Of a stretch of DNA of 64,000 nucleotides, positions 1-64,000 are shown one piece after another. Each line of letters begins with the position of its first letter. The first letter of the stretch is position 1. Location of the stretch: NCBI GenBank assembly GCA_022606135.1, contig JABYQN010000014.1:682001-746000 (forward strand). Direction: 5' to 3'. The stretch comes from Fomes fomentarius. Lineage: Eukaryota > Basidiomycota > Agaricomycetes > Polyporales > Polyporaceae. The notes under the pieces were generated by a model. It saw only the letters and a list, made by a program, of their open reading frames with translations, was not told where the DNA came from and searched no databases. A program made the position numbers and the translations under genes.

Positions 1-71
1 TTCCTGCCGCAAGTGACTGGGGCATGTCAGCGCACTATATGCGAGTGTCAAGCAACTGACATAGGCTTACC

Positions 72-754
72 TTAAGAGTCTTGCGGTTGATACCACGATA
101 AGCAGCAACGTCCTGACCCGATACAACTTCTACGCTGGCCTGACGTAGCTGATCAATGAGCTGGTCGGCATGGGACTCGAGACTCGCGGTATAGATCTCG
201 CGTCGCTCTCGTCTACTCATGGTCATTCTGGAATGGACCTCACGTTAGCGCAAATCTATGTTCATCCACAACGATACTCACAACTCGTCGGGACTGAATA
301 TATCCTTCTCCATCGCATGGACCCAGGGCACGCGGCGGGGAACGTCCGGGTGAGAGCGGAGATGGGCATGGAGCCCTAGGGCATAGTCGGCACCTACTCC
401 AATGTCTGTGGGAGTCTCTTGCAGCGAGCGTTGCTGGGCGGTTGACGCCATGGTGCCGGTATTGTTATCGGAGGATGATGGATAAAGCAGGTACCGCGAA
501 GTCTCCGTGGTAGGCGAGATAGCAAGAGAGAGGAGGGGAGACAAGAGCTCGTTGGAGATGCTGTTGCCGTTGTCGAGCGGCAGCTGCTGCACAGCATCAT
601 AGGGAGGCCCCGCGGCGTAGCTGGATGAATGGGAAATGTCAGGGGTCTTGGGGGGTGACTGGCGCTGCATGATGGGGGAATTTCGCGACAGAAGAGCCCC
701 ACTGAACGTCGAATGATATATGTGCTCAGGGGAGCACTTTTTTGCGCTATTCAC
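72..754 (-). CDS. Unknown protein with C-terminal basic/leucine-rich module (gene A, 3' end unresolved)
   Basis: I do not recognise this family by name. Two exons join well: 754-282 codes a Ser/Pro/Gln-rich, probably disordered region, and 227-72 codes a basic stretch followed by an amphipathic helix. The intron 228-281 has a GTGAGT donor and a CAG acceptor. The helix begins RRERREIYTASLESHADQ and ends near AYRGINRKTLK, where a GTAAGC donor at 66-71 suggests another exon beyond the left edge of the window. The first listed codon is GTG, so the true start probably lies in an unseen upstream exon; an ATG near 672 is an alternative. The neighbour at 1.8-2.7 kb has the same design and is likely a paralog. 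The basic-plus-leucine helix recalls bZIP or bHLH proteins, but I see no diagnostic signature. No regulatory site was recognised. Confidence 0.45.
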
Positions 755-1786
755 AGGTGATCAGTTCATCTCAGACTCGGAAAAGGCGGAGGTTAACTTC
801 TCGAGCAGCTTGCCCGGCCGGCGAGACCGCCTTTAGCCGAGTGTCGTTCTGTTTATGGCCGCTGGCGATGGTATTGCAGCCTATGGTTCTTCGCGTGGGG
901 CATTTTGGATCTCGGCACAGGAGGAGGGCTGTGAGGCCGTAATGAACGGAGTCTACCGTTCAAGCGAGTCTGGATATCATCAGATCAGTGTGGTCGCTGA
1001 TCCCATACTCCACCATGCTTCCTGCCCAGCTCTCCGTCTTCTGGAACTCTTCTTGGAGCATACGATAGCCGCACGGTCCTCGTGCCCCGCGGACTCGGTA
1101 AATATAGGATGTATGTCGTCCGTTGCATATTCACAATGTCGGTGCGATGTATTCGGAGTGGCCATCGAAATTTGACATGATATCGTTGACATTGACGGGT
1201 GGATAGGCAACTTTACTACAACGTGTTCGCGTAGGTGAGCGGACCCAATCAATTACAAGACACCCCGATTAGCTGGTCGCGGGATCACGGGAATGCACTC
1301 ACTCTCTGTCAGCATCTCACGAAGACACTAGATTACGACCGATATTACGCCGCCAAGACAAATAGAAGTATAAATTTGGAAAGCGATAAACGACAACTTT
1401 GCAGAAGATCCTTCATCCATTTGTTAGGCCGGTGGATGATCTGTGATAACGGGCGCGCGACGGGACATGGAAGCGGAGAGGTGTGCCGTGGTGGAGAGTC
1501 AAGACGGTCATAGAGGTAATAGAAGAGCACAAGCATACTAAGACTGCTACTCATTGAGCGACGCCCGGCGGAAGGCTTCCGGGCCACATAGCGGAGTATT
1601 GAAGATGTGATTCCACACTCGTCTGTGCGCATATGGTGCACAGAAGTGCCGTGAACTAAGCTCGAAGGTCAGAAGTAGGCGGGGTGCAATAGACGATATG
1701 GATGGGACGTACCTGCCCCTCTATCCCCACCTTCTGCAGATTGAGCCTGCATACTACGTCTTGTGTGAAGGCAACAAGGGTCTAGG
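755..1786. other. Gene-poor interval
   Basis: Only short, mutually overlapping open frames occur here, none with conserved-looking protein sequence or a convincing intron. It probably holds the promoter side of gene A and the 3' side of gene B. Confidence 0.4.
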
Positions 1787-2669
1787 TCACCGCACATCCA
1801 TCAGTAGACAGCAAAACGAGCCTGCCAAAGGATAGATTACCCAAAGTGAGAGCTCCTTCAGCCCAGTGTAACTTGAGACACGGCCGATGAGAGGTGGCTC
1901 TGCGCCAAGCATACGAATCGTCTGATGGAGCTGATTCACATACTCCTCCAAGCATTCGAGGTAACGTCTCTTCTTCACGTGCGACGAGATCGTATCACTG
2001 GCACGGGTGCACAGTTAGTGCGATCGATGAAGTTCATTGAGGAGGGAACGTACGGGTCCGTGATCATGAATCCCACACATTCAGATACCGAGCGAAACAG
2101 AGTCTTGCGGCTCTTTCCTGCAGGCGCTATGGAGTACGGAGGGACCTGTCCGTTCCGCTTCGAGACATTGGGATTCCCTTTCTTCCTGGGCCGGGTATCT
2201 GCGGCTCGCTGATGGGAAACCTTCCGTGCTGGGCCCTGTTCAGGCGGCAAGCCTGCACGGGCATAGTTCTTTGGGGGCCGAGATGTTGTCGTCTGTAGTG
2301 CTTTGCTGCGTCCCTCGGAAACAGACGAGGGGGGTTCGGAAACAGACGGGAGGGGTTCGGATGGCAAAACGGCTTCGGAAGGAGACTGGAGGTATGGGAC
2401 TCCCCCCACAACATGAGGACGTTTGGTGGATGGGATTGTGGAATACCCCGAGGGTGCTACGGAAGCATAGCATTGGACGGGTTGATGGGCAGACGGAGGC
2501 GCAGAGTAGGTTGGTGTTGTTGTTATTGGCGCACCAAATGGATGGATCGCGGGAGGCGTCGCATAGCCCTCATTGGGAGTTGCAAGCACGTATTGCTGGG
2601 GGTAATCCAGCGGGGGCGTGGCCACAATTTGAGGGATACTCGACGACAAGGGGTCGTAATAGGCTGATA
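1787..2669 (-). CDS. Unknown protein with C-terminal basic/leucine-rich module (gene B, paralog of gene A)
   Basis: A long minus-strand exon codes a Pro/Ser/Thr-rich region containing an imperfect tandem SVSEPPSSVSE run, followed by a basic stretch. A second exon begins near HVKKRRYLECLEEYVNQLH and continues IRMLGAEPPLIGRVSSYTGL. This second part lines up with gene A (basic residues, Leu heptads, a Glu after the helix, then a V-x-x-Y-x-G-(L/I) turn). An intron probably lies between about 2010 and 2100, with CACTAAC as a good branch site and GTGCCAG as acceptor, but I could not fix a donor that keeps frame. Gene B lies about 1 kb upstream of gene A on the same strand, which suggests tandem duplication. 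Function unknown; a DNA-binding coiled coil is possible but not shown. Confidence 0.45.
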
Positions 2670-3180
2670 GCCAATAGAGGTTGTCCGTCGCGCCCTGATC
2701 GACCTAAGGTGTTTGTCGTACCGGATGAGTCCTCCGTCATGAAGCGCTCTACGTCCAGACACATACGTAAATGCAATGATGGTCCATACCAGAATTCGAC
2801 CGTTATGACGCGGAAATGAGGGAGAGGTCCTAGTGAGCAGAGAGAGTTGATGAGGGAAAGGGTCACACATGCAGCATAGCTGGCATCCCACAAGTCGGTC
2901 GGCCATTGTAGGAACTAAGTACTCGATTTCCTTTCTGTTAGGACAGCCGTCGCGTTGTCCTTTGGATCAAACGCCCCTAAAAAGAAGGCGAAGCGTCTCG
3001 CGTGGCAAACTGGTGCTGGAGCGCTGGCAAGTTTCATGCCGTCTGAGTCACCGGTGCCGAGAGCCTAGAACTGGATGTTTGACCCAAACGTGGAAATACA
3101 TCTACAGGTAGCCAGTTCGATCTCGCCGAGCGAACGCTCCCCAGATCTCGCTCTGAGTCTGAGCTTCGCGTCGACTCTCT
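2670..3180. other. Interval with one possible coding fragment
   Basis: From about 2912 to 3066 a plus-strand frame reads without stop through FLSVRTAVALSFGSN and KKKAKRLAWQTGAGALASF, which looks protein-like. I cannot assign it. It may be a further broken exon upstream of the CFT1 remnant. Nothing else is supported. Confidence 0.25.
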
Positions 3181-3189
3181 CCCGATGTG

Positions 3190-5310
3190 CCGCCCTCTGT
3201 TCTACCATTTTATCAGAGCCAAGCCGAGCTCGATCTTATGGCGAAATCAGTCAAGCTCGAGACGTCCCATATTCGCCAAGTTTCATTCTCCGCCCAGGAC
3301 GGTATAACCGTGTCCCGACTGGCTTGTACTCCGCTCTGGCTCGCACAACAATCCCAGCCGTTGTCAAGAGGGTAGGGGATGGCCATCTTTTGGTCGGGAG
3401 CATCGTTGGGCGGCAGAGCCTTCTGTGCTTCTTACACCGCGCGCATGGAGGAAGAGGTCGCCGAGGATGACGTGGAGATGTCAGATGGGCCGGATGCTGT
3501 CGTGTATACTTCCAATCCGATGGACTTGGACGATGACGAAGGTGAGTCGATACAACGTTGCGCTGAGCTCAGTCTTGACATTGGTCAAAGACCTGTACGG
3601 ACCATCGACCGATGTGGACAAAATCGCGACCGACGGTGCATCAAATGGTGTTTTCGACTCCTACGGAGATGCACCTCTCTGTATGTGATGCGCTCCTGGC
3701 TCATGGGGCAATCACAGACATGGCATTAGGTGCGGCACGGAATGGCGTAGGTAGTGCAATTCATTACGAGATACTGGTACTAATCAGGCATGTAGGACCG
3801 ACAAGTTCCTGAACTCGTTGCCGCAACGGGTGCAGGCCACCTGAGCAGCCTCCATTTCTTCCAGGTACGACACTCGCTCTAGTGTCAGCGCGCTATACTG
3901 AGTTTGCGTGCAGAGGGATATGCCTACATGGTCGAAGCGCAAGCTACACGCAATCGGGGGCGGTCGTGGGATGCTGCCCATCCGACCGGCCGTCAAAGTG
4001 AGCGGCGGGGGACGTTCGAGAAGCCCGTGAATGTGAATCCCATCCACACCGTGAACGACTCGTCATCATCAGCACGGACGCAAACACCTCGCCAGGACTG
4101 TCGCGGATCGCGACCCGCTCGTCGCAGTCAAATATTACGATCACGACGCGAATACCGGGTGTGACTCTGGGCGCGGCTCTGCGCATAGTTCAGCTGGCGA
4201 TCTACGAGGCCGTTGTCATCGCGCCTCCGACAGACCCCTTTGCCCAAACCTCGACGCTTCTCGTCAAGTTCGTACAGAGGTACGTGCCTGTTGTTGGAGC
4301 TGCGATGGCAGCATAGGCGTTAGGTGTATGTATTGCATATTGCCACACAAAGACTGATCGTGACACGCCCAGGGCCCCAGTCCGGTGGAATGGATGCCTG
4401 ACGTCCAGCTGGACGCCCATCTGCCCTCGCGCTCCGTCCCATGTTCGCGACCATACTCAAGCATCGTGCTCGATGCCTCGACCTCATTGATCGTAGCGAT
4501 CTTGTCGCTCATGGAGTCGGTTCGCGTCATATGACGAACATAGGAACATCGTCTGGGAGCCTGATAGTAAGCTTATAAACCCGTTCTCTTGTCTATGCGT
4601 CCTTATCGCCCCGTTATCGTCCCTCGCTTCAGGCCGTAACGTCTCTTTCTCATCCACGCTCGAGCTGGTATCACCTGATGGATGCATCACGATGGACGGG
4701 TAGGTCTCTCATTCGCTAGTCTTGTCAGGCGATAGGAGGTGCTGATGTGAAGGACTGATGATATTGTTGTCTGCTGGGTCACCTAGATTCAAGTTCGCAG
4801 CAAGTGAGTTGGCGAACTGCGTCGCCCCTCGAGATGGTGAGCACCAAGTCTGGATTGAAGGACTATATCGCGGTCGGCACCACGACTCAAAAGAGGCGAG
4901 GATCTCGCAGTCAAGGGCTGGATTGCATTGCTATGCATAGAAGACCCAAGGCTGAGCTCGGACATGACATGACCTATCTGCTAGATGTACATCTTCGAGG
5001 TCATCGAGGTCGTTTCGGACGCGAGCACAAACGTGAAGCGTTGGTGGAGGTTCAAGCTGCTCTGTCGGGACGTCCGTGGCACGACTGGCTACCTCGTCTC
5101 GTCTATGAGCCAAAAAGGTGCGTTGGGAACAGTTGTGATTGTACCTTCATACGTCTTTCTCACCGGCATCAGAGCTGGCGTTTGCTATGATGCCGTGATG
5201 TATGACTGTGCAATGCAAGTGGACCCGTACAAGCTCGCCGACAGCCACTTGTCACTTATGTCCTGTGACGAGGAGGGGATTGTCAGGATATATCTTTGTG
5301 GTGTGTCCAC
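3190..5310 (+). pseudogene. CFT1: CFT1 / CPSF160 pseudogene (mRNA cleavage and polyadenylation factor subunit)
   Basis: CFT1 is the large beta-propeller subunit of the nuclear cleavage/polyadenylation factor. Blocks in the expected order, but in shifting frames, match the family: TTIPAVVKRVGDG (about 3342), an acidic loop then DLYGPSTDVDKIATDG (about 3588), ELVAATGAGHLS (about 3810), KRKLHAIGGGRG (about 3935), ISTDANTSPGLSRIATRSS (about 4068), SIVLDASTSLI (about 4460), FASYDEHRNIVWEPD (about 4518), KDYIAVGTTTQK (4858), IFEVIEVVSDASTNVKRWW (4988) and CDEEGIVRIY (about 5262). One frame change is explicit: an extra A near 4894 splits TTQK from the expected GEDLAVKG. The roughly 34-residue stretch around 4190-4275 does not fit CFT1. 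Only part of the roughly 1400-residue protein is present. LPD1 follows on the same strand. A functional copy must exist elsewhere because the gene is essential in yeast. Identification is from memory of the family. Confidence 0.75.
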
Positions 5311-5769
5311 TTCCCATTTTTCCACCATTCCCCGTCCTCTCGTGAGCCTCGGAGTAGCGCGCGGCGAACGGGAAACGGGCCGGAGCCGACTTCAAACATA
5401 CCTTGACTGAAACTTGAAACGCAACTCTAGGCAACACCTGCTTTGCCGCACCACGTTCCATGGCCAGACGGAGGACCGGAGCTCGCTGCTCGTAGTGCAC
5501 AGACCAAAGACATGCTGTGAGATCTTATGGCTTGTATGATTGGTTGACTGATCGACCAAACGTTTCGTTAGCGCGTTTGATGGCATCGTCTGACCGCACT
5601 TCTCATCCGCCGACATGGTCTGGAAAGCGAGGACCAGGATCTTATCCTCAAGTTGTTGAAGAGCATACTATGGGCGGTCGTCTCCCTATGCCCGCGCATC
5701 TACCCACGTTCCAGGAAGAGTGGCAGGCTCGCACAGAACCGCGCTGCAAGCTACTGAGCTAGCCTCGCA
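5311..5769. other. Interval between CFT1 and LPD1 remnants
   Basis: No convincing protein is seen. The short open frames show no conserved motif. The stretch immediately before 5770 would be the former LPD1 promoter and 5' leader; no recognisable element stands out. Confidence 0.35.
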
Positions 5770-6232
<463 letters not shown>

Positions 6233-7831
6233 TTGTTTCCCCGGTCCGTGCCAGCGAGGACACTAAGGCTGCATAGGCGTCTGGAGACCAGGAAGACGGT
6301 CGATCCCAACAGCGCCGAGTGGGATTCCAGTTCATACAGCACCTCTACAACAGCTTCGTTGTCGACCGGCACGGGCTCTGCTTCCTCAGACTCGCGACCA
6401 CGAACATCAACGACTGAGGCGCAGGACTGGCGGATATCCGGGACGAAGCCGAAAGCACTTGCGTACTCAGATCCCTCTCCAGAGCCTTCTCCACGGGCGT
6501 CGTTGTTCGGGGAGTGTGACACCTTTACTGTCTCTGTTACCAGCGAATTGCGGGAGCCGGACGTGAAACCCCAGCGCCGACCATCCATCGTCACCGAGAA
6601 CTTCCTCTACACTGGTCGTACCGACGGCAACCTGCTCTCCCCTAACTCGCCATCGTCAAGCTCGCCGTCGCCAAGTTCGCCAGCGCCGAGATACCCCGGC
6701 TGGCTTTCTGCTGTTGTCGCACCCCTCAAGGGCGTCATCAACGATCAGATCGACCCTCGCAAACTCTACGCTGACCTTCGCGAGATTGCTGAGGGCTCCA
6801 GCGTTAGTGTGTATGCTGCGCGCGTGCTGGCTCCTCAGAAGAAATCCGAGGAGTTTGTTGCGATCAAGAACATTGCGATCATGTCCTCTGGCACGCCCAA
6901 GATCGATGACTTCCATCGGGAGCTTGCGCTCATGGAGGGCGGCATCCCGCATCTACACATCTTGACGATGGGCGCGCTCTATGTCGATCTGGTGGAAGAC
7001 TCCCTCTGGGTACGCATGGAGCTCATGGAGCGTAGCGTTGCAATTATCATTGCGCTGGCGGAGGAGGGCGTCCAACTGGACGAGCAGCTCATGGCGCAGA
7101 TTGCCAAGGACGTGAGTATTCATTGCACGATGGACTGTAAGGTACCGAGCTGACGCAACGCATATAGGTCGTGCAAGCCCTCTACTATCTGCAGTCGAGA
7201 GGCATCGCTCACAGGGACGTTCGTTCGGACAATCTGTTAGTGAATCGAGATGGCATCGTCAAGCTTGCCGACTTCTCGAATGCCGTGCAAGTCACGAAGC
7301 ACAAAGCGACATGCAACGACGCAGTGGGTGTCATCTACTGGCAGGCACCTGAAATGAGAGGGTGAGAACTCAGAGGAAGTTCAACCCTGACATGTCTCAC
7401 TCATCCTTTTTCGTTGCAGCGGCTCATACAACGCCCTCAAAGTCGATGGTGCGACTGTCTGGGAACTCGCGGAAGCAGAGCCGCCATTCAGCGATGTGAC
7501 GGACCCTAGGCAGCTGGGGACAGAACTGCCGCCCCTGAATGAGCCTGATATTTACTCACAATCTTTCCACGATCTCTTAAAGTTATGCTCAAGGTCAAGT
7601 GCTTCACGACCAGATCCTCCCGAACTTCTGACTGTACGTCCGCGTCCATCGGCCTTTTGTCTCCATCCGATGAGCCCGCTGACGAGTGGTTGCATCGTGC
7701 AGACACGGTTCCTTCGCAATCCGAGTGGGCGGCAGGCGACTATCGACCTACTTGCTGACTGTCGAGATATCGAAGAACCCTTGTCCCGGCGACAGAGCAC
7801 CGATTCAACAGGGACGGTGTCGCAGTCATAG
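6233..7831 (+). CDS. STE20/PAK-like protein kinase, probably defective
   Basis: An N-terminal Ser/Pro-rich region of about 160 residues precedes a kinase domain. Introns are 7112-7167, 7362-7419 and 7634-7702, all GT-AG and in frame, and the gene stops at 7829-7831. Visible motifs are a degenerate Gly loop ([13 protein letters not shown]), the beta-3 lysine (VAIKN, codon 6866), a catalytic loop HRDVRSDN at 7210-7233, LADFSNAV where DFG is usual, and an APE-like segment YWQAPEMRG. The family's HRD-x-K lysine is Arg here and DFG is DFS. After KVD the conserved D-V-W-S-L-G element lacks four residues (VWSL) at 7447/7448, in frame. Activity therefore looks unlikely. The upstream start is uncertain because the first codon in the open frame is TTG and an inversion breakpoint lies just before. 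The kinase ends 320 bases from the converging LPD1 3' part. Confidence 0.8.
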
Positions 7832-8150
7832 CATGTGTTCCGTTCAATCCATACCCGCATCTGGTTAGTTATCACCCATTTGCATTGGTATGGACATATT
7901 CGTTGTGTTTAGAGTAGTGCAATATGCTTTGCTTTGAACTCCTTGGGCCATACGTGTCATCTACGCGCAGTACTCATTTTCCTCCACATCCGCATGCGGG
8001 CATGCCAGTCGACGAACACTAGTTGTGAGCGAACGGGCTTGGGTCATGCCGCACATGAACGATCTTGTCTAAACCACAACGTAGGGACCAATTATATGCA
8101 GTGTATATATTCGGGCGGCTACGGTAGAAGACAGCATGAGAGCCGAAGCC
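7832..8150. other. Tail-to-tail spacer between kinase and LPD1 3' part
   Basis: A 319-base spacer separates two converging gene ends. It should hold both 3' untranslated regions. No strong polyadenylation motif or other element was recognised. Confidence 0.4.
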
Positions 8151-9600
8151 TTAGACGAAGTGGATGGGCTTGTCGTAGGCAGACATTGCCGCCTCCTTAA
8201 AGGCCTCGCTGAGCGTGGGCTTGAAACGCAAGACGTCAGTGACCAGCAAGTAAAGCAGACAGGATGGAGAAACGTACATGAGCATGACATGTCCGGGCAA
8301 TGTCTTCCGCGCTCGCGCCGTACTCGACAGTCAAAACCGCCTCCTAGATCATCTCGCCGGCGTTGGGGCCGATGATGTGCACACCAAGCACACGGTCCGT
8401 CTCAGCCTCAGTGAGGAACTTGACGGTACCCTCAGAGTCGAGGTTCGTCTTCGCTCGCGAGTTGGCGGCGAAGGGGAACTTGCCAACCTTGTACTTGACG
8501 CCCTCTGCCTTCAATTCCTGTTCGGTCTTGCCGACCCACGCGACCTCGGGGTTCGTGTAGACGATGGCGGGGATCGCGTGGTAGTTGATGTGCCCGTGAC
8601 CCTTGAAGACGTACTCGACCGCAGCGATGCCCTCCTCCTCGGCCTTGTGCGTGAGCATGGGCCCGAAGGTGACGTCACCGATGCACTTGACGCCCTTGAC
8701 GGAGGTGTTGAACTGGTCGTCGATCACAATGCGCCCTTTGTTATCGAGATTTAGACCCTGGGTGTATGGCCGGCGGCCGACAGAGACGTGGACGACGTTA
8801 GACTCGAGCTACAAAGTGGTGTGATGATTAGTGTGTGCGCTAGTGCTGAGTAGTGAAGAGGAACGGGGAACATATGATTTCCTCCTGGCCGCCCTTCGCG
8901 CTCTCGGTCTTGATGTAGACCTTGCCGTCCTTCTTCTCAGCAGACACGACTTTGGTGTTGAGCTTGAACTTGAGGCCCGAGCAAGCGCTGGAACTGCTTA
9001 CTGCAGCGGCCGTCAGGACACGGCGAGACATGGGAAAGATGGGAGCAAGGACATACGCGATCTCATCGTCAATACCAGCGCCACCAATACTGCCCAAGAA
9101 CTCGACGACGGAGACGGCTCCACACACTACCCAGCTCGAGGCCGATAACACCACCACCGATGACGATCAGCTTCTCCAGGACCTCCTTCAGAGAGAGTGC
9201 GCCTGTTGAAGAAACAATTTGCTCCTCATCGATCTCGATGCCGCCTCCGGGAAAGGGCGCGACCTCGGAGCCGGTCGCGATGTTGATGTTTTTGGCCTCA
9301 ACCTCAGTCTCGCCGCCGTCGTTGAGCTTGACTCGGAAACTCTGATGGGGGACACGAAGGACGCAACACCCTTGATATAGTCAACCTTGTTCTGCTTGAG
9401 AAGGGTCTCAATACCCTTGGTCAGGCCAGTGACTGCGTCCTCCTTCGCCTTGAGCATCACGAGGAGGTTCAGTGACACATCGCCGACTATGCATGAGTTC
9501 TAATTAAGGACTGCAGGACAGGGTATATAGAAAGGATAGGCACACCATCAATTCCTCGCCGTTTGAGGTCGTGCTGAGTCTGGTGGTAGATATGCGAGTG
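8151..9600 (-). pseudogene. LPD1: Dihydrolipoamide dehydrogenase, 3' part (inverted)
   Basis: Read on the minus strand, this resumes LPD1 almost exactly where 6118 stops: SHIYHQTQHDLKRRGID, then [37 protein letters not shown], the NAD-binding [92 protein letters not shown], and the C-terminal HPTLSEA-like end KPTLSEAFKEAAMSAYDK up to PIHFV and TAA at 8151-8153. Lesions: about two extra bases near 9332-9338 (frame change before VKLNDGG), about 14 bases missing at 9110/9111 (GAEVT lost), and an in-frame TAG at 8344-8346 in place of the Ser after GEMI. Together with 5770-6118 it makes a nearly full-length but dead E3 gene. Confidence 0.88.
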
Positions 9601-10340
9601 GCGCCTGTTGGGGGGGGGGGGGGGGCGCGGCGGATGGATGCTTCACGAGAACGCCTTATATTGCTGGTAGTCTTGCGTCGTTAAGTCCTGTTTCGCTCGG
9701 TCCTGATTGAGACTGAAAGATACGGTGCATGCCCTCTGTGCATGCCACGATTACCACGGCAACGGAGAGCCACATGGCCGTCCCCGGGCTACCTCAACTG
9801 CGGCTACTAATTACTCGTTCGACAGAGTGCTGTTCGAGGACAACGTGGGCAATTATTTTCCTGGGAGAACGTCCGCATGGATCCCGCGCTAGCGGCTCAG
9901 GAACCCGTTGCTCCAACAGCGGTCCGGCTACCGCGACATAGACATCGGTCCGACTACCGCGACGGAGCGTCGAGAACGCAGGGGAAGGTCGTGCAAGGGC
10001 TGGAAGCTCGAGTGGCAGTGGGTCCAGGTGGGCCCGAGGCTCGTCTTACACTGTAGAGCGAAGATGAAAGGCAAGGACAGACTAAGTAGTGTACTATTCG
10101 TGAGGTTGATCGTCCATGTACAGCTACTTTGAATATCCAATGTCTCGTCAACCTCAGGTTCGCTACTAGGTGGTTACATATGGAGTCGAGTAAAGATGGT
10201 TTGAGAAACGCTCCGCTGCGTTCTAATGGGCCTGTCACTGTGGCGGAGAGACCATTGTAAGCGCCGACATCCTAACACGCGTTGTGCTCTCCCATCCCCT
10301 CCCAGCCCCCTTCAGCTTCCCTTACCTTTCAACACCTCAC
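9601..10340. other. Inversion junction J2 with 16-base G run, then gene-poor DNA
   Basis: LPD1 homology ends at 9600. Ten bases later a run of 16 G occupies 9610-9625. The rest to 10340 has only short open frames with no recognisable motif. If the inversion is real, this DNA once lay upstream of the kinase. Confidence 0.5.
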
Positions 10341-11240
10341 TTCACAACGGCGACATCACTGGGCATGTATCATTTCCTTGGTCAAACAACTCCTCTAGGA
10401 CCTCGCAACTCCGTCAATGCTCTCGTATTTTCACCTGATGGTGATTTTTTGGTGAGTGGGGACGATGACGACACCATCCACATATACATTAAGACGACAA
10501 GCTCTTCTTGTACGCTGGCTTTGGGGACGGCATGGTTCTGATCACACACGTGACTCGGGTATGAATTTTCGCTTCTCATGTTGCATCAGCACTGACCATC
10601 GACCTTGTAGTATGACTTGACGGCTACTTACCTGCCGCGTTCTATGTGAGAGGGCCTCATTGAAGACCTGCATTCATTAATCATACTCGTCGGCTCGTCG
10701 TCTGCGCTGAGGATAAAGTCGAGCTATGGACCGAGCTGAAGCAAGGGATGTCTCTCCTATTCTGAAGCTGTCGGTGCTCAGCTTTCCGCCTCTCACAGGG
10801 GTTATAAGCAAACAGACAATTCCACCCCCAGCAGGGGTCGAATCTGCTCAGCCACGATCGGTTCATATCGTACGTTATGGGAGCGCAATCCTGTTATCAT
10901 ATCTCGTACATGGCATCTAGTGAGTTTCATCCGACTGAGATTCGGAGTCTTGACGCTCAAGTGCATGGCTGGAATATAGCAGAGCATACATTTAACAACA
11001 TTGGCACATTCAACCTCGAAAGCGTCGAATGTCAGTACCTCGTGTAGCCCCTTCAGAACGTCTTTGCTGATTTGGCCCAGAGGACATTCATCTCTATCTC
11101 CAGTCGGTGACGTCCGTACAGGCAAAATAATTCAAGAATTAGATCATGACGGTCAGGAAGTAACAAAATATTCCTGCCGAGTAGGCACCAATGTTTGCCT
11201 TCTCCAGGCGCAATGGTTCAGGCGGTTGTAAGGTCAGACG
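10341..11240 (+). pseudogene. WD40-like protein remnant (mushroom family)
   Basis: A block NSVNALVFSPDGDFLVSGDD at about 10410-10470 is a classic WD40 blade (S-P-D-G, L-x-S-G-x-D-D). A later block SVGDVRTGKIIQELDHDGQEV-type, at about 11103-11160, resembles a second blade (V-R-T-G-K-I-I). Between them, patches such as VHIVRYGSAILLSYLV and WNIAEHTFNNIGTFNLESV could be further decayed blades, but the frame changes several times without clear introns. Complete family members carry at least six blades; only two are clear here. It probably no longer codes a propeller. No partner can be named. The following exons at 11.7-12.5 kb might be its tail or a separate gene. Confidence 0.5.
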
Positions 11241-11689
11241 TCATCAACTGAGGATCTTCCACTGATTCTCTAACAGGCTGTTATGGAGCGCTCAGACGGC
11301 CGGGCCCGATCCTGCATATCAGCGATAGGAACAGTAGAACAAGGGGGTGCTACAGCCATTCACCTCTGGTGGGAGACCGACTCAACAGACCGTCCATCCA
11401 CCGAGTCATTAGCTCACGCGGTAGCGATACTACAGGAACCGCACAACACCTTGAGCCCACAGCACGAGCGACTCGAGGGATCTGACGCCGGACCCGGTCG
11501 AGCTCTCAACCCTGCCTCGAGCCAGAGCAATACGAGCATTGTGACTGTGCCTTCCGAGACATCACATCAGGACTGCCGGTTTGGCAGTGCCCACACTTTC
11601 CCTCAAGCCTCGCCGCCATCTTATTATCGGTACGTACCTTCGCAGATTCAAGACTGGTCGTCTTGTTAACAACTTCAACGTCTCAGTGT

Positions 11690-12055
11690 CGATATCTGTC
11701 GTAATGTTGACCGCGCTGGCCAAAGTAATCTAGGACTTCTCGTTATTCAAGGTGACATATCACTCCTTTTATTCCGAAGCCTCCTCTAAACCCCGCTTAG
11801 GGCACCTATGGCACCCTCCCGGGTCAGACCGTATCCCTCGCACGTAAGCGCGGTGCGAGTAACTACACAGTGGTGAGCACCAAGTATCCTGGCCCTTTCC
11901 TGGTTCTCATGCAGCAAAAGCTCGGAGGATATCTACACTCATTGTGGGAAGATGGACGGGATTGGGTCATAAACGTTACTGTATCACTTGCACGCACCAC
12001 CTACACTTCTAGGAGGTGCGTAAGCAATGATCTCACTATCAACTCATCTTGAACA
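11690..12055 (+). CDS. Unknown exons downstream of the WD40 remnant
   Basis: Two protein-like stretches occur: DICRNVDRAGQSNLGLLVIQ at about 11693-11751 and, after a likely intron beginning GTGACATATC, GTYGTLPGQTVSLARKRG with SNYTVVSTKYPGPFLVLMQQ up to about 12010. I do not recognise the family. No signal peptide or domain is evident. It may belong to the C-terminal part of the WD40-like gene upstream or to the membrane-protein exons downstream. Confidence 0.25.
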
Positions 12056-12160
12056 GTCATAGCAGGTATATCGCATACATGGGCAGGGAATCATGAACTG
12101 TGGAAGGTCGACAGCGGCCTCGGCCTCGTCCGATGGGAGCCCTTTCTTAGATGCGCCCCC

Positions 12161-12530
12161 ATGCTACGGAACGTTGTAGCAGTCCGCCAGCGTTGCCACC
12201 TTCGATGGCGGCGGCGGACGTCCATCCGCCGCCAGAAGAGATACTATGCTATCATCAATTCGGGGATATGGGCCCTTCTCGTGCTTTACTTCTCTGTCCT
12301 TGCACCGACATTGACTACGGAACGACGGTCTGTTGTGACTCTTGCGGCGATATTCTTCTTCGACTTGTTCGACTTCTTCCTCATCCACGGCCTTTCCACT
12401 TGTGAGTCCTCTGATACTCTGCTCTGACAATTCACGTACTGATGCTTCACAGGTCTCCGTCCTGCTCTACACATTTGGCTACCCGCTACTAGTACTTGTC
12501 AGGGGGCAAAAAGCGACCCATCGATGAGTA
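12161..12530 (+). CDS. Unknown membrane protein, two exons
   Basis: The first exon codes YYAIINSGIWALLVLYFSVL and, after LTTERRS, VVTLAAIFFFDLFDFFLIHG, two clear hydrophobic helices. A short intron from about 12401 (GTGAGTCC) to about 12451 (TTCACAG) leads to VSVLLYTFGYPLLVLVRG, a third helix, with basic residues after it. The splice keeps an open frame, which supports a real gene. The family is unknown. The upstream start is unclear since the frame opens amid Arg-rich sequence. It could be the C-terminal anchor of the preceding gene or an independent three-helix protein. Confidence 0.35.
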
Positions 12531-13630
12531 TCTTTGTCTGGGGAGCAAGTCACGGATTTGTACAAGTCAGTGCGTACCAATTCGGAAGCTCATCGCGCGT
12601 GCGAGAAGCCGATGACGCTCCAGCGGTAACCCCTTGTTGGAGGATCCTCGATGTGCTGAATAACATGCGATCATCCCTCCTTTGTCTCGCATTCGTCCAG
12701 CAATCCACTTTGACTCATTCAGGCGCGCCGCACTCCCCGAGGACAAGATGCTAGGGGAGTTGGGGGTAGGTGATTTGTTGATACTCTACCTTCGCTATTC
12801 TGTGCCTAGTGGTTCCTCTCGTGGGACATCCGGTAAAGTCTTCTCGTACCCATTCAATTCGCTGTGAGCTCATTGGCCACGGCTGCAGGTTTTCTGTCGG
12901 ACAAAGCGGACTCGAATGATGACATTGCTAAACGATTGCTGCAAAGGAGAGGTATACATGATAATATCCTACCTTGAGATGACAGGAATTCGCATATCAT
13001 ACATTGTAGGACTAAACGAAGCGACCGACGCCGGGACCAGGACGAAGAGCTTTTTCGATGAGGACCTCAGCTGCGACGAGTTAGGTGGCAACGGTCAACC
13101 ACAGGCTAGTTCCTCGAGTCACAGCTTCAAAGGAAAACGCGCGGCTGGCCGGAGCGTCCGTGTAGAGGAAGGGCTAGATCATGGTAAGCATACGCACCCC
13201 CTTGATCCTTGATGAAGGTATCTTCGCTTAGCATTCCAGCTCATGCGACGATCATCAGCCGCTGGCTGGTCACTCCGGTCCCGGTATCATGAGGAGCAAA
13301 CAATCAACTACACAGGGCGTCGGTGCGGAGGAACAGCTGAAACATCGTGGTAAGTGCACACTCGACGTTTCTATATCAATATGGCAGTTGCAGACTCCGG
13401 ACGTGACTCGTACCCCACAGTCTCTCCAACGAAGATCCCCTCCACATCGTCACCTGGTTCTGCAGTGTCATCCCTTCACCAGTCATCGCCCCGCTATCGA
13501 ACCTTGCTGAGTTAAATCCTGCGCTGGAGAACAGCAAGCAAGATGCTGCTGCCGATTAGCCGGATCGTTCTGAAGAGGAACATCGAGCCGACGCAATGGC
13601 ATGGAAGGAAGCGCCCACAGTCAAAGGTCG
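12531..13630. other. Gene-poor interval before Tnp2 relic I
   Basis: Several short plus-strand frames (for example 12916-13212, acidic and Ser-rich) have no recognisable domain. They may include decayed N-terminal parts of the transposon relic that follows, but no motif supports that directly. Confidence 0.3.
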
Positions 13631-15545
13631 TGAAGCAGTGTTCAAAGAGAGCAGCATCCGTTGGTCTGCTCTGTTAGCGCTGAAGTACTGGAATCCGATT
13701 CGTTTCGCTGTCATCGACTCCATAATCATTACCTCGGACTGCTGAAGCATCACTGCCGTGTGCTGTGGGGTATGAGCGCAGACGCCCAGGATGCCGACTA
13801 CAACGACTTTCTTCCTCAGCCACCCCAGGAAGAAATCGCGACAGCAATAATCACCTCTACTCAAGTGTTCCTGCTAGGCTCGAGAAGTGCGCGCGCCCAG
13901 TTCTAAGATACCTGGCGTCCATGCTGAGTATCGCACACAAGAAGACAACGAAACCGGCCCTTATACAAGCCTTGCTAGCATATGTACAAGCTATTAACTA
14001 CTATCTCAATTGGTCATACTAATGATGCGCGGCAGCGTCATAAGCAAGGCGTTAAGGTTGAGGACGATAAGGAGAAGATCAGGACTACTCAAGCCGGCGG
14101 GTCGATCGATCAGGTCTGAGGCAAAGCTCCCAGTGGCAGTGAAAGCGCTTCGCGCAACCGTAACGTGGTCGCCGCGGCCGAGAAGGCCTTCCTGGCTGGC
14201 AATGCTGAAACTACACTCGCCAACAATCTCAACCTCGGAGTTTTCCAGGCGCTGTGCAAGTGCTACAATCTCTCATGAGGGCATCAAGAAGCAATTGATC
14301 AAGAGGTTGATTGAAGAGGTACGCTTATTGTGCTAACCGCGTCAATGAGTGAGTTTCTGACATCAATCTACTAGCGAAGCAAGTAACCCCCGGGACTCTG
14401 AAACCAATCGTCCCTGCTGACGCACAAACCGCATCTGCCAACCTAACTCCTGTGCCTAAATATCGGGCTCGTGTAGTGGGGACCAGTCCGCTAGTAAGCT
14501 TGCCTCCAACCCCGACTATCGCAGGTACTGACACTTGAATTCACGAGGTTGAGACTGCTGGAGTAACCGATGACAGCCCCGGCGCACAGCAGCACCATCT
14601 TAGGTAGACAGACCCTCAAGTACATCCACGATCGGATGCCACACACGCAGCTACCCTCTTGGGTGAATCCTGTACCAGCCGACGTTGGCAAGAAGGCGAG
14701 AGGAAAGCTCAGCGCTGACCAGTGGCATATGTTTTGCGTCATCTACCTTCCGATCATACTTATCCGTTGTGGCATAAGAAAGGAGATCGACAGTAGGAGA
14801 TCCTCGACAACTATATGGATCTCGTCACGGAGGTCATTCATTGTCGGAAGCTTGCTGGAGATGTCGCAGGAAACCATCGAACTGTACAAGGTGGTATCAT
14901 TGCAGTATCTACAGAGGATTTGGAAGCTATACCCGGATTCCGACATCACCCCCAATCAGCACAACTCCATTCACATCGTCTTCTTCCTCTGCCTCTATGG
15001 GCCGTTGTATTCGATCTGGACATTCTTTTCCCAGAGAATGAACTACCTCCTACAGGGAATGAACACGAATATGAAGGTCGGTGTGTCATATGGCCACTCG
15101 TGCCTGTCTTCGCACTCACGATTATGCAGGAGAACTTGAGTCTACGTACATGAAGGACAATAGCCGTTCTGCAAACCTTCGTCTTCTGCTAGAAGACGAG
15201 AGCATACACGAAAGTGCCCAGGAGCTGGCCGAAGCTGTGCAGGAAGCTCGATCTCTGCATTCCGTGTTTGTAGCTATCTGATCGCCGAACATAGCATCAA
15301 GAGTTGGGGAGATCTGGCGTCACAATGAGGAATGCATGTACATCAGCAAATTGGCTAGAGCCATGATGGTATTGAAGAAGGCACCCGTAGCCTCGCCGAC
15401 ATCTTTGTGACGCAAGTTCCTGTCCAACAGATGACAAGGTGATGAGTGCCTACCACCTGCGGGGCACAACAACGCGCAAACGTGGACCTAAGACCGGTTC
15501 CTCACCTCAATTCAAGGTCTACGGGTGTATCATTGACTCGGAGGG
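13631..15545 (+). mobile_element. Tnp2-type (CACTA-like) transposase relic I
   Basis: Frames that shift several times carry the C-terminal half of an Agaricomycete Tnp2 transposase. WSALLALKYWNPIRFAVID and NHYLGLLKHHCRVLWGMSAD (about 13655-13780) match the region after the catalytic core. KTTKPALIQALLAYV (about 13945) resembles a SAP-like module. LSADQWHMFCVIYLPIILIR (about 14706), ILDNYMDLVTEVIH (about 14795), YLQRIWKLYPDSDITPNQHN (about 14910), and YGPLYSIWTFFSQRMNYLLQ (about 14995) are followed, after an intron, by GELEST (about 15127). The N-terminal catalytic part is absent, and multiple frame changes make it inactive. It is a diverged relative of the fuller copy at 47-52 kb. No terminal inverted repeat or target duplication was identified. 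Confidence 0.75.
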
Positions 15546-16020
15546 GCGATAAAGTTTGGGAGACATAGAGTATCTGTCAGCCAAGAGCGATTCCGGAGGC
15601 TCAGTCTCGAGCAGCAACATATTGTCGCTGGGAGATGGCAGAGCAAGGAGCGAAGCCGGAAAGCCCACTGACGGAGAAGGATACATGCTTGTTTGCGTTC
15701 TCCACGGAGGGTATGGGGATAGAGATGGAGATGTTGCAGGGAGGCCAATCACTGCCTAGGTGGTATGACGATTAAAAACTAGCCCTTTCAATTATTACCT
15801 GAAACGATACGGTGATTTCCGATGCCAGCAACTCTTACGGACAGGCCCCGCGTGTTGGGTCGCACGAGCCTGCAGTCATCGCGCGAAGGGTGTACTGATT
15901 GTAAATGGCGGCGTGAATCATAGTGGTACACTGCGGCATGGGTAGGAAGAGGTAGACAGGGTCCGGGGTATCGTATGGGGTACAGTCAAGTAGTGCGAAC
16001 ACAATGTACTATAGTCATAC
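15546..16020. other. Gene-poor interval
   Basis: Ser-rich minus-strand and plus-strand frames overlap with no conserved motif. It probably contains the end of the Tnp2 relic and the 3' side of the LRR-like gene. Confidence 0.35.
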
Positions 16021-17104
16021 CTAGAAAATGGTGTCTGGAGGATTTGCGGAGTTACGAGAGATGTTGCGCCAGCTCCCAGAGGTCTTCGACCAACAAGTTG
16101 TGATTCCTCCGTTTGGCTCTAGGCAGCGATACCAAACACGAAGGAACGTGAGCGTGGGATGCTCGTGAATGCCTGTGGCCCGCGAAGATGTATTTGTCCA
16201 CTTTAGCAACGTCTTCTGTTCACTAGCGATCTTGTACGGGGCGCGTGTGATGGAGGATGCTGTGCGAAGAGCGAAGTCCTCGAGAAAATCAAGCTTCTTC
16301 AGGACATGCGCCCAGGCACGAGCGTCATTCCAAGCTCTGCGAGCATGGAGCATCCTGCGCTGCGGATGCGAGTTCAATCCACAGCAAGAGAATTATAATA
16401 GGATCGGACAAACGCACGTATTGGCGCGGTTTTTCCAATAACTTGAGCTTTTGGACGCGAGGCGCCGCCAGTGCCACGTTCTGGAGTATGTCATAGTCGT
16501 CGGGATAGAAATCCAAAGTCAAGGCGAATAGGTGAAGTAGCGGTGGGGAGATAGACCTCAGCGTGGGAGCGATATAAGGCGTAGAATTCCCGTGGGTCTC
16601 GACCGTCAAACGTAGGAGGCCAGGATTGATGTTGTCAGACACACACCCAATTGGGCACTCCAAGGCAGTGACGTGGTGAAGGTCAAGTGCGCAAAGAGGA
16701 CATGAACCCGCCGCCGGTACGTGGGCGCAAGGCCCAAGGACAAGGTCCGTGACAGTGGAATGCGAGGCCAAGAACAAGTCAAGGTGGCCATGAGGGAGGT
16801 TCGCCTTTAAAAACTGGAGATGTTGCAGTTGCAAGCCGACGAGCAGGTTATCCGGTACGTCGGAAGGTAGCGACAGTATGAGGTCGGTCACACCGGAGCT
16901 GATGGAGAGGCACAGACGGAATAATTCGATAGAGAACGGGTTTTCGAGAGCGATGACAAGCTCTGTGGTGGCGAGAGCAACGCTAAGATCCTCGAAACAA
17001 TCTTCAGCATATTCGAGCAGATCGGGAGGCGAAGATATCCGCACAAAAGACTGGAAGAATGGCTCAGTTGGACCCGAAATTCCGGCAGAAAGGACCACGT
17101 ACAC
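16021..17104 (-). CDS. F-box/LRR-type protein of the mushroom expanded family (start unresolved)
   Basis: A 260-codon minus-strand exon is followed by an in-frame 58-base intron at 16360-16417 (donor GTGCGT, acceptor CGCAG) and a final exon ending near 16021. The protein has repeated leucine-rich strands, such as VTDLILSLPSD, LQLQHLQFLKANLP, DLVLGPCAHVP, VTALECPIGC, PGLLRLTVETHG and LLHLFALTLDFYP, and after the intron ARAWAHVLKKLDFLEDFALR. This layout fits the many mushroom genes pairing an N-terminal F-box with an LRR-like solenoid. I do not see the F-box itself; the first codon here is GTG, so an upstream exon is likely. Such proteins usually act as substrate adaptors of SCF ubiquitin ligases, but that is inference here. 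Confidence 0.5.
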
Positions 17105-17756
17105 ATGCAGGGAAGTACTTCATTATGCCAGACGTTCTTCGGAAAGGCTACAATATCGGAGTGATAGACAGGGTGGGGGAGTAGAGATGGAATTGGGTAG
17201 TGAAGTGAAGTAGCGGCGACGGATGGCGCACCTGAAAATTAACAAAGGGCATTGATCGAACGTCTGAATCCTTCATAAAGATAGTTGTGCATGACCTCAT
17301 AGCGGCGAAACGAGCTCTAGGGGGTCGTAGAACAAGCCCTCACAAGCACTATAACGGCTAGGTGGACATGTTCTTTCGTAGGTGCTCTTGAGATACATGG
17401 TGTAGGCTATAATGATAGAGCAGTGAACCTGAGTAGAATCACTAAAAGCGGGCATAGTAGGAGCGATCACCATTACCGTGTCTCGGGTCATCAGTAGGCC
17501 TGAGGAGGAGCAGGCATGGTGCTAGCAGCCATGAAGGTAAGAGCGACTCGGAAGTTTAAGCGCTATTACATAACATCATACACGCACTACCAGCTGAGGC
17601 AATGCCAAATCGGGAGGGGAAATTCGGAACAGGCGTTTTATTCGACAGCATCAAGGACTCAGTATAGAGTATTTGCGTACAAAGAGAGCAAGACAACATC
17701 GATCCATGGTCATGTACTATCATAAGCGGTAGGGGCGCGGTCAGGCGGCAACGCCG
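17105..17756. other. Gene-poor interval
   Basis: Only short open frames on both strands with no recognised domain. It should hold the promoter side of the LRR-type gene. Confidence 0.35.
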
Positions 17757-18300
17757 TCAACGTTCAACGTTCGCGCCTGGGTTCGTGGGGAGGTGGCGGA
17801 GTGCGTCGTCGATGAGGCGTTCGACGCGTGCCTCATAGCCGGTAGAATCCAGATGAGCCTCGGAAACCATGGACATAACAGCCCAGAAGTCGTCGTCGTG
17901 GTCAAACTGAAGGAGGTAATACGTGCGGTTACTCTCACTGGTGATTGTCATTGTGAGGATTGCCTGATGGTTACGATAATTATCCACCTGAGGTAGGCAA
18001 TATGTAGAGAAGGTGGCTGACCTGACAAAATTTGTAGGTGAACATCTTATCAGGGATCATCACCTTCAATAGGACGTTGGGAGCGTCGCAGGCGCCGTGG
18101 CCATTGATTTCACACACCATCACGGCATCTGCGAACACATACGTTCAGACAAGCCATACGCCGAGTATGCGGTACTTACGAAGGTTGACGCCGATTTGGG
18201 TGACGAGGAGTTGTACAGGGACGGCCTGTCCAGATACTGGCGTTCCATCGACGATTACCATGTAGGTTACGCCGGCTGAGTTGAAAGCAATTTCCGCTTC
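17757..18300 (-). CDS. Small unknown family protein (member 1 of 3)
   Basis: Three minus-strand exons read coherently. The first codes TYMVIVDGTPVSGQAVPVQL and LVTQIGVNLR to a donor at 18179. The second (18128-18022) codes VMVCEINGHGACDAP, NVLLKVMIPDKMFTYKFCQ. The third (17987-17757) codes NHQAILTMTITSESNRTYYL, FDHDDDFWAVMSMV and DDALRHLPTNP to a TGA stop. The second intron, 17988-18021, is only 34 bases. The alternating hydrophobic pattern suggests a beta-rich fold. Two convergent genes at 35.5-36.4 kb share the exon layout and motif spacing (a CDV/CEI turn, then a D/E-rich strand), so this looks like a small multigene family. I cannot name it. The true start is not fixed. Confidence 0.45.
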
Positions 18301-18354
18301 ACTGGTACTAGAGTGAGAGGCAGACTTGTGGAGGGAGCATGGAACGACACTCAC

Positions 18355-18838
18355 TCGAAAAGAGAGCCGAGTTGGTGGGAGGCCATGGCTATGGTTGTGC
18401 GTGAAGTTAGGTCTGTCGCCCACCTGCGCAGGCGGGCGCGGGGCAGCTCCACGGCCCTCGCCTGTAGCTCCACGTCCGCGACCCCGCCCCCGTCCACAGT
18501 CAACACCGCGGCCGCGGCCTCTGTCAGAAGAGGTGGAGGTGGAAGTAGAGGCTACGGGTTCTTCCTTGGATATGCACGTGAGCGAGAGGTTGAGAACCCA
18601 GTCAGAGACCGACACGCACCCTCCTAGGCTCCCTGTACAGATGTGAGGATGCGCTGGATGGGTTTGTGAGTGGTGCTTACTCCTTGGCGAGGGTGGGCAC
18701 GAACTTGAGCTTCTGCGTGCCGAGGCACGTAACATCGTGCTGTTTCTTTGCGAGGCTGGCTATCGCTTTTCCTTGGGTGCCAGAGCCCGCGGCTGAAGAC
18801 GCGGGAGTACCACTGCCCGATGGATGTTGTTCAAACAT
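18355..18838 (-). pseudogene. RNA polymerase III subunit RPC53/RPC4-like N-terminal fragment
   Basis: The ATG at 18838-18836 opens a Ser/Gly/Thr-rich stretch followed by KQHDVTCLGTQKLKFVPTLA, which fits the KLKF-x-P element near the N-terminus of RPC4 (RPC53), a subunit of RNA polymerase III involved in termination. A GTAAGC donor follows at 18680. A second block, starting SKEEPVASTSTSTSSDRGRG and continuing with Gly-Arg repeats and AAPRPPAQ, fits the RGR-rich region that follows in basidiomycete RPC4. The frame across the intron could not be reconciled, and the C-terminal RPC4 domain is absent: the sequence runs directly into the unrelated family gene at 18300. The call rests on low-complexity sequence plus one motif and could be wrong. 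Confidence 0.4.
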
Positions 18839-19089
18839 TGGGGACGGCGTGGACCATGACGGCGGCCGAGATTCGATGTGAGGAAACGAAAGTGACAAGG
18901 TACGCACTGAGAGCGTGTTCGCCAAGCGCGCGTGCAGTTCGAAGGGATCTCGATTGGAGATAAGGAAGGAAAACTTTTGGATCACACATAGATCATCTTA
19001 TCCGCCACCCGCCATGTCGCACAGGCCTCGGATATGCCTCGCTTCCCGTCCCCTCTCTCGCCACTCTCGAACACAACTGACTGCAGACA

Positions 19090-20194
19090 TGGCCGCCCAC
19101 ACCGAGCCCGAGCACTTCCGCGTCACATACCAAGATGTCCACAACCTCATCCGCGAGAGCGCCGGAAAGATTGAGGCGTTCAAACCCGACATCATCATTG
19201 CCATTGGTCTGTCTTTGTCCATGACTTGCCACATTCATCGCATACTCACCGTTTCGCTTTTGTAGCACGCGCAGGTGGAGGGCAAGTCTATAGCACACTG
19301 ATTGCACCTGTGTTCGAAACTTGACCTTTCCGATGCAGAGGCGTTTTCCCTGCCTGCGTTATGGTGAATGCGGAAAGGAAGGGGAACATCCCCATTTACG
19401 CCATTGGCCTCTCTCTCTATGAGTCACTCCCTGGCATGACTGCTGAGCAGATCGGTGCCGAGGTCATCCGTATACAGTGGTTGTGAGTCTAAGCGGGCTT
19501 CTCCATCACATGCATGTCGATTACCGCAAGTTATAGAGGTCCAGAATCTGGCAAGATTCTGCTTTGAAGGCGTGCGCTTATTGTGGTAAGCTGCGACCGG
19601 TGACCTCTCATCTTCGCCCATGGCCATCCGCCTGACATATCACTGCTTAGGACGAAGTTGATGACTCTCGCAAGACGTGACAGTGCGCGACAGGATCCTC
19701 TGCTCTTCACACGAGCACCATACTGAGTGAAATACCAGCTATGCGGTGAGCGAGCTCCAGAGCGATGTCGAGCGGGGTCGAGCGGGAACTAGCCTTGCTC
19801 CCCGAGGCCGAGAGGGAGGCAAAGTGCACCCAGTTCGCGATCTTCGTCGTGCATAACAAAATCAAACCCAACTTAGCGAACCTTCCCGCGGACCATACTG
19901 TGAGTACACCTGCTTGGTGGACCGGACACGTATGCCTGAGACCCCCGATGTAGATACTTCGCCAGAGAGGAGATAGAGGGTGTCTGGTGAGAACAATTGA
20001 TCTATGCTATCCTAGCTGTACCACTCATGAGACGGTTCTTTGGTGACAGGCTGGACTATCCTCGGGAAGCAGCGTGAGTTACTCAATGTCGTTTCGCACG
20101 GGAGCTCGCGTTGAATCGCATTCTCTGCAGGGACATCGAAGAGCACGACCGCCTCGCGGAGGAGAAGGCGAAGAGAAATGCCGCTGCAGCGTAG
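19090..20194 (+). pseudogene. XPT1: Xanthine/hypoxanthine phosphoribosyltransferase pseudogene
   Basis: Purine-salvage phosphoribosyltransferase of the XPT1/HPT1 type. Blocks in order: MAAHTEPEHFRVTYQDVHNL (start 19090), SAGKIEAFKPDIIIAIG, then after an intron FPACVMVNAERKGNIPIYAI, SLYESLPGMTAEQIGAEVIR, GPESGKILL, DEVDDSRKT (the conserved PRPP-binding acidic pair), YAVSELQSDVER, ELALLPEAEREAKCTQFAIF, VVHNKIKPNLANLPAD, YFAREEIEGVWLDYPREA and IEEHDRLAEEKAKRN to TAG at 20192-20194. Lesions: the glycines after IAIG and the RTFLKK region are lost; TGA at 19565-19567 replaces the Gly of LLGRR; and an exact 10-base tandem duplication at 19767-19786 shifts frame inside SDVEREL. Most splice sites survive. 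The gene is nearly full length but dead. Confidence 0.88.
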
Positions 20195-20357
20195 AATGCG
20201 TAGCGCAGGGCGCCTCGTTTGCGCGACGCGATTGGATGAGAGCTGAGAGGCCCGGATGCTAGGATGCAAAGAAAGATGCAAGTAAAGCAGGTAAGTCGCG
20301 GTTATTGTCCCTCTATATCATTGTCCCTCATGGCCGTGACCATGTCCAGCAACCCCG

Positions 20358-20728
20358 ATGTCAGCTCTTCTTAACAGCGTGGCAAACTTGGCGAAGAAGC
20401 GTCCCTCTCTTTCTGAACTGGTAGTACAAACATTGATGAACCGGACGCCCGTGAAGCTAGAGGGCCTCCGTCATACGCAGTCTCGAGAAGAGCGGAATAC
20501 TGCTGATGCATATACCTCGGTCAGTCCGTCCCGTGGCGGGATACGTTCTGTTCTCATAGCCCTTGAACACATTCGCATGACACCTCAAGCTCAGCCTTCC
20601 CACCAACAAATTCAGGCCGCCCTTGCCAACCAAGCAACTCGGATCGAGGAAGCAGCTGCCGCAGAAAAGCCTCGAAAGGCTGCTGCCGCTGAAACCACTC
20701 GGAAACGTCAGACGTCGGCCACACCTAT
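20358..20728 (+). pseudogene. PTA1: Symplekin/PTA1-like fragment
   Basis: The open frame begins LLNSVANLAKKRPSLSELV, a helix of the symplekin/Pta1 N-terminal repeat region, and continues VLIALEHIRM, QQIQAALANQATRIEEAAA and KPRKAAAAETTRKR, as in basidiomycete homologs where this region runs into an Ala/Lys-rich linker. Symplekin/Pta1 is a scaffold of the same cleavage and polyadenylation machinery as CFT1. The segment between LEGL and RSVLIAL contains extra sequence, possibly a retained intron or insertion. Only about 120 residues are present and the frame then runs into unrelated basic sequence. Assignment is from memory of the family and is moderate. Confidence 0.45.
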
Positions 20729-20979
20729 CGTAGATGCGCAGTCCGTAACCCTTTTCTCCTGTCGCTTTTCATGCCCCGACTCACCCTCACCCGCAAGCAG
20801 AGATGGTCGTCTCCAATGTCGGTCCGATCGTCCTCTCGCTCCCGCACGCACCAAACTCAGGTTCGTCCACGACGGCAAACGTCGCGTAGCAAGTCCGCAT
20901 GTTCTCCGTCGACGCGCCTGCTCGTCGGCCCGCTCCTGGACGCGCTTGCGCCCGTCGCTTCGCGCCTTGACGGCTGCGT

Positions 20980-21441
20980 CTGGGCGCTCGCCCGCAGGCG
21001 CATGGCGAGCCGTGTTCATGCTCGCAATTTCTATCGTCCTCGCTGCGACGTTCGTGTACCTCGCGCTCGGCGTGGGCAGCCAGGAGGCGATCTGGCGTCT
21101 AAGGTGAGCCGCACACCGTCGTCCTTGGCACTGTGTCGTTACTTTGCGCGCGTGTACTGACTAGTCGTCATTTCGCCGTGTTGGGACAGACATCGCTTAC
21201 GGGGCGACGTTCGCGGTTCTGTGAGTACCTCTTCCATATCACAGACCTCGCCTCGCCTCGTTCACTTTGGACTCATTGTATGCAAACTCACCTCCTTCGC
21301 AGCGCCAGCATCCTTTCCTCCTACACCGCGTTCGTCGGCACGACCCTCTTTGCCTACCTCTACGCCTTCGCCCCCGAGTGCTACATCGCGCCCGGAGAGA
21401 CCGCGTGCACGGGCGCCGTGGCGGTCGACGTTCTGGATTAG
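20980..21441 (+). CDS. Unknown small membrane protein
   Basis: Three exon-like blocks code hydrophobic helices: VFMLAISIVLAATFVYLALG (about 21015), then after an intron from 21104 IAYGATFAVL (about 21191), then after a second intron SILSSYTAFVGTTLFAYLYA with ECYIAPGETACTGAVAVDVL and a stop at 21439-21441. The pattern of helix, loop, helix, then a Cys-containing loop recalls tetraspan proteins. I do not recognise a family. The frame across the first intron is not reconciled, so one splice site may be wrong or the gene damaged. Upstream sequence to 20730 is Arg-rich in all frames and uninformative. Confidence 0.35.
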
Positions 21442-22588
21442 CACCGCGTCCCGTTTGGCATCTCGTTCGTGCTGTGGAAGCGCTGGCGTGCGCAGTTATA
21501 GGATGGCGGTGTGTTGCATGTTTCGTGTACTTACCTTACCGTGTGGTGTCAGTACCGAAGTGTGTCATCTGGATCGTGTGCATTGCTATGTAGACCTATC
21601 GGCATCGTAGATTATCCCAGTTTTAGGTGATAGATGTCGCATTGTATGAGTTGTATGAGTACAGATAGATCACACGCATATGGTTGAGCATTCGTTTCTC
21701 AATTCTGCTATCACTCTGTCTTTGCATGTCGGTGAGTGCACAATGTGCTATCCGTCTGGCACCAAATAGACTTCGAGCACGGATATAGTGGATGCAGGCA
21801 GTGGCAGCGATTCATACGCCTTCCCAGCGCCCTGACTCTGCACAGTACTAGCTAAGGCACCAGGTCAGGTGTGGTGTGGTGTCGAATATCACTCGGCTCC
21901 TCAGTGAGTTGTTGGTGTATAGTCCGGTCGAGTGTACGAGGCAGTCTACGGAGCTTGAGGAGAGTGTTCGCACATTAGATGTAGTGCTTGGTAGTGCTTG
22001 GGTCCCCCGAAGAGGCAAAAGAAGCCCATGAGCTCGAAGACAAACGCATTCGTTGCATTGAACAAAGATGTCAATGCCCAGAATACACGTCGTGCGCCGG
22101 CGATGACCGATGCAAAACAAACGGGCTTTGAAAGGGTTTTGTTTACACGACTCGAATCATAGACGCACGGCGTGGAAGTAACGAGGGTATCTGGTTCAGC
22201 GCCCCTCCTAGCGAGCGAGAGAGAGGTGAGAAAGGTGATTTCCGTCTCTTTATCAGTTACTGCCATCCGCTCGCTCAATGACAGCCGATTGGCAATCAAA
22301 TAGTTATGGATTATGTCAATGGACAACTGAATGCCTTGATGACCCCGCAGTCGCAATTGGAGCCCGCCCTTCGGAGAATATTGTCACCTTTGACCATATC
22401 AGCCATACATCCCCTATACCATTCGTCAAAGAAATGCATGATCCTAGCTGTGTCATTGACGTTGAGATTGGATTTATCAGTCTTCAATACGGAAACGGTA
22501 TTATGTTAAGGAAGGGCATTGGCACGGCGCACCGATAAAGTCTCAGAGACTGGGATATGTTGACCTCGGATTTTTTTCAGTACCCACA
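21442..22588. other. Gene-poor interval upstream of FKBP gene
   Basis: Short frames only, none protein-like. It should contain the FKBP promoter; a T run at 22571-22577 lies 12 bases before the chosen FKBP start. No other element was recognised. Confidence 0.35.
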
Positions 22589-23833
22589 ATGATCAGCGCC
22601 GCAACTGGACTATGGTCAGTATGACCCAAATGCTTTCCTTCTAGTATCCACTGAACTTGGCATCATAGGGGGATTGTTCTGGTCCCTGGGGCCAACAGAG
22701 AATTTGCTGTTCCCATGGATTCAGCCCTTCTTATTACAGGTGCTGTCTTGGGCGGTGAGCTCCGGGACGCTAGCACAAGAACATCGGTCAAGATGACTGT
22801 CTTAAACGACGAATCTGAGCACGCCCCAACGACAATTGTTCTATGCAACTTAATTCCGGGTCAGGTGCGTCCTTGTCGTCTCTCATTCGATGCCATACTA
22901 AGCTTTCTTAGATAGAGCAAGCTATTCTCAATATTACGCTACGGGCAACTGATAGCTGCATGTTTGAGGCCATTGGTCCGAAGTGAGTGGCTATACCTAC
23001 TCGGTGTGAACGCATTGTTTGACACACCTCTAGCACGGTCCACCTATCCGGGAATTTTGTTGGTGAGAATTATGTCTCATGATACCGCACATGATGTCTG
23101 AAAGCATGTGTCAGATGAGTTATCTGGGATGAATATCCTGCGTTCAGTTTTGCACAACTTCCTGAAAGGCACGCCGGACCCCGCACTCAATGTATCATCG
23201 CGAGACATGGTTCAGGCCAAGCTAGTTACGACTTCAGCAAAGGCAACGGTGGTGAACGCTCCCAAGAGACGCCGCGTAGTCTTAGATGATAGCGACACAA
23301 CTGAGCATGGACGAGGGCCAGAGGCGTCATCCCCCAAAAAGGGAAAGGGGAAGGAGCGCGCCCCTTCGTCTGCGCAATCCATCGAACCGGTGACATGGAA
23401 ACGGATCAAGGGTGGTATACCCTCGAGCAAGCCAGTCGAGCATGGCGACAAGGTGTACTTACGGTATATCGTCAAGACCCTTGCCGGAGTCAAGATCCAT
23501 GCCAGTGCAACCGACGGACCCCCTGTGAGTACCACTGAACATGCTCGACTTCATTCGCTGAAGAGTCGCAGATGTCATTCACCGTTGGAGAAGGCAAGGT
23601 ACCACAAGGTAAATTTGTCGTATATCACAGGTCGAGTGATATCAATTGTTTCTTTAGGATTCGAGGATGGTGTGTTGGGTATGCTGCATGAAGAGCGCCG
23701 TATCATTACCGTCTCGGACTCCGCTGCCACCAATGATCCTCGACTATCGAAGTTTATGAATCCTCCCACCGGATACCTCATTGGTCTGCTACCACTTCAT
23801 CTCTTTCGAGCCACTCCGCTGACTTCCATCTAG
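22589..23833 (+). CDS. FKBP-type peptidyl-prolyl isomerase, nucleolar type with nucleoplasmin-like N-domain
   Basis: Seven exons splice with consistent phase to 945 coding bases (314 residues plus stop): introns 22615-22668, 22865-22911, 22983-23033, 23063-23114, 23525-23571 and 23609-23657, all GT-AG. The N-terminal part (residues about 1-105) has REFAVPMDSALLITGAVLGG, ASTRTSVKMTVL and TIVLCNLIPGQIEQAILNIT, like the nucleoplasmin-like domain of fungal FPR3/FPR4 histone-binding isomerases. A Lys/Ser-rich linker with KRRR and KKGKGKE follows. The FKBP domain has GDKVYLRYIVKTLAG, FTVGEGKVPQGFEDGVLGML and RIITVSDSAA. The usual acidic run is short, and the normal C-terminal strand (P-x-x-x-x-L-x-F-x-V-E-L) is replaced by an unrelated tail, so drug-pocket and active-site completeness are doubtful. 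This is the best-preserved host gene in the window. Confidence 0.82.
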
Positions 23834-23889
23834 ATTGCTACCTTGAGAAGTTCAGACCTGCATCGTCTCTGGAGATAATGACATAGGGG

Positions 23890-24916
23890 AATCATGGTGA
23901 CGAGGAGAGAGGTGACGAACCCGGGCCATGCGTCGTGTAATAGCCCAGCATATATGTCGAAGGTCAGATGTCGGAGCGTGCTTTGATGAGTGGTTCTGCA
24001 GGCCCGAAGGGCGAGAGTCGATGGGGCGCAAGTCGGAAGAAATGACGAAGGCGGATAGGAGGGAATCCATACTTGTAGTTGCAGACTGTGTACGAGTGTC
24101 CGAGCCAATCGTAGGAACGATGCTAGAACTTCCCTACGGATATGAAAGTCTGAAAACTTACTAGGTCGTAAGCGAGGGGTGAGAGAGCCGCGGCGCACAG
24201 CTCACGCAAACGACACAATGAGATTGACAGTAAGTATCGTATGAGATGGAGGGCTCGGACGGTCGCGGAGCGTTACTCACAGATCGACCACGCACACCTC
24301 TGGGGGGTGGGCGCACAGCATAGCGTGCTGGCGTCGACCGTTGATTCGGGCTGGGATCGTCAACGTAGATTTTGGCATCGCGCAAGTGCACGGCAGAGAG
24401 CGCCACGTCGTTCAGTACTTGAGCGTCAGCACCGCGAATCCAAGCATCAGTGTGACGCGAGAAGGACAAACTGCGGCCAGTCGGCGCGAGAGCAATCTAC
24501 TCAAATCGTCAAGATGTTGTCATTATTCAGGCATATGAACAGCGGCCACATGGTGAAGTCCACATCGACGAGACACATCCAAAATTCAAGGGCGCCGAAG
24601 CGGTGAGATAGTAGTCACTCATACTCATGAGGTCGTATGGGGAAGCGGGAATATTCATTAATCAGCTTCGTTCCTTCTACAGCAAAACAAAGCAGGACTT
24701 ATGTACCGAGAGCCTACGGAAGCTAGAAGACGGCGTCACTAAGCAAAAACATGCACTCTCTAGGGGTGTGCTCGTGACCTCGTAGTCGCTCTCACTAACT
24801 GCTCCGCCCTCACCATCTGCCTCCGTCCCAGCATCCCAGGGGCCCCGCGCGCTCAATTTGGCACGCATCCGTGCCTGATGAGTGGGGTCAGCCGTACTGT
24901 CTGCGCCATGGCCTCT
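23890..24916 (-). repeat. Dispersed repeat, copy A (inverted relative to copy B)
   Basis: Read on the minus strand, this roughly 1.0 kb segment matches 44541-45680 on the plus strand over its length, with substitutions and small indels. Shared stretches include the start AGAGGCCATGGCGCAGACAG, SESDYEVTSTP-type coding, a block around QRPHGEVHIDETHP seen on the plus strand, and GCTCGGACACTCGTACACAG near the far end. The high-coordinate edge (24916) lies exactly where PMC1 homology is lost. No terminal inverted repeats or reverse transcriptase/transposase motif was seen. It may be a noncoding part of a larger mobile element or a duplicated gene fragment. Confidence 0.75.
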
Positions 24917-24926
24917 CGGCGCGGTC

Positions 24927-27165
24927 CAGTGTTAGTCCAGAGCAGTTGAACCACAGAGAGCACAGACACCTCCTCAATGGAGGCAACAGAGACGAAGGTG
25001 ACAATGACGGCCGTGATGTCCTGGAATTGGGGGAACAGAACCTTCCGCACTGCGTCGTTAACGCAGCGACCCCACATCGCCTCGACGATCGATGCAAAAT
25101 TGTCGTCCATAAGGATGATGGCGGAAGCCTCCGTTGTGACCTGTGACCTCAGTACCGGCGATCATAGTGAAACCAACGTCGGCTTTCTTGAGGGCGGGGC
25201 CATCGTTCGTACCGTCACCAGTGACACCGACGATCTCGTGGAGCTCGCGAAGTCTTTCAACAAGAAGCTGGTCCGGAGATGAGCGAGCAAGAATTTGAAG
25301 GTGCGGCATGACCTCCTGGAGGCCCTTCTTGTCAAGCTGCTGGAAGACCTTGCATGATGATGCCGCCGCAGCATAGATATCACATTGAAGCGCAATCGAA
25401 CGCACTGTGAGGTCATTATCGCCTGTGCACATCTCGACGGTCACACCGGCCTTGTGGCAGTCAGCGACGGCTTCGCGCATACCCGGGCGCAGCGGGAGTT
25501 CTCCATATAGGACCTGTATGGTGTTGGCATCATCCTTGGCGTGACCACTCAAACCACTCACCTCCTCTTCCGACAGAGCGTGCACCCCCGGGGGCGGCCA
25601 GCTCTCAAAGTCACGGTAGCGTATTGCGATAGCCCGGAGGGTCTGATAAGCGTAGATTATGATAGTTCGTTGAATGTTGTCGCGTCCGAGCTCATCGATA
25701 GGGCGGAGTCCGGCGAAGTCAGCCTCATGCGAGCTACGCTCGACGACGATATGATTAGTGCACTTCTTAGTGAGAATATCAGCACCCTTGAGGTAGACGC
25801 AGTACTGGCGCTTCGAGATCTTGACGACAACGCCCGTGGCCTTGTGCTCGCTAGAGGACGAGATCATAAGAAAAACGTCGGCGCTCTCCCGCGTCTGCTT
25901 GTAGTCAGCCTGGCCGTTCTCCTTAGCGAACTTCAGGAGCGCGGTCTCCGCTACCGACGAAAGTTTGTCGCCGGTCTCGGGTTCATCGTTCTGGAACGCA
26001 GTGGAGTTGTTGTGAATGGCCTTGTTGAAGAGATCCTGGATAGCGGGAGAAAGCGTCTCGTCAATGTGCGCCTCGTCGATGGAAAAGTCCTCCGCGTGCT
26101 TGGTGAAAGAGCCCTTCGCTCTTCGTCCGCAATAGTTAGGGTCTTGTTCTCCTCGAGGCGGTGGACGAACTTGCCGTGAATGCGGACGGAGCCCGCAATG
26201 AGCGTCATGTCGTTGTAGTTGAGCGTGCCTGTCTTGTCCGTACATATCGTGGAAGCATTCGCCGTGGTGTCGCAAGATCCGAGTACACGAACGATAAGGT
26301 TTGCCTTCGTCAGGCGTTGCGTAGCGAACGCAAGAGCGAGTATCACAGCGAGCGGCGTTCTTAGTGTAGAAACGTTAGATAGAACTATAGCACCATCTTC
26401 CAGTGATGCCACAAACCTCGGATTCCCGAAATCTTGGAAGAAACGGAGAGCGAGCAAGACGACTGCGATTGACAGTAAGCCCTAGATCATTCCCTTCAGC
26501 ATGAGAAGATGACGACACGTTGCTATGATCCACTTACGAAAACTTTGTCCTTCCACATCAGCTACATCAGCTGCAGGAGACTCTTCGACGGGCGAGCCGG
26601 GAGGACATTTGCACCGAAAACGCGTCACCGCTCCTCGAGGCCGACATTGCAAGGGGGTATCCACCAGAAACAGCAAGAGGCACGGGCGGGATGAGGACAA
26701 ACCGAGACCGAGATTGGAATAGCAGCATCCGGGTCGTCGCATCCGGGTCGTCTAGGATGACCTACGCCCTAGCCTCTGTATATGGTCGCCACCAGTCTGA
26801 GACTCCGCATCCTCCCCTCCAGAGCCAGTGAGCACCAGCCTTGGTACATCACCAGCGGTCTCTGGTTGTCGGTCATGACGCTGCGAAGTGCCAGCACTGG
26901 CACCAGGTTCATCTCCGGCGCCAGGTCGGCCATCCTTGTCAGAGGGAAACACGAACCACCGGTGGTGCGGTGCGTCCGCAGCTTTCCCAAGAGCCTTCTT
27001 GCCATCCTATGCGTACCGAGACCCTTTAACAGACTGTGGTGATGCCTCCCATCACCTTCAGCAAGTCGATGTTCTTCGGATCTACAAGAGACGCAAGCCT
27101 GTATGGCTTGAAAGCAAATGGACCGGCGTCGATGGTCTCGTCCCGTGCGAACCTTGATCGCGAGG
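24927..27165 (-). pseudogene. PMC1: PMC1-type vacuolar calcium P-type ATPase, truncated and internally deleted
   Basis: From high to low coordinates: GPFAFKPYRLASLVDPKNID (N-terminus), a frame-shifted linker with KDGRPGAGDEPG, LMWKDKVFV and an intron, VVLLALRFFQDFGNP, then LAVILALAFATQRLTKANLI, the phosphorylation site CTDKTGTLNYNDMTL, ETALLKFAKENG, YLKGADILTKKC, PLRPGMREAVADCHKAG, CTGDNDLTVRSIALQC, the hinge GVTGDGTNDGPALKKADVGF, DDNFASIVEAMWGRCVNDAV and finally SVVQLLWTN. PMC1 pumps Ca2+ into the vacuole. Missing: the whole stretch between transmembrane helices M2 and M4 (actuator domain), and everything after LLW (M6-M10), where copy A of the dispersed repeat starts. A 405-codon frame (26275-25058) is still open, so decay is by rearrangement more than by point mutation. 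Confidence 0.9.
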
Positions 27166-27429
27166 TATAACGCGTCTCGTCCGTCCACGAGTCGCACATC
27201 GCTGGACGTCTCGGGAAGGAAGTGCCAGACTTCGAGAGGAGAGTTGCTCGCGGGGAGAACGAGGAGAGGAGGAAGCGTGCCCAACAGAAGGCATCACTTG
27301 AACGTAGCCAGCGCCCTGGCCGACGTACAGGTCCAATAGGCTGCGCTAATTCGTCTGTGCTGCAGAGCGCCCGGTGAAGATCTACAAAGATGAATAGTGT
27401 CAGCCTCTACAGTCAATTGATTTTACGTA

Positions 27430-27735
27430 CACCCTTCTGGGAATTGGTAACATCGAAGAGGAGCTGGAAAACCCCTCGGCGACGACCCATCTGCGCGTAA
27501 TGTTCAGAAGCTCGCTCGTAGGCCAAGTTGGGGCGGAGGCTCCCTACGGCTAGTGTATTCCCGGACACTGCGAGCGGTCCGATAGCCTCACGTTGTGCAG
27601 CCGAGTCACTAGTCGTCCACGAAGAGGACGCAACGATGTCGCCGAGATGGTAGTCACCGTCAAACTCGCGCTAGTTCATGACGTCCCTAGGGATGAAGTC
27701 GAAGCCCAACGTTTTGCCCTTTCTGCCGCGATTAG
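27430..27735 (-). CDS. Unknown coding fragment
   Basis: The minus strand reads LGFDFIPRDVMN, a TAG, then REFDGDYHLGDIVASSSWT, and on through IGPLAVSGNTLAVGSLRPNL and YERASEHYAQMGRRRGVFQL, ending LFDVTNSQKG before a GTACGT donor near 27430. The composition is convincingly protein-like, and the single TAG (about 27675) looks like a nonsense change. I cannot name the family. It lies upstream of the PMC1 remnant on the same strand but does not resemble PMC1. Confidence 0.35.
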
Positions 27736-28600
27736 AGCATATGTGAGTCCTCCACGAGCCGCACGCTAAAGGAGGGCGTGTCAAAAGTGAGGAAGCCATG
27801 CTAAAGGCCCAGTGTTCCCAACTGAGCTGGTGCGCCAGGGAGCAAAAGCGAAAACGCAGAGCACAAAGCTGGAGCGACATGAACAAATTTGACCGTGGTC
27901 GCGTGCAGAGGGGTGATGTCGTACTCGTCGAGGCTTTCATCAAGAGGTTCAGATCACGCGATGGCACCAATCGCGCAGGTTGGAACACTTGGGCAGTAAC
28001 TTTCGATATCATCCGTATCGCACATTTCTTCGCAGGTCCTGGCGTTGTTGATGTCCTCCCTGACGACTGTGTCGTTGTTCATACCATTTGTAACCAGTCA
28101 CTGCTATACGGCATTTGACTGGCACCCACGATCCGTTATATTCACTGCAGTGTATTCTGATACAGAATGAAATCCCGTAACCACGTACTGTTATGAAAAT
28201 GACATGTACCCGGAATCGGAGCGCATGGAAAATAGAGTATAACAGACACATCAGAGTATGCGGCGTGGTACGAGGGAAAGTCGGGTTTCTCATTGAGCAT
28301 TGGCACTGGCAGCGCATCTGCGTGCTTACGGAACGGAACGGAACGTGGGGCGCCGAGAGTACGGCTCCCTCCTGTCCGTTCTCTACGCTCTCCTCTACCG
28401 CGTCCTCGATGTCGTCCTCTAACATCGGTGCCCTCTTCCAACTCCGAATCGCATGACCGCGACACGGATGGGTCGACCTCTTCGGTCTTTTCGCGGCTTA
28501 CTACTGGCTTACGCCGGCGGTCCTTGTCGGACCTTTCTCGTTTGAAGAACACTGTCAAGAGCCTCGTAGAAGTTAACGAGCGCTGCTGGCGCGGCGAGGA
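27736..28600. other. Interval without a supported gene
   Basis: A long minus-strand frame (28142-28663) is Arg/Ser-rich with RGRHRGRGRGERRERTGG, a low-complexity run that may be fortuitous. Nothing else is recognisable. Confidence 0.3.
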
Positions 28601-28604
28601 TTGT

Positions 28605-29227
28605 GAGCTCTGCGCGGGTGCAAAACGGCTGGTAGACATCCAGAATCGGTACGCTTTAGGCACCGTCCAATCTTATCTTTGTGAGGTGCGTAGGCTGACC
28701 GCGTGCACGGCGTTGCAGCGCATACAAGGACCAGTATGGCGACAACTTCACTTCCGCGATCCCAACAAACGTCTGCGGCCCGCATGACAACTTGTACGTC
28801 CTGTCTTATGTGCGCTTCCATGTTCGGTGTAATGAGGTGCTTTCTGCGGAGTTATAGCGATCTCGAGAGCGCACACGTTCTTCCCGCCCTGATGCACAAG
28901 TGCTATTTCGCAAAGAGTTTGTCTCTCCTACTTCTCTATATCTAATCATACTCACTTCCCGCTATTTCCCTTCGCTGTCCACTTGCCCCCGTCTTGAACT
29001 CTGGGCTTCCACCTCCGCACTATCACTCCCGTTTACCCACGTTTGCTGGGCTCCACATTGGCAGATAACGACACGCCATTCACCGTCTGGGGCTCGTGCA
29101 AGTCGCTCTGGCAGTTCATCTACTCACGCGACCTCGGGAAGCTCTTCTTCTGGCAGCTGCGCAACTACGAGGACGTGCCATGGGCTTCCAGGGCGAGTAC
29201 CGCTTCGACACGACAAAGGCCGACGGG
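28605..29227 (+). pseudogene. GDP-L-fucose-synthase-like (epimerase/reductase) fragment
   Basis: Short-chain-type enzyme of the GDP-4-keto-6-deoxymannose epimerase-reductase (TSTA3/GMER) kind. Exons splice in phase: AKRLVDIQNR to 28648; 28719-28793 with [20 protein letters not shown] and PHDN; 28858 on with DLESAHVLPALMHKCYFAK; then from about 29065 DNDTPFTVWGSCKSLWQFIY and SRDLGKLFFWQLRNYEDV. The family's next 25 or so residues are missing, and the frame changes to GFQGEYRFDTTKADG ending at 29227. The N-terminal NAD(P)-binding glycine motif and the YxxxK tyrosine region are absent upstream; the retained K (AKRL) is probably the catalytic lysine. Twelve bases later KHA1 sequence begins, so the fragment is fused to a different gene. 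Confidence 0.75.
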
Positions 29228-29239
29228 TAGCTCCGCACC

Positions 29240-29870
29240 ACTGTGATAGTCGTAGTCCTTTCCGCCGGCGTTGGTAACGATGGTAGGTAGCGCTAATTCC
29301 GTGCCCAGCGCACAACCATAAATGACACATTTTTTCAGTTGTCACTGTCACATTGATCAACGCGTCGAAAGGGCTGACTGCGCCCTGGGTCCTTCTGGCT
29401 GGAATCGGGTTTGTCGTGTTCATCATCTTCCCCGTTCGCTGGAGCTACCGCTGGCTGGCAAAAAAGAGTGGCAGCCTGGACGCTGGCACCCTGATGACCG
29501 TTACGATCGTTATGATCCTGATCTCAGGCTTTTACACTGACATCATCGTGCCATCTTCGTGAGTGTTTGCCTCCTGACGAAGGCGGACCGCACTGACCAC
29601 GAACAATCAGGGTGGATTCCTCACTGGCTGGTTATCCCGCATGACAACGGATATGCAATCGCTTTGGTGGAAAAGCTAGAGGATCTGCGCTCCGTCCTCT
29701 TCCTCCCCTTGGTGCGTTCTCACATGTTACCGCTGCAAACTGGAATGGAATGCTCATCGGTGACATCACAGTACTTCGCGCTTTCCAGGCTTCGCACGAA
29801 CCTAGGAACGCTTGACACAGGAGAGACCTGGGGCTACGTGACCCTCATTTGCATCATTGTGTCCTTCTCG
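29240..29870 (+). pseudogene. KHA1: K+/H+ antiporter KHA1, first fragment
   Basis: CPA2-family cation/proton antiporter of internal membranes. The fragment opens inside the protein: TVIVVVLSAGVGND, intron 29283-29338, VVTVTLINASKGLTAPWVLL, GFVVFIIFPVRWSYRWLAKK, TLMTVTIVMILISGFYTDII, intron from 29562, then IPHDNGYAIALVEKLEDLRS, VLFLPL, intron about 29711-29771 and LRTNLGTLDTGETWGYVTLI ending CIIVSFS at 29870. A base is missing near 29620 between FLTG and LVIP. The N-terminal five or six helices are absent. The next KHA1 residues (about seven) are lost and the protein resumes at 32140 after an intervening ADAM fragment. The end of this fragment includes copy 1 of the 102-base repeat. Confidence 0.87.
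29728..29829 (+). repeat. 102-base perfect direct repeat, copy 1
   Basis: This copy sits across the last part of a KHA1 intron and the start of the next exon (YFALSRLRTNLGTLDTGET region, split by the AG acceptor). It is identical base for base to 33189-33290. It is in its natural gene context here, so this is the source copy. Confidence 0.95.
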
Positions 29871-31972
29871 CTTGGCATCATCGAGCTTGAGGTTCGCCCG
29901 CCAACGTCAGTCTCCATCCATCGTCTCTGTCGCATGCTAGCATTGATATTTTTTGAGCAGATGTCCTTCTTCTACACCCTCCGACTTCCCGTGGAACGTC
30001 GCCTGCCAAGAGTCGATCACGCTGAACGATCGTCTCTCCATCTTCTCCGAATGGCGATGCACCAAAAGTGACGACGGTGCTGCTCTGTGGCACCTGAAGA
30101 GCGGATGCCCGACAGGTTCTGAAGTCGGCATTGCGTGGCTTGCAACTCTCTGCCAGCATACTGCTTCGGGCCAGGACCCGCCTGTTGTCTCTGGCCAGGC
30201 CGTGTCGACGGGTGGAAGGACGGAGTGGCAGGTGGTTGCTCATGAGATCGGTCATAATTTCGGTGCCATCGTGAGTGATATGTCAACGTCATGCTGCATG
30301 ACATGATGCTCATCCCACCTTTGCGCCACAGCACGATGTAAGTATCAGACGGTTTGCCGCATGCAGCTGGCGGTACTGACCATACTCGCAGTGCGCCGAC
30401 GGATGTTCATGCGCGAACGGATGCGAGTCGCAATCAGTCAATTGCTGCCCTCTTTCGACCTCGACATGCGACGCGAACTCGCAGTTCATCATGAGTCCCG
30501 TCGCAGACACAGACGAGATTAACTTTTCGCCCTGCAGTATCGGCAATATCTGTACGTCCCTGTCACCCCTCGCTTGTGTGTCCGCTGATAATTGACTTCC
30601 TCCCAGGCTCACTCATGGCAGGGACCTCCGGCGGCCGCACGAACACCTCTAGCATCATCGATCCTAACGCGCCGACCTCCCTCACGGACAGGAAGCCGCC
30701 CATCACGCTCAAGATGTGTGGCAACGGCATCGTCGAGGATGGCGAAGACTGCGACCAGGCATCAACTCCAACTCGTCCTGCTGCGACGCATCAGCATGCA
30801 AGTTCAGAAACGGCGCCGTCTGCGACCCGGACAGCTCGCCGTGCTGCACGAACCAGTGCGCCTTCGCGCTAGCGACGCAGGTGTGCCGCCCGAGCAAGGA
30901 TGACCGGTGTGATAGCGAGGAGAAGTGTACTGGCAATAGTAAGCACATCAAGCAGTGTCCACAGGATATCACGGCTCCGAACGGGCAGAGTTGTGGTTCA
31001 GATGGTCTTGCGTGTGCGAGTGGACAGTGCACGTCGCTCGATTGTGCGTGGGTTTCTATGCGGGTTGTGAGAGTGAGGCTGATCTTGGTGTTGGTGTTCG
31101 CAGAGCAATGTCAGCTCGTCGGCGCCTCTATGGGGCTCCAGAAGGCTTGTCCGAGTAACAACGACAAGTCGTGCCAGGTCTCGTGTCAGGATCGAACAAC
31201 TCGAACCAGTGCGTCGTCCTCCAGTCAACACTTGTAGATGGCTCTCCATGTGGTACGTACATTGGTTTTGTTGTGCGGGGATCAGGTTGCGACCATCTTA
31301 ATAGGCTACGGCGGAACTTGTATCTCTGGCAACTGTAAACCTGGATCATGGATGGAGGTCTTCAAGGTATGCTCTTAAACCGCTCGACGTACGCGAATTT
31401 CTCCTGACACGTAGCTCGCAGTCCTCCTGATCCTCTATGGCATACTTCGCTGTAAGTGTACTTGTGGCCTGTCGCTCCATCCAGACACTCACGAAACGCC
31501 ACATAGGTCTCTTCCGGTCGTGTCGCTCCAAGACACCGAAAGCAGAGTGGATGCCCAGCTACCCAGGCACTGGACCGATCGGCTGTAATCCCGCAGCGAT
31601 GGCTCGCCGGGCTGGGCAGCCGCCGATGTACCGGCCCAAGTAAGTCCTTATTCGCTCCATGCACGCATCCTTTGATCTGACAAGCATCCCGGCGTCCCCG
31701 CATCAGTCCCCCGACAAAGCCCCTCACACCGTCAGCAGAGCTCGACACACTCGCGTAGCGCCTCTGGCCCTCTACAAGGGCAGAGCCAGCGCAGGAGCGG
31801 CGGCAGCATCGGCGGCGCGCACGGCTCGTACCCCAGCAATAACAGCATCCTCTCCGCCAGCGGGACGTCGAACGGCCACCGGCACTCGCGGAGCCACTAC
31901 GCGCCGCAGTATCCGATTGGGAACGCGGTGGAGTGGGTGGACGACACACTGTACAACGGGCCGCGGAGGTAG
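29871..31972 (+). pseudogene. ADAM-type disintegrin metalloprotease, N-terminally truncated
   Basis: Fungal ADAM-like zinc endopeptidase. It begins LGIIELEVRPP at the KHA1 break, then CPSSTPSDFPWNVACQESIT, LWHLKSGCPTGSEVGIAWLA, and the zinc site HEIGHNFGAI (30241-30270). A 6-base exon at 30332-30337 supplies HD, so the full HEIGHNFGAIHD spans two introns (30271-30331, 30338-30391). Disintegrin/Cys-rich blocks follow: CADGCSCANGCES, TSTCDANSQFIMSPV, MCGNGIVEDGEDCD, SNSSCCDASACKFRNGAVCD, DRCDSEEKCTGNSK, CQLVGASMGLQKACPSNNDK and GGTCISGNCKPGSWMEVF. Then LILYGILR remains of the membrane helix, and a basic cytoplasmic tail ends DDTLYNGPRR at 31970-31972. Single-base deletions shift frame near 30755 and 31192, about 18 residues before the membrane helix are lost, and most of the propeptide is absent. 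Confidence 0.87.
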
Positions 31973-32139
31973 CTGGGTTGGCGGTGGATCTCGAGGTGAA
32001 GGTGGATGGTAGTATCTCGAGGGAGCGCAGATGGTGGTTTGGGATGGGATGGAATGAAATGGGATTATCGAAGGGCAGGGACTCGGTTTTTGTTCGACCG
32101 TATGGAGCTTGTTTGGCCTGAGTGCTGGGCCTGGACTGT

Positions 32140-33224
32140 ATTACCGCCAGGTTGTGCGGCCTTAATGTGCTCGAGTCCGGTGCCATCGGTACACTCATAA
32201 GTTGCCAAGGGTCAGTAGCTTTCCATCGTTCGGTCGCTCTGAAGCTCACTATCCGCACGTACAGTCTGGTCGAGCTGATCGTGCTGAACGTCGGCATCCA
32301 GGTCAAGATTCTCGACACACGTACGTTCTCCATGTTCGTCCTGCACGCACTCGTGCTGACGTTCATGACCACCCCGCTCACCCTCCTCTTCTACCCGCCA
32401 CTACGGGTGTTGTGACAAAGCGCGCGTCTGGCATCAGCTCGTCCCCAGAGAGCGGCGCTGAGGCACCGCAGAGCGACATTCAGGCGGCGATCAGGACTCG
32501 CTTCGCAGTCATTGTTGACCACATTGAACAGCTCCCAGCTGTCATCACCCTCACACAGCTCTTACAGTCCTCGTCTGCAGTCACACGCGAGTCCCCATCG
32601 GTTTCCGACCCCAGCTCAGACGAGAAGGCAGCCCGCTGCACCACACCGCCAGGCAGAGGACCGCAGATCTCCGTCGATGCGCTCCGCCTGATCGAGCTCT
32701 TGAACCGGACCTCCGCCGTGCTCAAGTCGCAGAAGTCAGACGCGCTCGTCCACAGCGATCCCGTCCTCGCGATTCTCACGACGCACGGATACCTCCACCC
32801 TATGACCGTCTCCAACTCACTCGCTGTCGTACGGTACGAGGATTTCTCGGACAACGTCCCCGAGCACTGGCGTGCGACCAGATGGTCATCCTTCCCTGGA
32901 CGAGCGGCCTCACGTCCATCGACGGCCACTGCCGGCAATGAAACCCCGGGTTCCTCCAATGCCTACTCTTTCGACACGCTCTTCCAGCAGAAACGCGAGG
33001 GTAACCACCAAGCCGTCGCCCGGCACTCGCAGTACATGCGGCGCGTCTTCGCGGACACGGCCGCTGACGTCGCGATGTTCCAGGACCGTGGCTTCCCACA
33101 GGCCTTCGGACCCGAGAGCGGCGCGCGGTACCATGTGTTCATGCCGTTCTTCGGCGGCCCCGACGACCGTGTCGCACTGGCGTTCGCGTACCGCTGCAAA
33201 CTGGAATGGAATGCTCATCGGTGA
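32140..33224 (+). pseudogene. KHA1: K+/H+ antiporter KHA1, C-terminal fragment
   Basis: KHA1 resumes with ITARLCGLNVLESGAIGTLI, then SCQG, an intron (about 32210-32266), LVELIVLNVGIQVKILDTRT, FSMFVLHALVLTFMTTPLTL and LFYPP: the last two membrane helices and the conserved polar GLVELIVLN segment. The long cytoplasmic tail follows in one open frame (IQAAIRTRFAVIVDHIEQLP, VDALRLIELLNRTSAVLKSQ, RVFADTAADVAMFQDRGFPQ, YHVFMPFFGGPDDRVALAFA). At 33189 the frame enters copy 2 of the 102-base repeat and stops at TGA 33222-33224. The normal C-terminal strand after LAFA is therefore lost. This part has a long undamaged frame (about 270 codons), unlike the shifted first fragment. Confidence 0.87.
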
Positions 33225-33290
33225 CATCACAGTACTTCGCGCTTTCCAGGCTTCGCACGAACCTAGGAACGCTTGACACAGGAGAGACCT
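33189..33290 (+). repeat. 102-base perfect direct repeat, copy 2
   Basis: This is an exact copy of 29728-29829 but fused to the KHA1 C-terminal coding sequence, out of its natural context. It replaces the last residues of KHA1 and brings in a TGA at 33222-33224. The flanks differ at once on both sides. Confidence 0.95.
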
Positions 33291-35503
33291 AGGTGACGCT
33301 GTGAGACGCGTTAAGCCATCTCAATCAATCCCTCCATCCCATAGCCCGTAGTAGGCTCACCGACAGTGATTTTGTTTGTAGAGTGCACGCAGGTTCAACC
33401 GAGACAGACTCTGCCTGTGCTTGGAGCTCTTGGTCGCCATCTTCGGGGTACTGGTGTGTGTGTGGTAAGTCACGCAGTTGATCAACAAGCAAGATACTGA
33501 TAATAGGCGAAGAGAGGAACAGACGGCAGAGGTCCAAGTCCCTCGTCTGAGGCGAAGCGTCGCGACGCGCGCCCTGGGAATCTTCACACTTTGAGCAGGG
33601 TATGGCCACCACCACACACACGCTCAAAGCACGATATACCCTCGTTCAAAGCCTGGGCGAGGCAGCAATATCAGGAAGAGTTCACTCAATCCTGTCGACG
33701 TTTCCCAGACGACTTGTGGCCACCGACACCTTGCTAGGAAATAACAATGGTGGGACTCCCTCGTGCCACCAGCTAGATACGCTCTCATGTCGCCGCAAAC
33801 TTCAGGCCCAGAACGCGAAAAGGTGCGAGCTAAGGATCTCCGTAGAGATGTCATGTACTTCTTCTCCCCTGAATTTACAGGCAACACGTTCCCTTCGCCA
33901 CCGTGTGCGTGAGGTTGGCATGCAGATTGTGGATATCATGGCAATCGCTTTCGTGCTCCTGAAGCTACCTTGGCGCACCTTCTCGCTCGTCGTGGCACTT
34001 CTACCGGTTCTTGTTGTCACATCCGCCGTTACCATGAAGTCCATTGCCTCATCACTGTACAATATACCTTTCCCCAACATATTCCCCTCGTGTCTGCCAG
34101 TGTCTAGTAAAGTTAACCAACCCTCGTCCATCGTACTTCCCCAGTCCTCAGAGTCTAGGACTTCAGTTTAGACACGACGAGCAGCTTTGACCTTCTCTCG
34201 AACGTCAAGCATCCGGAGCTTGCTGTTGGGTGACTTGGTGGCCGTGGTGCGGGGCGAGCAACGTTCCTGTCAAGATCGTACTAGCAGACGCACTCCAGGA
34301 CTTTGCCAGGGATGCGCGGTACGCGGGTCGTGGTCTACACCTTCAATATCTAGATAATGTTCGACAGGTAGCGTCCCTCGCAGTACATATTGGACGCCGG
34401 CTTACACTGTCTTTCACAGCATTGTCTCTTTCAACACTTACCATTATCGTGCTATCGACGCCGCACAAAGAGATGGCTCTGAGGAGGTCGATGCTGCCAT
34501 TCTTCGGTCATCTCGGTCAAAAATGGATGCCTTCTCCTCTCAGATCACCCACGTCATTCTCGACGCCGCAGTTACGATGTCCGCGCTCCATCGTCTGGAA
34601 GACCAGTTGATCCACATTCACGAGTTGTGCGTCCACGAGGCCTTCTTGGTAACGATGCTCTCGATGATCTACTCTGGGATACTTGAACTATGCTAGACTT
34701 AAATCAAGCCCAAGTGCGAGAGCTACGATACCGTGCAGCCGTACTCGAGGACTCAGCGGAAGGCGAGAACTCACAGCTCGCTAGGGTGGGCTGCATGATT
34801 ACATACGCCACATAATCGGCTGTTCAAGTTCTGTTGGGGCCGTTTCCTCTCTTCCTTTCACTTCTTGCTCCTATTACCACCACCACCACCACTCCCAGTT
34901 TGTCGGACTATCTATTCCCTCCCGCCCCGATGTACTCCCTTTTGCTCAGTTCTGCTCCTTTCCGTTCTGCTCTACCTTTTCTTTGCTTCCCTGTCATCTG
35001 CTCCACATAACTATATGCATTCATCTGTATATACATCATCCTTATATATCAGGTTGCCTTGACACTGCTCCGGCTGAGTCGCCACGCGCGCCTAATGTGT
35101 CCCGCCGGCCTCCTCTCTCCTCCCTCCTCGATTCCACTAACTGTGGCATGTCCAAACTTCTTGTCAGTCTTCTTGTCAGTCTTTAACCTCTTAGGGGTTT
35201 GACTTAATCCTGATGTCGGTCAATCGTCATCTGCCGCACGATGCGCTTGATTCACTCATTATCACAAAGGGCCTTTCGCCGGTAGGATGGGCGTATAGAT
35301 GCCCGTGCCACCGCACTCCAGTTCTCCCTCCCTACCGTATTTGCGCCTTCAACGACACTGATACATCTACTACCTTTTTTGAACAGAACCCACCTAGATG
35401 GATAATTCCCAGTCAGCCCATGTAGACGCTTCCAGGTGCATCATTCTCTTCCGCACTTACACATCCACCATTGCACTGACCACTGCGTTCTCTTAGCCGG
35501 GTT
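33291..35503. other. Gene-poor interval with CT-rich stretch
   Basis: A plus-strand frame at 33602-34171 has a hydrophobic helix (FSLVVALLPVLVVTSAVTM region) but no identifiable domain. From about 34850 to 35060 the plus strand is strongly pyrimidine-rich with a CCA trinucleotide run. No gene is supported. Confidence 0.35.
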
Positions 35504-35959
35504 GTGGCCGACTCGGTGTCAACTTTCAACAGCTTCGAATTTTCGTTCGTGGCGGATGGTATGCTTTACACCCAGACGGGAAAGTTGATCATCATTCATT
35601 CCCTCAACGCCGCGGGCGAGCTTGTCGTTGGTGAGCATGTACGTAGCTTTTCGTTTCGTCAACGTCTCTCAGCAGACATCAGGGACGATGCTCGCCATTG
35701 CGGACTCCGGGCAAAGGCTGCTCATAGGGACTATCCAACCCGACTGGAAATTACAGGAGTACGAGGTATGACTCGGATTCCTTTGTCCCTTCCCACGATA
35801 GTGACTTACTTGCATTCAGGAGATGTACACGACTGCAGTGATATTCCACGACGACAACGCAACCGAGCACCGCTTTTACTTGACTGGTGAAGGTGATAGC
35901 AGCCCGTGTCTCGATCTTATTCGGGCAGCTGTAGTTGCTGCTGAGCGTCGACACCTGTA
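35504..35959 (+). CDS. Small unknown family protein (member 2 of 3)
   Basis: Three exons read well: MADSVSTFNSFEFSFVADGM, YTQTGKLIIIHSLNAAGELV (to a donor near 35631), MLAIADSGQRLLIGTIQPDW with KLQE (about 35690-35757), and after an intron with acceptor TTCAG at about 35819, EMYTTAVIFHDDNATEHRFY with LTGEGDSSPCLDLIRAAVVA to TAG 35957-35959. The three-exon design and strand pattern resemble the gene at 17.8-18.3 kb and the convergent gene below. The start could be further upstream because ATG-like context at 35504 is only GTG. The last 43 bases overlap the 3' end of the opposite gene. Function unknown. Confidence 0.45.
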
Positions 35960-37434
35960 GCGATTTCGGCGTCGTTGATAACCTTGATGCAGGAGAGATA
36001 GTCTTCACGCTCATCGAAGTGGATCTCTACGACCTGAGCATCGGCATTCAGGGGAACAAGTGTCACCAACGACGGGCCCTGCAGAGTCGAGGTATGGATC
36101 AGTCACTCTACCATAGTCCATACAACACTCACTCGGTTCACATGCAGGCAGACTATCTGTGACTCTGGCTTCAAATACATCTGTACGTTCTCGTCAAGCA
36201 CAAAGGCAACCTGAGCTACAGTCGGGTTGGGCGCACGCCGACAGTCAAGAACGTCGCAGATGATAAGGCCATCTGTGCGGCATTGGTATTAGATGAGATT
36301 GGCCTTCAAGGAAAAGGAAGACGGAATCACAGACATTTCTCGTTCGCCACCTCTACAACACTGATGTGTGCAATTGTCCAGCCAGAGCAACCAGAAACGG
36401 CGTAACACGCCTTTGTGGTGCCGAAGGCAACATACGGGATATCAAACCAACTACAGTCCATGTCCTTATCAGCGGGTTCCAGTGTTCTGGTGAGACACAG
36501 TTGGGTACTCACGAGCGAACGGGAATCTGGGTGGCAGAAGACATTGGGTGTCGGCTGTGGCACAGGTGAATGTCCTTGAGAAAGAATGGCGCCTATGTAC
36601 AGGAGGATAGCGTCCATGGACAGACACCTTTGTTCATGCCCCGGGAGGGCCCGAGTATTCCGACACGCCACCTGCAAGCTACGCGCCTTCGCTCGTGAAT
36701 ATCTTCGTGGGCCGAGATGTCTTGATCATTCTCCTACTTCTAAGGCTGGGAGAAGAAGTTCCAGTGAGGATGTACGTCGTAGACAGTGCAGCGATGAACC
36801 TCAACAGAATGCTGCGGGGACATTGTGGAGTTGTGGGTATTTGCGAACGTTGGTCGATGACACTGAGCGTCCAGCAGTTGTGCGGGGCCTACTGCGAGTG
36901 CTTCAACCACAATAAGTGGCTGCCACCAACACAAGCTCTGTTGGGAAGAACTCTGGAGTTTGACCCGCTTCCACCCCTTCACCAGTTACAGGCTTCCGGA
37001 GCGCCTGCAAAGTACGCCTGGTTCATGAACACCCGATCGTCTTGAACGTTGCGAGCTCGGAGAATTTGGGCTCACCGTCCTCCGGAAGCTCCAGCTGTAT
37101 AAGCACGACCTCCATCACGCAGTCGTCGAACCTGCTCGTAGCGTAAGCAGTCAACCCAATCGTCTCGCCCGCTATCATGCATACTCACAAGACCTTGACT
37201 ATAATGAAGAACACCGTGCGAATGTCGAACTCCACCCCGCACTTTCACAGTTCCCACCGCCATTGCGGTCCCGCTCTGCCAGACATACGTCCCGATGCGC
37301 GTCCCAGCAGATGACCTCACCACTCTTCGTCGCACAGAGACTGTAGCAGCTCCGTCATCTCCCGAGTCGTGTACGTCCCCTACTGTCACTCGGTGTATCT
37401 TACTGGACTTTTGATTGGACCCAGCGACATTCAT
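35917..37434 (-). CDS. Small unknown family protein (member 3 of 3), start unresolved
   Basis: The minus strand codes GLIICDVLDCRRAPNPTVAQ, VAFVLDENVQMYLKPESQIV and CLHVNR (about 36272-36133), a GTGAGTG donor, then GPSLVTLVPLNADAQVVEIH, FDEREDYLSCIKVINDAEIA and QQQLQLPE to TAA at 35917-35919. The CDV turn and the acidic strand parallel VMVCEINGHG and FDHDDDF in the 17.8 kb gene. Upstream, an open stretch at 37434-37190 (TRIGTYVWQSGTAMAVGTVK) may be the first exon, but the middle 36.3-37.1 kb is not resolved. The stop lies 43 bases inside the opposing gene's last exon. Confidence 0.35.
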
Positions 37435-38604
37435 GCGCTCGAGCTTCTCTTTCGCGACTGCCGCATATGCGTGGGTCTTTGTCGGCCCATTTCCTTCTCA
37501 GCCACACCGAGGTCGTCTGTCCACGTCCTTGTAGGTCCAATTTAGACCGTTCTCGTGTCTGCACACTAGAATGCCATAGAAGAGAGAGAGCGGAGCGAAG
37601 AGCCGGCCGGAGTACAGTGATAGCGATGAGGAAAGCGAGTGGAAGATATTGAGGACGTTGAGTGAGATCAGAGTCTCGAGGAGCGAGGTTCAATCGATCC
37701 AGCGAGGTCTGGCAATGTAGTGATGGGAGCCATTCTTCCTCGTGATCTTGAGCCATACTACTCAATCAAACCATCAAAAATATACCCTGGAAAATCCGCA
37801 TCAGTCCCTAACTTCCTAACGCTTCCCATACTGGATACTGGGATACTATCCCAGTCCTAGGATTAGTAGTAGAGCGAGCGGATTGAACGCCTTTGATGAC
37901 AGTCCTATTATTTCTGGGCTTCGAGGTCACCCATCTATCAGATGTCGTGACTTTGTAGCCCGGGTCTACAGGTCTTTCTTCTTACTCTACGACCATACAT
38001 TGAATGAAAGTCTCTACAGGTAACGGCAACTACTCAGCCATCCTTCCTCCAGCACGCAGTCTATCTCTATGCGAGTACAAAGCGATTATGCGTTCTTGAC
38101 GAAGTGAACCGTCGGTTCGTCGTCATGCCTGAACTGGATTCGCTCTCCACTGCCATGGAGGTAGCGGATGCCTCTCCTCCCACGTTCGAGCTCGGTGACG
38201 GACTTCTCATCATGGATACTACTTGAAAGCTTGAGACTCTGGATGGTTGCTCCCCTAGGAATGCCTCTTCAGGGGAATATGGGTTTCGCACTGTAGTACC
38301 TATTGTACCTATATGGGAACCAGTCCAATCATGCTGCTACAGGAGCGTACGAGAAGCTCCGCGGATACTGTTGATTTGTCTACACCGACAGATGCGACAG
38401 ACAGAGAGCAAGAGAGAAAACACGTAAGTATGTCACGGTGCACTACCTAAGGGCACTAGCGCCCACGGCTACACAGTCATATCGGACAGCAATGTCTGAC
38501 GTTATGAACTTTGTGGCAGGATTTCAGCAGGAGCTTCCGATTGAGGCGTAGGTCTCGCGCTCGACGACCGAATGAGAGGAGAGCCGTCGAACTTGTGGTC
38601 TTCT
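37435..38604. other. Gene-poor interval with one possible coding end
   Basis: At about 38072-38226 a plus-strand frame reads TKRLCVLDEVNRRFVVMPEL then ASPPTFELGDGLLIMDTT to a TGA. It looks protein-like but is isolated and I cannot name it. The rest is featureless. Confidence 0.25.
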
Positions 38605-39106
38605 TCATGTCATTCCTGCGTACCAAACTCCGGATTCAAACTTGACGTACTCGGTCCAAGCCTTCTCCGGCTCCACCAGCACATACTTGGTCGTGCACTT
38701 GATGGTGCGCAGAGACCTGCACCTTGTCCGGGTTCTGGGAAACGAACTTGTCGTTGCCGATGTACAGGATAGTGCAGGATTCAAAGCCAGAGTCATCACG
38801 TACCGGTGGGAAGAACGGTACGCTCACACCTCCCTCTGCGGCGTCCTCACCATACTTGCACGATTCTACCTGATGCTCTCCTTCCTCAAGATCCTCTCCC
38901 CGAGGCAGAACCTTGACACCGATGAGTGCAGTCGGACCGGAGATAGCAGCACGGTGTAGGGCAGCATCGTGTGACATGTTCTCATCGACAAAGTCCTGAT
39001 GATCGGACCTAGGCGCCGGGGAGATCGTGGATAATATGAGGACAGCGGCCCCAAGTGGGAGGGCCCTAGGCAGATCAACCTCATCGAGATTGGAACGCAC
39101 CAGCAT
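38605..39106 (-). CDS. Unknown coding fragment
   Basis: The minus strand reads LVRSNLDEVDLPRALPLGAA, ISGPTALIGVKVLPRGEDLE, then, after a possible intron, RDDSGFESCTILYIGNDKFV with SQNPDKV, and in a different frame RTIKCTTKYVLVEPEKAWTE with YVKFESGVWYAGMT. The change of frame near 38725 looks like a one- or two-base lesion rather than an intron. Composition is that of a conserved soluble protein, but I cannot assign it. Given its neighbours it is probably another broken gene copy. Confidence 0.35.
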
Positions 39107-39620
39107 ATATATATGATTGAAGGGTTCAGGTGGTAGCCATGTTCTGCGAGCGTACTCGGCCGCGTTTGATAATCAAAGCGCGCACCACAACCACTGTTGT
39201 CCATGACTTACCGCCGCGAAAAGTCCGAGTCGACACGCCTTGCACAGGCTCCGCACATCGGGCGCCACTTTCTGTCACTCGAAGCAGTTGAAATCTTTAG
39301 CGGGTGCAAGTCAACCTCTCTTTGTTTGTGGGCCCTTATGCCTTGTGGCGGTAAAAGGAAGGACCTACTAGCCGAGGGTTCACCAGCCAATCATTTGGGT
39401 TTGTTGAGGTCATTGCACTTGTTGCACCCGTTGCAACCGTTGCACCTTATGGTAAGAAAATTTGACTATCGTCTTTTCGGCATGGTCAGCAAAGGAGACT
39501 AGTTGCACATCACGGCGGGTCAAGCATGTGCCTCCCAATTCAAAACAAGGAGAAAGCATCTTTGCAGTGGCACCCGCAAGTTCTTCCTCTCCACATCAAA
39601 TTGAGTTATCATCTCTCCAC

Positions 39621-40724
39621 ATGGAAAGTAACGAGGAAACCGGGTTCATGGCGAATGTGCTAACTCCTAACATTCAGCAACTCTTCAACGAGATTGCTGA
39701 AGAGCAACACGGTTCTTGTCTCAACAACTCTTCCTTCTCCGCAGCCCTCATCAAGTCACACTTAGAACAATATGCCACCCGTGACCCTAGGGTACTGGAC
39801 GAGCTATTAAATCAGCCCAACACTGAGTACACCGTTGATATGGTGGTAGCTCGCATCCTGGAGTACACGGAACAACAGAAGTCTGGCACTTCCACTACAC
39901 GCTATCAAGGTGCCACTGGATGTGTCGCGGATAAAGATGAGGAGTCCACTTCACGTAGGTGTTGAAGTCCCTTTGTATGAATACTCCCTTAATAGATTCA
40001 TCTATTCACACGCAGCCACCGACGAACATCAGATGCACAGACGGGAAGCCTCGGAAAGCGAGCATCTGCATAGTGAGTGTGGCTCATTCATGCGCAGCGC
40101 CATAGTGACACAATGCATCAGGCGTCTCAAGCGAAGTTGAATCCATAAGGAAAGACTTCTACGAGCTTGAAAGGCGGCTAAAAATGGCCGAAGAGTCTAC
40201 AGCTCGCATCGAGGGTAACATGAAACAACGTTTCAAGGTCTTAGACCACAAGCTGGTAAGACTAGTCTATGATGGTATTCTCAAGCGTACTGGTTCTCAG
40301 AACACAGCAGGATTTGCAAAGCAAGCGCATAGAGGACCTTATGGAGTTGTGCTCACAGCTTGTTGACATCGGGAGCACTGACAACGTGCACGTGAAGACA
40401 TTGCAGACAAACTTGACCAGTAAGTTTTATACTTAGCCAAGCCGTAGATTTAGGCTGAAATTTATGGCTCAGATAAAATGGAGAGTCTGGCAGGCGATCT
40501 GAAGTTGGAATTGCTATCTTGCTTGGCAAAGTATTTTGGGCCGAGTTGTCCAACACATGTGGTAGACGCCAAAGTATGTCCATGGCCTCACCGCTCACAG
40601 GAAGATCAAGTCATGTGCCCGGTATCTTCTCGTCCTTCACGAGCCATATATGATTGTCATCAAGACCACTCATCCGTATCCTTGGGCTTATCCTCGGGCG
40701 TCTGTGATGGAGACGATGATCTAG
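39621..40724 (+). CDS. Unknown coiled-coil protein
   Basis: ATG at 39621 opens MESNEETGFMANVLTPNIQQ, LFNEIAEEQHGSC and DPRVLDELLNQPNTEYTVDM. Later exons code EVESIRKDFYELERRLKMAE, STARIEGNMKQRFKVLDHK (to a GTAAGA donor at about 40255), DLQSKRIEDLMELCSQLVDI, VHVKTLQTNL and ESLAGDLKLELLSCLAKYFG. The heptad-rich helices suggest an extended coiled coil. Exon joints between 39950 and 40130 are not resolved, and the end at 40722-40724 is tentative. I do not recognise the family. It may be an orphan gene or a transposon-encoded second protein. Confidence 0.4.
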
Positions 40725-42557
40725 TACCATCGCAAGTGACGTCCTCATCGTCGAGCCTTCCCAAACTCATAACAGAAGGTATTTTCAGCTCTAGATGAGA
40801 CGCCGCTGTATCTAATCCAATTGCCAGATGAGTACGAAGCAAGCGGACCAACGCTTGTAGAAGAATTGTCGGATATATCATCAGAGTGCGCATGATATGG
40901 TAAAAATGTTAACATCAAAGAGTTGACGTCCAATTTGTATTCATAGAAATGCCCAGCAATACTTGAGTGTCATAGAGGAGAGTCTAAACGCAGAAAGCCC
41001 AGCGCGCTTAACATCCGATCATCTCCGTTTCTCAAGATACGTACAAAAGTGGAGTACCTTGGAAGCTTTCTCCAGCATTTATGCGGCCATGCTCTCAGCA
41101 ATCCCGTGGACAAGTGTGGTTGCTGGATATATGGCAAATGGCCTGCGACAGAACAAGTGAGCTATCATCCACTGGCCCTAGTATATGCCACTGAACAATT
41201 GTGGAGCAGACCGATAGAAGCAGATTGGAACAAGATAATGTGTATGACCATCGTCATCCTGATGACAATCTATGCATATGACGTCTATGTAGAGGTCTCT
41301 ACGGTATGACGAGGGTGAAGGGCGGGTCGACCTCCGGGTCAAAGTCGTGGTGCTGAGCATGAGAAGATAGTTGAGGCTGAGTACTGCCAGTGACTGAACC
41401 GATTGATGGCAGATGGTAGAGAAGCATAGCGTTGACGATGACAATAACATTCCGACATTTATAAGAGGCAATGTGAGATGGTGTAAGCCATAGGCGAGAG
41501 AGATAGACACTAAAGGCAACCAAGTAATGTATTCACGGAATGACTTCTCATGTATGAAGACCCGCGCGCGCCTCCTCGTCATCCTCCTTCATGTATCCTC
41601 CTGCTCGTTCTGCGGCCCACCTGTTATATTAACTCCCACTTCCACACCTCCCGCCCACTCCAAGTTCTCATCCTCTATGATGTTTTCAATAAGTATCCTT
41701 CCTGCAAGATCCCCTTTGTTCCATTTCCTCTTGTTCACTGTCCTTCGTTGGAAGCTGCCATTGTGTTGTGTAGCGCACACCGAACCCCGTTGTGGCGACT
41801 GCGTTACGACATTGACACTCCTTCCAATAGCACTCTTTCACTTGCGTTCCCCTGCGGATTGTTCTCCAGCAGTTCCTCCGACTCATCATCAGAGTTCGGG
41901 TGAAGCTTGAGAGGATAAGCGGCCGCTCCGGAAGAGTCTCGAGCTCCGTTCAAAGTGAAAGTCATCGCCAGCCTGCATAGCTAGTAGTTGGACTGCGGCA
42001 TGACCAAGCTTGTCGTACGTGTCCCTCCAGCAGGGAGGTGGACAGTCCAATAGCACTCTTTCACTTTCAGTACGGGCGGCCAGCCTTTCCCTTTGATGGA
42101 CGTGCGGCAAAGCACATGCAGCGAGAAAGAAATGTAAAGTCATGTAAGTACGAAAACGGTTTCATTGGCACTTTAGAAGGAATGCTAACATGGTGTTAGA
42201 GACTCAATAAGAGCTGCTTCGAAAGTGGACATAAGCGGTCATCGATCATCTGGCACGCCCATACTCACTTATGTTTGCTTGAGCCCTCACTGACACACCG
42301 GCATGTCGCATAGAACTGCAAGAGTCGTTGCGTCTATCCCAGATGTCTACATCGCGGGTGATTACGTAGGCATCGCACAAGTACTCACTCATCGTCAAAT
42401 GCTCCGAAGTTCCGTGAGTGATCTCATCCTTGTCCAGGAAGGGGGCAGTGATAAGAAGTAAGATGCGGCCAACACACTGACACCCTCATCTCGCTCTCGC
42501 TTAGCCCAAGGAGGTCGTGCGTGCGGAGCTTCTGGAGGCACGTCGTCGTACAATTGC
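40725..42557. other. Interval without a supported gene
   Basis: Several short frames occur on both strands, some Ser/Pro-rich (41527-41910, plus). None shows a domain or a convincing splice structure. An 18-base stretch TCCAATAGCACTCTTTCA near 41821-41839 recurs at 42047-42065, so a small diverged duplication is present. Confidence 0.35.
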
Positions 42558-42561
42558 AGAC

Positions 42562-42663
42562 GGACAGAAGGACAGACGGACAGAAGGACAGACGGACAGA
42601 AGGACAGAAGGACAGAAGGACAGAAGAAGGACAGACAGAGTCTGACAGACAAAGACAGACAGA
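42562..42663 (+). repeat. Minisatellite of 8-base unit GGACAGAA/GGACAGAC
   Basis: Eight perfect-length units occupy 42562-42625, alternating AA and AC at the end in the first five units, then four AA units in a row; a GAA slip and further ACAGAC repeats run to about 42663. The strand is nearly free of T. On the minus strand it can be read in frame as repeating Ser/Pro/Val/Leu residues. Confidence 0.95.
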
Positions 42664-43324
42664 CGCCGACGGATACTGCCACGTGCACTCAATGTAACAA
42701 CTTTAACTACTAACAACTATTACCTTCTCTGAGATGTCGGCCGGGCGTCCTTCGGGTTCGCTTCTGCGTCTAGGCTCCTGCGAGCTGGCGATGGGCGAGA
42801 CCTCCTCACATGGGCGTGCAACGATAGTAGACCTCTCCACACAATCGAAACCTCGTCTGACACGTAGGCACTTGAACAGAGGTAGTCTCTGAATCCTACC
42901 CTGACCTTTCTCCCGTTTGACGCATATGTTGCACCACTAGACTCTGGGATCCCGCGCTGTCGGAGGTCCTCGGTATGTCAATTCGGAGACCAAGGTACCG
43001 CCTAATTGTACCGTGAGCTTGGTCCGCCGACCGCTAGGCTCTCGGACAGAGCGATACAAGTCAACACAAGATATACGTAACCGGGGGTCTGCCTCTGCAC
43101 GCCGTCATCTGATCCCTTCAATTCCAACGTCGTTCGCTCGTCGGAGCCTTGTGCGAGCATAGCCCCTCGCACAGCTCACTCGACCTGTTTCCAAAGCTGC
43201 CTATCTGTCATTGCTCCACCTTCGTCTCTCTCGCTCTCTGTTGCAGAGTCCCCATCATTTTCCTCTGCGCCCTCCTCTTCTTGTATGCCACCAAATCCCC
43301 TTCCGTCAAAGGTCTTCCTCAGCC
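42664..43324. other. Gene-poor interval
   Basis: No gene supported. It may include the upstream region of the pseudogene that follows. Confidence 0.35.
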
Positions 43325-44540
43325 ATGCACAATCCAGGATCACGCGCGAAGGTACCCGTGCAGCCTCTCGCTGTCTCGGCCACTCTCGGTCCCCCATTGG
43401 CGAGAAAATCTTCTAGTCCCGCTTCTTCTATCACGATGCAGCCAAAACTCCTCCCTGAAAGACTACGCTAAAATTTGATGTGAGTCTGCCCTCTGCGACG
43501 AACACACTCGCGCAAGATGAGGACGACTGGCGTGGCTCACGAGCGCTGGGCGCCTCGATTCCGGCGCCCGGCCCGATCCTCACCAGTGGCGGACCACAAC
43601 GGCCACGCCACCCTTTCTCGCACAAACCCATCTAATTCTGCCTTCCACTCAGCCCTCGACGACGACCGCAACTACATGACCATCGACTACCCCTCAAACG
43701 GCCCGGTCGAGAACGTCGTCGTCGCCCGCTCGCCACTCGGACAAGGCAGCGCGCCTCCTAGGCATCTGCTCGAGGTCGGCGCACTGCCTCCGTCTCAGTC
43801 GGGCCCAAATCTACCCCTGGTCTCCCTCTATGTTGTCTCTGGTCTACCCAAGAGCGCGCACACATGGACGCTTGCCGATACGGACTCGGTCTTGGGTCTG
43901 CACCATAGCGAAGGTGCAGTTGGCAGGTGGTAGAGGCAGGAGGTGCTGGGTAGCACTATTGGTCCTGGCTTCGGGGAGGAGAAAGTATGAAAATGTAAGA
44001 AAAAGAGCAAGAACGACAACACTGCCTCTTGACATGTTCAGCTCCTCCAGCAAATAGGAGGTCCGGAAGATGCTCTCCACAGCACTCAAGGTACGTATCC
44101 CCGCACCGCATGCACGCACTTGATTGGCCCACGTCCTGACTGCGGTGGGGTGCCAGCTCTCGTTTACCCAGCCAGCGTCAACCGTCCACAACTCCTTGAC
44201 TACCAACTTGAAAACGTTGACTACCAAAACGAACACCTCTCAATACGCGTATCCGTACGCCGACGACCTTCTTCCCGTCATGCCTTCTGCGTATCTCGGC
44301 CCTTCTTCCACCTTCCTATCATCGAATGGTCACGCGACTTATGTGCGGGGAACTGCTGACCTCGGCAGTGGCATGAACTGTTCGAACAGCGGACAAGTCA
44401 CCTATCACGGCGTCTATCTCGCAGTCTGGTCGCATGCAGACGCAGAGCGCACGGCGCACGGCTGCAATCCGTCGTACGCTAGAGGCTGGACCTGCGTGAA
44501 AGGAGGATCGCCCAGAGCCATGTTGCGTCCAGCATGCGCA
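43325..44540 (+). pseudogene. Conserved-looking unknown gene with several stop codons
   Basis: A likely first exon (43325-43471) codes SRAKVPVQPLAVSATLGPPL and ends at a TAA just before a GTGAGT donor. The main exon has HSALDDDRNYMTIDYPSNGP, VENVVVARSPLGQGSAPP, HLLEVGALPPSQSGPNLPLV, SLYVVSGLPKSAHTWTLADT and LHHSEGAVGRW. It then continues in the same frame through three stops (TAG 43931, TGA about 43988, TGA about 44030) with RQEVLGSTIGPGFGEEKV and HVQLLQQIGGPEDALHST, which still look coding. I believe this is a widely conserved mushroom protein but cannot name it. Ser/Thr/Tyr-rich exons follow until copy B of the dispersed repeat begins at 44541. The interrupted but otherwise clean frame marks it as a young pseudogene. 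Confidence 0.5.
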
Positions 44541-45680
44541 GAGGCCATGGCGCAGACAGCACGGCTGACCCCACTCTTCAGGCACGGATGTGTGCCATTT
44601 TGCATGCGCGGGGCCCCTGGGGTGCTGGGACCAATGCAGAGACCGACCTCGACCCCGAGACAGGTGGTGAGGGCGGGGCGGTCAGTGAGAGTGACTACAA
44701 GGTCACGAGCACCCCTGGACACCCCTGGAGAGAGCATGCTGTTCTTGCCTGGTGACACCGTCTTCTAGCTTCTGTAGGCTCTCAGTACATAAGTCCTGCT
44801 TTTATTCGCTTCAGAAGGAACGAAGCTGATCAATGAATGTTCCAGCTCTCATATCCCGCTTCCCCATATGACCTCATGAATGACTATCTCACGCTGTCTT
44901 GAGCTCGCTTCGGCGGCCTTGACTTTGGATGTGTCTCGTCAATGTGAACTTCACCATGTGGCCGCTGTTCAAATGCCTGAACATTGACAACATCTTGACA
45001 ATTTGTGCGTGGTGATGACAAACATCCCCTCTTTCTACATACTCGTTGTCTATAAACAGATTGCTCTCTCGCCGACTGGCCGCAATTTGTCCTTCTCGTG
45101 TCACCCTGTGATGCTCGGATTCGCGGGCGCGATGCCAAATTCTACATTGACCATCCGGGCCCGTAGGCATAGGCCTCGCGACGGAAGCACACTATGCTGT
45201 GCGCCCACCCTCAGAGGTGTGCGTGGCAGAGCTGTAAGTAACGCTCCGGTATCTCCGTATGAGATCGACTTGTGATTTGTGCGTTGGCAGTAGTTCTCAC
45301 CATCGGGCCATTGATGCTGACACCTCTTTCAGCATGTGGAAGTGGCACGCCGCTCTCCCGTCGTCAAGTTACGATGCATCGGGTGCCTGAAAACGTCCCG
45401 AAAGCCGTGTAATCTCAGCATTGGCTCACTATCCTTTGGCCAGACACTAATCAACTGGAAAGTCCTAGCATCATTCTTACGGTATTTCCTAGCTCGGACA
45501 CTCGTACACAGTCTGCAAATACAAGTATGGATTCCCTCCTATCCGCCTTCGTCATTTGTCCTGACTTGCGCTCATCGACTCTCACCCTTCGGGCACTCAT
45601 CAACGCACGCTCCGACATCTGACCTTCGACATACATGACTCCTGGGCTAGTACACGACGTATGACCTAGCTCCGTCACCT
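44541..45680 (+). repeat. Dispersed repeat, copy B
   Basis: This matches the reverse complement of 23890-24916 in order along its length. It begins GAGGCCATGGCGCAGACAG with SESDYKVTSTP-type coding, passes a block whose minus strand reads QRPHGEVHIDETHP, and ends near the GCTCGGACACTCGTACACAG and TCCGACATCTGACCTTCGACA stretches. Copy B carries extra sequence of about 110 bases relative to copy A. Its far end merges into the CTCACCT array. The element's identity is unknown. Confidence 0.75.
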
Positions 45681-45766
45681 CTCACCTCTTCATCTCACCT
45701 CTCACCTCACCTCTCACCTCACCTCTCACCTCTCACCTCTCACCTCTCACCTCTCACCTCTCACCC
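45675..45766 (+). repeat. (CTCACCT)n microsatellite-like array
   Basis: About a dozen copies of TCACCTC and its shorter form CTCACCT run without other sequence. Copy A of the dispersed repeat has only a short version of this at its matching end (about 23890-23920), so the array has expanded in copy B. Confidence 0.92.
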
Positions 45767-47152
45767 CCCTTACCTCTCTCGACTCTCCTTGTGTTCGACT
45801 CGGCTACACTGGCGCCTCCAACCCCGCGTGTTATCTCCGCTCACACCAAGGCTCCTGCTCACAGGAGTGCGAAGATACTCCGGTAGCGGCTTTCACCGAG
45901 CCTACCAACCTCTCGAACCTACTTTCCATCTCTTTCCTTTCAGTACACATCGTCGTCTCTCCTGTCGAGTCGGGCACAGACTAAGTTATTGGTGCACCCC
46001 ACCATCCATCCGCTCCTATGGCACTCAAACATCCGCCATCTTCTCACTCGTCTCGTTCCGCAACACTCTCTGGCGAAAACTTGGATGCAAAGTGGGCCAA
46101 CCATTCTCTAACCTCCCCTGGCACTGGCTTCCCTTCTTTACGCCCTCTCTTCACTCCCGCTCTTCGCCACTTTCGTCGTAGTAGTTAGCCATGGTGGCTC
46201 CCTTCGGTACACCACTGTTAGCTCGGTCAACCTCCGAGACCTTCCGATCCTTTGAATTTGGCTCGAACTAGCGGCATCGACACTCCTCGAGACAAGAAGT
46301 GTCACGCCGCGCACTATGCTCCAGGTTCCAAGAAGAACATCTGGCAGGAATTCCCTGTATTCACAGACACAGCCTGTCTGTTTTTGGGATGGTCACCGAC
46401 TAGGTGCCTTTGGCATTTGGCCAGTCAACGCACTATAGATTCAGAAATATAATGGAACAGCGTATGTCGTTTGACAAGAATGATGGGGTTTGCTCTAAGC
46501 GGGGCCTGTGGTGAATCACGCGAATGTGCAATGCTCCTAAGTCTTGTCAGGCCGGGCATCGTCAGATGCAACACCGGGCGCGGATACACTGCAGACAGCA
46601 GAATGCTCACCTGCGCGCGCTGAGATCCAGACCGTACACGACCAGAGCATGGTGCCGGCGGCGCAGATGGTGAGGCGGCTTGCTATAGGCTATAGGCGGC
46701 TCATAGGCGTGCAAAGTCGGCGAATTATAGACCTATTGTATAACTATTGACTGCCTATCTCGCCTTTGCACTCCCTGTAGGCTGTGATACCGCACAGTGC
46801 AGAATGAGCCTTTGTCTGCCGTGTGAATGACCGAGCTACAGTCCATCTCCTCGTTGGCCGGGATTGATCCTCCTTCTCCTACTCCCTAAGCTGGGATCCA
46901 TAGCGGCGGCGTAGTGAGCGGCCCGTCCTGTGGAGAGCCGTGCTATTAGAAACCGTTCAATCTCCCAAGGTACAGGTCAGCGCCTAATAGTTGAATTTGG
47001 CAACAACTTGAACGGCAACGCCACTCCAGTTTCATTCACGCTCATCCTCAGTCTTGTTCACCTTTATTCTGTCCTACGGTACGTCTTACCACCAAATTTG
47101 CAGTACATGAAGTCTAATCAGTAAGATGCCCTTGTAGTTGGACGAAGGTACT
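45767..47152. other. Gene-poor interval upstream of the Tnp2 transposase
   Basis: No supported gene. A CACTATAG sequence occurs at about 46430, but no matching inverted end was found downstream, so I do not claim it as a transposon terminus. Short TATAGGC-type repeats occur near 46685-46700. Confidence 0.35.
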
Positions 47153-50100
47153 ATGAGCCAGTGGCCACCGCCGTTCGTAGAAGGCCTTCCCCGAGAATAT
47201 CTTTGCAGGTGTTGGGAGTGTTACTCCTTTTCCACCTACATGCCGCAGCTGGGTATATATATTGAAGGCCAGCTTTTGGGCAAGAACGAATATGACGAGC
47301 ATCAGCGGAGAGATGAGAGCCGCTCCCGCTTGCCTCAAGCTCCGCTGAGAACCGCTACCTCAAGTGACACCATAGGCCCGGTCTCTCCTGGGGAGGACAC
47401 TTCAATACCCGCGCCTTCAAGTTCATGCTACAACCAGTCCCGTCGCGATCGCCATCCTAAGTTGGACTATGAAAAGGTCCTCGACGAGATGGAACATGAC
47501 CTTGAACAGCGCGAAGAGAGTGCCGAAGAATCATGCATGGGCATTGTCTTCGAAAATCCACCCACCCCATCATTGTCGAATTTCCCTTCCAACTCGTCTT
47601 CGGAAGGGAATGCACAAAACATCCCAGCAGATCTCCCTCCCGAAGTCAACACAGGTCATTACGCACTTGTTGACAACGATCCTGCCAATCTCATTATACT
47701 GGGGTACGAGCGGTGGATCTTGGACTCTATGCTACAATTAGAGGCGCTATGGACCCACGCTTCTCCGGCTACACGGCTTCGAATGTCTCTCATTAGAGAA
47801 GAACTGGAGAACGCTTTTGTTCGCATGGAAGAATGGAGGAAAGTAGAGTGGATTCGACAGCGCGAGAGAAACTGTCCTCAGATCGCACATCGAGACAGCT
47901 GTCTGCCAGGGGAGGTCCGCGTGATTGATACTGGTGAGCAAGTTGTTTGCGTCTATGGCTCATAGTAGGCTCACCATAAGTTCTATCATGACAGAAGATT
48001 ACCTGGAACCTCCTTGGCGGAAACTCAATCCTCTCAACCTTCTTCTCGATGTTGTTGCTGCTATCTTGCTCCTTCTTTGTGGCGTGGGGATAAGGAAGTG
48101 CAACTGGGTCCTCGATTCCCTAAGACTCGCATTCAACTTGGGATTCAAAGTTGCCACGAACACAGATACCCTCCAAGGAACTCCTCACCTCATTGTGGAT
48201 GACATATGCTGCGACGTCAGAACGGTTCTAGAGCGCTTGAAACTTGCGCCTGTCGCTCAACCATATGTGTTCTGCCCAGCCTGTTTCAAGCTGTACCCCA
48301 TCGACGACTACCCCGACCGCTGTACACACAGACGGGCGAAGAAAAGCCACCCATGTGACCAGAAACTACGACTCGAACGCATCATCGCAGGCAAAAAGAG
48401 AACTTTCTCAGCGACTCGCTATGTCCACAATGACTTTGACCATTGGTGGGGTCGAACCCTCTGCCGTCCGGGCATTGAGGCGATCTTGAAGCAGAATGTC
48501 CTAGACAGCAACCACGAGGACCTAGGCGTGAACCGGGATATCTGGGATAGTCGAGCGATCAGGGACCTCAAGGGGCCGGATGATAAGCCATTCATAGACC
48601 CTACTATCAACGAGGGACGACATATCTTTGGCATCTGCATGGATGGGTTCAACGCCGAGGGTAAAGGTGGCGCTTATTCGCCACTGACTGCCTGCTATCT
48701 TGTATGCTACGACCTCCCACCCGCACTCCGTTACAAGACCGAGAACATGTTTCTATTCGGCGTACTCCCAGGACACCCACATATGGAGGAGATAAACCAC
48801 CTATTAGAACTAGTGGCATGTTGCTTCCGTCGCAGCTACCTCCATGGAGTGTGGTATACCAATACCCCTCTGCATTCTGATGGCATCCTCTCTCGTTGTG
48901 CCATCGTCCCTATAGTCGCCGATCTTCTAGCAGCTCGTCAGATGTCTGGCACTGCGCCGCACAACCATATACATTTCTGCAACTTCTGCATGCAAGAACT
49001 CTGGCAGATTGAAGACCTGGACTATTGGAAATGGCGTTCCAGGACCTGCAAAGAACATCGCAAAATTGCGGAGCGTTGGCGCGATGCAGAGACAGAGGAT
49101 GAAAAGAAGACAATATGGAAGGAGTATGGGATACGCTGGACTCCTCTCCTATCCCTTCCATACTGGGATCCCTCGAGCTTCATAGCCCTGGACACCATGC
49201 ATCTTTTCTACCTGGGGTGTTTCCACAGACATTGTGAGCTGGTATGGGGGATGAGCGGCAAGCAAAATGATGGGCTGGATGGAATTGCTTATGATCCATC
49301 AAACAAACCCCCAGTCCCAAGGAGTATACAGACGCTGCCAAGACACTTCGGTGTGGAACCCCACAAGATATTCACGATCTACGATACGAGGTACTCAAGA
49401 GCCTCTGTCGAGATCACGACCTGCGTTTCAGGGGCAAGAAGTCGGTGCTGATCAAGGCACTCCTACAACTGGTGAGAGCTTTCTGCTGTGTATGCAGGTC
49501 ACGCGTTATGACTGTGCTCTCACTCAATTTCCTTATAGAGGATAGATCGTGGCTGGTTTGATACCAATCAGAACCTCATCCTGCCAGCCGATCCTACATC
49601 CACTGTAACTTCAGCTCAGGCCCAATTTACCATATCCCCGCCCGGATCTGAAGCACACGTCACCCAACCTTCATCCTCAGTCGTGGTGACTGAGACAGAA
49701 GTGTGGTTGACTTCTCCGTCGTCGTCGAGACCCCTACCTGCAACCGCAGCTGAAGTCCAACTCAACCCTTCTTCGTCACTCCCAAGGCCCTCGCAGACCA
49801 TCCCACTCACCAACAGAGGTGGCTCAGGCTTCATACGATCTCCACCGAAGCCACCACCCCCTCTTTTCAACGACACTTCAGAAGTAACAGAAGCTATCCA
49901 GGTCCTGTTCACTGGTGCTAAAAGCCGCTTAGACAAAGTTCACGTATCCGAGCTCAAGGTGCTCTGTAGCAGGTTTCTGAAACCCAGCGCTGACTTCATG
50001 GAGCGATCTAGAAAGCCTGAAATACTGGAGGCGCTGCACAAATATGTATGTCTAGCACATCATGATCCCTAGAGGTGGCTACTAGCTATTGATAATGATG

Positions 50101-51857
50101 GAAACTTCACACAGCGTCGGGAACAAGGAATTGTCGATGAGAACAATGCCATTATAAAGAACCCAGCATTGTCTGCAGCAGCCACACTCGCAGAAGTTGC
50201 AGCAGCTAAGGACGTTTTGAAGCATGGATCTATGAATCAACTCAAGAGATTCCCTACCGAGATTTTGGTTGCGCTATCCACAGACACAGAGGTACACGCT
50301 ACGACAGACGCACCTAGAACCAAGAAGGATGCGATGGCTAAACTCAAGGAATTTGTGCGTACCTTGAATCGTGTGATGTACACGCCGTACGGACTTACCT
50401 TTGCAAAATGAACAGCGCATAGATCATGGAATTGCCAACGCCGATGGATCTTTACAAAGACCAAGAAATAAACGGACTCGCGTGCTTGGCCGACAGCGAC
50501 TACGACTGATCTGGGAAGACATGGAAAATACCACCTTCCCAAGCTGGTTCTCTCCTGCCCCATCACGTGTTTCAGAGTCAGCTTCAACGTCCGGTATGAA
50601 GGCCGACCAGTGGCGCTCTTTCTGCACCGTGCATCTACCCATATCAATGATCTACCTCTGGGGATGCGAGCCAGAAAGTTCAAGGGAGTTTCTGATACTC
50701 GACAACTTCATGGATCTTGTCAGCGCCATAAAGCTAGGCTCCATGCGTCTACAGACAACTACACGACGGGCCTTGTTTCGCCAATACATGCACAAGTACT
50801 TGAAAGGACTGCTGGAGCTTTATCCGGGTACCACTATCACTCCTGGGCAGCACCTCTGTCTACATTGGCCAGACGTTGCCGAGAACATAGGACCCGCTCC
50901 AGCGACTCGTTCCTTTGCCTTCGAAAACACAAATCTGGTGTTACAGCAGATTGAAACAAACCACAAACCTGGTGCGTAGGCCGATGTTCTGAGACTGTCT
51001 TCACCTTAGTCACGACAAATGAATAGGTGATCTTTCCGGAACACTTCTCTCGCGATTCTCCATGCAGCAAATGTTGCAGTACATGATCAGTCAGCAGAAC
51101 CTTCCTTCCGAGTTATGGGGCATCATCTCTCCATTTATGGACACATTTAGGTCAAGGGCTATGGGGACGTTATTTGAAGATACGACGGGACATTCAAGTG
51201 TACCAGCTTCGAGGAAATCTGACGATTCTCGTCAGTCATTGACACAGCTGTCAGAGGAAGAGTTTGCACTGCTGCAAACCTGGCTCCGGAACCGCCAGGC
51301 CCCTCACGATATCATCCCGTTTGTTCATAGTGAACACGAAGTCACGAAGGGCGGTCTCCGATACACGACGTATGATACCGTACCGAGGGATAGCAATATT
51401 ATATTCCCAACGGAAGACCGCCATGACTGGAGGGCCGGTCGTGTTGTGCGCATCTTCCGCCTTGGCCCATCGCATAGGGAGACCGATACCGTCTTCCTAG
51501 TGGTCGACTGTTATGAAGCGCTCAACAACGCCCATGCAGAGCGAGACCCCTGTCGTCACTTCCCAGTTGCCGGAGGCCGTTTATTCTACAACAAATACGA
51601 AGCTAATCCCGTAATCATCACCCTCACGGATATCATCAGTCACTTTGCGAGTCGAGAAAGAGCCCTCCCCCAGCCTAAAGACGTCGAACCTAACTCCCCT
51701 GAGTCGGAGGAGACGATCGAGTGTATCCACATCGTACCACTGGACAAGGTAAGCGTGTCAAAAGAGTATACCTTGATAAAAAGTTTGGCCACGCTGACGT
51801 GCGTGTGACTCAGTGGTAGAGGCATATCTATGTACCTGAATGGGATATTGTTAAGGT
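47153..51857 (+). mobile_element. Tnp2-type (CACTA-like) transposase gene, nearly complete
   Basis: Exon 1 (47153-47933) has CRCWECYSFSTYMPQLGIYI, the N-terminal Cys cluster. Intron 47934-47994 leads to the core: FCPACFKLYPIDDYPDRCTH, DHWWGRTLCRPGIEAIL, the acidic strand FGICMDGFNAEGKGGAYSPL, LPPALRYKTENMFLFGVLPG, VADLLAARQMSGTAPHNHIH and ALDTMHLFYLG, as in the Transposase_21/Tnp2 family. One base is missing near 49318; the next frame reads KEYTDAAKTLRCGTPQDIHD then three SAP-like modules (about 49390, 49940, 50225). Then DQWRSFCTVHLPISMIYLWG, YLKGLLELYPGTTITPGQHL, and the C-terminal exon 51062-51748 (ELWGIISPFMDTF, HDWRAGRVVRIFRLGPS). After intron 51749-51813 a TAG at 51817 interrupts YVPEWDIV. 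So it is damaged, but far less than the host genes around it. No terminal repeats were fixed. Confidence 0.9.
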
Positions 51858-54054
51858 GGTGAGTACGTACAACTCTGTGGGCATGTATGCAGTCGTTCAG
51901 CGAATTTTGTGACTTGTTATCTCAGTTCATGATGTCCGCGAGGACAAAGAACAGGTCGCGTGGAGCACGAGCTTGAGAAGCCCCGGGCAGTAAGCTCCTT
52001 AGAGCCACCTCTTCCCCTAGGGCGAGCCTCTCGCCGCGCTCTTTCGATGGTGTCCCTGACCCGACGAGAGCAAGTGTGCTTTCCCATCCAAGTTATTATA
52101 ATACACGGACTGGGAGAATGCCATGAACGCGTGTGTTTCTGTATAGCCAACAAACATGTACGGTCAACAGCATGCACTCATGCGGTCAACGCGTCTCAGA
52201 TTGCATAGACGATCTGGCCAGATAGTCCGGCGGTAGGTGTCCGATCTCGACGCCAACGGTACCAATACAATATTTTAATCCTGTACATGAGCATGTTGTC
52301 GAGTGATCTACGTCCATACGCCCAACGCAAACTGCAAGACATCAGCTCCGAGTACTATGACGGGATGCTCACTGTAGCATTCTTGGTAGTCTTCTAAGCA
52401 GTCGTAATATGGCCGCTCGTGCTCGAAGTTCGGGGTCAATGCGACATACTCCCGTCACACGGACACCGTCCAGCTCGACAGGTTCAGCTCGACACGCGGT
52501 ACAACGACGGACGAGTACTAAAGTACTCACGTCCAATGGCAGCAAATGCCCGTAGTATGCTGCGCGACTTAGCTTGCCCATAACATGAGAGGATGTTGCC
52601 GAAGCGCCATTAGTGGTATGAATGGAAGGGGAGGCGAGTATCCGATCACAACCGGTTGAACTTCATAGTACCCTCGTAGCTAATGGATTGACAAGCGACG
52701 CAACGCTGGTCGCCGACCTTGCACTGGATATTTCTCCGTCTATAATCCACTGGAATCATGATGCCTCATGATCATCTGTACCTCCCTCAGAAGTCACTCA
52801 CAACGTAGCGTCCATAGAACAGGATGAGGTCTGGCGCGTGCACCCACCACTGGGAGTAGTATTGCAGGCTAGCACAGAGCTGCAAAGGACTACATGCGTT
52901 AGTACTTGAATACGGTAGATTGAGTGAAGATGACAAGCAGAAGCAGAACACTGTTAGGTCGCGATGAGTCGTTGAGCTGACGCCAAACTACTAGCTCAAG
53001 GATCAATGGTGCGATCCATCATAACTTATACAGACTTACAGACATGTCTGAAGTGATAGCGTGGAGTATGTAGTATTGATGTAGATACTGCGACGAACAC
53101 AGGAGCGGCAGACCGATGTGGACAGAATCAAGGAAGCCAGATATAGACCAAAACGCAGCATCGCGACACTCGTATACGATATGAGCTCCTCTCGATGATG
53201 TGCGCATGCAGGGAGCTATCGAATATTGAGCGCCGAGCGCCGAGGCGCCAATACGTTAAGACGGTATCGGTATCAGCATAGACCGCGTCGACCCCGGGAC
53301 CCAGGGGAAGGTGGCAAGCAGCTGGCAGGTGGATAGCAATGATTGCGTTCCTGGACGCCTGTTCGCACGACGCCCGTACCGCCTTCCTTACTCCTGATCA
53401 TCGCCCTACTGTCACCTGTGCAGTAACTGACTCTGTCCCGCGTGAAACGGATCTTGAAGAGGAGTTACGACACGATCATGTGGCGTGCTCGATCGATACT
53501 CAATAGCATGCGAGGGGTCAACACGAATTTCGTTCGCATCTACTAGCACCTCTCCCTCACCATTCGCGGCTGCCGTCCCAGCGAAGGAAACGTCCTCCTC
53601 ATCGACACCGCAGGCCCAAAAAATGCACAGGCTTCGAGGCCTTTGCGTACCTCTCCTTTCGCGAGTGCGGCGAAGCGTCTCACCACCACCATCTACCAGC
53701 CTCCTAGCACGTAGCCACTCACCGTTGCGCCGCGGCACCCAGCACGGGCGACGGGCGCGTTCTTTGCGTGCGCTGCGACGTGTGTAAATATTGAAAAGTG
53801 TGCCAATCCTCACACCTGAGGCCTGAGGAGCCGGAGGCTGCGAAAGTGCGTAGGAGGCTGGAGCAACTGACTACCTTGTAGGCGTGAGCATGGGTGCACC
53901 TCCATGGACGTGGGACGCGTATTGTAATCACACACTACTAACAGAGTGATGAACTAGATGAAGGCCGAACACAACATCACATCTATTCACCCGTCCCCCC
54001 AATCCGTCAACGAGCCTCCCTAGGCCTCACATTAGCAGAGTCCGAAGCGTCACC
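51858..54054. other. Gene-poor interval between the transposon and the F-box gene
   Basis: Short frames only. The plus-strand frame at 53485-53787 is Ser/Arg-rich without a recognisable domain. The right end of the transposon presumably lies in this stretch, but I could not locate a terminal repeat or target duplication. Confidence 0.35.
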
Positions 54055-56424
54055 TCATGCATCCCAGGCAGAAGGTTGTATGAAAACTGCCCGTTTAGTA
54101 GCCACGAGATCTTCGTAGTCAGCAATGATATCAGTGATATCGTTGGATCCCTTCAGTGTGTTTGAGATGAATACGATGGGCCGGTGAGTGGACCACACGG
54201 GGTCGGGGTCACGACATTTCATGTGCTGCGGAACGTGCGCCATCGAGACGCCGTGTCTGCACGACCACATGAACCGGTCAGCACACACCCCAGTTATTCT
54301 TACGTCGTCACTCACTGTGTTTGAAGATGGCGGGAGATTCTGTCGCTAGAGTCGCTGACGGCATTGAACACTCTACCCGAGCCTGGATAACCGCAGAGGC
54401 CGCACGTCCAGTACGCCTCCGAGCGAAAATCGCGTTGTGACTGTGAGCTCGTATTCTGTTCCACTTGTTCTACCTTCTCTCGGATATGCTTAGAAATCGC
54501 CTTCCACTGGCACGAGGAGTCTCCATGCTGACGGAGATCGTGCAAGACCTATGTTAAGTATAACCCCAACAGTCAGGCTCTCCACATTCACGAGAAGAGG
54601 CAGGGTATGCTACCTACCGCTGTCCGCCATCCCATCACCACCAACGTCTTCCGCGCGATGCTACAGAGGCCACAAGCAATGCGGGGGTCGTGTTTGTCAA
54701 GATCTTCCGCCACTGCAGACCCTGGATCAAGGCCACACGCTGCAACGACCTTGGTTGCCACATTCGTGCAGCCACGCAGGCCTACAACTGACCAAGACAG
54801 ACGTCCCTGGTATGCGATCAGACAGGCGCTCTCAAACACATCGCCTTCGATTGTAGGTATGTACCCGTCCAGGAATGGCACGCGCTCCTTCGTGCGCTCC
54901 CATACAGAATCCTGGCCATAGAGGCACTCATGGACGGTAGCCGTGCTCCAGTTCATCGCTGAGCAACAGAAGGTGCAGAAGAAGACGGCCCTAGCCAGCT
55001 CCAGGGGATCGGTCGGACCCCTCCGCTTTGATGAGCGTGTCTTGATAGCCCTATTCTCCACCAAGGGCAACATTGGGAGATGCTGTTCATCAGTGCAGAT
55101 GAGTCCATTGAGCACAGATCGACGATGTGAGGCCCAGCTTTGGTATATCTCGGGAACTAGTTGGGTGAAGGCAGCGACAGTCAAGAACACACTGGGGTGT
55201 AGTTGACAGACCGTGCGTATCTCTTGATGAAGGGCTATGTCAACCGCGTGTGGGGTCACAAGCCTTGCGGACTGCTCGAAGTAGCTCTTGAGGGCGGCAT
55301 CCAGCATACCCAGGCGGTTCATCATCGTCTTTCTGAGGAAGAGCCTTTCCTGATTGTAGCGCCGAAGCCTAAACCAATCCTCTACGGTGGACTTGATTCG
55401 GCCCCATTCTGACCGTCGATATGAGCCTACCATACACTTTGGAAAGCGGACGGGACACGACGCACCACTACTTGTCAGAGGCTGCGGCTTCGCCATAATT
55501 TGGGTGATCGAGCCTGTGAGGCCCTCGTAGGAGAGCCCAAGGTGATCGACTTCAGGCTGGTAACCAAGGTCTACCACTTTGTCGAGCATGCTGAGTAGGA
55601 CCATCAGCCCAAGGCGACAAGACTTAGAGGATCTCTTGACTTACGCGTTCCGTCGTTGATCCAGCAATTCCAACAATTCCTGCTCTGCTCGACGATACCG
55701 ATCCTGGATCCACTCCCGATATATCTGGGTATGCTAGACACCGCTGAGTAAGTGACTCCTAGATTCGGTTAGAAGGACTTACCGTAAGCTGAATGGTCAA
55801 GATCCTACCACGCCATGTGTTCAGGATAGACTGAGGAATGTCTCGATTCTTGCCATCAGCAAGCTGCTTGGCGAATGAGTCAACTGCATGGATATATAGG
55901 TATGGACCATCTTGTCCTGCAACTATAGAGGAAGTTAGCGGGGGGGGGGGTATACACATCAGGGATGGACCCACAGTAGACGGCAGGAACAAACGACGAT
56001 ATCCTACGAAACACGGTCTTGATACCATTACCGAGAATAGCACGGAGATCGACCGAGCTCTCGGCAACAAATCTAGCGCTATTCAGGCTGCATCGGGTGT
56101 TTCAGTATTGAGTGCTACTCACCGAGATTGTCGACACCCATCACACAACCTGACGCCATACTGCCAGATCCTGCCTGTAGCACCGACATCTGGGGCTAGA
56201 CACCCTTGGCAATGATCCTCAAAACAAAGGCTAGCATATTGAAGTTCATTCAACCATGGCGGGGTAGCAGGAAGAGGCGGAACATGAGGCATCGAAAGTT
56301 TTGCGCGCTTCCACTCCAAGGCGGCGCCACTCAGAAGTACGGAGTGGAACCTCTTGTTGACTCGAGAGAGTTGCACAAGGTCGTAAGGGAGCAGAAGCGA
56401 TAGCACCTTCGATGGTGTCAACAA
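54055..56424 (-). CDS. F-box domain protein of the mushroom expanded family
   Basis: The minus strand begins with LLLPYDLVQLSRVNKRFHSV, an F-box of the L-x-P-x-D-L-x-x-L-(S/A)-R type, then FEDHCQGCLAPDVG and LCDGC, the two Cys pairs typical of this family. Intron 56073-56122 leads to VAESSVDLRAILGNGIKTVF; further exons code GPYLYIHAVDSFAKQLADGK, IYREWIQDRYRRAEQELLEL, MLDKVVDLGYQPEVDHLGL, WGRIKSTVEDWFRLRRYNQE, a long helical middle, a C-terminal Cys pair (WTCGLCGYPGSGRVF) and HVPQHMKCRDPDPVWSTH, ending QPSAWDA at 54055. An upstream exon is needed because a TGA precedes the F-box frame. The intron near 55923-55957 is very short and contains an 11-base C run; frame across it is not reconciled. 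Likely an SCF substrate adaptor by family. Otherwise well preserved. Confidence 0.75.
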
Positions 56425-57167
56425 AAAATCGCTTCATGAGTGGCGGCACCTACGATTGCAAGAAGCTCCGAGTATTGTCCATCATTGTCGAAGATGGGGG
56501 GAACAGAACCCCGAAAGGGTGCAGACCTCGCCTTCCTACTGCGAGGAGAGCGACCCATGCTAGCGACGAGTGACAGCAAAAGTAGAATGTCAGAAGAACC
56601 CCTGGGCGTTCAGGTATGCCGTCCGCTTGTTGGTACAAAGACTGTTGTGTTGTTTCACCACGTAACGTCTTGCTTACGCGATAGCTACTGACATTCCAGG
56701 TTGTGCCAGAAGGATATGAAGGGGCAAATGCAATAGTCTTCCTAACTGCATCAGGTGATGGAAATAAATGTAGGCCGGATGCGAGTATGAGCTATAGCTA
56801 GGCAGAACGTCACCGGGAAAACGTGTCTCAACGCACAGATGCACCAGCACATCACACCCTGCCCGTGAATAATTAGGACGACTTCCCATTTCCTTAGATG
56901 ACGACTGCAAGTTAGAGCCTGGGCGACGAGCCTCACGGCTTGGGGGAAGTCGATTGCAGCGAAGCAAGAAGAGAAGGATGTGCTGGGCGGACTTCTGAGA
57001 TGACGAGGACCTTTGACAGATTGCTGGTATCCGCGGTATGATCCCGAAGGAAGCAGAACCGATAAAGGGGCGACGAGAGCCCGGTGGTGGGACCATTCAG
57101 GACACGCGAGGACACTGCAGAAGACGGGCAGGGCAAGCAGCGCGGCGACGACGACATGACGGATTAC
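56425..57167. other. Gene-poor interval
   Basis: Short frames on both strands with no domain. It should include the F-box gene's missing first exon and promoter. Confidence 0.3.
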
Positions 57168-57625
57168 TATAGGTTTGTGTTGAGGGTATACTCGGAGGGC
57201 AGGTGGGAGGTGAGGAGAGCGACGACGCGGGAGATGATGGAGTCTTTCGTCCGGACGGCTGCGACTGGGTGGGCAGCCATGTCAAAGAGGAGAAGTTGCG
57301 TGATAGGTGCGCAGGACGCCCTTGACGACGAGCCCTTCTGCGAGGCGTTCGCGGACTTGTTTGACCTGGAATCCGATCTTCATGACGTTCCATGTCTCTC
57401 CTATTGACTTGAAGGGTGACTGGGGAGGGAAAAGAGTCAGCTTGTATCGCGTGGGCCGATCGCGAATGTGTAGTTGGGCGCATGATGTTTGAGACCCAAC
57501 GTAGTGGGACTCACCGCTGAGAAGATCTCTCCAACCGTTGATACCCATGTGCTCGCCCCTTCATAATACGTAGTGCCTCGTCAAGAAACGTCCCGCCTGT
57601 TTGCCGGACATCGAGGACCTCGATT
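57168..57625 (-). pseudogene. VPS74: VPS74 (GPP34/GOLPH3-type) fragment
   Basis: VPS74 binds phosphatidylinositol 4-phosphate and retains glycosyltransferases in the Golgi. Reading down the minus strand: IEVLDVRQTGGTFLDEALRI then MK (to about 57563), an extra G that shifts frame, [15 protein letters not shown], an intron (about 57415-57515, donor GTGAGT, acceptor AATAG), [20 protein letters not shown] with [11 protein letters not shown], another frame change, and [20 protein letters not shown] followed by ISRVVALLTSHL to about 57168. This matches the central GPP34 fold in order. The N-terminal Arg-rich tail and the last helices are absent. At least two frame changes show it is not functional. 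Confidence 0.78.
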
Positions 57626-58224
57626 AGTCATTCTGCGAGTGGAAGATGTCGCTAGTGGCTTTGTCTTCATCCGTTTCGACTCCAGCAGCATCTTGTGGAG
57701 TTTATCACAGCCATGAAGTCGACGGCGGGACTGACAGTGGCTCTCACGCCGATACCGACGATGACGACCTCGAGGTGACTCTGAGGAATGGTGTGAGCGT
57801 CTAACCTTCGGCGTTGCCGACGTAACGGAGCTCCATGAGTCTCTGGCTCGCAGAGGTGGACATGACTCAGGATGAGCTCACGGAGCTGGAATGGCAGTTC
57901 GTGTAGATTTAGTATTCCCTGTATGTGTATGACAATGACGTTCGCAAAATATCTTCAAGATTCTCTTCCTCCTGTGTTGAGAGCGTGTACTGCAGCCCGC
58001 GCGACGCGGTGGGCACGTGTATTAGTGTTGCGGGCGGTTACCGGTCAATCAGTACTTCGTCCTCCCCATCACCATGACCGATGTCGAGACTCGGGATAAA
58101 GAGCTTTATGTGTAGCGGCGAGCGCTATGTCACGCGGCCCACCTGATGCTTCCGAGCTCACATCTTTCAACTACTCCCCTCCAAACGTCTACACGCGCCC
58201 CACATACCGCTCAATCTGTCCAGC
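57626..58224. other. Gene-poor interval
   Basis: No supported gene. The portion near 57630-57900 could hold the lost N-terminal part of VPS74, but no motif is readable. Confidence 0.3.
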
Positions 58225-58362
58225 ATGTATACCTACAAGAGCTTCGACATCAACTTTTATGTAACCGTCGACTACCCTACCTCCGACGTCGTGGTTGGTG
58301 TTCCAGCTACGGTCGCCGCTTTGGTCTTTCACAATGTCAGTGGCAACGCTGAGAGAGGTGAG
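58225..58362 (+). CDS. Short unknown exon
   Basis: ATG at 58225 opens MYTYKSFDINFYVTVDYPTS then DVVVGVPATVAALVFHNVSG before a likely donor (GTGAGG) near 58360. The alternating hydrophobic pattern suggests beta strands. It is too short to assign. It may be the first exon of a gene continuing into the tandem duplication at 58.7-59.0 kb. Confidence 0.3.
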
Positions 58363-58724
58363 GCGCAGCCTGATTGATGTTCGCTGCGGAAGCTAATACT
58401 TTGTACTCTGTTTCCTTTGCACAGCTGCACTCATTGTTTATGGGTGCAGGACGGCCCGAATTCTTTTCTCAGCTTTCTTCGAGTGACACTGGGACATATA
58501 TGAGACCCCAGTACGCCATCGTGTTACTAGACTGGCTCCTGCGCATTCTATGATTTTCGGGAGATTCCTCACAGTTGGCTGATTGCTACTGGTGCTGAAC
58601 ACGAACCCACGTTTTATGTCTTCCAATTTTAAAACGAGCAACAATGGCAGGGCTTCCGAGAGTGCTTACAAACGGGTTTTTGGCTTGCGCTGGCCCTCGA
58701 AATGAGGAGTCAGATTGGTCCCGC

Positions 58725-58972
58725 CGAGGCCACGCCCCACGGAAGCCTGTGAGTATCCGCTGCCGTTCATCGTCGAACACTCGCTCATATGTCTTGGTGC
58801 TCTAGGGCCAACAGAGAGCATGATCTTCGGGCCATGATACAGGAGCAGGTTGACCTTTGGCGGCACGTCGAGGCCATGCCCTACGGAGGCCCGTAAGTTT
58901 CCGCCGCAGTTAGCGTTGAACACTTGCTCATATGTCCTGATGTTCTAGGGTGAACGAAGAGCGTGATCACTC
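58725..58972 (+). repeat. Tandem duplication of an exon end, intron and exon start (about 148-base period)
   Basis: Two diverged copies stand side by side: 58725-58826 and 58873-58972. Each runs from GAGGCCA(C/T)GCCC through a splice donor (GTGAGT in copy 1, GTAAGT in copy 2), CTCATATGTC, a TCTAGGG acceptor and a start like (A/G)AACG(A)GAG...CGTGATC. The second exon between them reads EQVDLWRHVEAMPYGG. So a coding repeat unit with its own intron was duplicated. Confidence 0.7.
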
Positions 58973-59956
58973 AGAGATCATGGTCTGCCGTCATTCCCGG
59001 CCTGCGAACACAGTGCATGGACACCCTCAACTCGAAAACGCACCTGCTCGTTACTGGCCGAGAGACGGAGAATATTCTGATCTTGAGCTTTGGATCCGCG
59101 CGCGTGTCCAGTCAGTACTATGTCCATCAATCCTTTATCATCTCTCCTTACATGCTGCTTTTGGAATCCTTGTTTATTGCCCTGGAGGGCCGGGCCCTAT
59201 GGTAGGCAAGACACCACATATCGACGATCTGCATGCACTGGACGTACGGGAAAGGGAGGTTACACTAAGCGTGGGTAGGGGAACCTCCATAGTTCATGTG
59301 CGACTTTGTATGCATCGCCCAGGCGTCGCCTCTTCGGCGCCGTCAACTCCTGACGCCACCTCCCGTCCTTCAACTTTGTTCCTGCGTGCGCCCGGAGGGA
59401 GATAACTAGCATAGACAGTGTTCAGCTCGAGTCGCACGACACACAATTCGACTGTACGCGGAAAAACAGCCTGTGCTACCACGCAGAGTTTCTGGGATGA
59501 GCTGGATGCAGACCGTGACGCCCTCTGGCAAGTCCGTCTGTACTGATCAACTCATTCTCGTAATGGAGTTGAACGAGGAGGACAACATGTGTGACCCGGC
59601 TCAGAGGTACGTGCACGTGTGTTCTGTGTTCGTTCCTGACTCCACTAGCAGGTCCGCCTTCAAGCGCTCTGTGAAAATGCAGGGGAGCCCTTTTACGTCA
59701 TTTACTTCGACATCGAAGTTCATGCTATTCCGAATCGGCCGCTCCTGTTCCGTCTGTTCAGGCATTTGTTGCTCTTCGCGTTCGGAAGTCGCTGCATCGA
59801 TATCCTCGCGCGGGCTTGCTGCGTCTCTGGGCGAGGTCGCTCCTCCTCGCGTTGCTGCGCTACATTAGTACATTTTCCGCTTCGCGCTGTTGGGCTGCAA
59901 TCTCCGCTTCGCGCTGTCTGGCTGCAGTCTCCACGTCGGAAGGAGGATGAGGACGG
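58973..59956. other. Interval with scattered coding-like patches
   Basis: Patches such as IISPYMLLLESLFIALEGRA (about 59140) and FWDELDADRDALWQVRLY (about 59490) look protein-like but lie in different frames with no clear introns. They may be the decayed upstream part of the orphan gene that follows. Confidence 0.25.
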
Positions 59957-60576
59957 ATGTACAACGACGATGACGAGCCTTGGGACCAGGACGGCAACAC
60001 GCCTGCGCCTGTCAGCGACCATGCCTGGAACATGCTCGACTGGATGCTGACGCTATTCGAGGCAACCATGGAACGCACTGGACAAGGTATGTGTGCGTCT
60101 GATTCTCCGATCGCTTTGTGGCGTCCATATTCATAGGTAACTACCACGCCCCATTTGTACTTCAATCTGCTTCTGAAGCAGATCCTCCCCCCACGGGCGA
60201 ATCGGAATACCCCACGCTCGGACATAGAGATGCCGTTAGACGTCGCATTCCGTGCACTAGAACAAGACGGCGAGTGGCAGCGATTGCTGGGCCTCCGACT
60301 GTTCGCTCTTGTAAGTGCATATCCCTGCGCGATCTTGCCCTGTTGCGCCTGTCTGCACGACGTCACGCTAATGCGCCCGTCCTATCCCATACTTCTCTCG
60401 CCCGCAGCTCATCAACCTGGCGTCAACGACCCTCCTCGATTTTCCCATGTTCCTGAATGCTGTATCCAATCATGTTTCATCGCTGTCTATGCACACACGC
60501 TCCTACCTTCTCGCATGGTTACACGACACCCGGACTGTTGCGCAGTTCAAGGCTTGTTAAGCGGACACGCACTGGA
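59957..60576 (+). pseudogene. Unknown gene, probably frameshifted
   Basis: ATG at 59957 opens MY,NDDDEPWDQDGNTPAPVSDH and WNMLDWMLTLFEATMERTGQ to a GTATGT donor at 60087. The exon at 60137 continues in phase as GNYHAPFVLQSASEADPPPT and GESEYPTLGHR. About there the frame must change by one to follow EMPLDVAFRALEQDGEWQRL and LGLRLFAL to a GTAAGT donor at 60310. A last exon codes LINLASTTLLDFPMFLNAVS with LHDTRTVAQFKAC before a stop near 60558. Both frames look coding, so a single-base lesion near 60230 is likely. I do not recognise the family; the helical C-terminal part might contact a membrane. Confidence 0.4.
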
Positions 60577-63136
60577 GGACCACAGCCAGCCAGCGGCAGA
60601 CTACGGCCGCAACAGCAAGCCTGTGCGCGCGCACAGCGGAAAGGGTACGAGCACTGAATACTTGGCCGTAGGGGGTGTGGACGCAAGTAAGGATATGGAG
60701 GGAACATCTGGGCGGCAGCACAGGATGCGGGCGCCGCGGTCCCAAGCATCCCGTCATCCGACGTCCTAGCCCTCCTAGCTTCCAGTAAATCCGGTTCAAC
60801 CTGCAGTCGTAGGGTCATAAGGGTGTCATGACGCTATAGCCGATAGTACAAACCCCATCCGACTGTGACGTCCCTACTTCTACATTGACATGTTTACCGG
60901 TATGATATCTTTCTGAGCGCGAATGGAGTTTCTGGCCTCCGCATCTATCGCGCGCACCAAATCATACATGTCTTTCGAGTGCTCGCCTGAGTCTCATGCC
61001 GCAATGTCCTGCCACCCTGCGGTCCCTATCAATCTCGCTCCACTGCTTCTGGATAAATATGTAGCTATTGAGAAGCTCACCTCTCAGAATGAGCATTAAG
61101 GCGACCGAGGCACTATGTAGTCGCCTCTGTGGGTCCTGTAGGAGTACTATGTGCATTGATACTCGCAGCTGGGAGAATCAATTGATTGAACACAAAGAAT
61201 GTCCGTCTCCAGCCATCCCAATTCCATACCCTGATACCCCAGAAGCCTCGAATCACAGTAACTCAAATTCACATACTTATACAGTAAGTCACAGGTACGC
61301 CCAAACACCAGAACACAGTAAGAACATAGACATTGCATGAAGCTCCAAACAATTGCGGTCACATTGGGAAATTCCAGCATGGAACCTTGAACTCTGGAAC
61401 CCACGATCCTGACGAGGCTCTACATAGTCTGTATAGCACTAGGTCCTTCAACTCTATTACGTTCCCATTTTGCATCAGAGGTTTGTTAGTGTTTGTTGTG
61501 ATCTCCTGCAAACAGTGTGTTAATCGTGAACCAGTCAGCCAAAGCCATGCAGTGACGCGCCATAAATTTGCTCATCTCTTGGGCGATCTTATGAGCTAGG
61601 TTAATCAAAGATATAGGTTCACCCGTGCTTGTCGACCTGCGGGCATTGATTTTCCTACTGTATGCATTGTAGCCCGGGAACTATGCCCATAGTTGGTCAG
61701 TATGTGTCGATGTCAGTGGGAAATATATGTCATCCATACCTCGATTCTAATGGAAATCTTTGCAGCAACATCATCGGGTAACCCTGCTCCATCTCCGTTT
61801 ACAAGATCAAGCAGGTTGCGCTTCTCCAAGAGGTCCGCTAGTAACACTCCTTCTAGTAACACTCCGCCGATGAGGCGATTGAAATGAATGACATTCCCAT
61901 GCTTGGCACCATTGCCTCTTCCAAGCGTGGTCTCATATTGCCTGCATGCAAGAGGCTCCCAAGACAGAGAGACCTCCTGAGAACTGGATAAGTAGAGGTC
62001 TTGTTCAGCTCGCATATGACACTCACTGATGCTGGAGGTGTAGCAGCTGCTATGAGGTTGCTTGGCACTGCATCCCGCAAGCTCGAGTATTGAGTTAATT
62101 GGTGAGGGTCGGGGTCGCAATGCAGATTGGCGGGGTGACCACAACTGTTCCAATACTCATCCATCTGCATGCGATGGTTGAGCATTAGATAGTCAGGGTC
62201 ATACCCTCCGTCTAGTCTCGACGACATCTGTTACTATGGTAGGGTGGGTCTGACTGGGTATTCAATAGGGGGGGATGTGGGTGATAGTGGTCTGGCTCTA
62301 GGGCTGTGAGTCTGCTGCCCTCGGACTTTATAACTGAGGTGTGTTGCTGCTTCTCCTCCTTGGTGGAATACTCCAGGTGCGAGATTATAACCAAGATTCT
62401 GACGAGGGCTTCGGCTTCTTGTACCAGGAATTCCATCAGCCTACCAAAGCAGCATCAAGCTGCAGACTGCAGTACTAGATGTACATCCTCTCGATCATTG
62501 ACCCCACTGTAATACTGATGCGAAGTGGCACAGCTGGCACCCAGGTATGTGCATGCGCTCATCAATCTCTTAGACCCTGAGCAATAGCAGGTGTGGCAGT
62601 TATAACTCAATTGCTAAGTATAAGACACGTAATACTAGAAGGCCGTACAAGGAGTAGGCTTACCAGTATATCAGATGTATCCGTAACATCTTTCGAGCGA
62701 TGTTACATGTACTTCCAGTATACGCTAGCTTCGTTCAATTTAGTGTCTTATTCCTGAAGCCTTGAGTGCTCGAGACTAAACAAGCTAGGTCAGCGGTATG
62801 TGTATATCCTCACGTCAATGACGTATGTCGGCGACGGTGAGTTGTGTGGCAACCGTCAGTGAGAGCTTCAATTTGGTGAGCACCTTCATTCGGTGAGCGC
62901 TTCACTTGCCAAATGCGGCCGAATGCACACGTGCATGATGATGTCCGACTCCACATGGCGTGCACTTGTCTCCACAGACATGAATTGCTCGATGGTTTTT
63001 GATTAGTACTGAGACGAGCTGCAGTCTGGAGTGCGCAAAGTAGTATGTAGTATGCAGTATGACAGCTCAAGTAGGCACAAACACGGTATGAACTATTCCC
63101 CACATGCGACAAGACACACACTGGCAGGCTTCAACA
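60577..63136. other. Gene-poor interval of about 2.5 kb
   Basis: AT content rises slightly and open frames are short on both strands. No domain, transposase motif, RNA gene or array was recognised. This is the longest featureless stretch in the window. It should include the 3' side of the SNF5 copy. Confidence 0.4.
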
Positions 63137-64000
63137 TCACCTCCGCGTGGCGAGTAGCTGTAACCGCGCTGTCAACTGGAATTTTGACGTCTCGCGCCGA
63201 AGCCGTCTACAGATACCCAGGTTAGCGAAGGAGGTGACCACAGATCAAGAGACACGTACCGGCTGGCACGTTCTTTCTCTAGCTCCCTCCGCTCGACTTC
63301 TTCCGCGGTTAGCACCTCGAACCTCGTGCGGAGCTCTTCCGCCTCCGCCCAGTCTCGCCACACACTCCTCAACGGTTTCGGACCCCGTCCATCCTTTGGT
63401 GCACGACCCCATCCAAGCCCAAGGCCGGTCTTGTCCTTCAGCAAGCTTAGTCCACTCTTGTCCCGTGGGCGGTCAGCAGCAGCTTCGTCGGTGACATCAC
63501 GCGTCTCTCGCCAATCACACCTCACTCGATAGCGTCCCGCTTGTGCTTCACTATCTCTTCGTGGATTGCGTGAGAGATCGGCCTCGCCCGTGAGCCCGAG
63601 CTCACAACAGAGCTTCGTGGCAAACTCCTCAGGAGTGAGAGGCGAGAGAAGATCCCACTCAATGTGATCCAATAATTGGTGAGTCGCAATTTGCACGTCA
63701 ATTTGGTGTATTGTGGTTAAGAAGAGATACTTTCGCAGAATCATATGAAGGGCTTACACTTAAAATCACTCGACACTCGTTCTCCTCCCAAGGATTCTCG
63801 TCCTCTGGCTCAGGGATGTCTGCGTCCGCTCCCAGGCACATCAGCGCTACACCCTCAAGTTCCTCCAGCTGAGCACGGAGTTGGTTGGCGACAGTTTCCG
63901 AGTACGGTTGGAGAGTAAGGTCCAGATCCCTACAGAAGGTTCGGGCGAAGACCCGGGGTAATAAGTGCTTCGTTGAGATTCCACACAAGCAATCTCGTAT
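63137..64000 (-). pseudogene. SNF5/SFH1 chromatin-remodelling subunit pseudogene (5' end outside window)
   Basis: Core subunit of SWI/SNF or RSC remodellers. From the window edge: HLLPRVFARTFCRDLDLTLQ, PYSETVANQLRAQLEELEGV, NECRVILS, a GTAAGC donor at 63757, then IDVQIATHQLLDHIEWDLLS with PLTPEEFATKLCCELGLTGE, HAIHEEIVKHKRDAIE, LRSVWRDWAEAEELRTRFEV, LTAEEVERRELEKERASR, and after an intron RRLRRETSKFQ to TGA at 63137-63139. Lesions: no AG acceptor stands where the first intron should end (CACCAAATTGACG, where CAG is expected); several bases are lost after GLTGEA, shifting frame; and TGA at 63522-63524 replaces the Trp of IEWGVI. Both SNF5 repeats were recognisable before decay. Confidence 0.87.

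Follow-up and report, generated by a model that had tools for sequence, protein, structure and literature searches.

Organization of the window

The window is a 64,000-nucleotide stretch of Fomes fomentarius DNA on a 974-kb contig, referred to here as C14. Positions 3190-60000 of the window were searched against its own genome (40.9 Mb, 24 contigs). Much of the window is composed of 53 segments from 23 donor loci on 11 other contigs. These segments range in size from 38 bp to 3.5 kb and are 70-97% identical to the other contigs. The features are listed below in window coordinates, with donor loci given as contig and position.

3202..5510, plus strand: fragment of C9:1577173-1581565 (CFT1 of an earlier note on this DNA), six colinear pieces, 77-94% identity
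5509..5681, minus strand: fragment of C7:1907877-1908119, from the own-genome search
5681..9937, plus strand: fragment of C9:2104912-2105238 (pieces 5681-5763 and 9731-9937), split by a C12 insert
5760..9675, no strand assigned: fragment of C12:1221171-1225426, middle inverted in place (alignment and Pfam)
13559..15248, minus strand: fragment of C10:947853-949542, 91% identity
15247..18429, minus strand: block common to C14:638154-640396, 94-99% identity
18427..20739, minus strand: fragments of C3:1011766-1013696 and C3:1018232-1018701, from the own-genome search
20738..21727, minus strand: fragment of C1:2214380-2215463, 76% identity
24930..27150, plus strand: fragment of C4:702220-705258, a PMC1-type calcium ATPase, coding on the minus strand
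25678..33188, plus strand: 7.5-kb block with an inverted copy at C14:607047-614543, 100% identity (rounded)
27209..27869, minus strand: fragment of C19:108384-109118 with a DUF5695 piece, 77% identity
28620..29237, plus strand: fragment of C8:711983-712674, from the own-genome search
29237..33188, minus relative to C6, coding plus in the window: KHA1 fragment of C6:2857859-2859641, split by the ADAM insert
29871..32142, minus relative to C10, coding plus in the window: ADAM-type protease fragment of C10:739008-741418, inside the KHA1 fragment
33290..37899, plus strand: blocks duplicated within C14, 100% and 97% identity
37965..38570, plus strand: fragment of C3:1014677-1015286, from the own-genome search
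38579..39008, minus strand: fragment of C1:102692-102975, split by a C8 insert, from the own-genome search
42985..45266, plus strand: fragment of C2:3428428-3431208, from the own-genome search
47240..51819, plus strand: predicted Tnp2-like transposase gene, 1386 aa open, eight exons
63137..64000, minus strand: SNF5/SFH1 fragment (Pfam and gene model)

The fragment named CFT1 has shrunk from a 4.4 kb donor to 2.3 kb through internal deletions. The C12 fragment carries a kinase-like gene (Pfam Pkinase) and a frame-broken LPD1, and 17 bp of C9 are missing where it splits the C9:2104912-2105238 fragment. In the block at 15247..18429, 935 bp (16528-17462) are missing from the C14:638154-640396 copy. 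The C3:1018232-1018701 fragment has a symplekin/PTA1 N-terminal piece (Pfam SYMPK_PTA1_N) that codes on the plus strand. An NPL domain at 22670-22885 (Pfam) fits the FKBP gene of the earlier note. The PMC1-type fragment has an 825-bp deletion inside and a 100% protein-level copy at C14:780690-782003. The DUF5695 match (27419-27709) is over the Pfam cut-off in one frame, and an RNA polymerase III RPC4 match (38011-38133) is under it. Part of the C2:3428428-3431208 locus is present again, inverted, at 24266-24916. The C14 flank next to the SNF5/SFH1 fragment matches C4:1201887-1203541 (91%). A single WD40 repeat is found by Pfam among the window frames scanned. Rfam at the gathering threshold and a tRNA scan returned nothing in the window.

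Among the matches listed, 43.5% of 3190-60000 has a match on other contigs of the same genome, and more than half is without a match outside C14. Coverage by other contigs, among the same matches, is 60% of 3190-20000, 58% of 20001-40000, and 16% of 40001-60000; the patchwork is thus plain to ~45 kb and thin further on. Introns are retained in the aligned window and donor copies, which are DNA-level duplicates. Pieces of at least 11 other contigs are represented in the patchwork. Copies from several chromosomes lie side by side with their introns, as in mosaic interchromosomal segmental duplication, and, as in B chromosomes, the fragments make up a mosaic with paralogs on the A chromosomes.

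Gene fragments and their donors

The earlier note named ten conserved genes as broken copies. Six of these are confirmed (LPD1, the ADAM protease, KHA1, PMC1, symplekin/PTA1, and SNF5), and the other four names are not. LPD1 has a Pyr_redox_2 match at 9362-9099 in one frame and Pyr_redox_2 plus Pyr_redox_dim matches at 8811-8272 in another. The ADAM protease has Reprolysin and Disintegrin matches in two frames. Relatives of KHA1, whose donor is on C6, bear the name K(+)/H(+) antiporter 1, and the closest named relatives are polypores. For PMC1, with its donor on C4, the top PDB matches are plasma-membrane calcium ATPases. The symplekin/PTA1 Pfam match is under the cut-off in one scan and over it in another. 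The CFT1 name is unconfirmed by Pfam or PDB, with no PDB match, though its six-piece colinear donor locus is present on C9. XPT1, VPS74, and the GDP-fucose-synthase-like gene have no Pfam match in the subset of window frames scanned. Pfam matches across frames and the donor alignments bear out the description of gene copies as frameshifted, truncated, inverted, and fused.

The earlier note also expected intact copies elsewhere. All four donors that were read, on C12 (LPD1), C10 (ADAM protease), C6 (KHA1), and C4 (PMC1), are open across the fetched stretch with introns predicted; the PMC1 donor is open for 1228 aa and the ADAM donor for 543 aa. Together with the own-genome search, these donors strongly support a mosaic of gene fragments with open copies on other contigs.

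Missed small introns do not account for the frameshifts. Under a gene model trained on this genome (intron median 59 bp), LPD1, PMC1, and others are still incomplete, and comparison with the donors decides between introns and frameshifts. A frameshift count from codon usage only is uninformative: it gives 3 events in the window, against 0-1 per block in five others, under a lenient penalty, and none anywhere under a stricter one.

Decay of the window copies

At 241 conserved KHA1 sites, 28 are changed in the window copy alone and 0 in the donor alone, and both differ at 6 more. Eight outgroups deviate at 3-15 of 242-249 conserved KHA1 sites. The close relative P0043 deviates at 16 of 144, and its start resembles intron read-through. 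Of the 39 exon indels between the window and its donors, 24 are frameshifting.

The earlier note doubted uniform read error and listed chimeric assembly as an alternative. The doubt is upheld: the many substitutions (70-97% identity), one-sided missense changes at conserved sites, and 100% copies reject read error. Chimeric assembly fails as well, since the pieces are 70-97% identical to their sources rather than ~100% and the missense decay is in the window copy only. The second, 100% copy of the 7.5-kb block elsewhere on C14 also weighs against both. RIP-like mutation is unsupported, with per-base rates of 0.051 for C>T and 0.059 for G>A vs 0.058 and 0.067 for the reverse changes. Changes at CpG sites are ~1.5 times as frequent as at C or G elsewhere.

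The ratio of codon-position 1+2 to neutral-site divergence is 0.29 for ADAM and 0.27 for LPD1. These values are below the ~0.5 expected for a copy that has been neutral since the split, an observation that counts against the best explanation given below. They suggest functional divergence preceding decay, as would be expected if the domain originated in a diverged lineage and entered by introgression or hybridisation, its pieces being at species-level distance from the local genes at the outset. Two further observations are consistent with such an origin. Segments >100 bp in the window that match other contigs reach at most 94% identity, and among 292 KHA1 sites, 7 place the window with P0043 and not with the local donor. 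Against it, the window and the donor share a state that P0043 lacks at 16 of these sites, neutral-site divergence differs among the four donors (0.101-0.156, P=0.0097), and high within-species diversity is expected to give the same signal. We regard introgression as quite improbable. The 94% ceiling also means that no recent capture is seen among window segments of this size, which could reflect an old burst of capture or donors from a diverged haplotype.

Joins, nesting, and inversions

The pieces are tightly joined. Different sources meet at 33 joins; at 17 of these, the two pieces abut within 12 bp (chance mean 0.5, maximum 5 in 20,000 trials), and 14 of the 17 overlap by 0-7 bp, an approximate figure because the alignments are of diverged DNA. 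Within the window, inserts are nested as C10 in C6, C12 in C9, and C8 in C1; in its flank, C15 lies in C1. The C8:451429-451564 insert (38644-38777) sits between adjacent C1 bases, flanked by 13 and 2 unmatched bases. The C10-in-C6 insert is the one read at base level at both ends. By alignment, 18 bp of the C6 target are missing; there is no target-site duplication, and the joins hold at most ~3 unmatched bases. The block at 25678-33188 holds C4, C19, C3, C8, C6, and C10 pieces that were duplicated together, a secondary duplication. Thus pieces lie inside other pieces, two are inverted in place, and blocks are copied within the contig.

Helitrons or Pack-TIR elements could have captured host fragments and carried them into this region. 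Gene-fragment capture by Helitrons is reported for Pleurotus ostreatus, and the window has its Tnp2-like gene. The match of that gene to Tnp2 (PF02992, E=8e-4 on one exon) is under the Pfam cut-off, however, and at the C10-in-C6 insert the donor DNA runs straight into its target, so that element ends would not fit between them, and target-site duplication is absent. The 17 abutting joins between different sources likewise speak against transposon-borne capture, which is highly improbable.

Extent on the contig

Blocks common to parts of C14 span ~588 to 797 kb, with within-C14 copies 97-100% identical; the patchwork domain is therefore probably at least 210 kb. The parts searched within this span are 590-593, 685-742, and 746-756 kb. 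At 590-593 kb, C11 pieces are present, one of them inverted, and at 746-756 kb, 6468 of 10000 bases match other contigs. The copies of 33290..37899 near 590 and 793 kb have 3,046 bp extra at 35957. A recent capture is rejected for this difference: both other copies have the extra DNA and it holds old C11 pieces, so that loss in the window copy appears more likely.

Outside this span, 6-kb samples of C14 at 300, 450, and 880 kb have no patchwork and consist of single-copy or ordinary gene-family sequence. Complete genes are predicted at 300 and 880 kb. The 880-886 kb sample and one 6-kb stretch of C6, the control off C14, are single copy except for 114 bp. The rest of C14, as sampled, looks like an ordinary chromosome.

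These samples bear on whether C14 is or contains B (supernumerary) DNA, either as a dispensable mosaic of A fragments or as such a chromosome joined to a core contig by fusion or misassembly. Rye Bs are reported, in the available portion of PMC6406668, to be mosaics of this kind, with open A copies of their fragments. The first and last 3 kb of C14 lack telomere repeats, and C14 may thus be separate from a core chromosome. The three samples without patchwork and the complete genes argue against this reading, and we consider it unlikely. The composition does not extend over the whole contig on those three samples, and a whole B chromosome, the possibility raised earlier, is thus unsupported. 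As for a subtelomeric duplication, the window is not subtelomeric on C14, with the proviso that the ends of C14 may not be chromosome ends.

A probable sink for fragments of other chromosomes

We consider it likely that the window belongs to an interstitial sink domain, into which fragments from other chromosomes were end-joined step by step, and which was later reshuffled and is decaying. Double-strand breaks in the domain would be mended by end joining, with distant fragments captured or copied into them one by one. The pieces would have no function and would thus lose their frames and suffer deletions. They would persist because the domain tolerates insertions, and the donor genes would stay the working copies. 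The location of the domain may reflect a centromere, a non-recombining block, or embedded B-type DNA. Counting against this explanation are the low ratios of ADAM and LPD1, the 94% ceiling with no recent capture seen, the small number of controls, the share of 3190-60000 without a match outside C14 among the matches listed, and the deviations of some relatives at conserved KHA1 sites. A broader proposal is more tentative, and we are almost evenly divided on it: a sink of some hundreds of kb, with repeated end-joining uptake of interchromosomal gene fragments, may be the equivalent in fungi of the mosaic duplicon regions of primates, and it possibly marks a block that is linked to a centromere or does not recombine for some other reason.

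In primates, pericentromeric and other segmental duplications form larger mosaic blocks that are mostly >90% identical, in a 3-Gb genome. The window is like these in that interchromosomal copies of gene pieces lie side by side with local duplication later, and unlike them in the size and identity of its segments (38 bp to 3.5 kb, 70-97%) and in belonging to a fungus with a 41-Mb genome. Rye and other B chromosomes are described, in the part of PMC6406668 available, as A-chromosome mosaics. They share with the window many genic fragments with A paralogs and pseudogenes, whereas the patchwork here is one part of a contig. The accessory chromosomes of Tremella fuciformis are also extra or gene-poor DNA in a basidiomycete. 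As far as the available text of PMC13066641 goes, core homologs exist for 14.2% of AC01 genes, and the DNA is traced to a source beyond the species; in the window, other contigs of the same genome account for 43.5% of 3190-60000 among the matches listed. In yeast, templated insertions are experimental, follow one induced break, and are raised in repair mutants, according to the portion of PMC11724301 available. There too, fragments of distant loci are end-joined into breaks, and complex inserts can hold two same-locus pieces inverted relative to each other. In contrast, the pieces here are up to kilobases and were gathered over evolutionary time.

Such a mosaic landscape is more familiar from the chromosomes of humans and plants. 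The usual view of compact fungal genomes is that pseudogenes and interchromosomal duplications are scarce in them. For annotation, the region is a hazard, since essential genes may falsely seem to have a second copy here. If the broader proposal is true, duplicon hubs and fused gene fragments can form in fungal genomes without transposon capture. Where joins, nesting order, and donors can all be read, a bounded domain that gathers decayed pieces of housekeeping genes would make the building of mosaic DNA by break repair measurable, and it could show whether B chromosomes and duplicon hubs share a break-repair route.

Composition of the mosaic

The genome that carries the window is 40.94 Mb in 24 contigs, and the window's own contig, C14, has 973,794 bases, of which the window takes up 682001-746000. 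Among the 120 matches listed, the closest named full-length KHA1 relatives are those of Lentinus tigrinus and Polyporus arcularius (76%), so by sequence the source is a polypore-like mushroom. Three DNA queries (window 3190-20000, 20001-40000, and 40001-60000) against this genome gave 20, 50, and 46 match rows, and successive window segments match different genomic places. Of these 116 rows, 61 were counted; the omitted 55 are paralog or second-best hits, dispersed-repeat copies, and some C14-internal matches. Five C14-internal and three repeat-type rows were then dropped. The remaining 53 segments (38-3485 bp) match 23 source loci on 11 other contigs (C1, C2, C3, C4, C6, C7, C8, C9, C10, C12, and C19), which bears out the earlier note's description of mosaic DNA. 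Other-contig matches cover 60%, 58%, and 16% of the three query ranges, respectively, and 43.5% of 3190-60000 overall.

The pieces often abut. Seventeen of 33 joins between differing sources or orientations, a count that also takes two C14 rows near 639 kb, lie within 12 bp. When the unmatched bases were broken at random among the joins (20,000 trials), the mean was 0.5 and the maximum 5. The close joins comprise 14 with 0-7 bp of alignment overlap and three with 2-8 bp gaps.

Window 24026-24916 and 44540-45571 form an inverted pair, parts of which are 87-95% alike. Both arms are related to C2:3428-3431 kb, so that this donor locus is present twice in the domain, the patchwork of decayed fragments inside C14. 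A 124-bp dispersed repeat (window 59159-59282) has at least 26 further copies, 81-95% alike, on many contigs and is perhaps a short non-autonomous transposon.

Broken genes and their donors

After training on the window plus another 200 kb from this genome, a gene model predicted introns ordinary for a mushroom (median 59 bp, splice donor type GTR-G-T, acceptor YAG). Introns mistaken for breaks were rejected as an explanation, since LPD1, PMC1, and others are still incomplete under this intron-aware model. Coding sequence is predicted to make up 0.29 of the window, 0.31 of either 20-kb flank, and 0.44, 0.42, and 0.61 of blocks from C1, C4, and C6. In the thinly matched part, a 527-aa gene is predicted at window 54055-56141; a Pfam scan of its largest open frame found no match.

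Four donors, loci on other contigs with an open gene copy matching a window fragment, were read with predicted introns:

C12, LPD1: 506 aa, start cut by the fetched stretch
C10, ADAM protease: 543 aa, start cut by the fetched stretch
C4, PMC1: 1228 aa, start cut by the fetched stretch
C6, KHA1: 556 aa, both ends cut

The earlier note held that at least ten conserved genes occur in 3190-64000 only as broken copies, with intact paralogs elsewhere. All four donors lack an internal stop over the fetched stretch. The claim is supported for these four genes; for symplekin and SNF5, it is the pieces in the window that Pfam identified. No confirmation was obtained for the names CFT1, XPT1, VPS74, and GDP-fucose synthase. 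The PDB match of the PMC1 piece is to plasma-membrane calcium ATPases.

Decay of the window copies

Pooled over the four donors, window and donor differ at 0.060 of aligned sites at codon position 1, 0.050 at position 2, and 0.128 at position 3; the intron figure is 0.127. Of the exon indels, 24/39 shift the frame. For KHA1, 241 sites are conserved in at least 16 of 18 outgroup relatives, omitting low-local-identity (out-of-frame) stretches of the window copy. The window copy alone is changed at 28 of them, the donor alone at 0, and both differ at 6. When outgroups were left out one at a time, the deviating sites numbered 3-15 of 242-249 in eight of them. P0043, the KHA1 protein of a close relative, deviated at 16/144, and its start resembles intron read-through. 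Because change at conserved sites is one-sided (28 versus 0) with this check, the KHA1 window copy is taken to evolve free of constraint. P0043 (395 aa) is 96% identical to the C6 donor across 339 aa, which marks its source as a probable conspecific or close sister of the window's species.

Set against neutral sites, codon positions 1+2 give ratios of 0.55 for PMC1, 0.46 for KHA1, 0.29 for ADAM, and 0.27 for LPD1. A ratio well below 0.5 suggests divergence of that donor as a functional gene before the capture. ADAM has a lower ratio than KHA1, in keeping with its being the younger, nested fragment.

Nesting, inversion, and origin of the fragments

Fragments lie within other fragments:

C10:739008-741418 (ADAM protease) within C6:2857859-2859641 (KHA1), 18 bp of C6 lost
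C12:1221171-1225426 within C9:2104912-2105238, 17 bp lost, 55 unmatched bases at one side, middle part inverted in place
C8:451429-451564 between two neighbouring bases of C1:102692-102975, flanked by 13 and 2 unmatched bases
C15:500400-503865 within C1:3799140-3800197 (flank, 746-756 kb), 1 bp lost, 86 and 63 unmatched bases flanking

At C14:590-593 kb, one C11 piece is inverted between two that are not. A 105-bp direct repeat (99%; window 29728-29832 and 33189-33293) brackets the ADAM-carrying stretch, and both copies match the KHA1 donor. No target-site duplication was seen at the C10-in-C6 insert. Capture by Helitron or TIR elements is the less likely source of the fragments, judging from the single insert whose two ends were read. 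Intron-bearing DNA-level copies, direct joins, nesting, in-place inversions, and C14-internal copying are seen directly, and the fragments were probably captured at breaks by end joining. In yeast, distant loci inserted at breaks and inverted pairs from the same locus are outlined in PMC11724301.

Copying within C14 and extent of the domain

Window sequence recurs on C14:

Window 25678-33188: inverted copy at C14:607047-614543, 100%
Window 33290-35957: copy at C14:592689-595355, 100%
Window 35957-37899: copies at C14:588-590 and 795-797 kb, 97%
PMC1 piece: copy at C14:780690-782003, 100% at the protein level

Because such shared blocks fall there, the domain would span about C14:588-797 kb. 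At C14:746-756 kb, 6468/10000 bases match other contigs (11/27 rows counted). C14:880-886 kb has no match other than itself and a further 114 bp of C14. C14:300-306 kb has paralogs of 68-73% over ~440 bp, a 189-bp C10 piece (84%), and some pieces shorter than 80 bp. C14:450001-456000 belongs to a local gene family: it has C14 copies at 74-85% and relatives on C4 and C11, and several of the C14 copies form an array within C14:408-493 kb. A 6-kb C6 control matched only itself. Complete genes are predicted in two of the C14 samples, with BNR_4 and Cyt-b5 domains at 880 kb and a rhodanese domain at 300 kb; the 880 kb sample also has an F-box gene truncated by its edge. No TTAGGG arrays were found in the first or last 3 kb of C14.

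The possibility of supernumerary-chromosome DNA, raised earlier, agrees with a mosaic shared with other contigs, but the 300, 450, and 880 kb samples match as single-copy or gene-family sequence. No comparable domain in a mushroom was found in the literature as judged by titles and abstract openings of the best 10-12 matches for several queries, with most subscription papers outside coverage. Tremella accessory chromosomes differ, being described in PMC13066641 as mostly unrelated to core chromosomes. Mosaic B chromosomes (PMC6406668) and mosaic duplicons (PMC3747353) are known kinds of structure.
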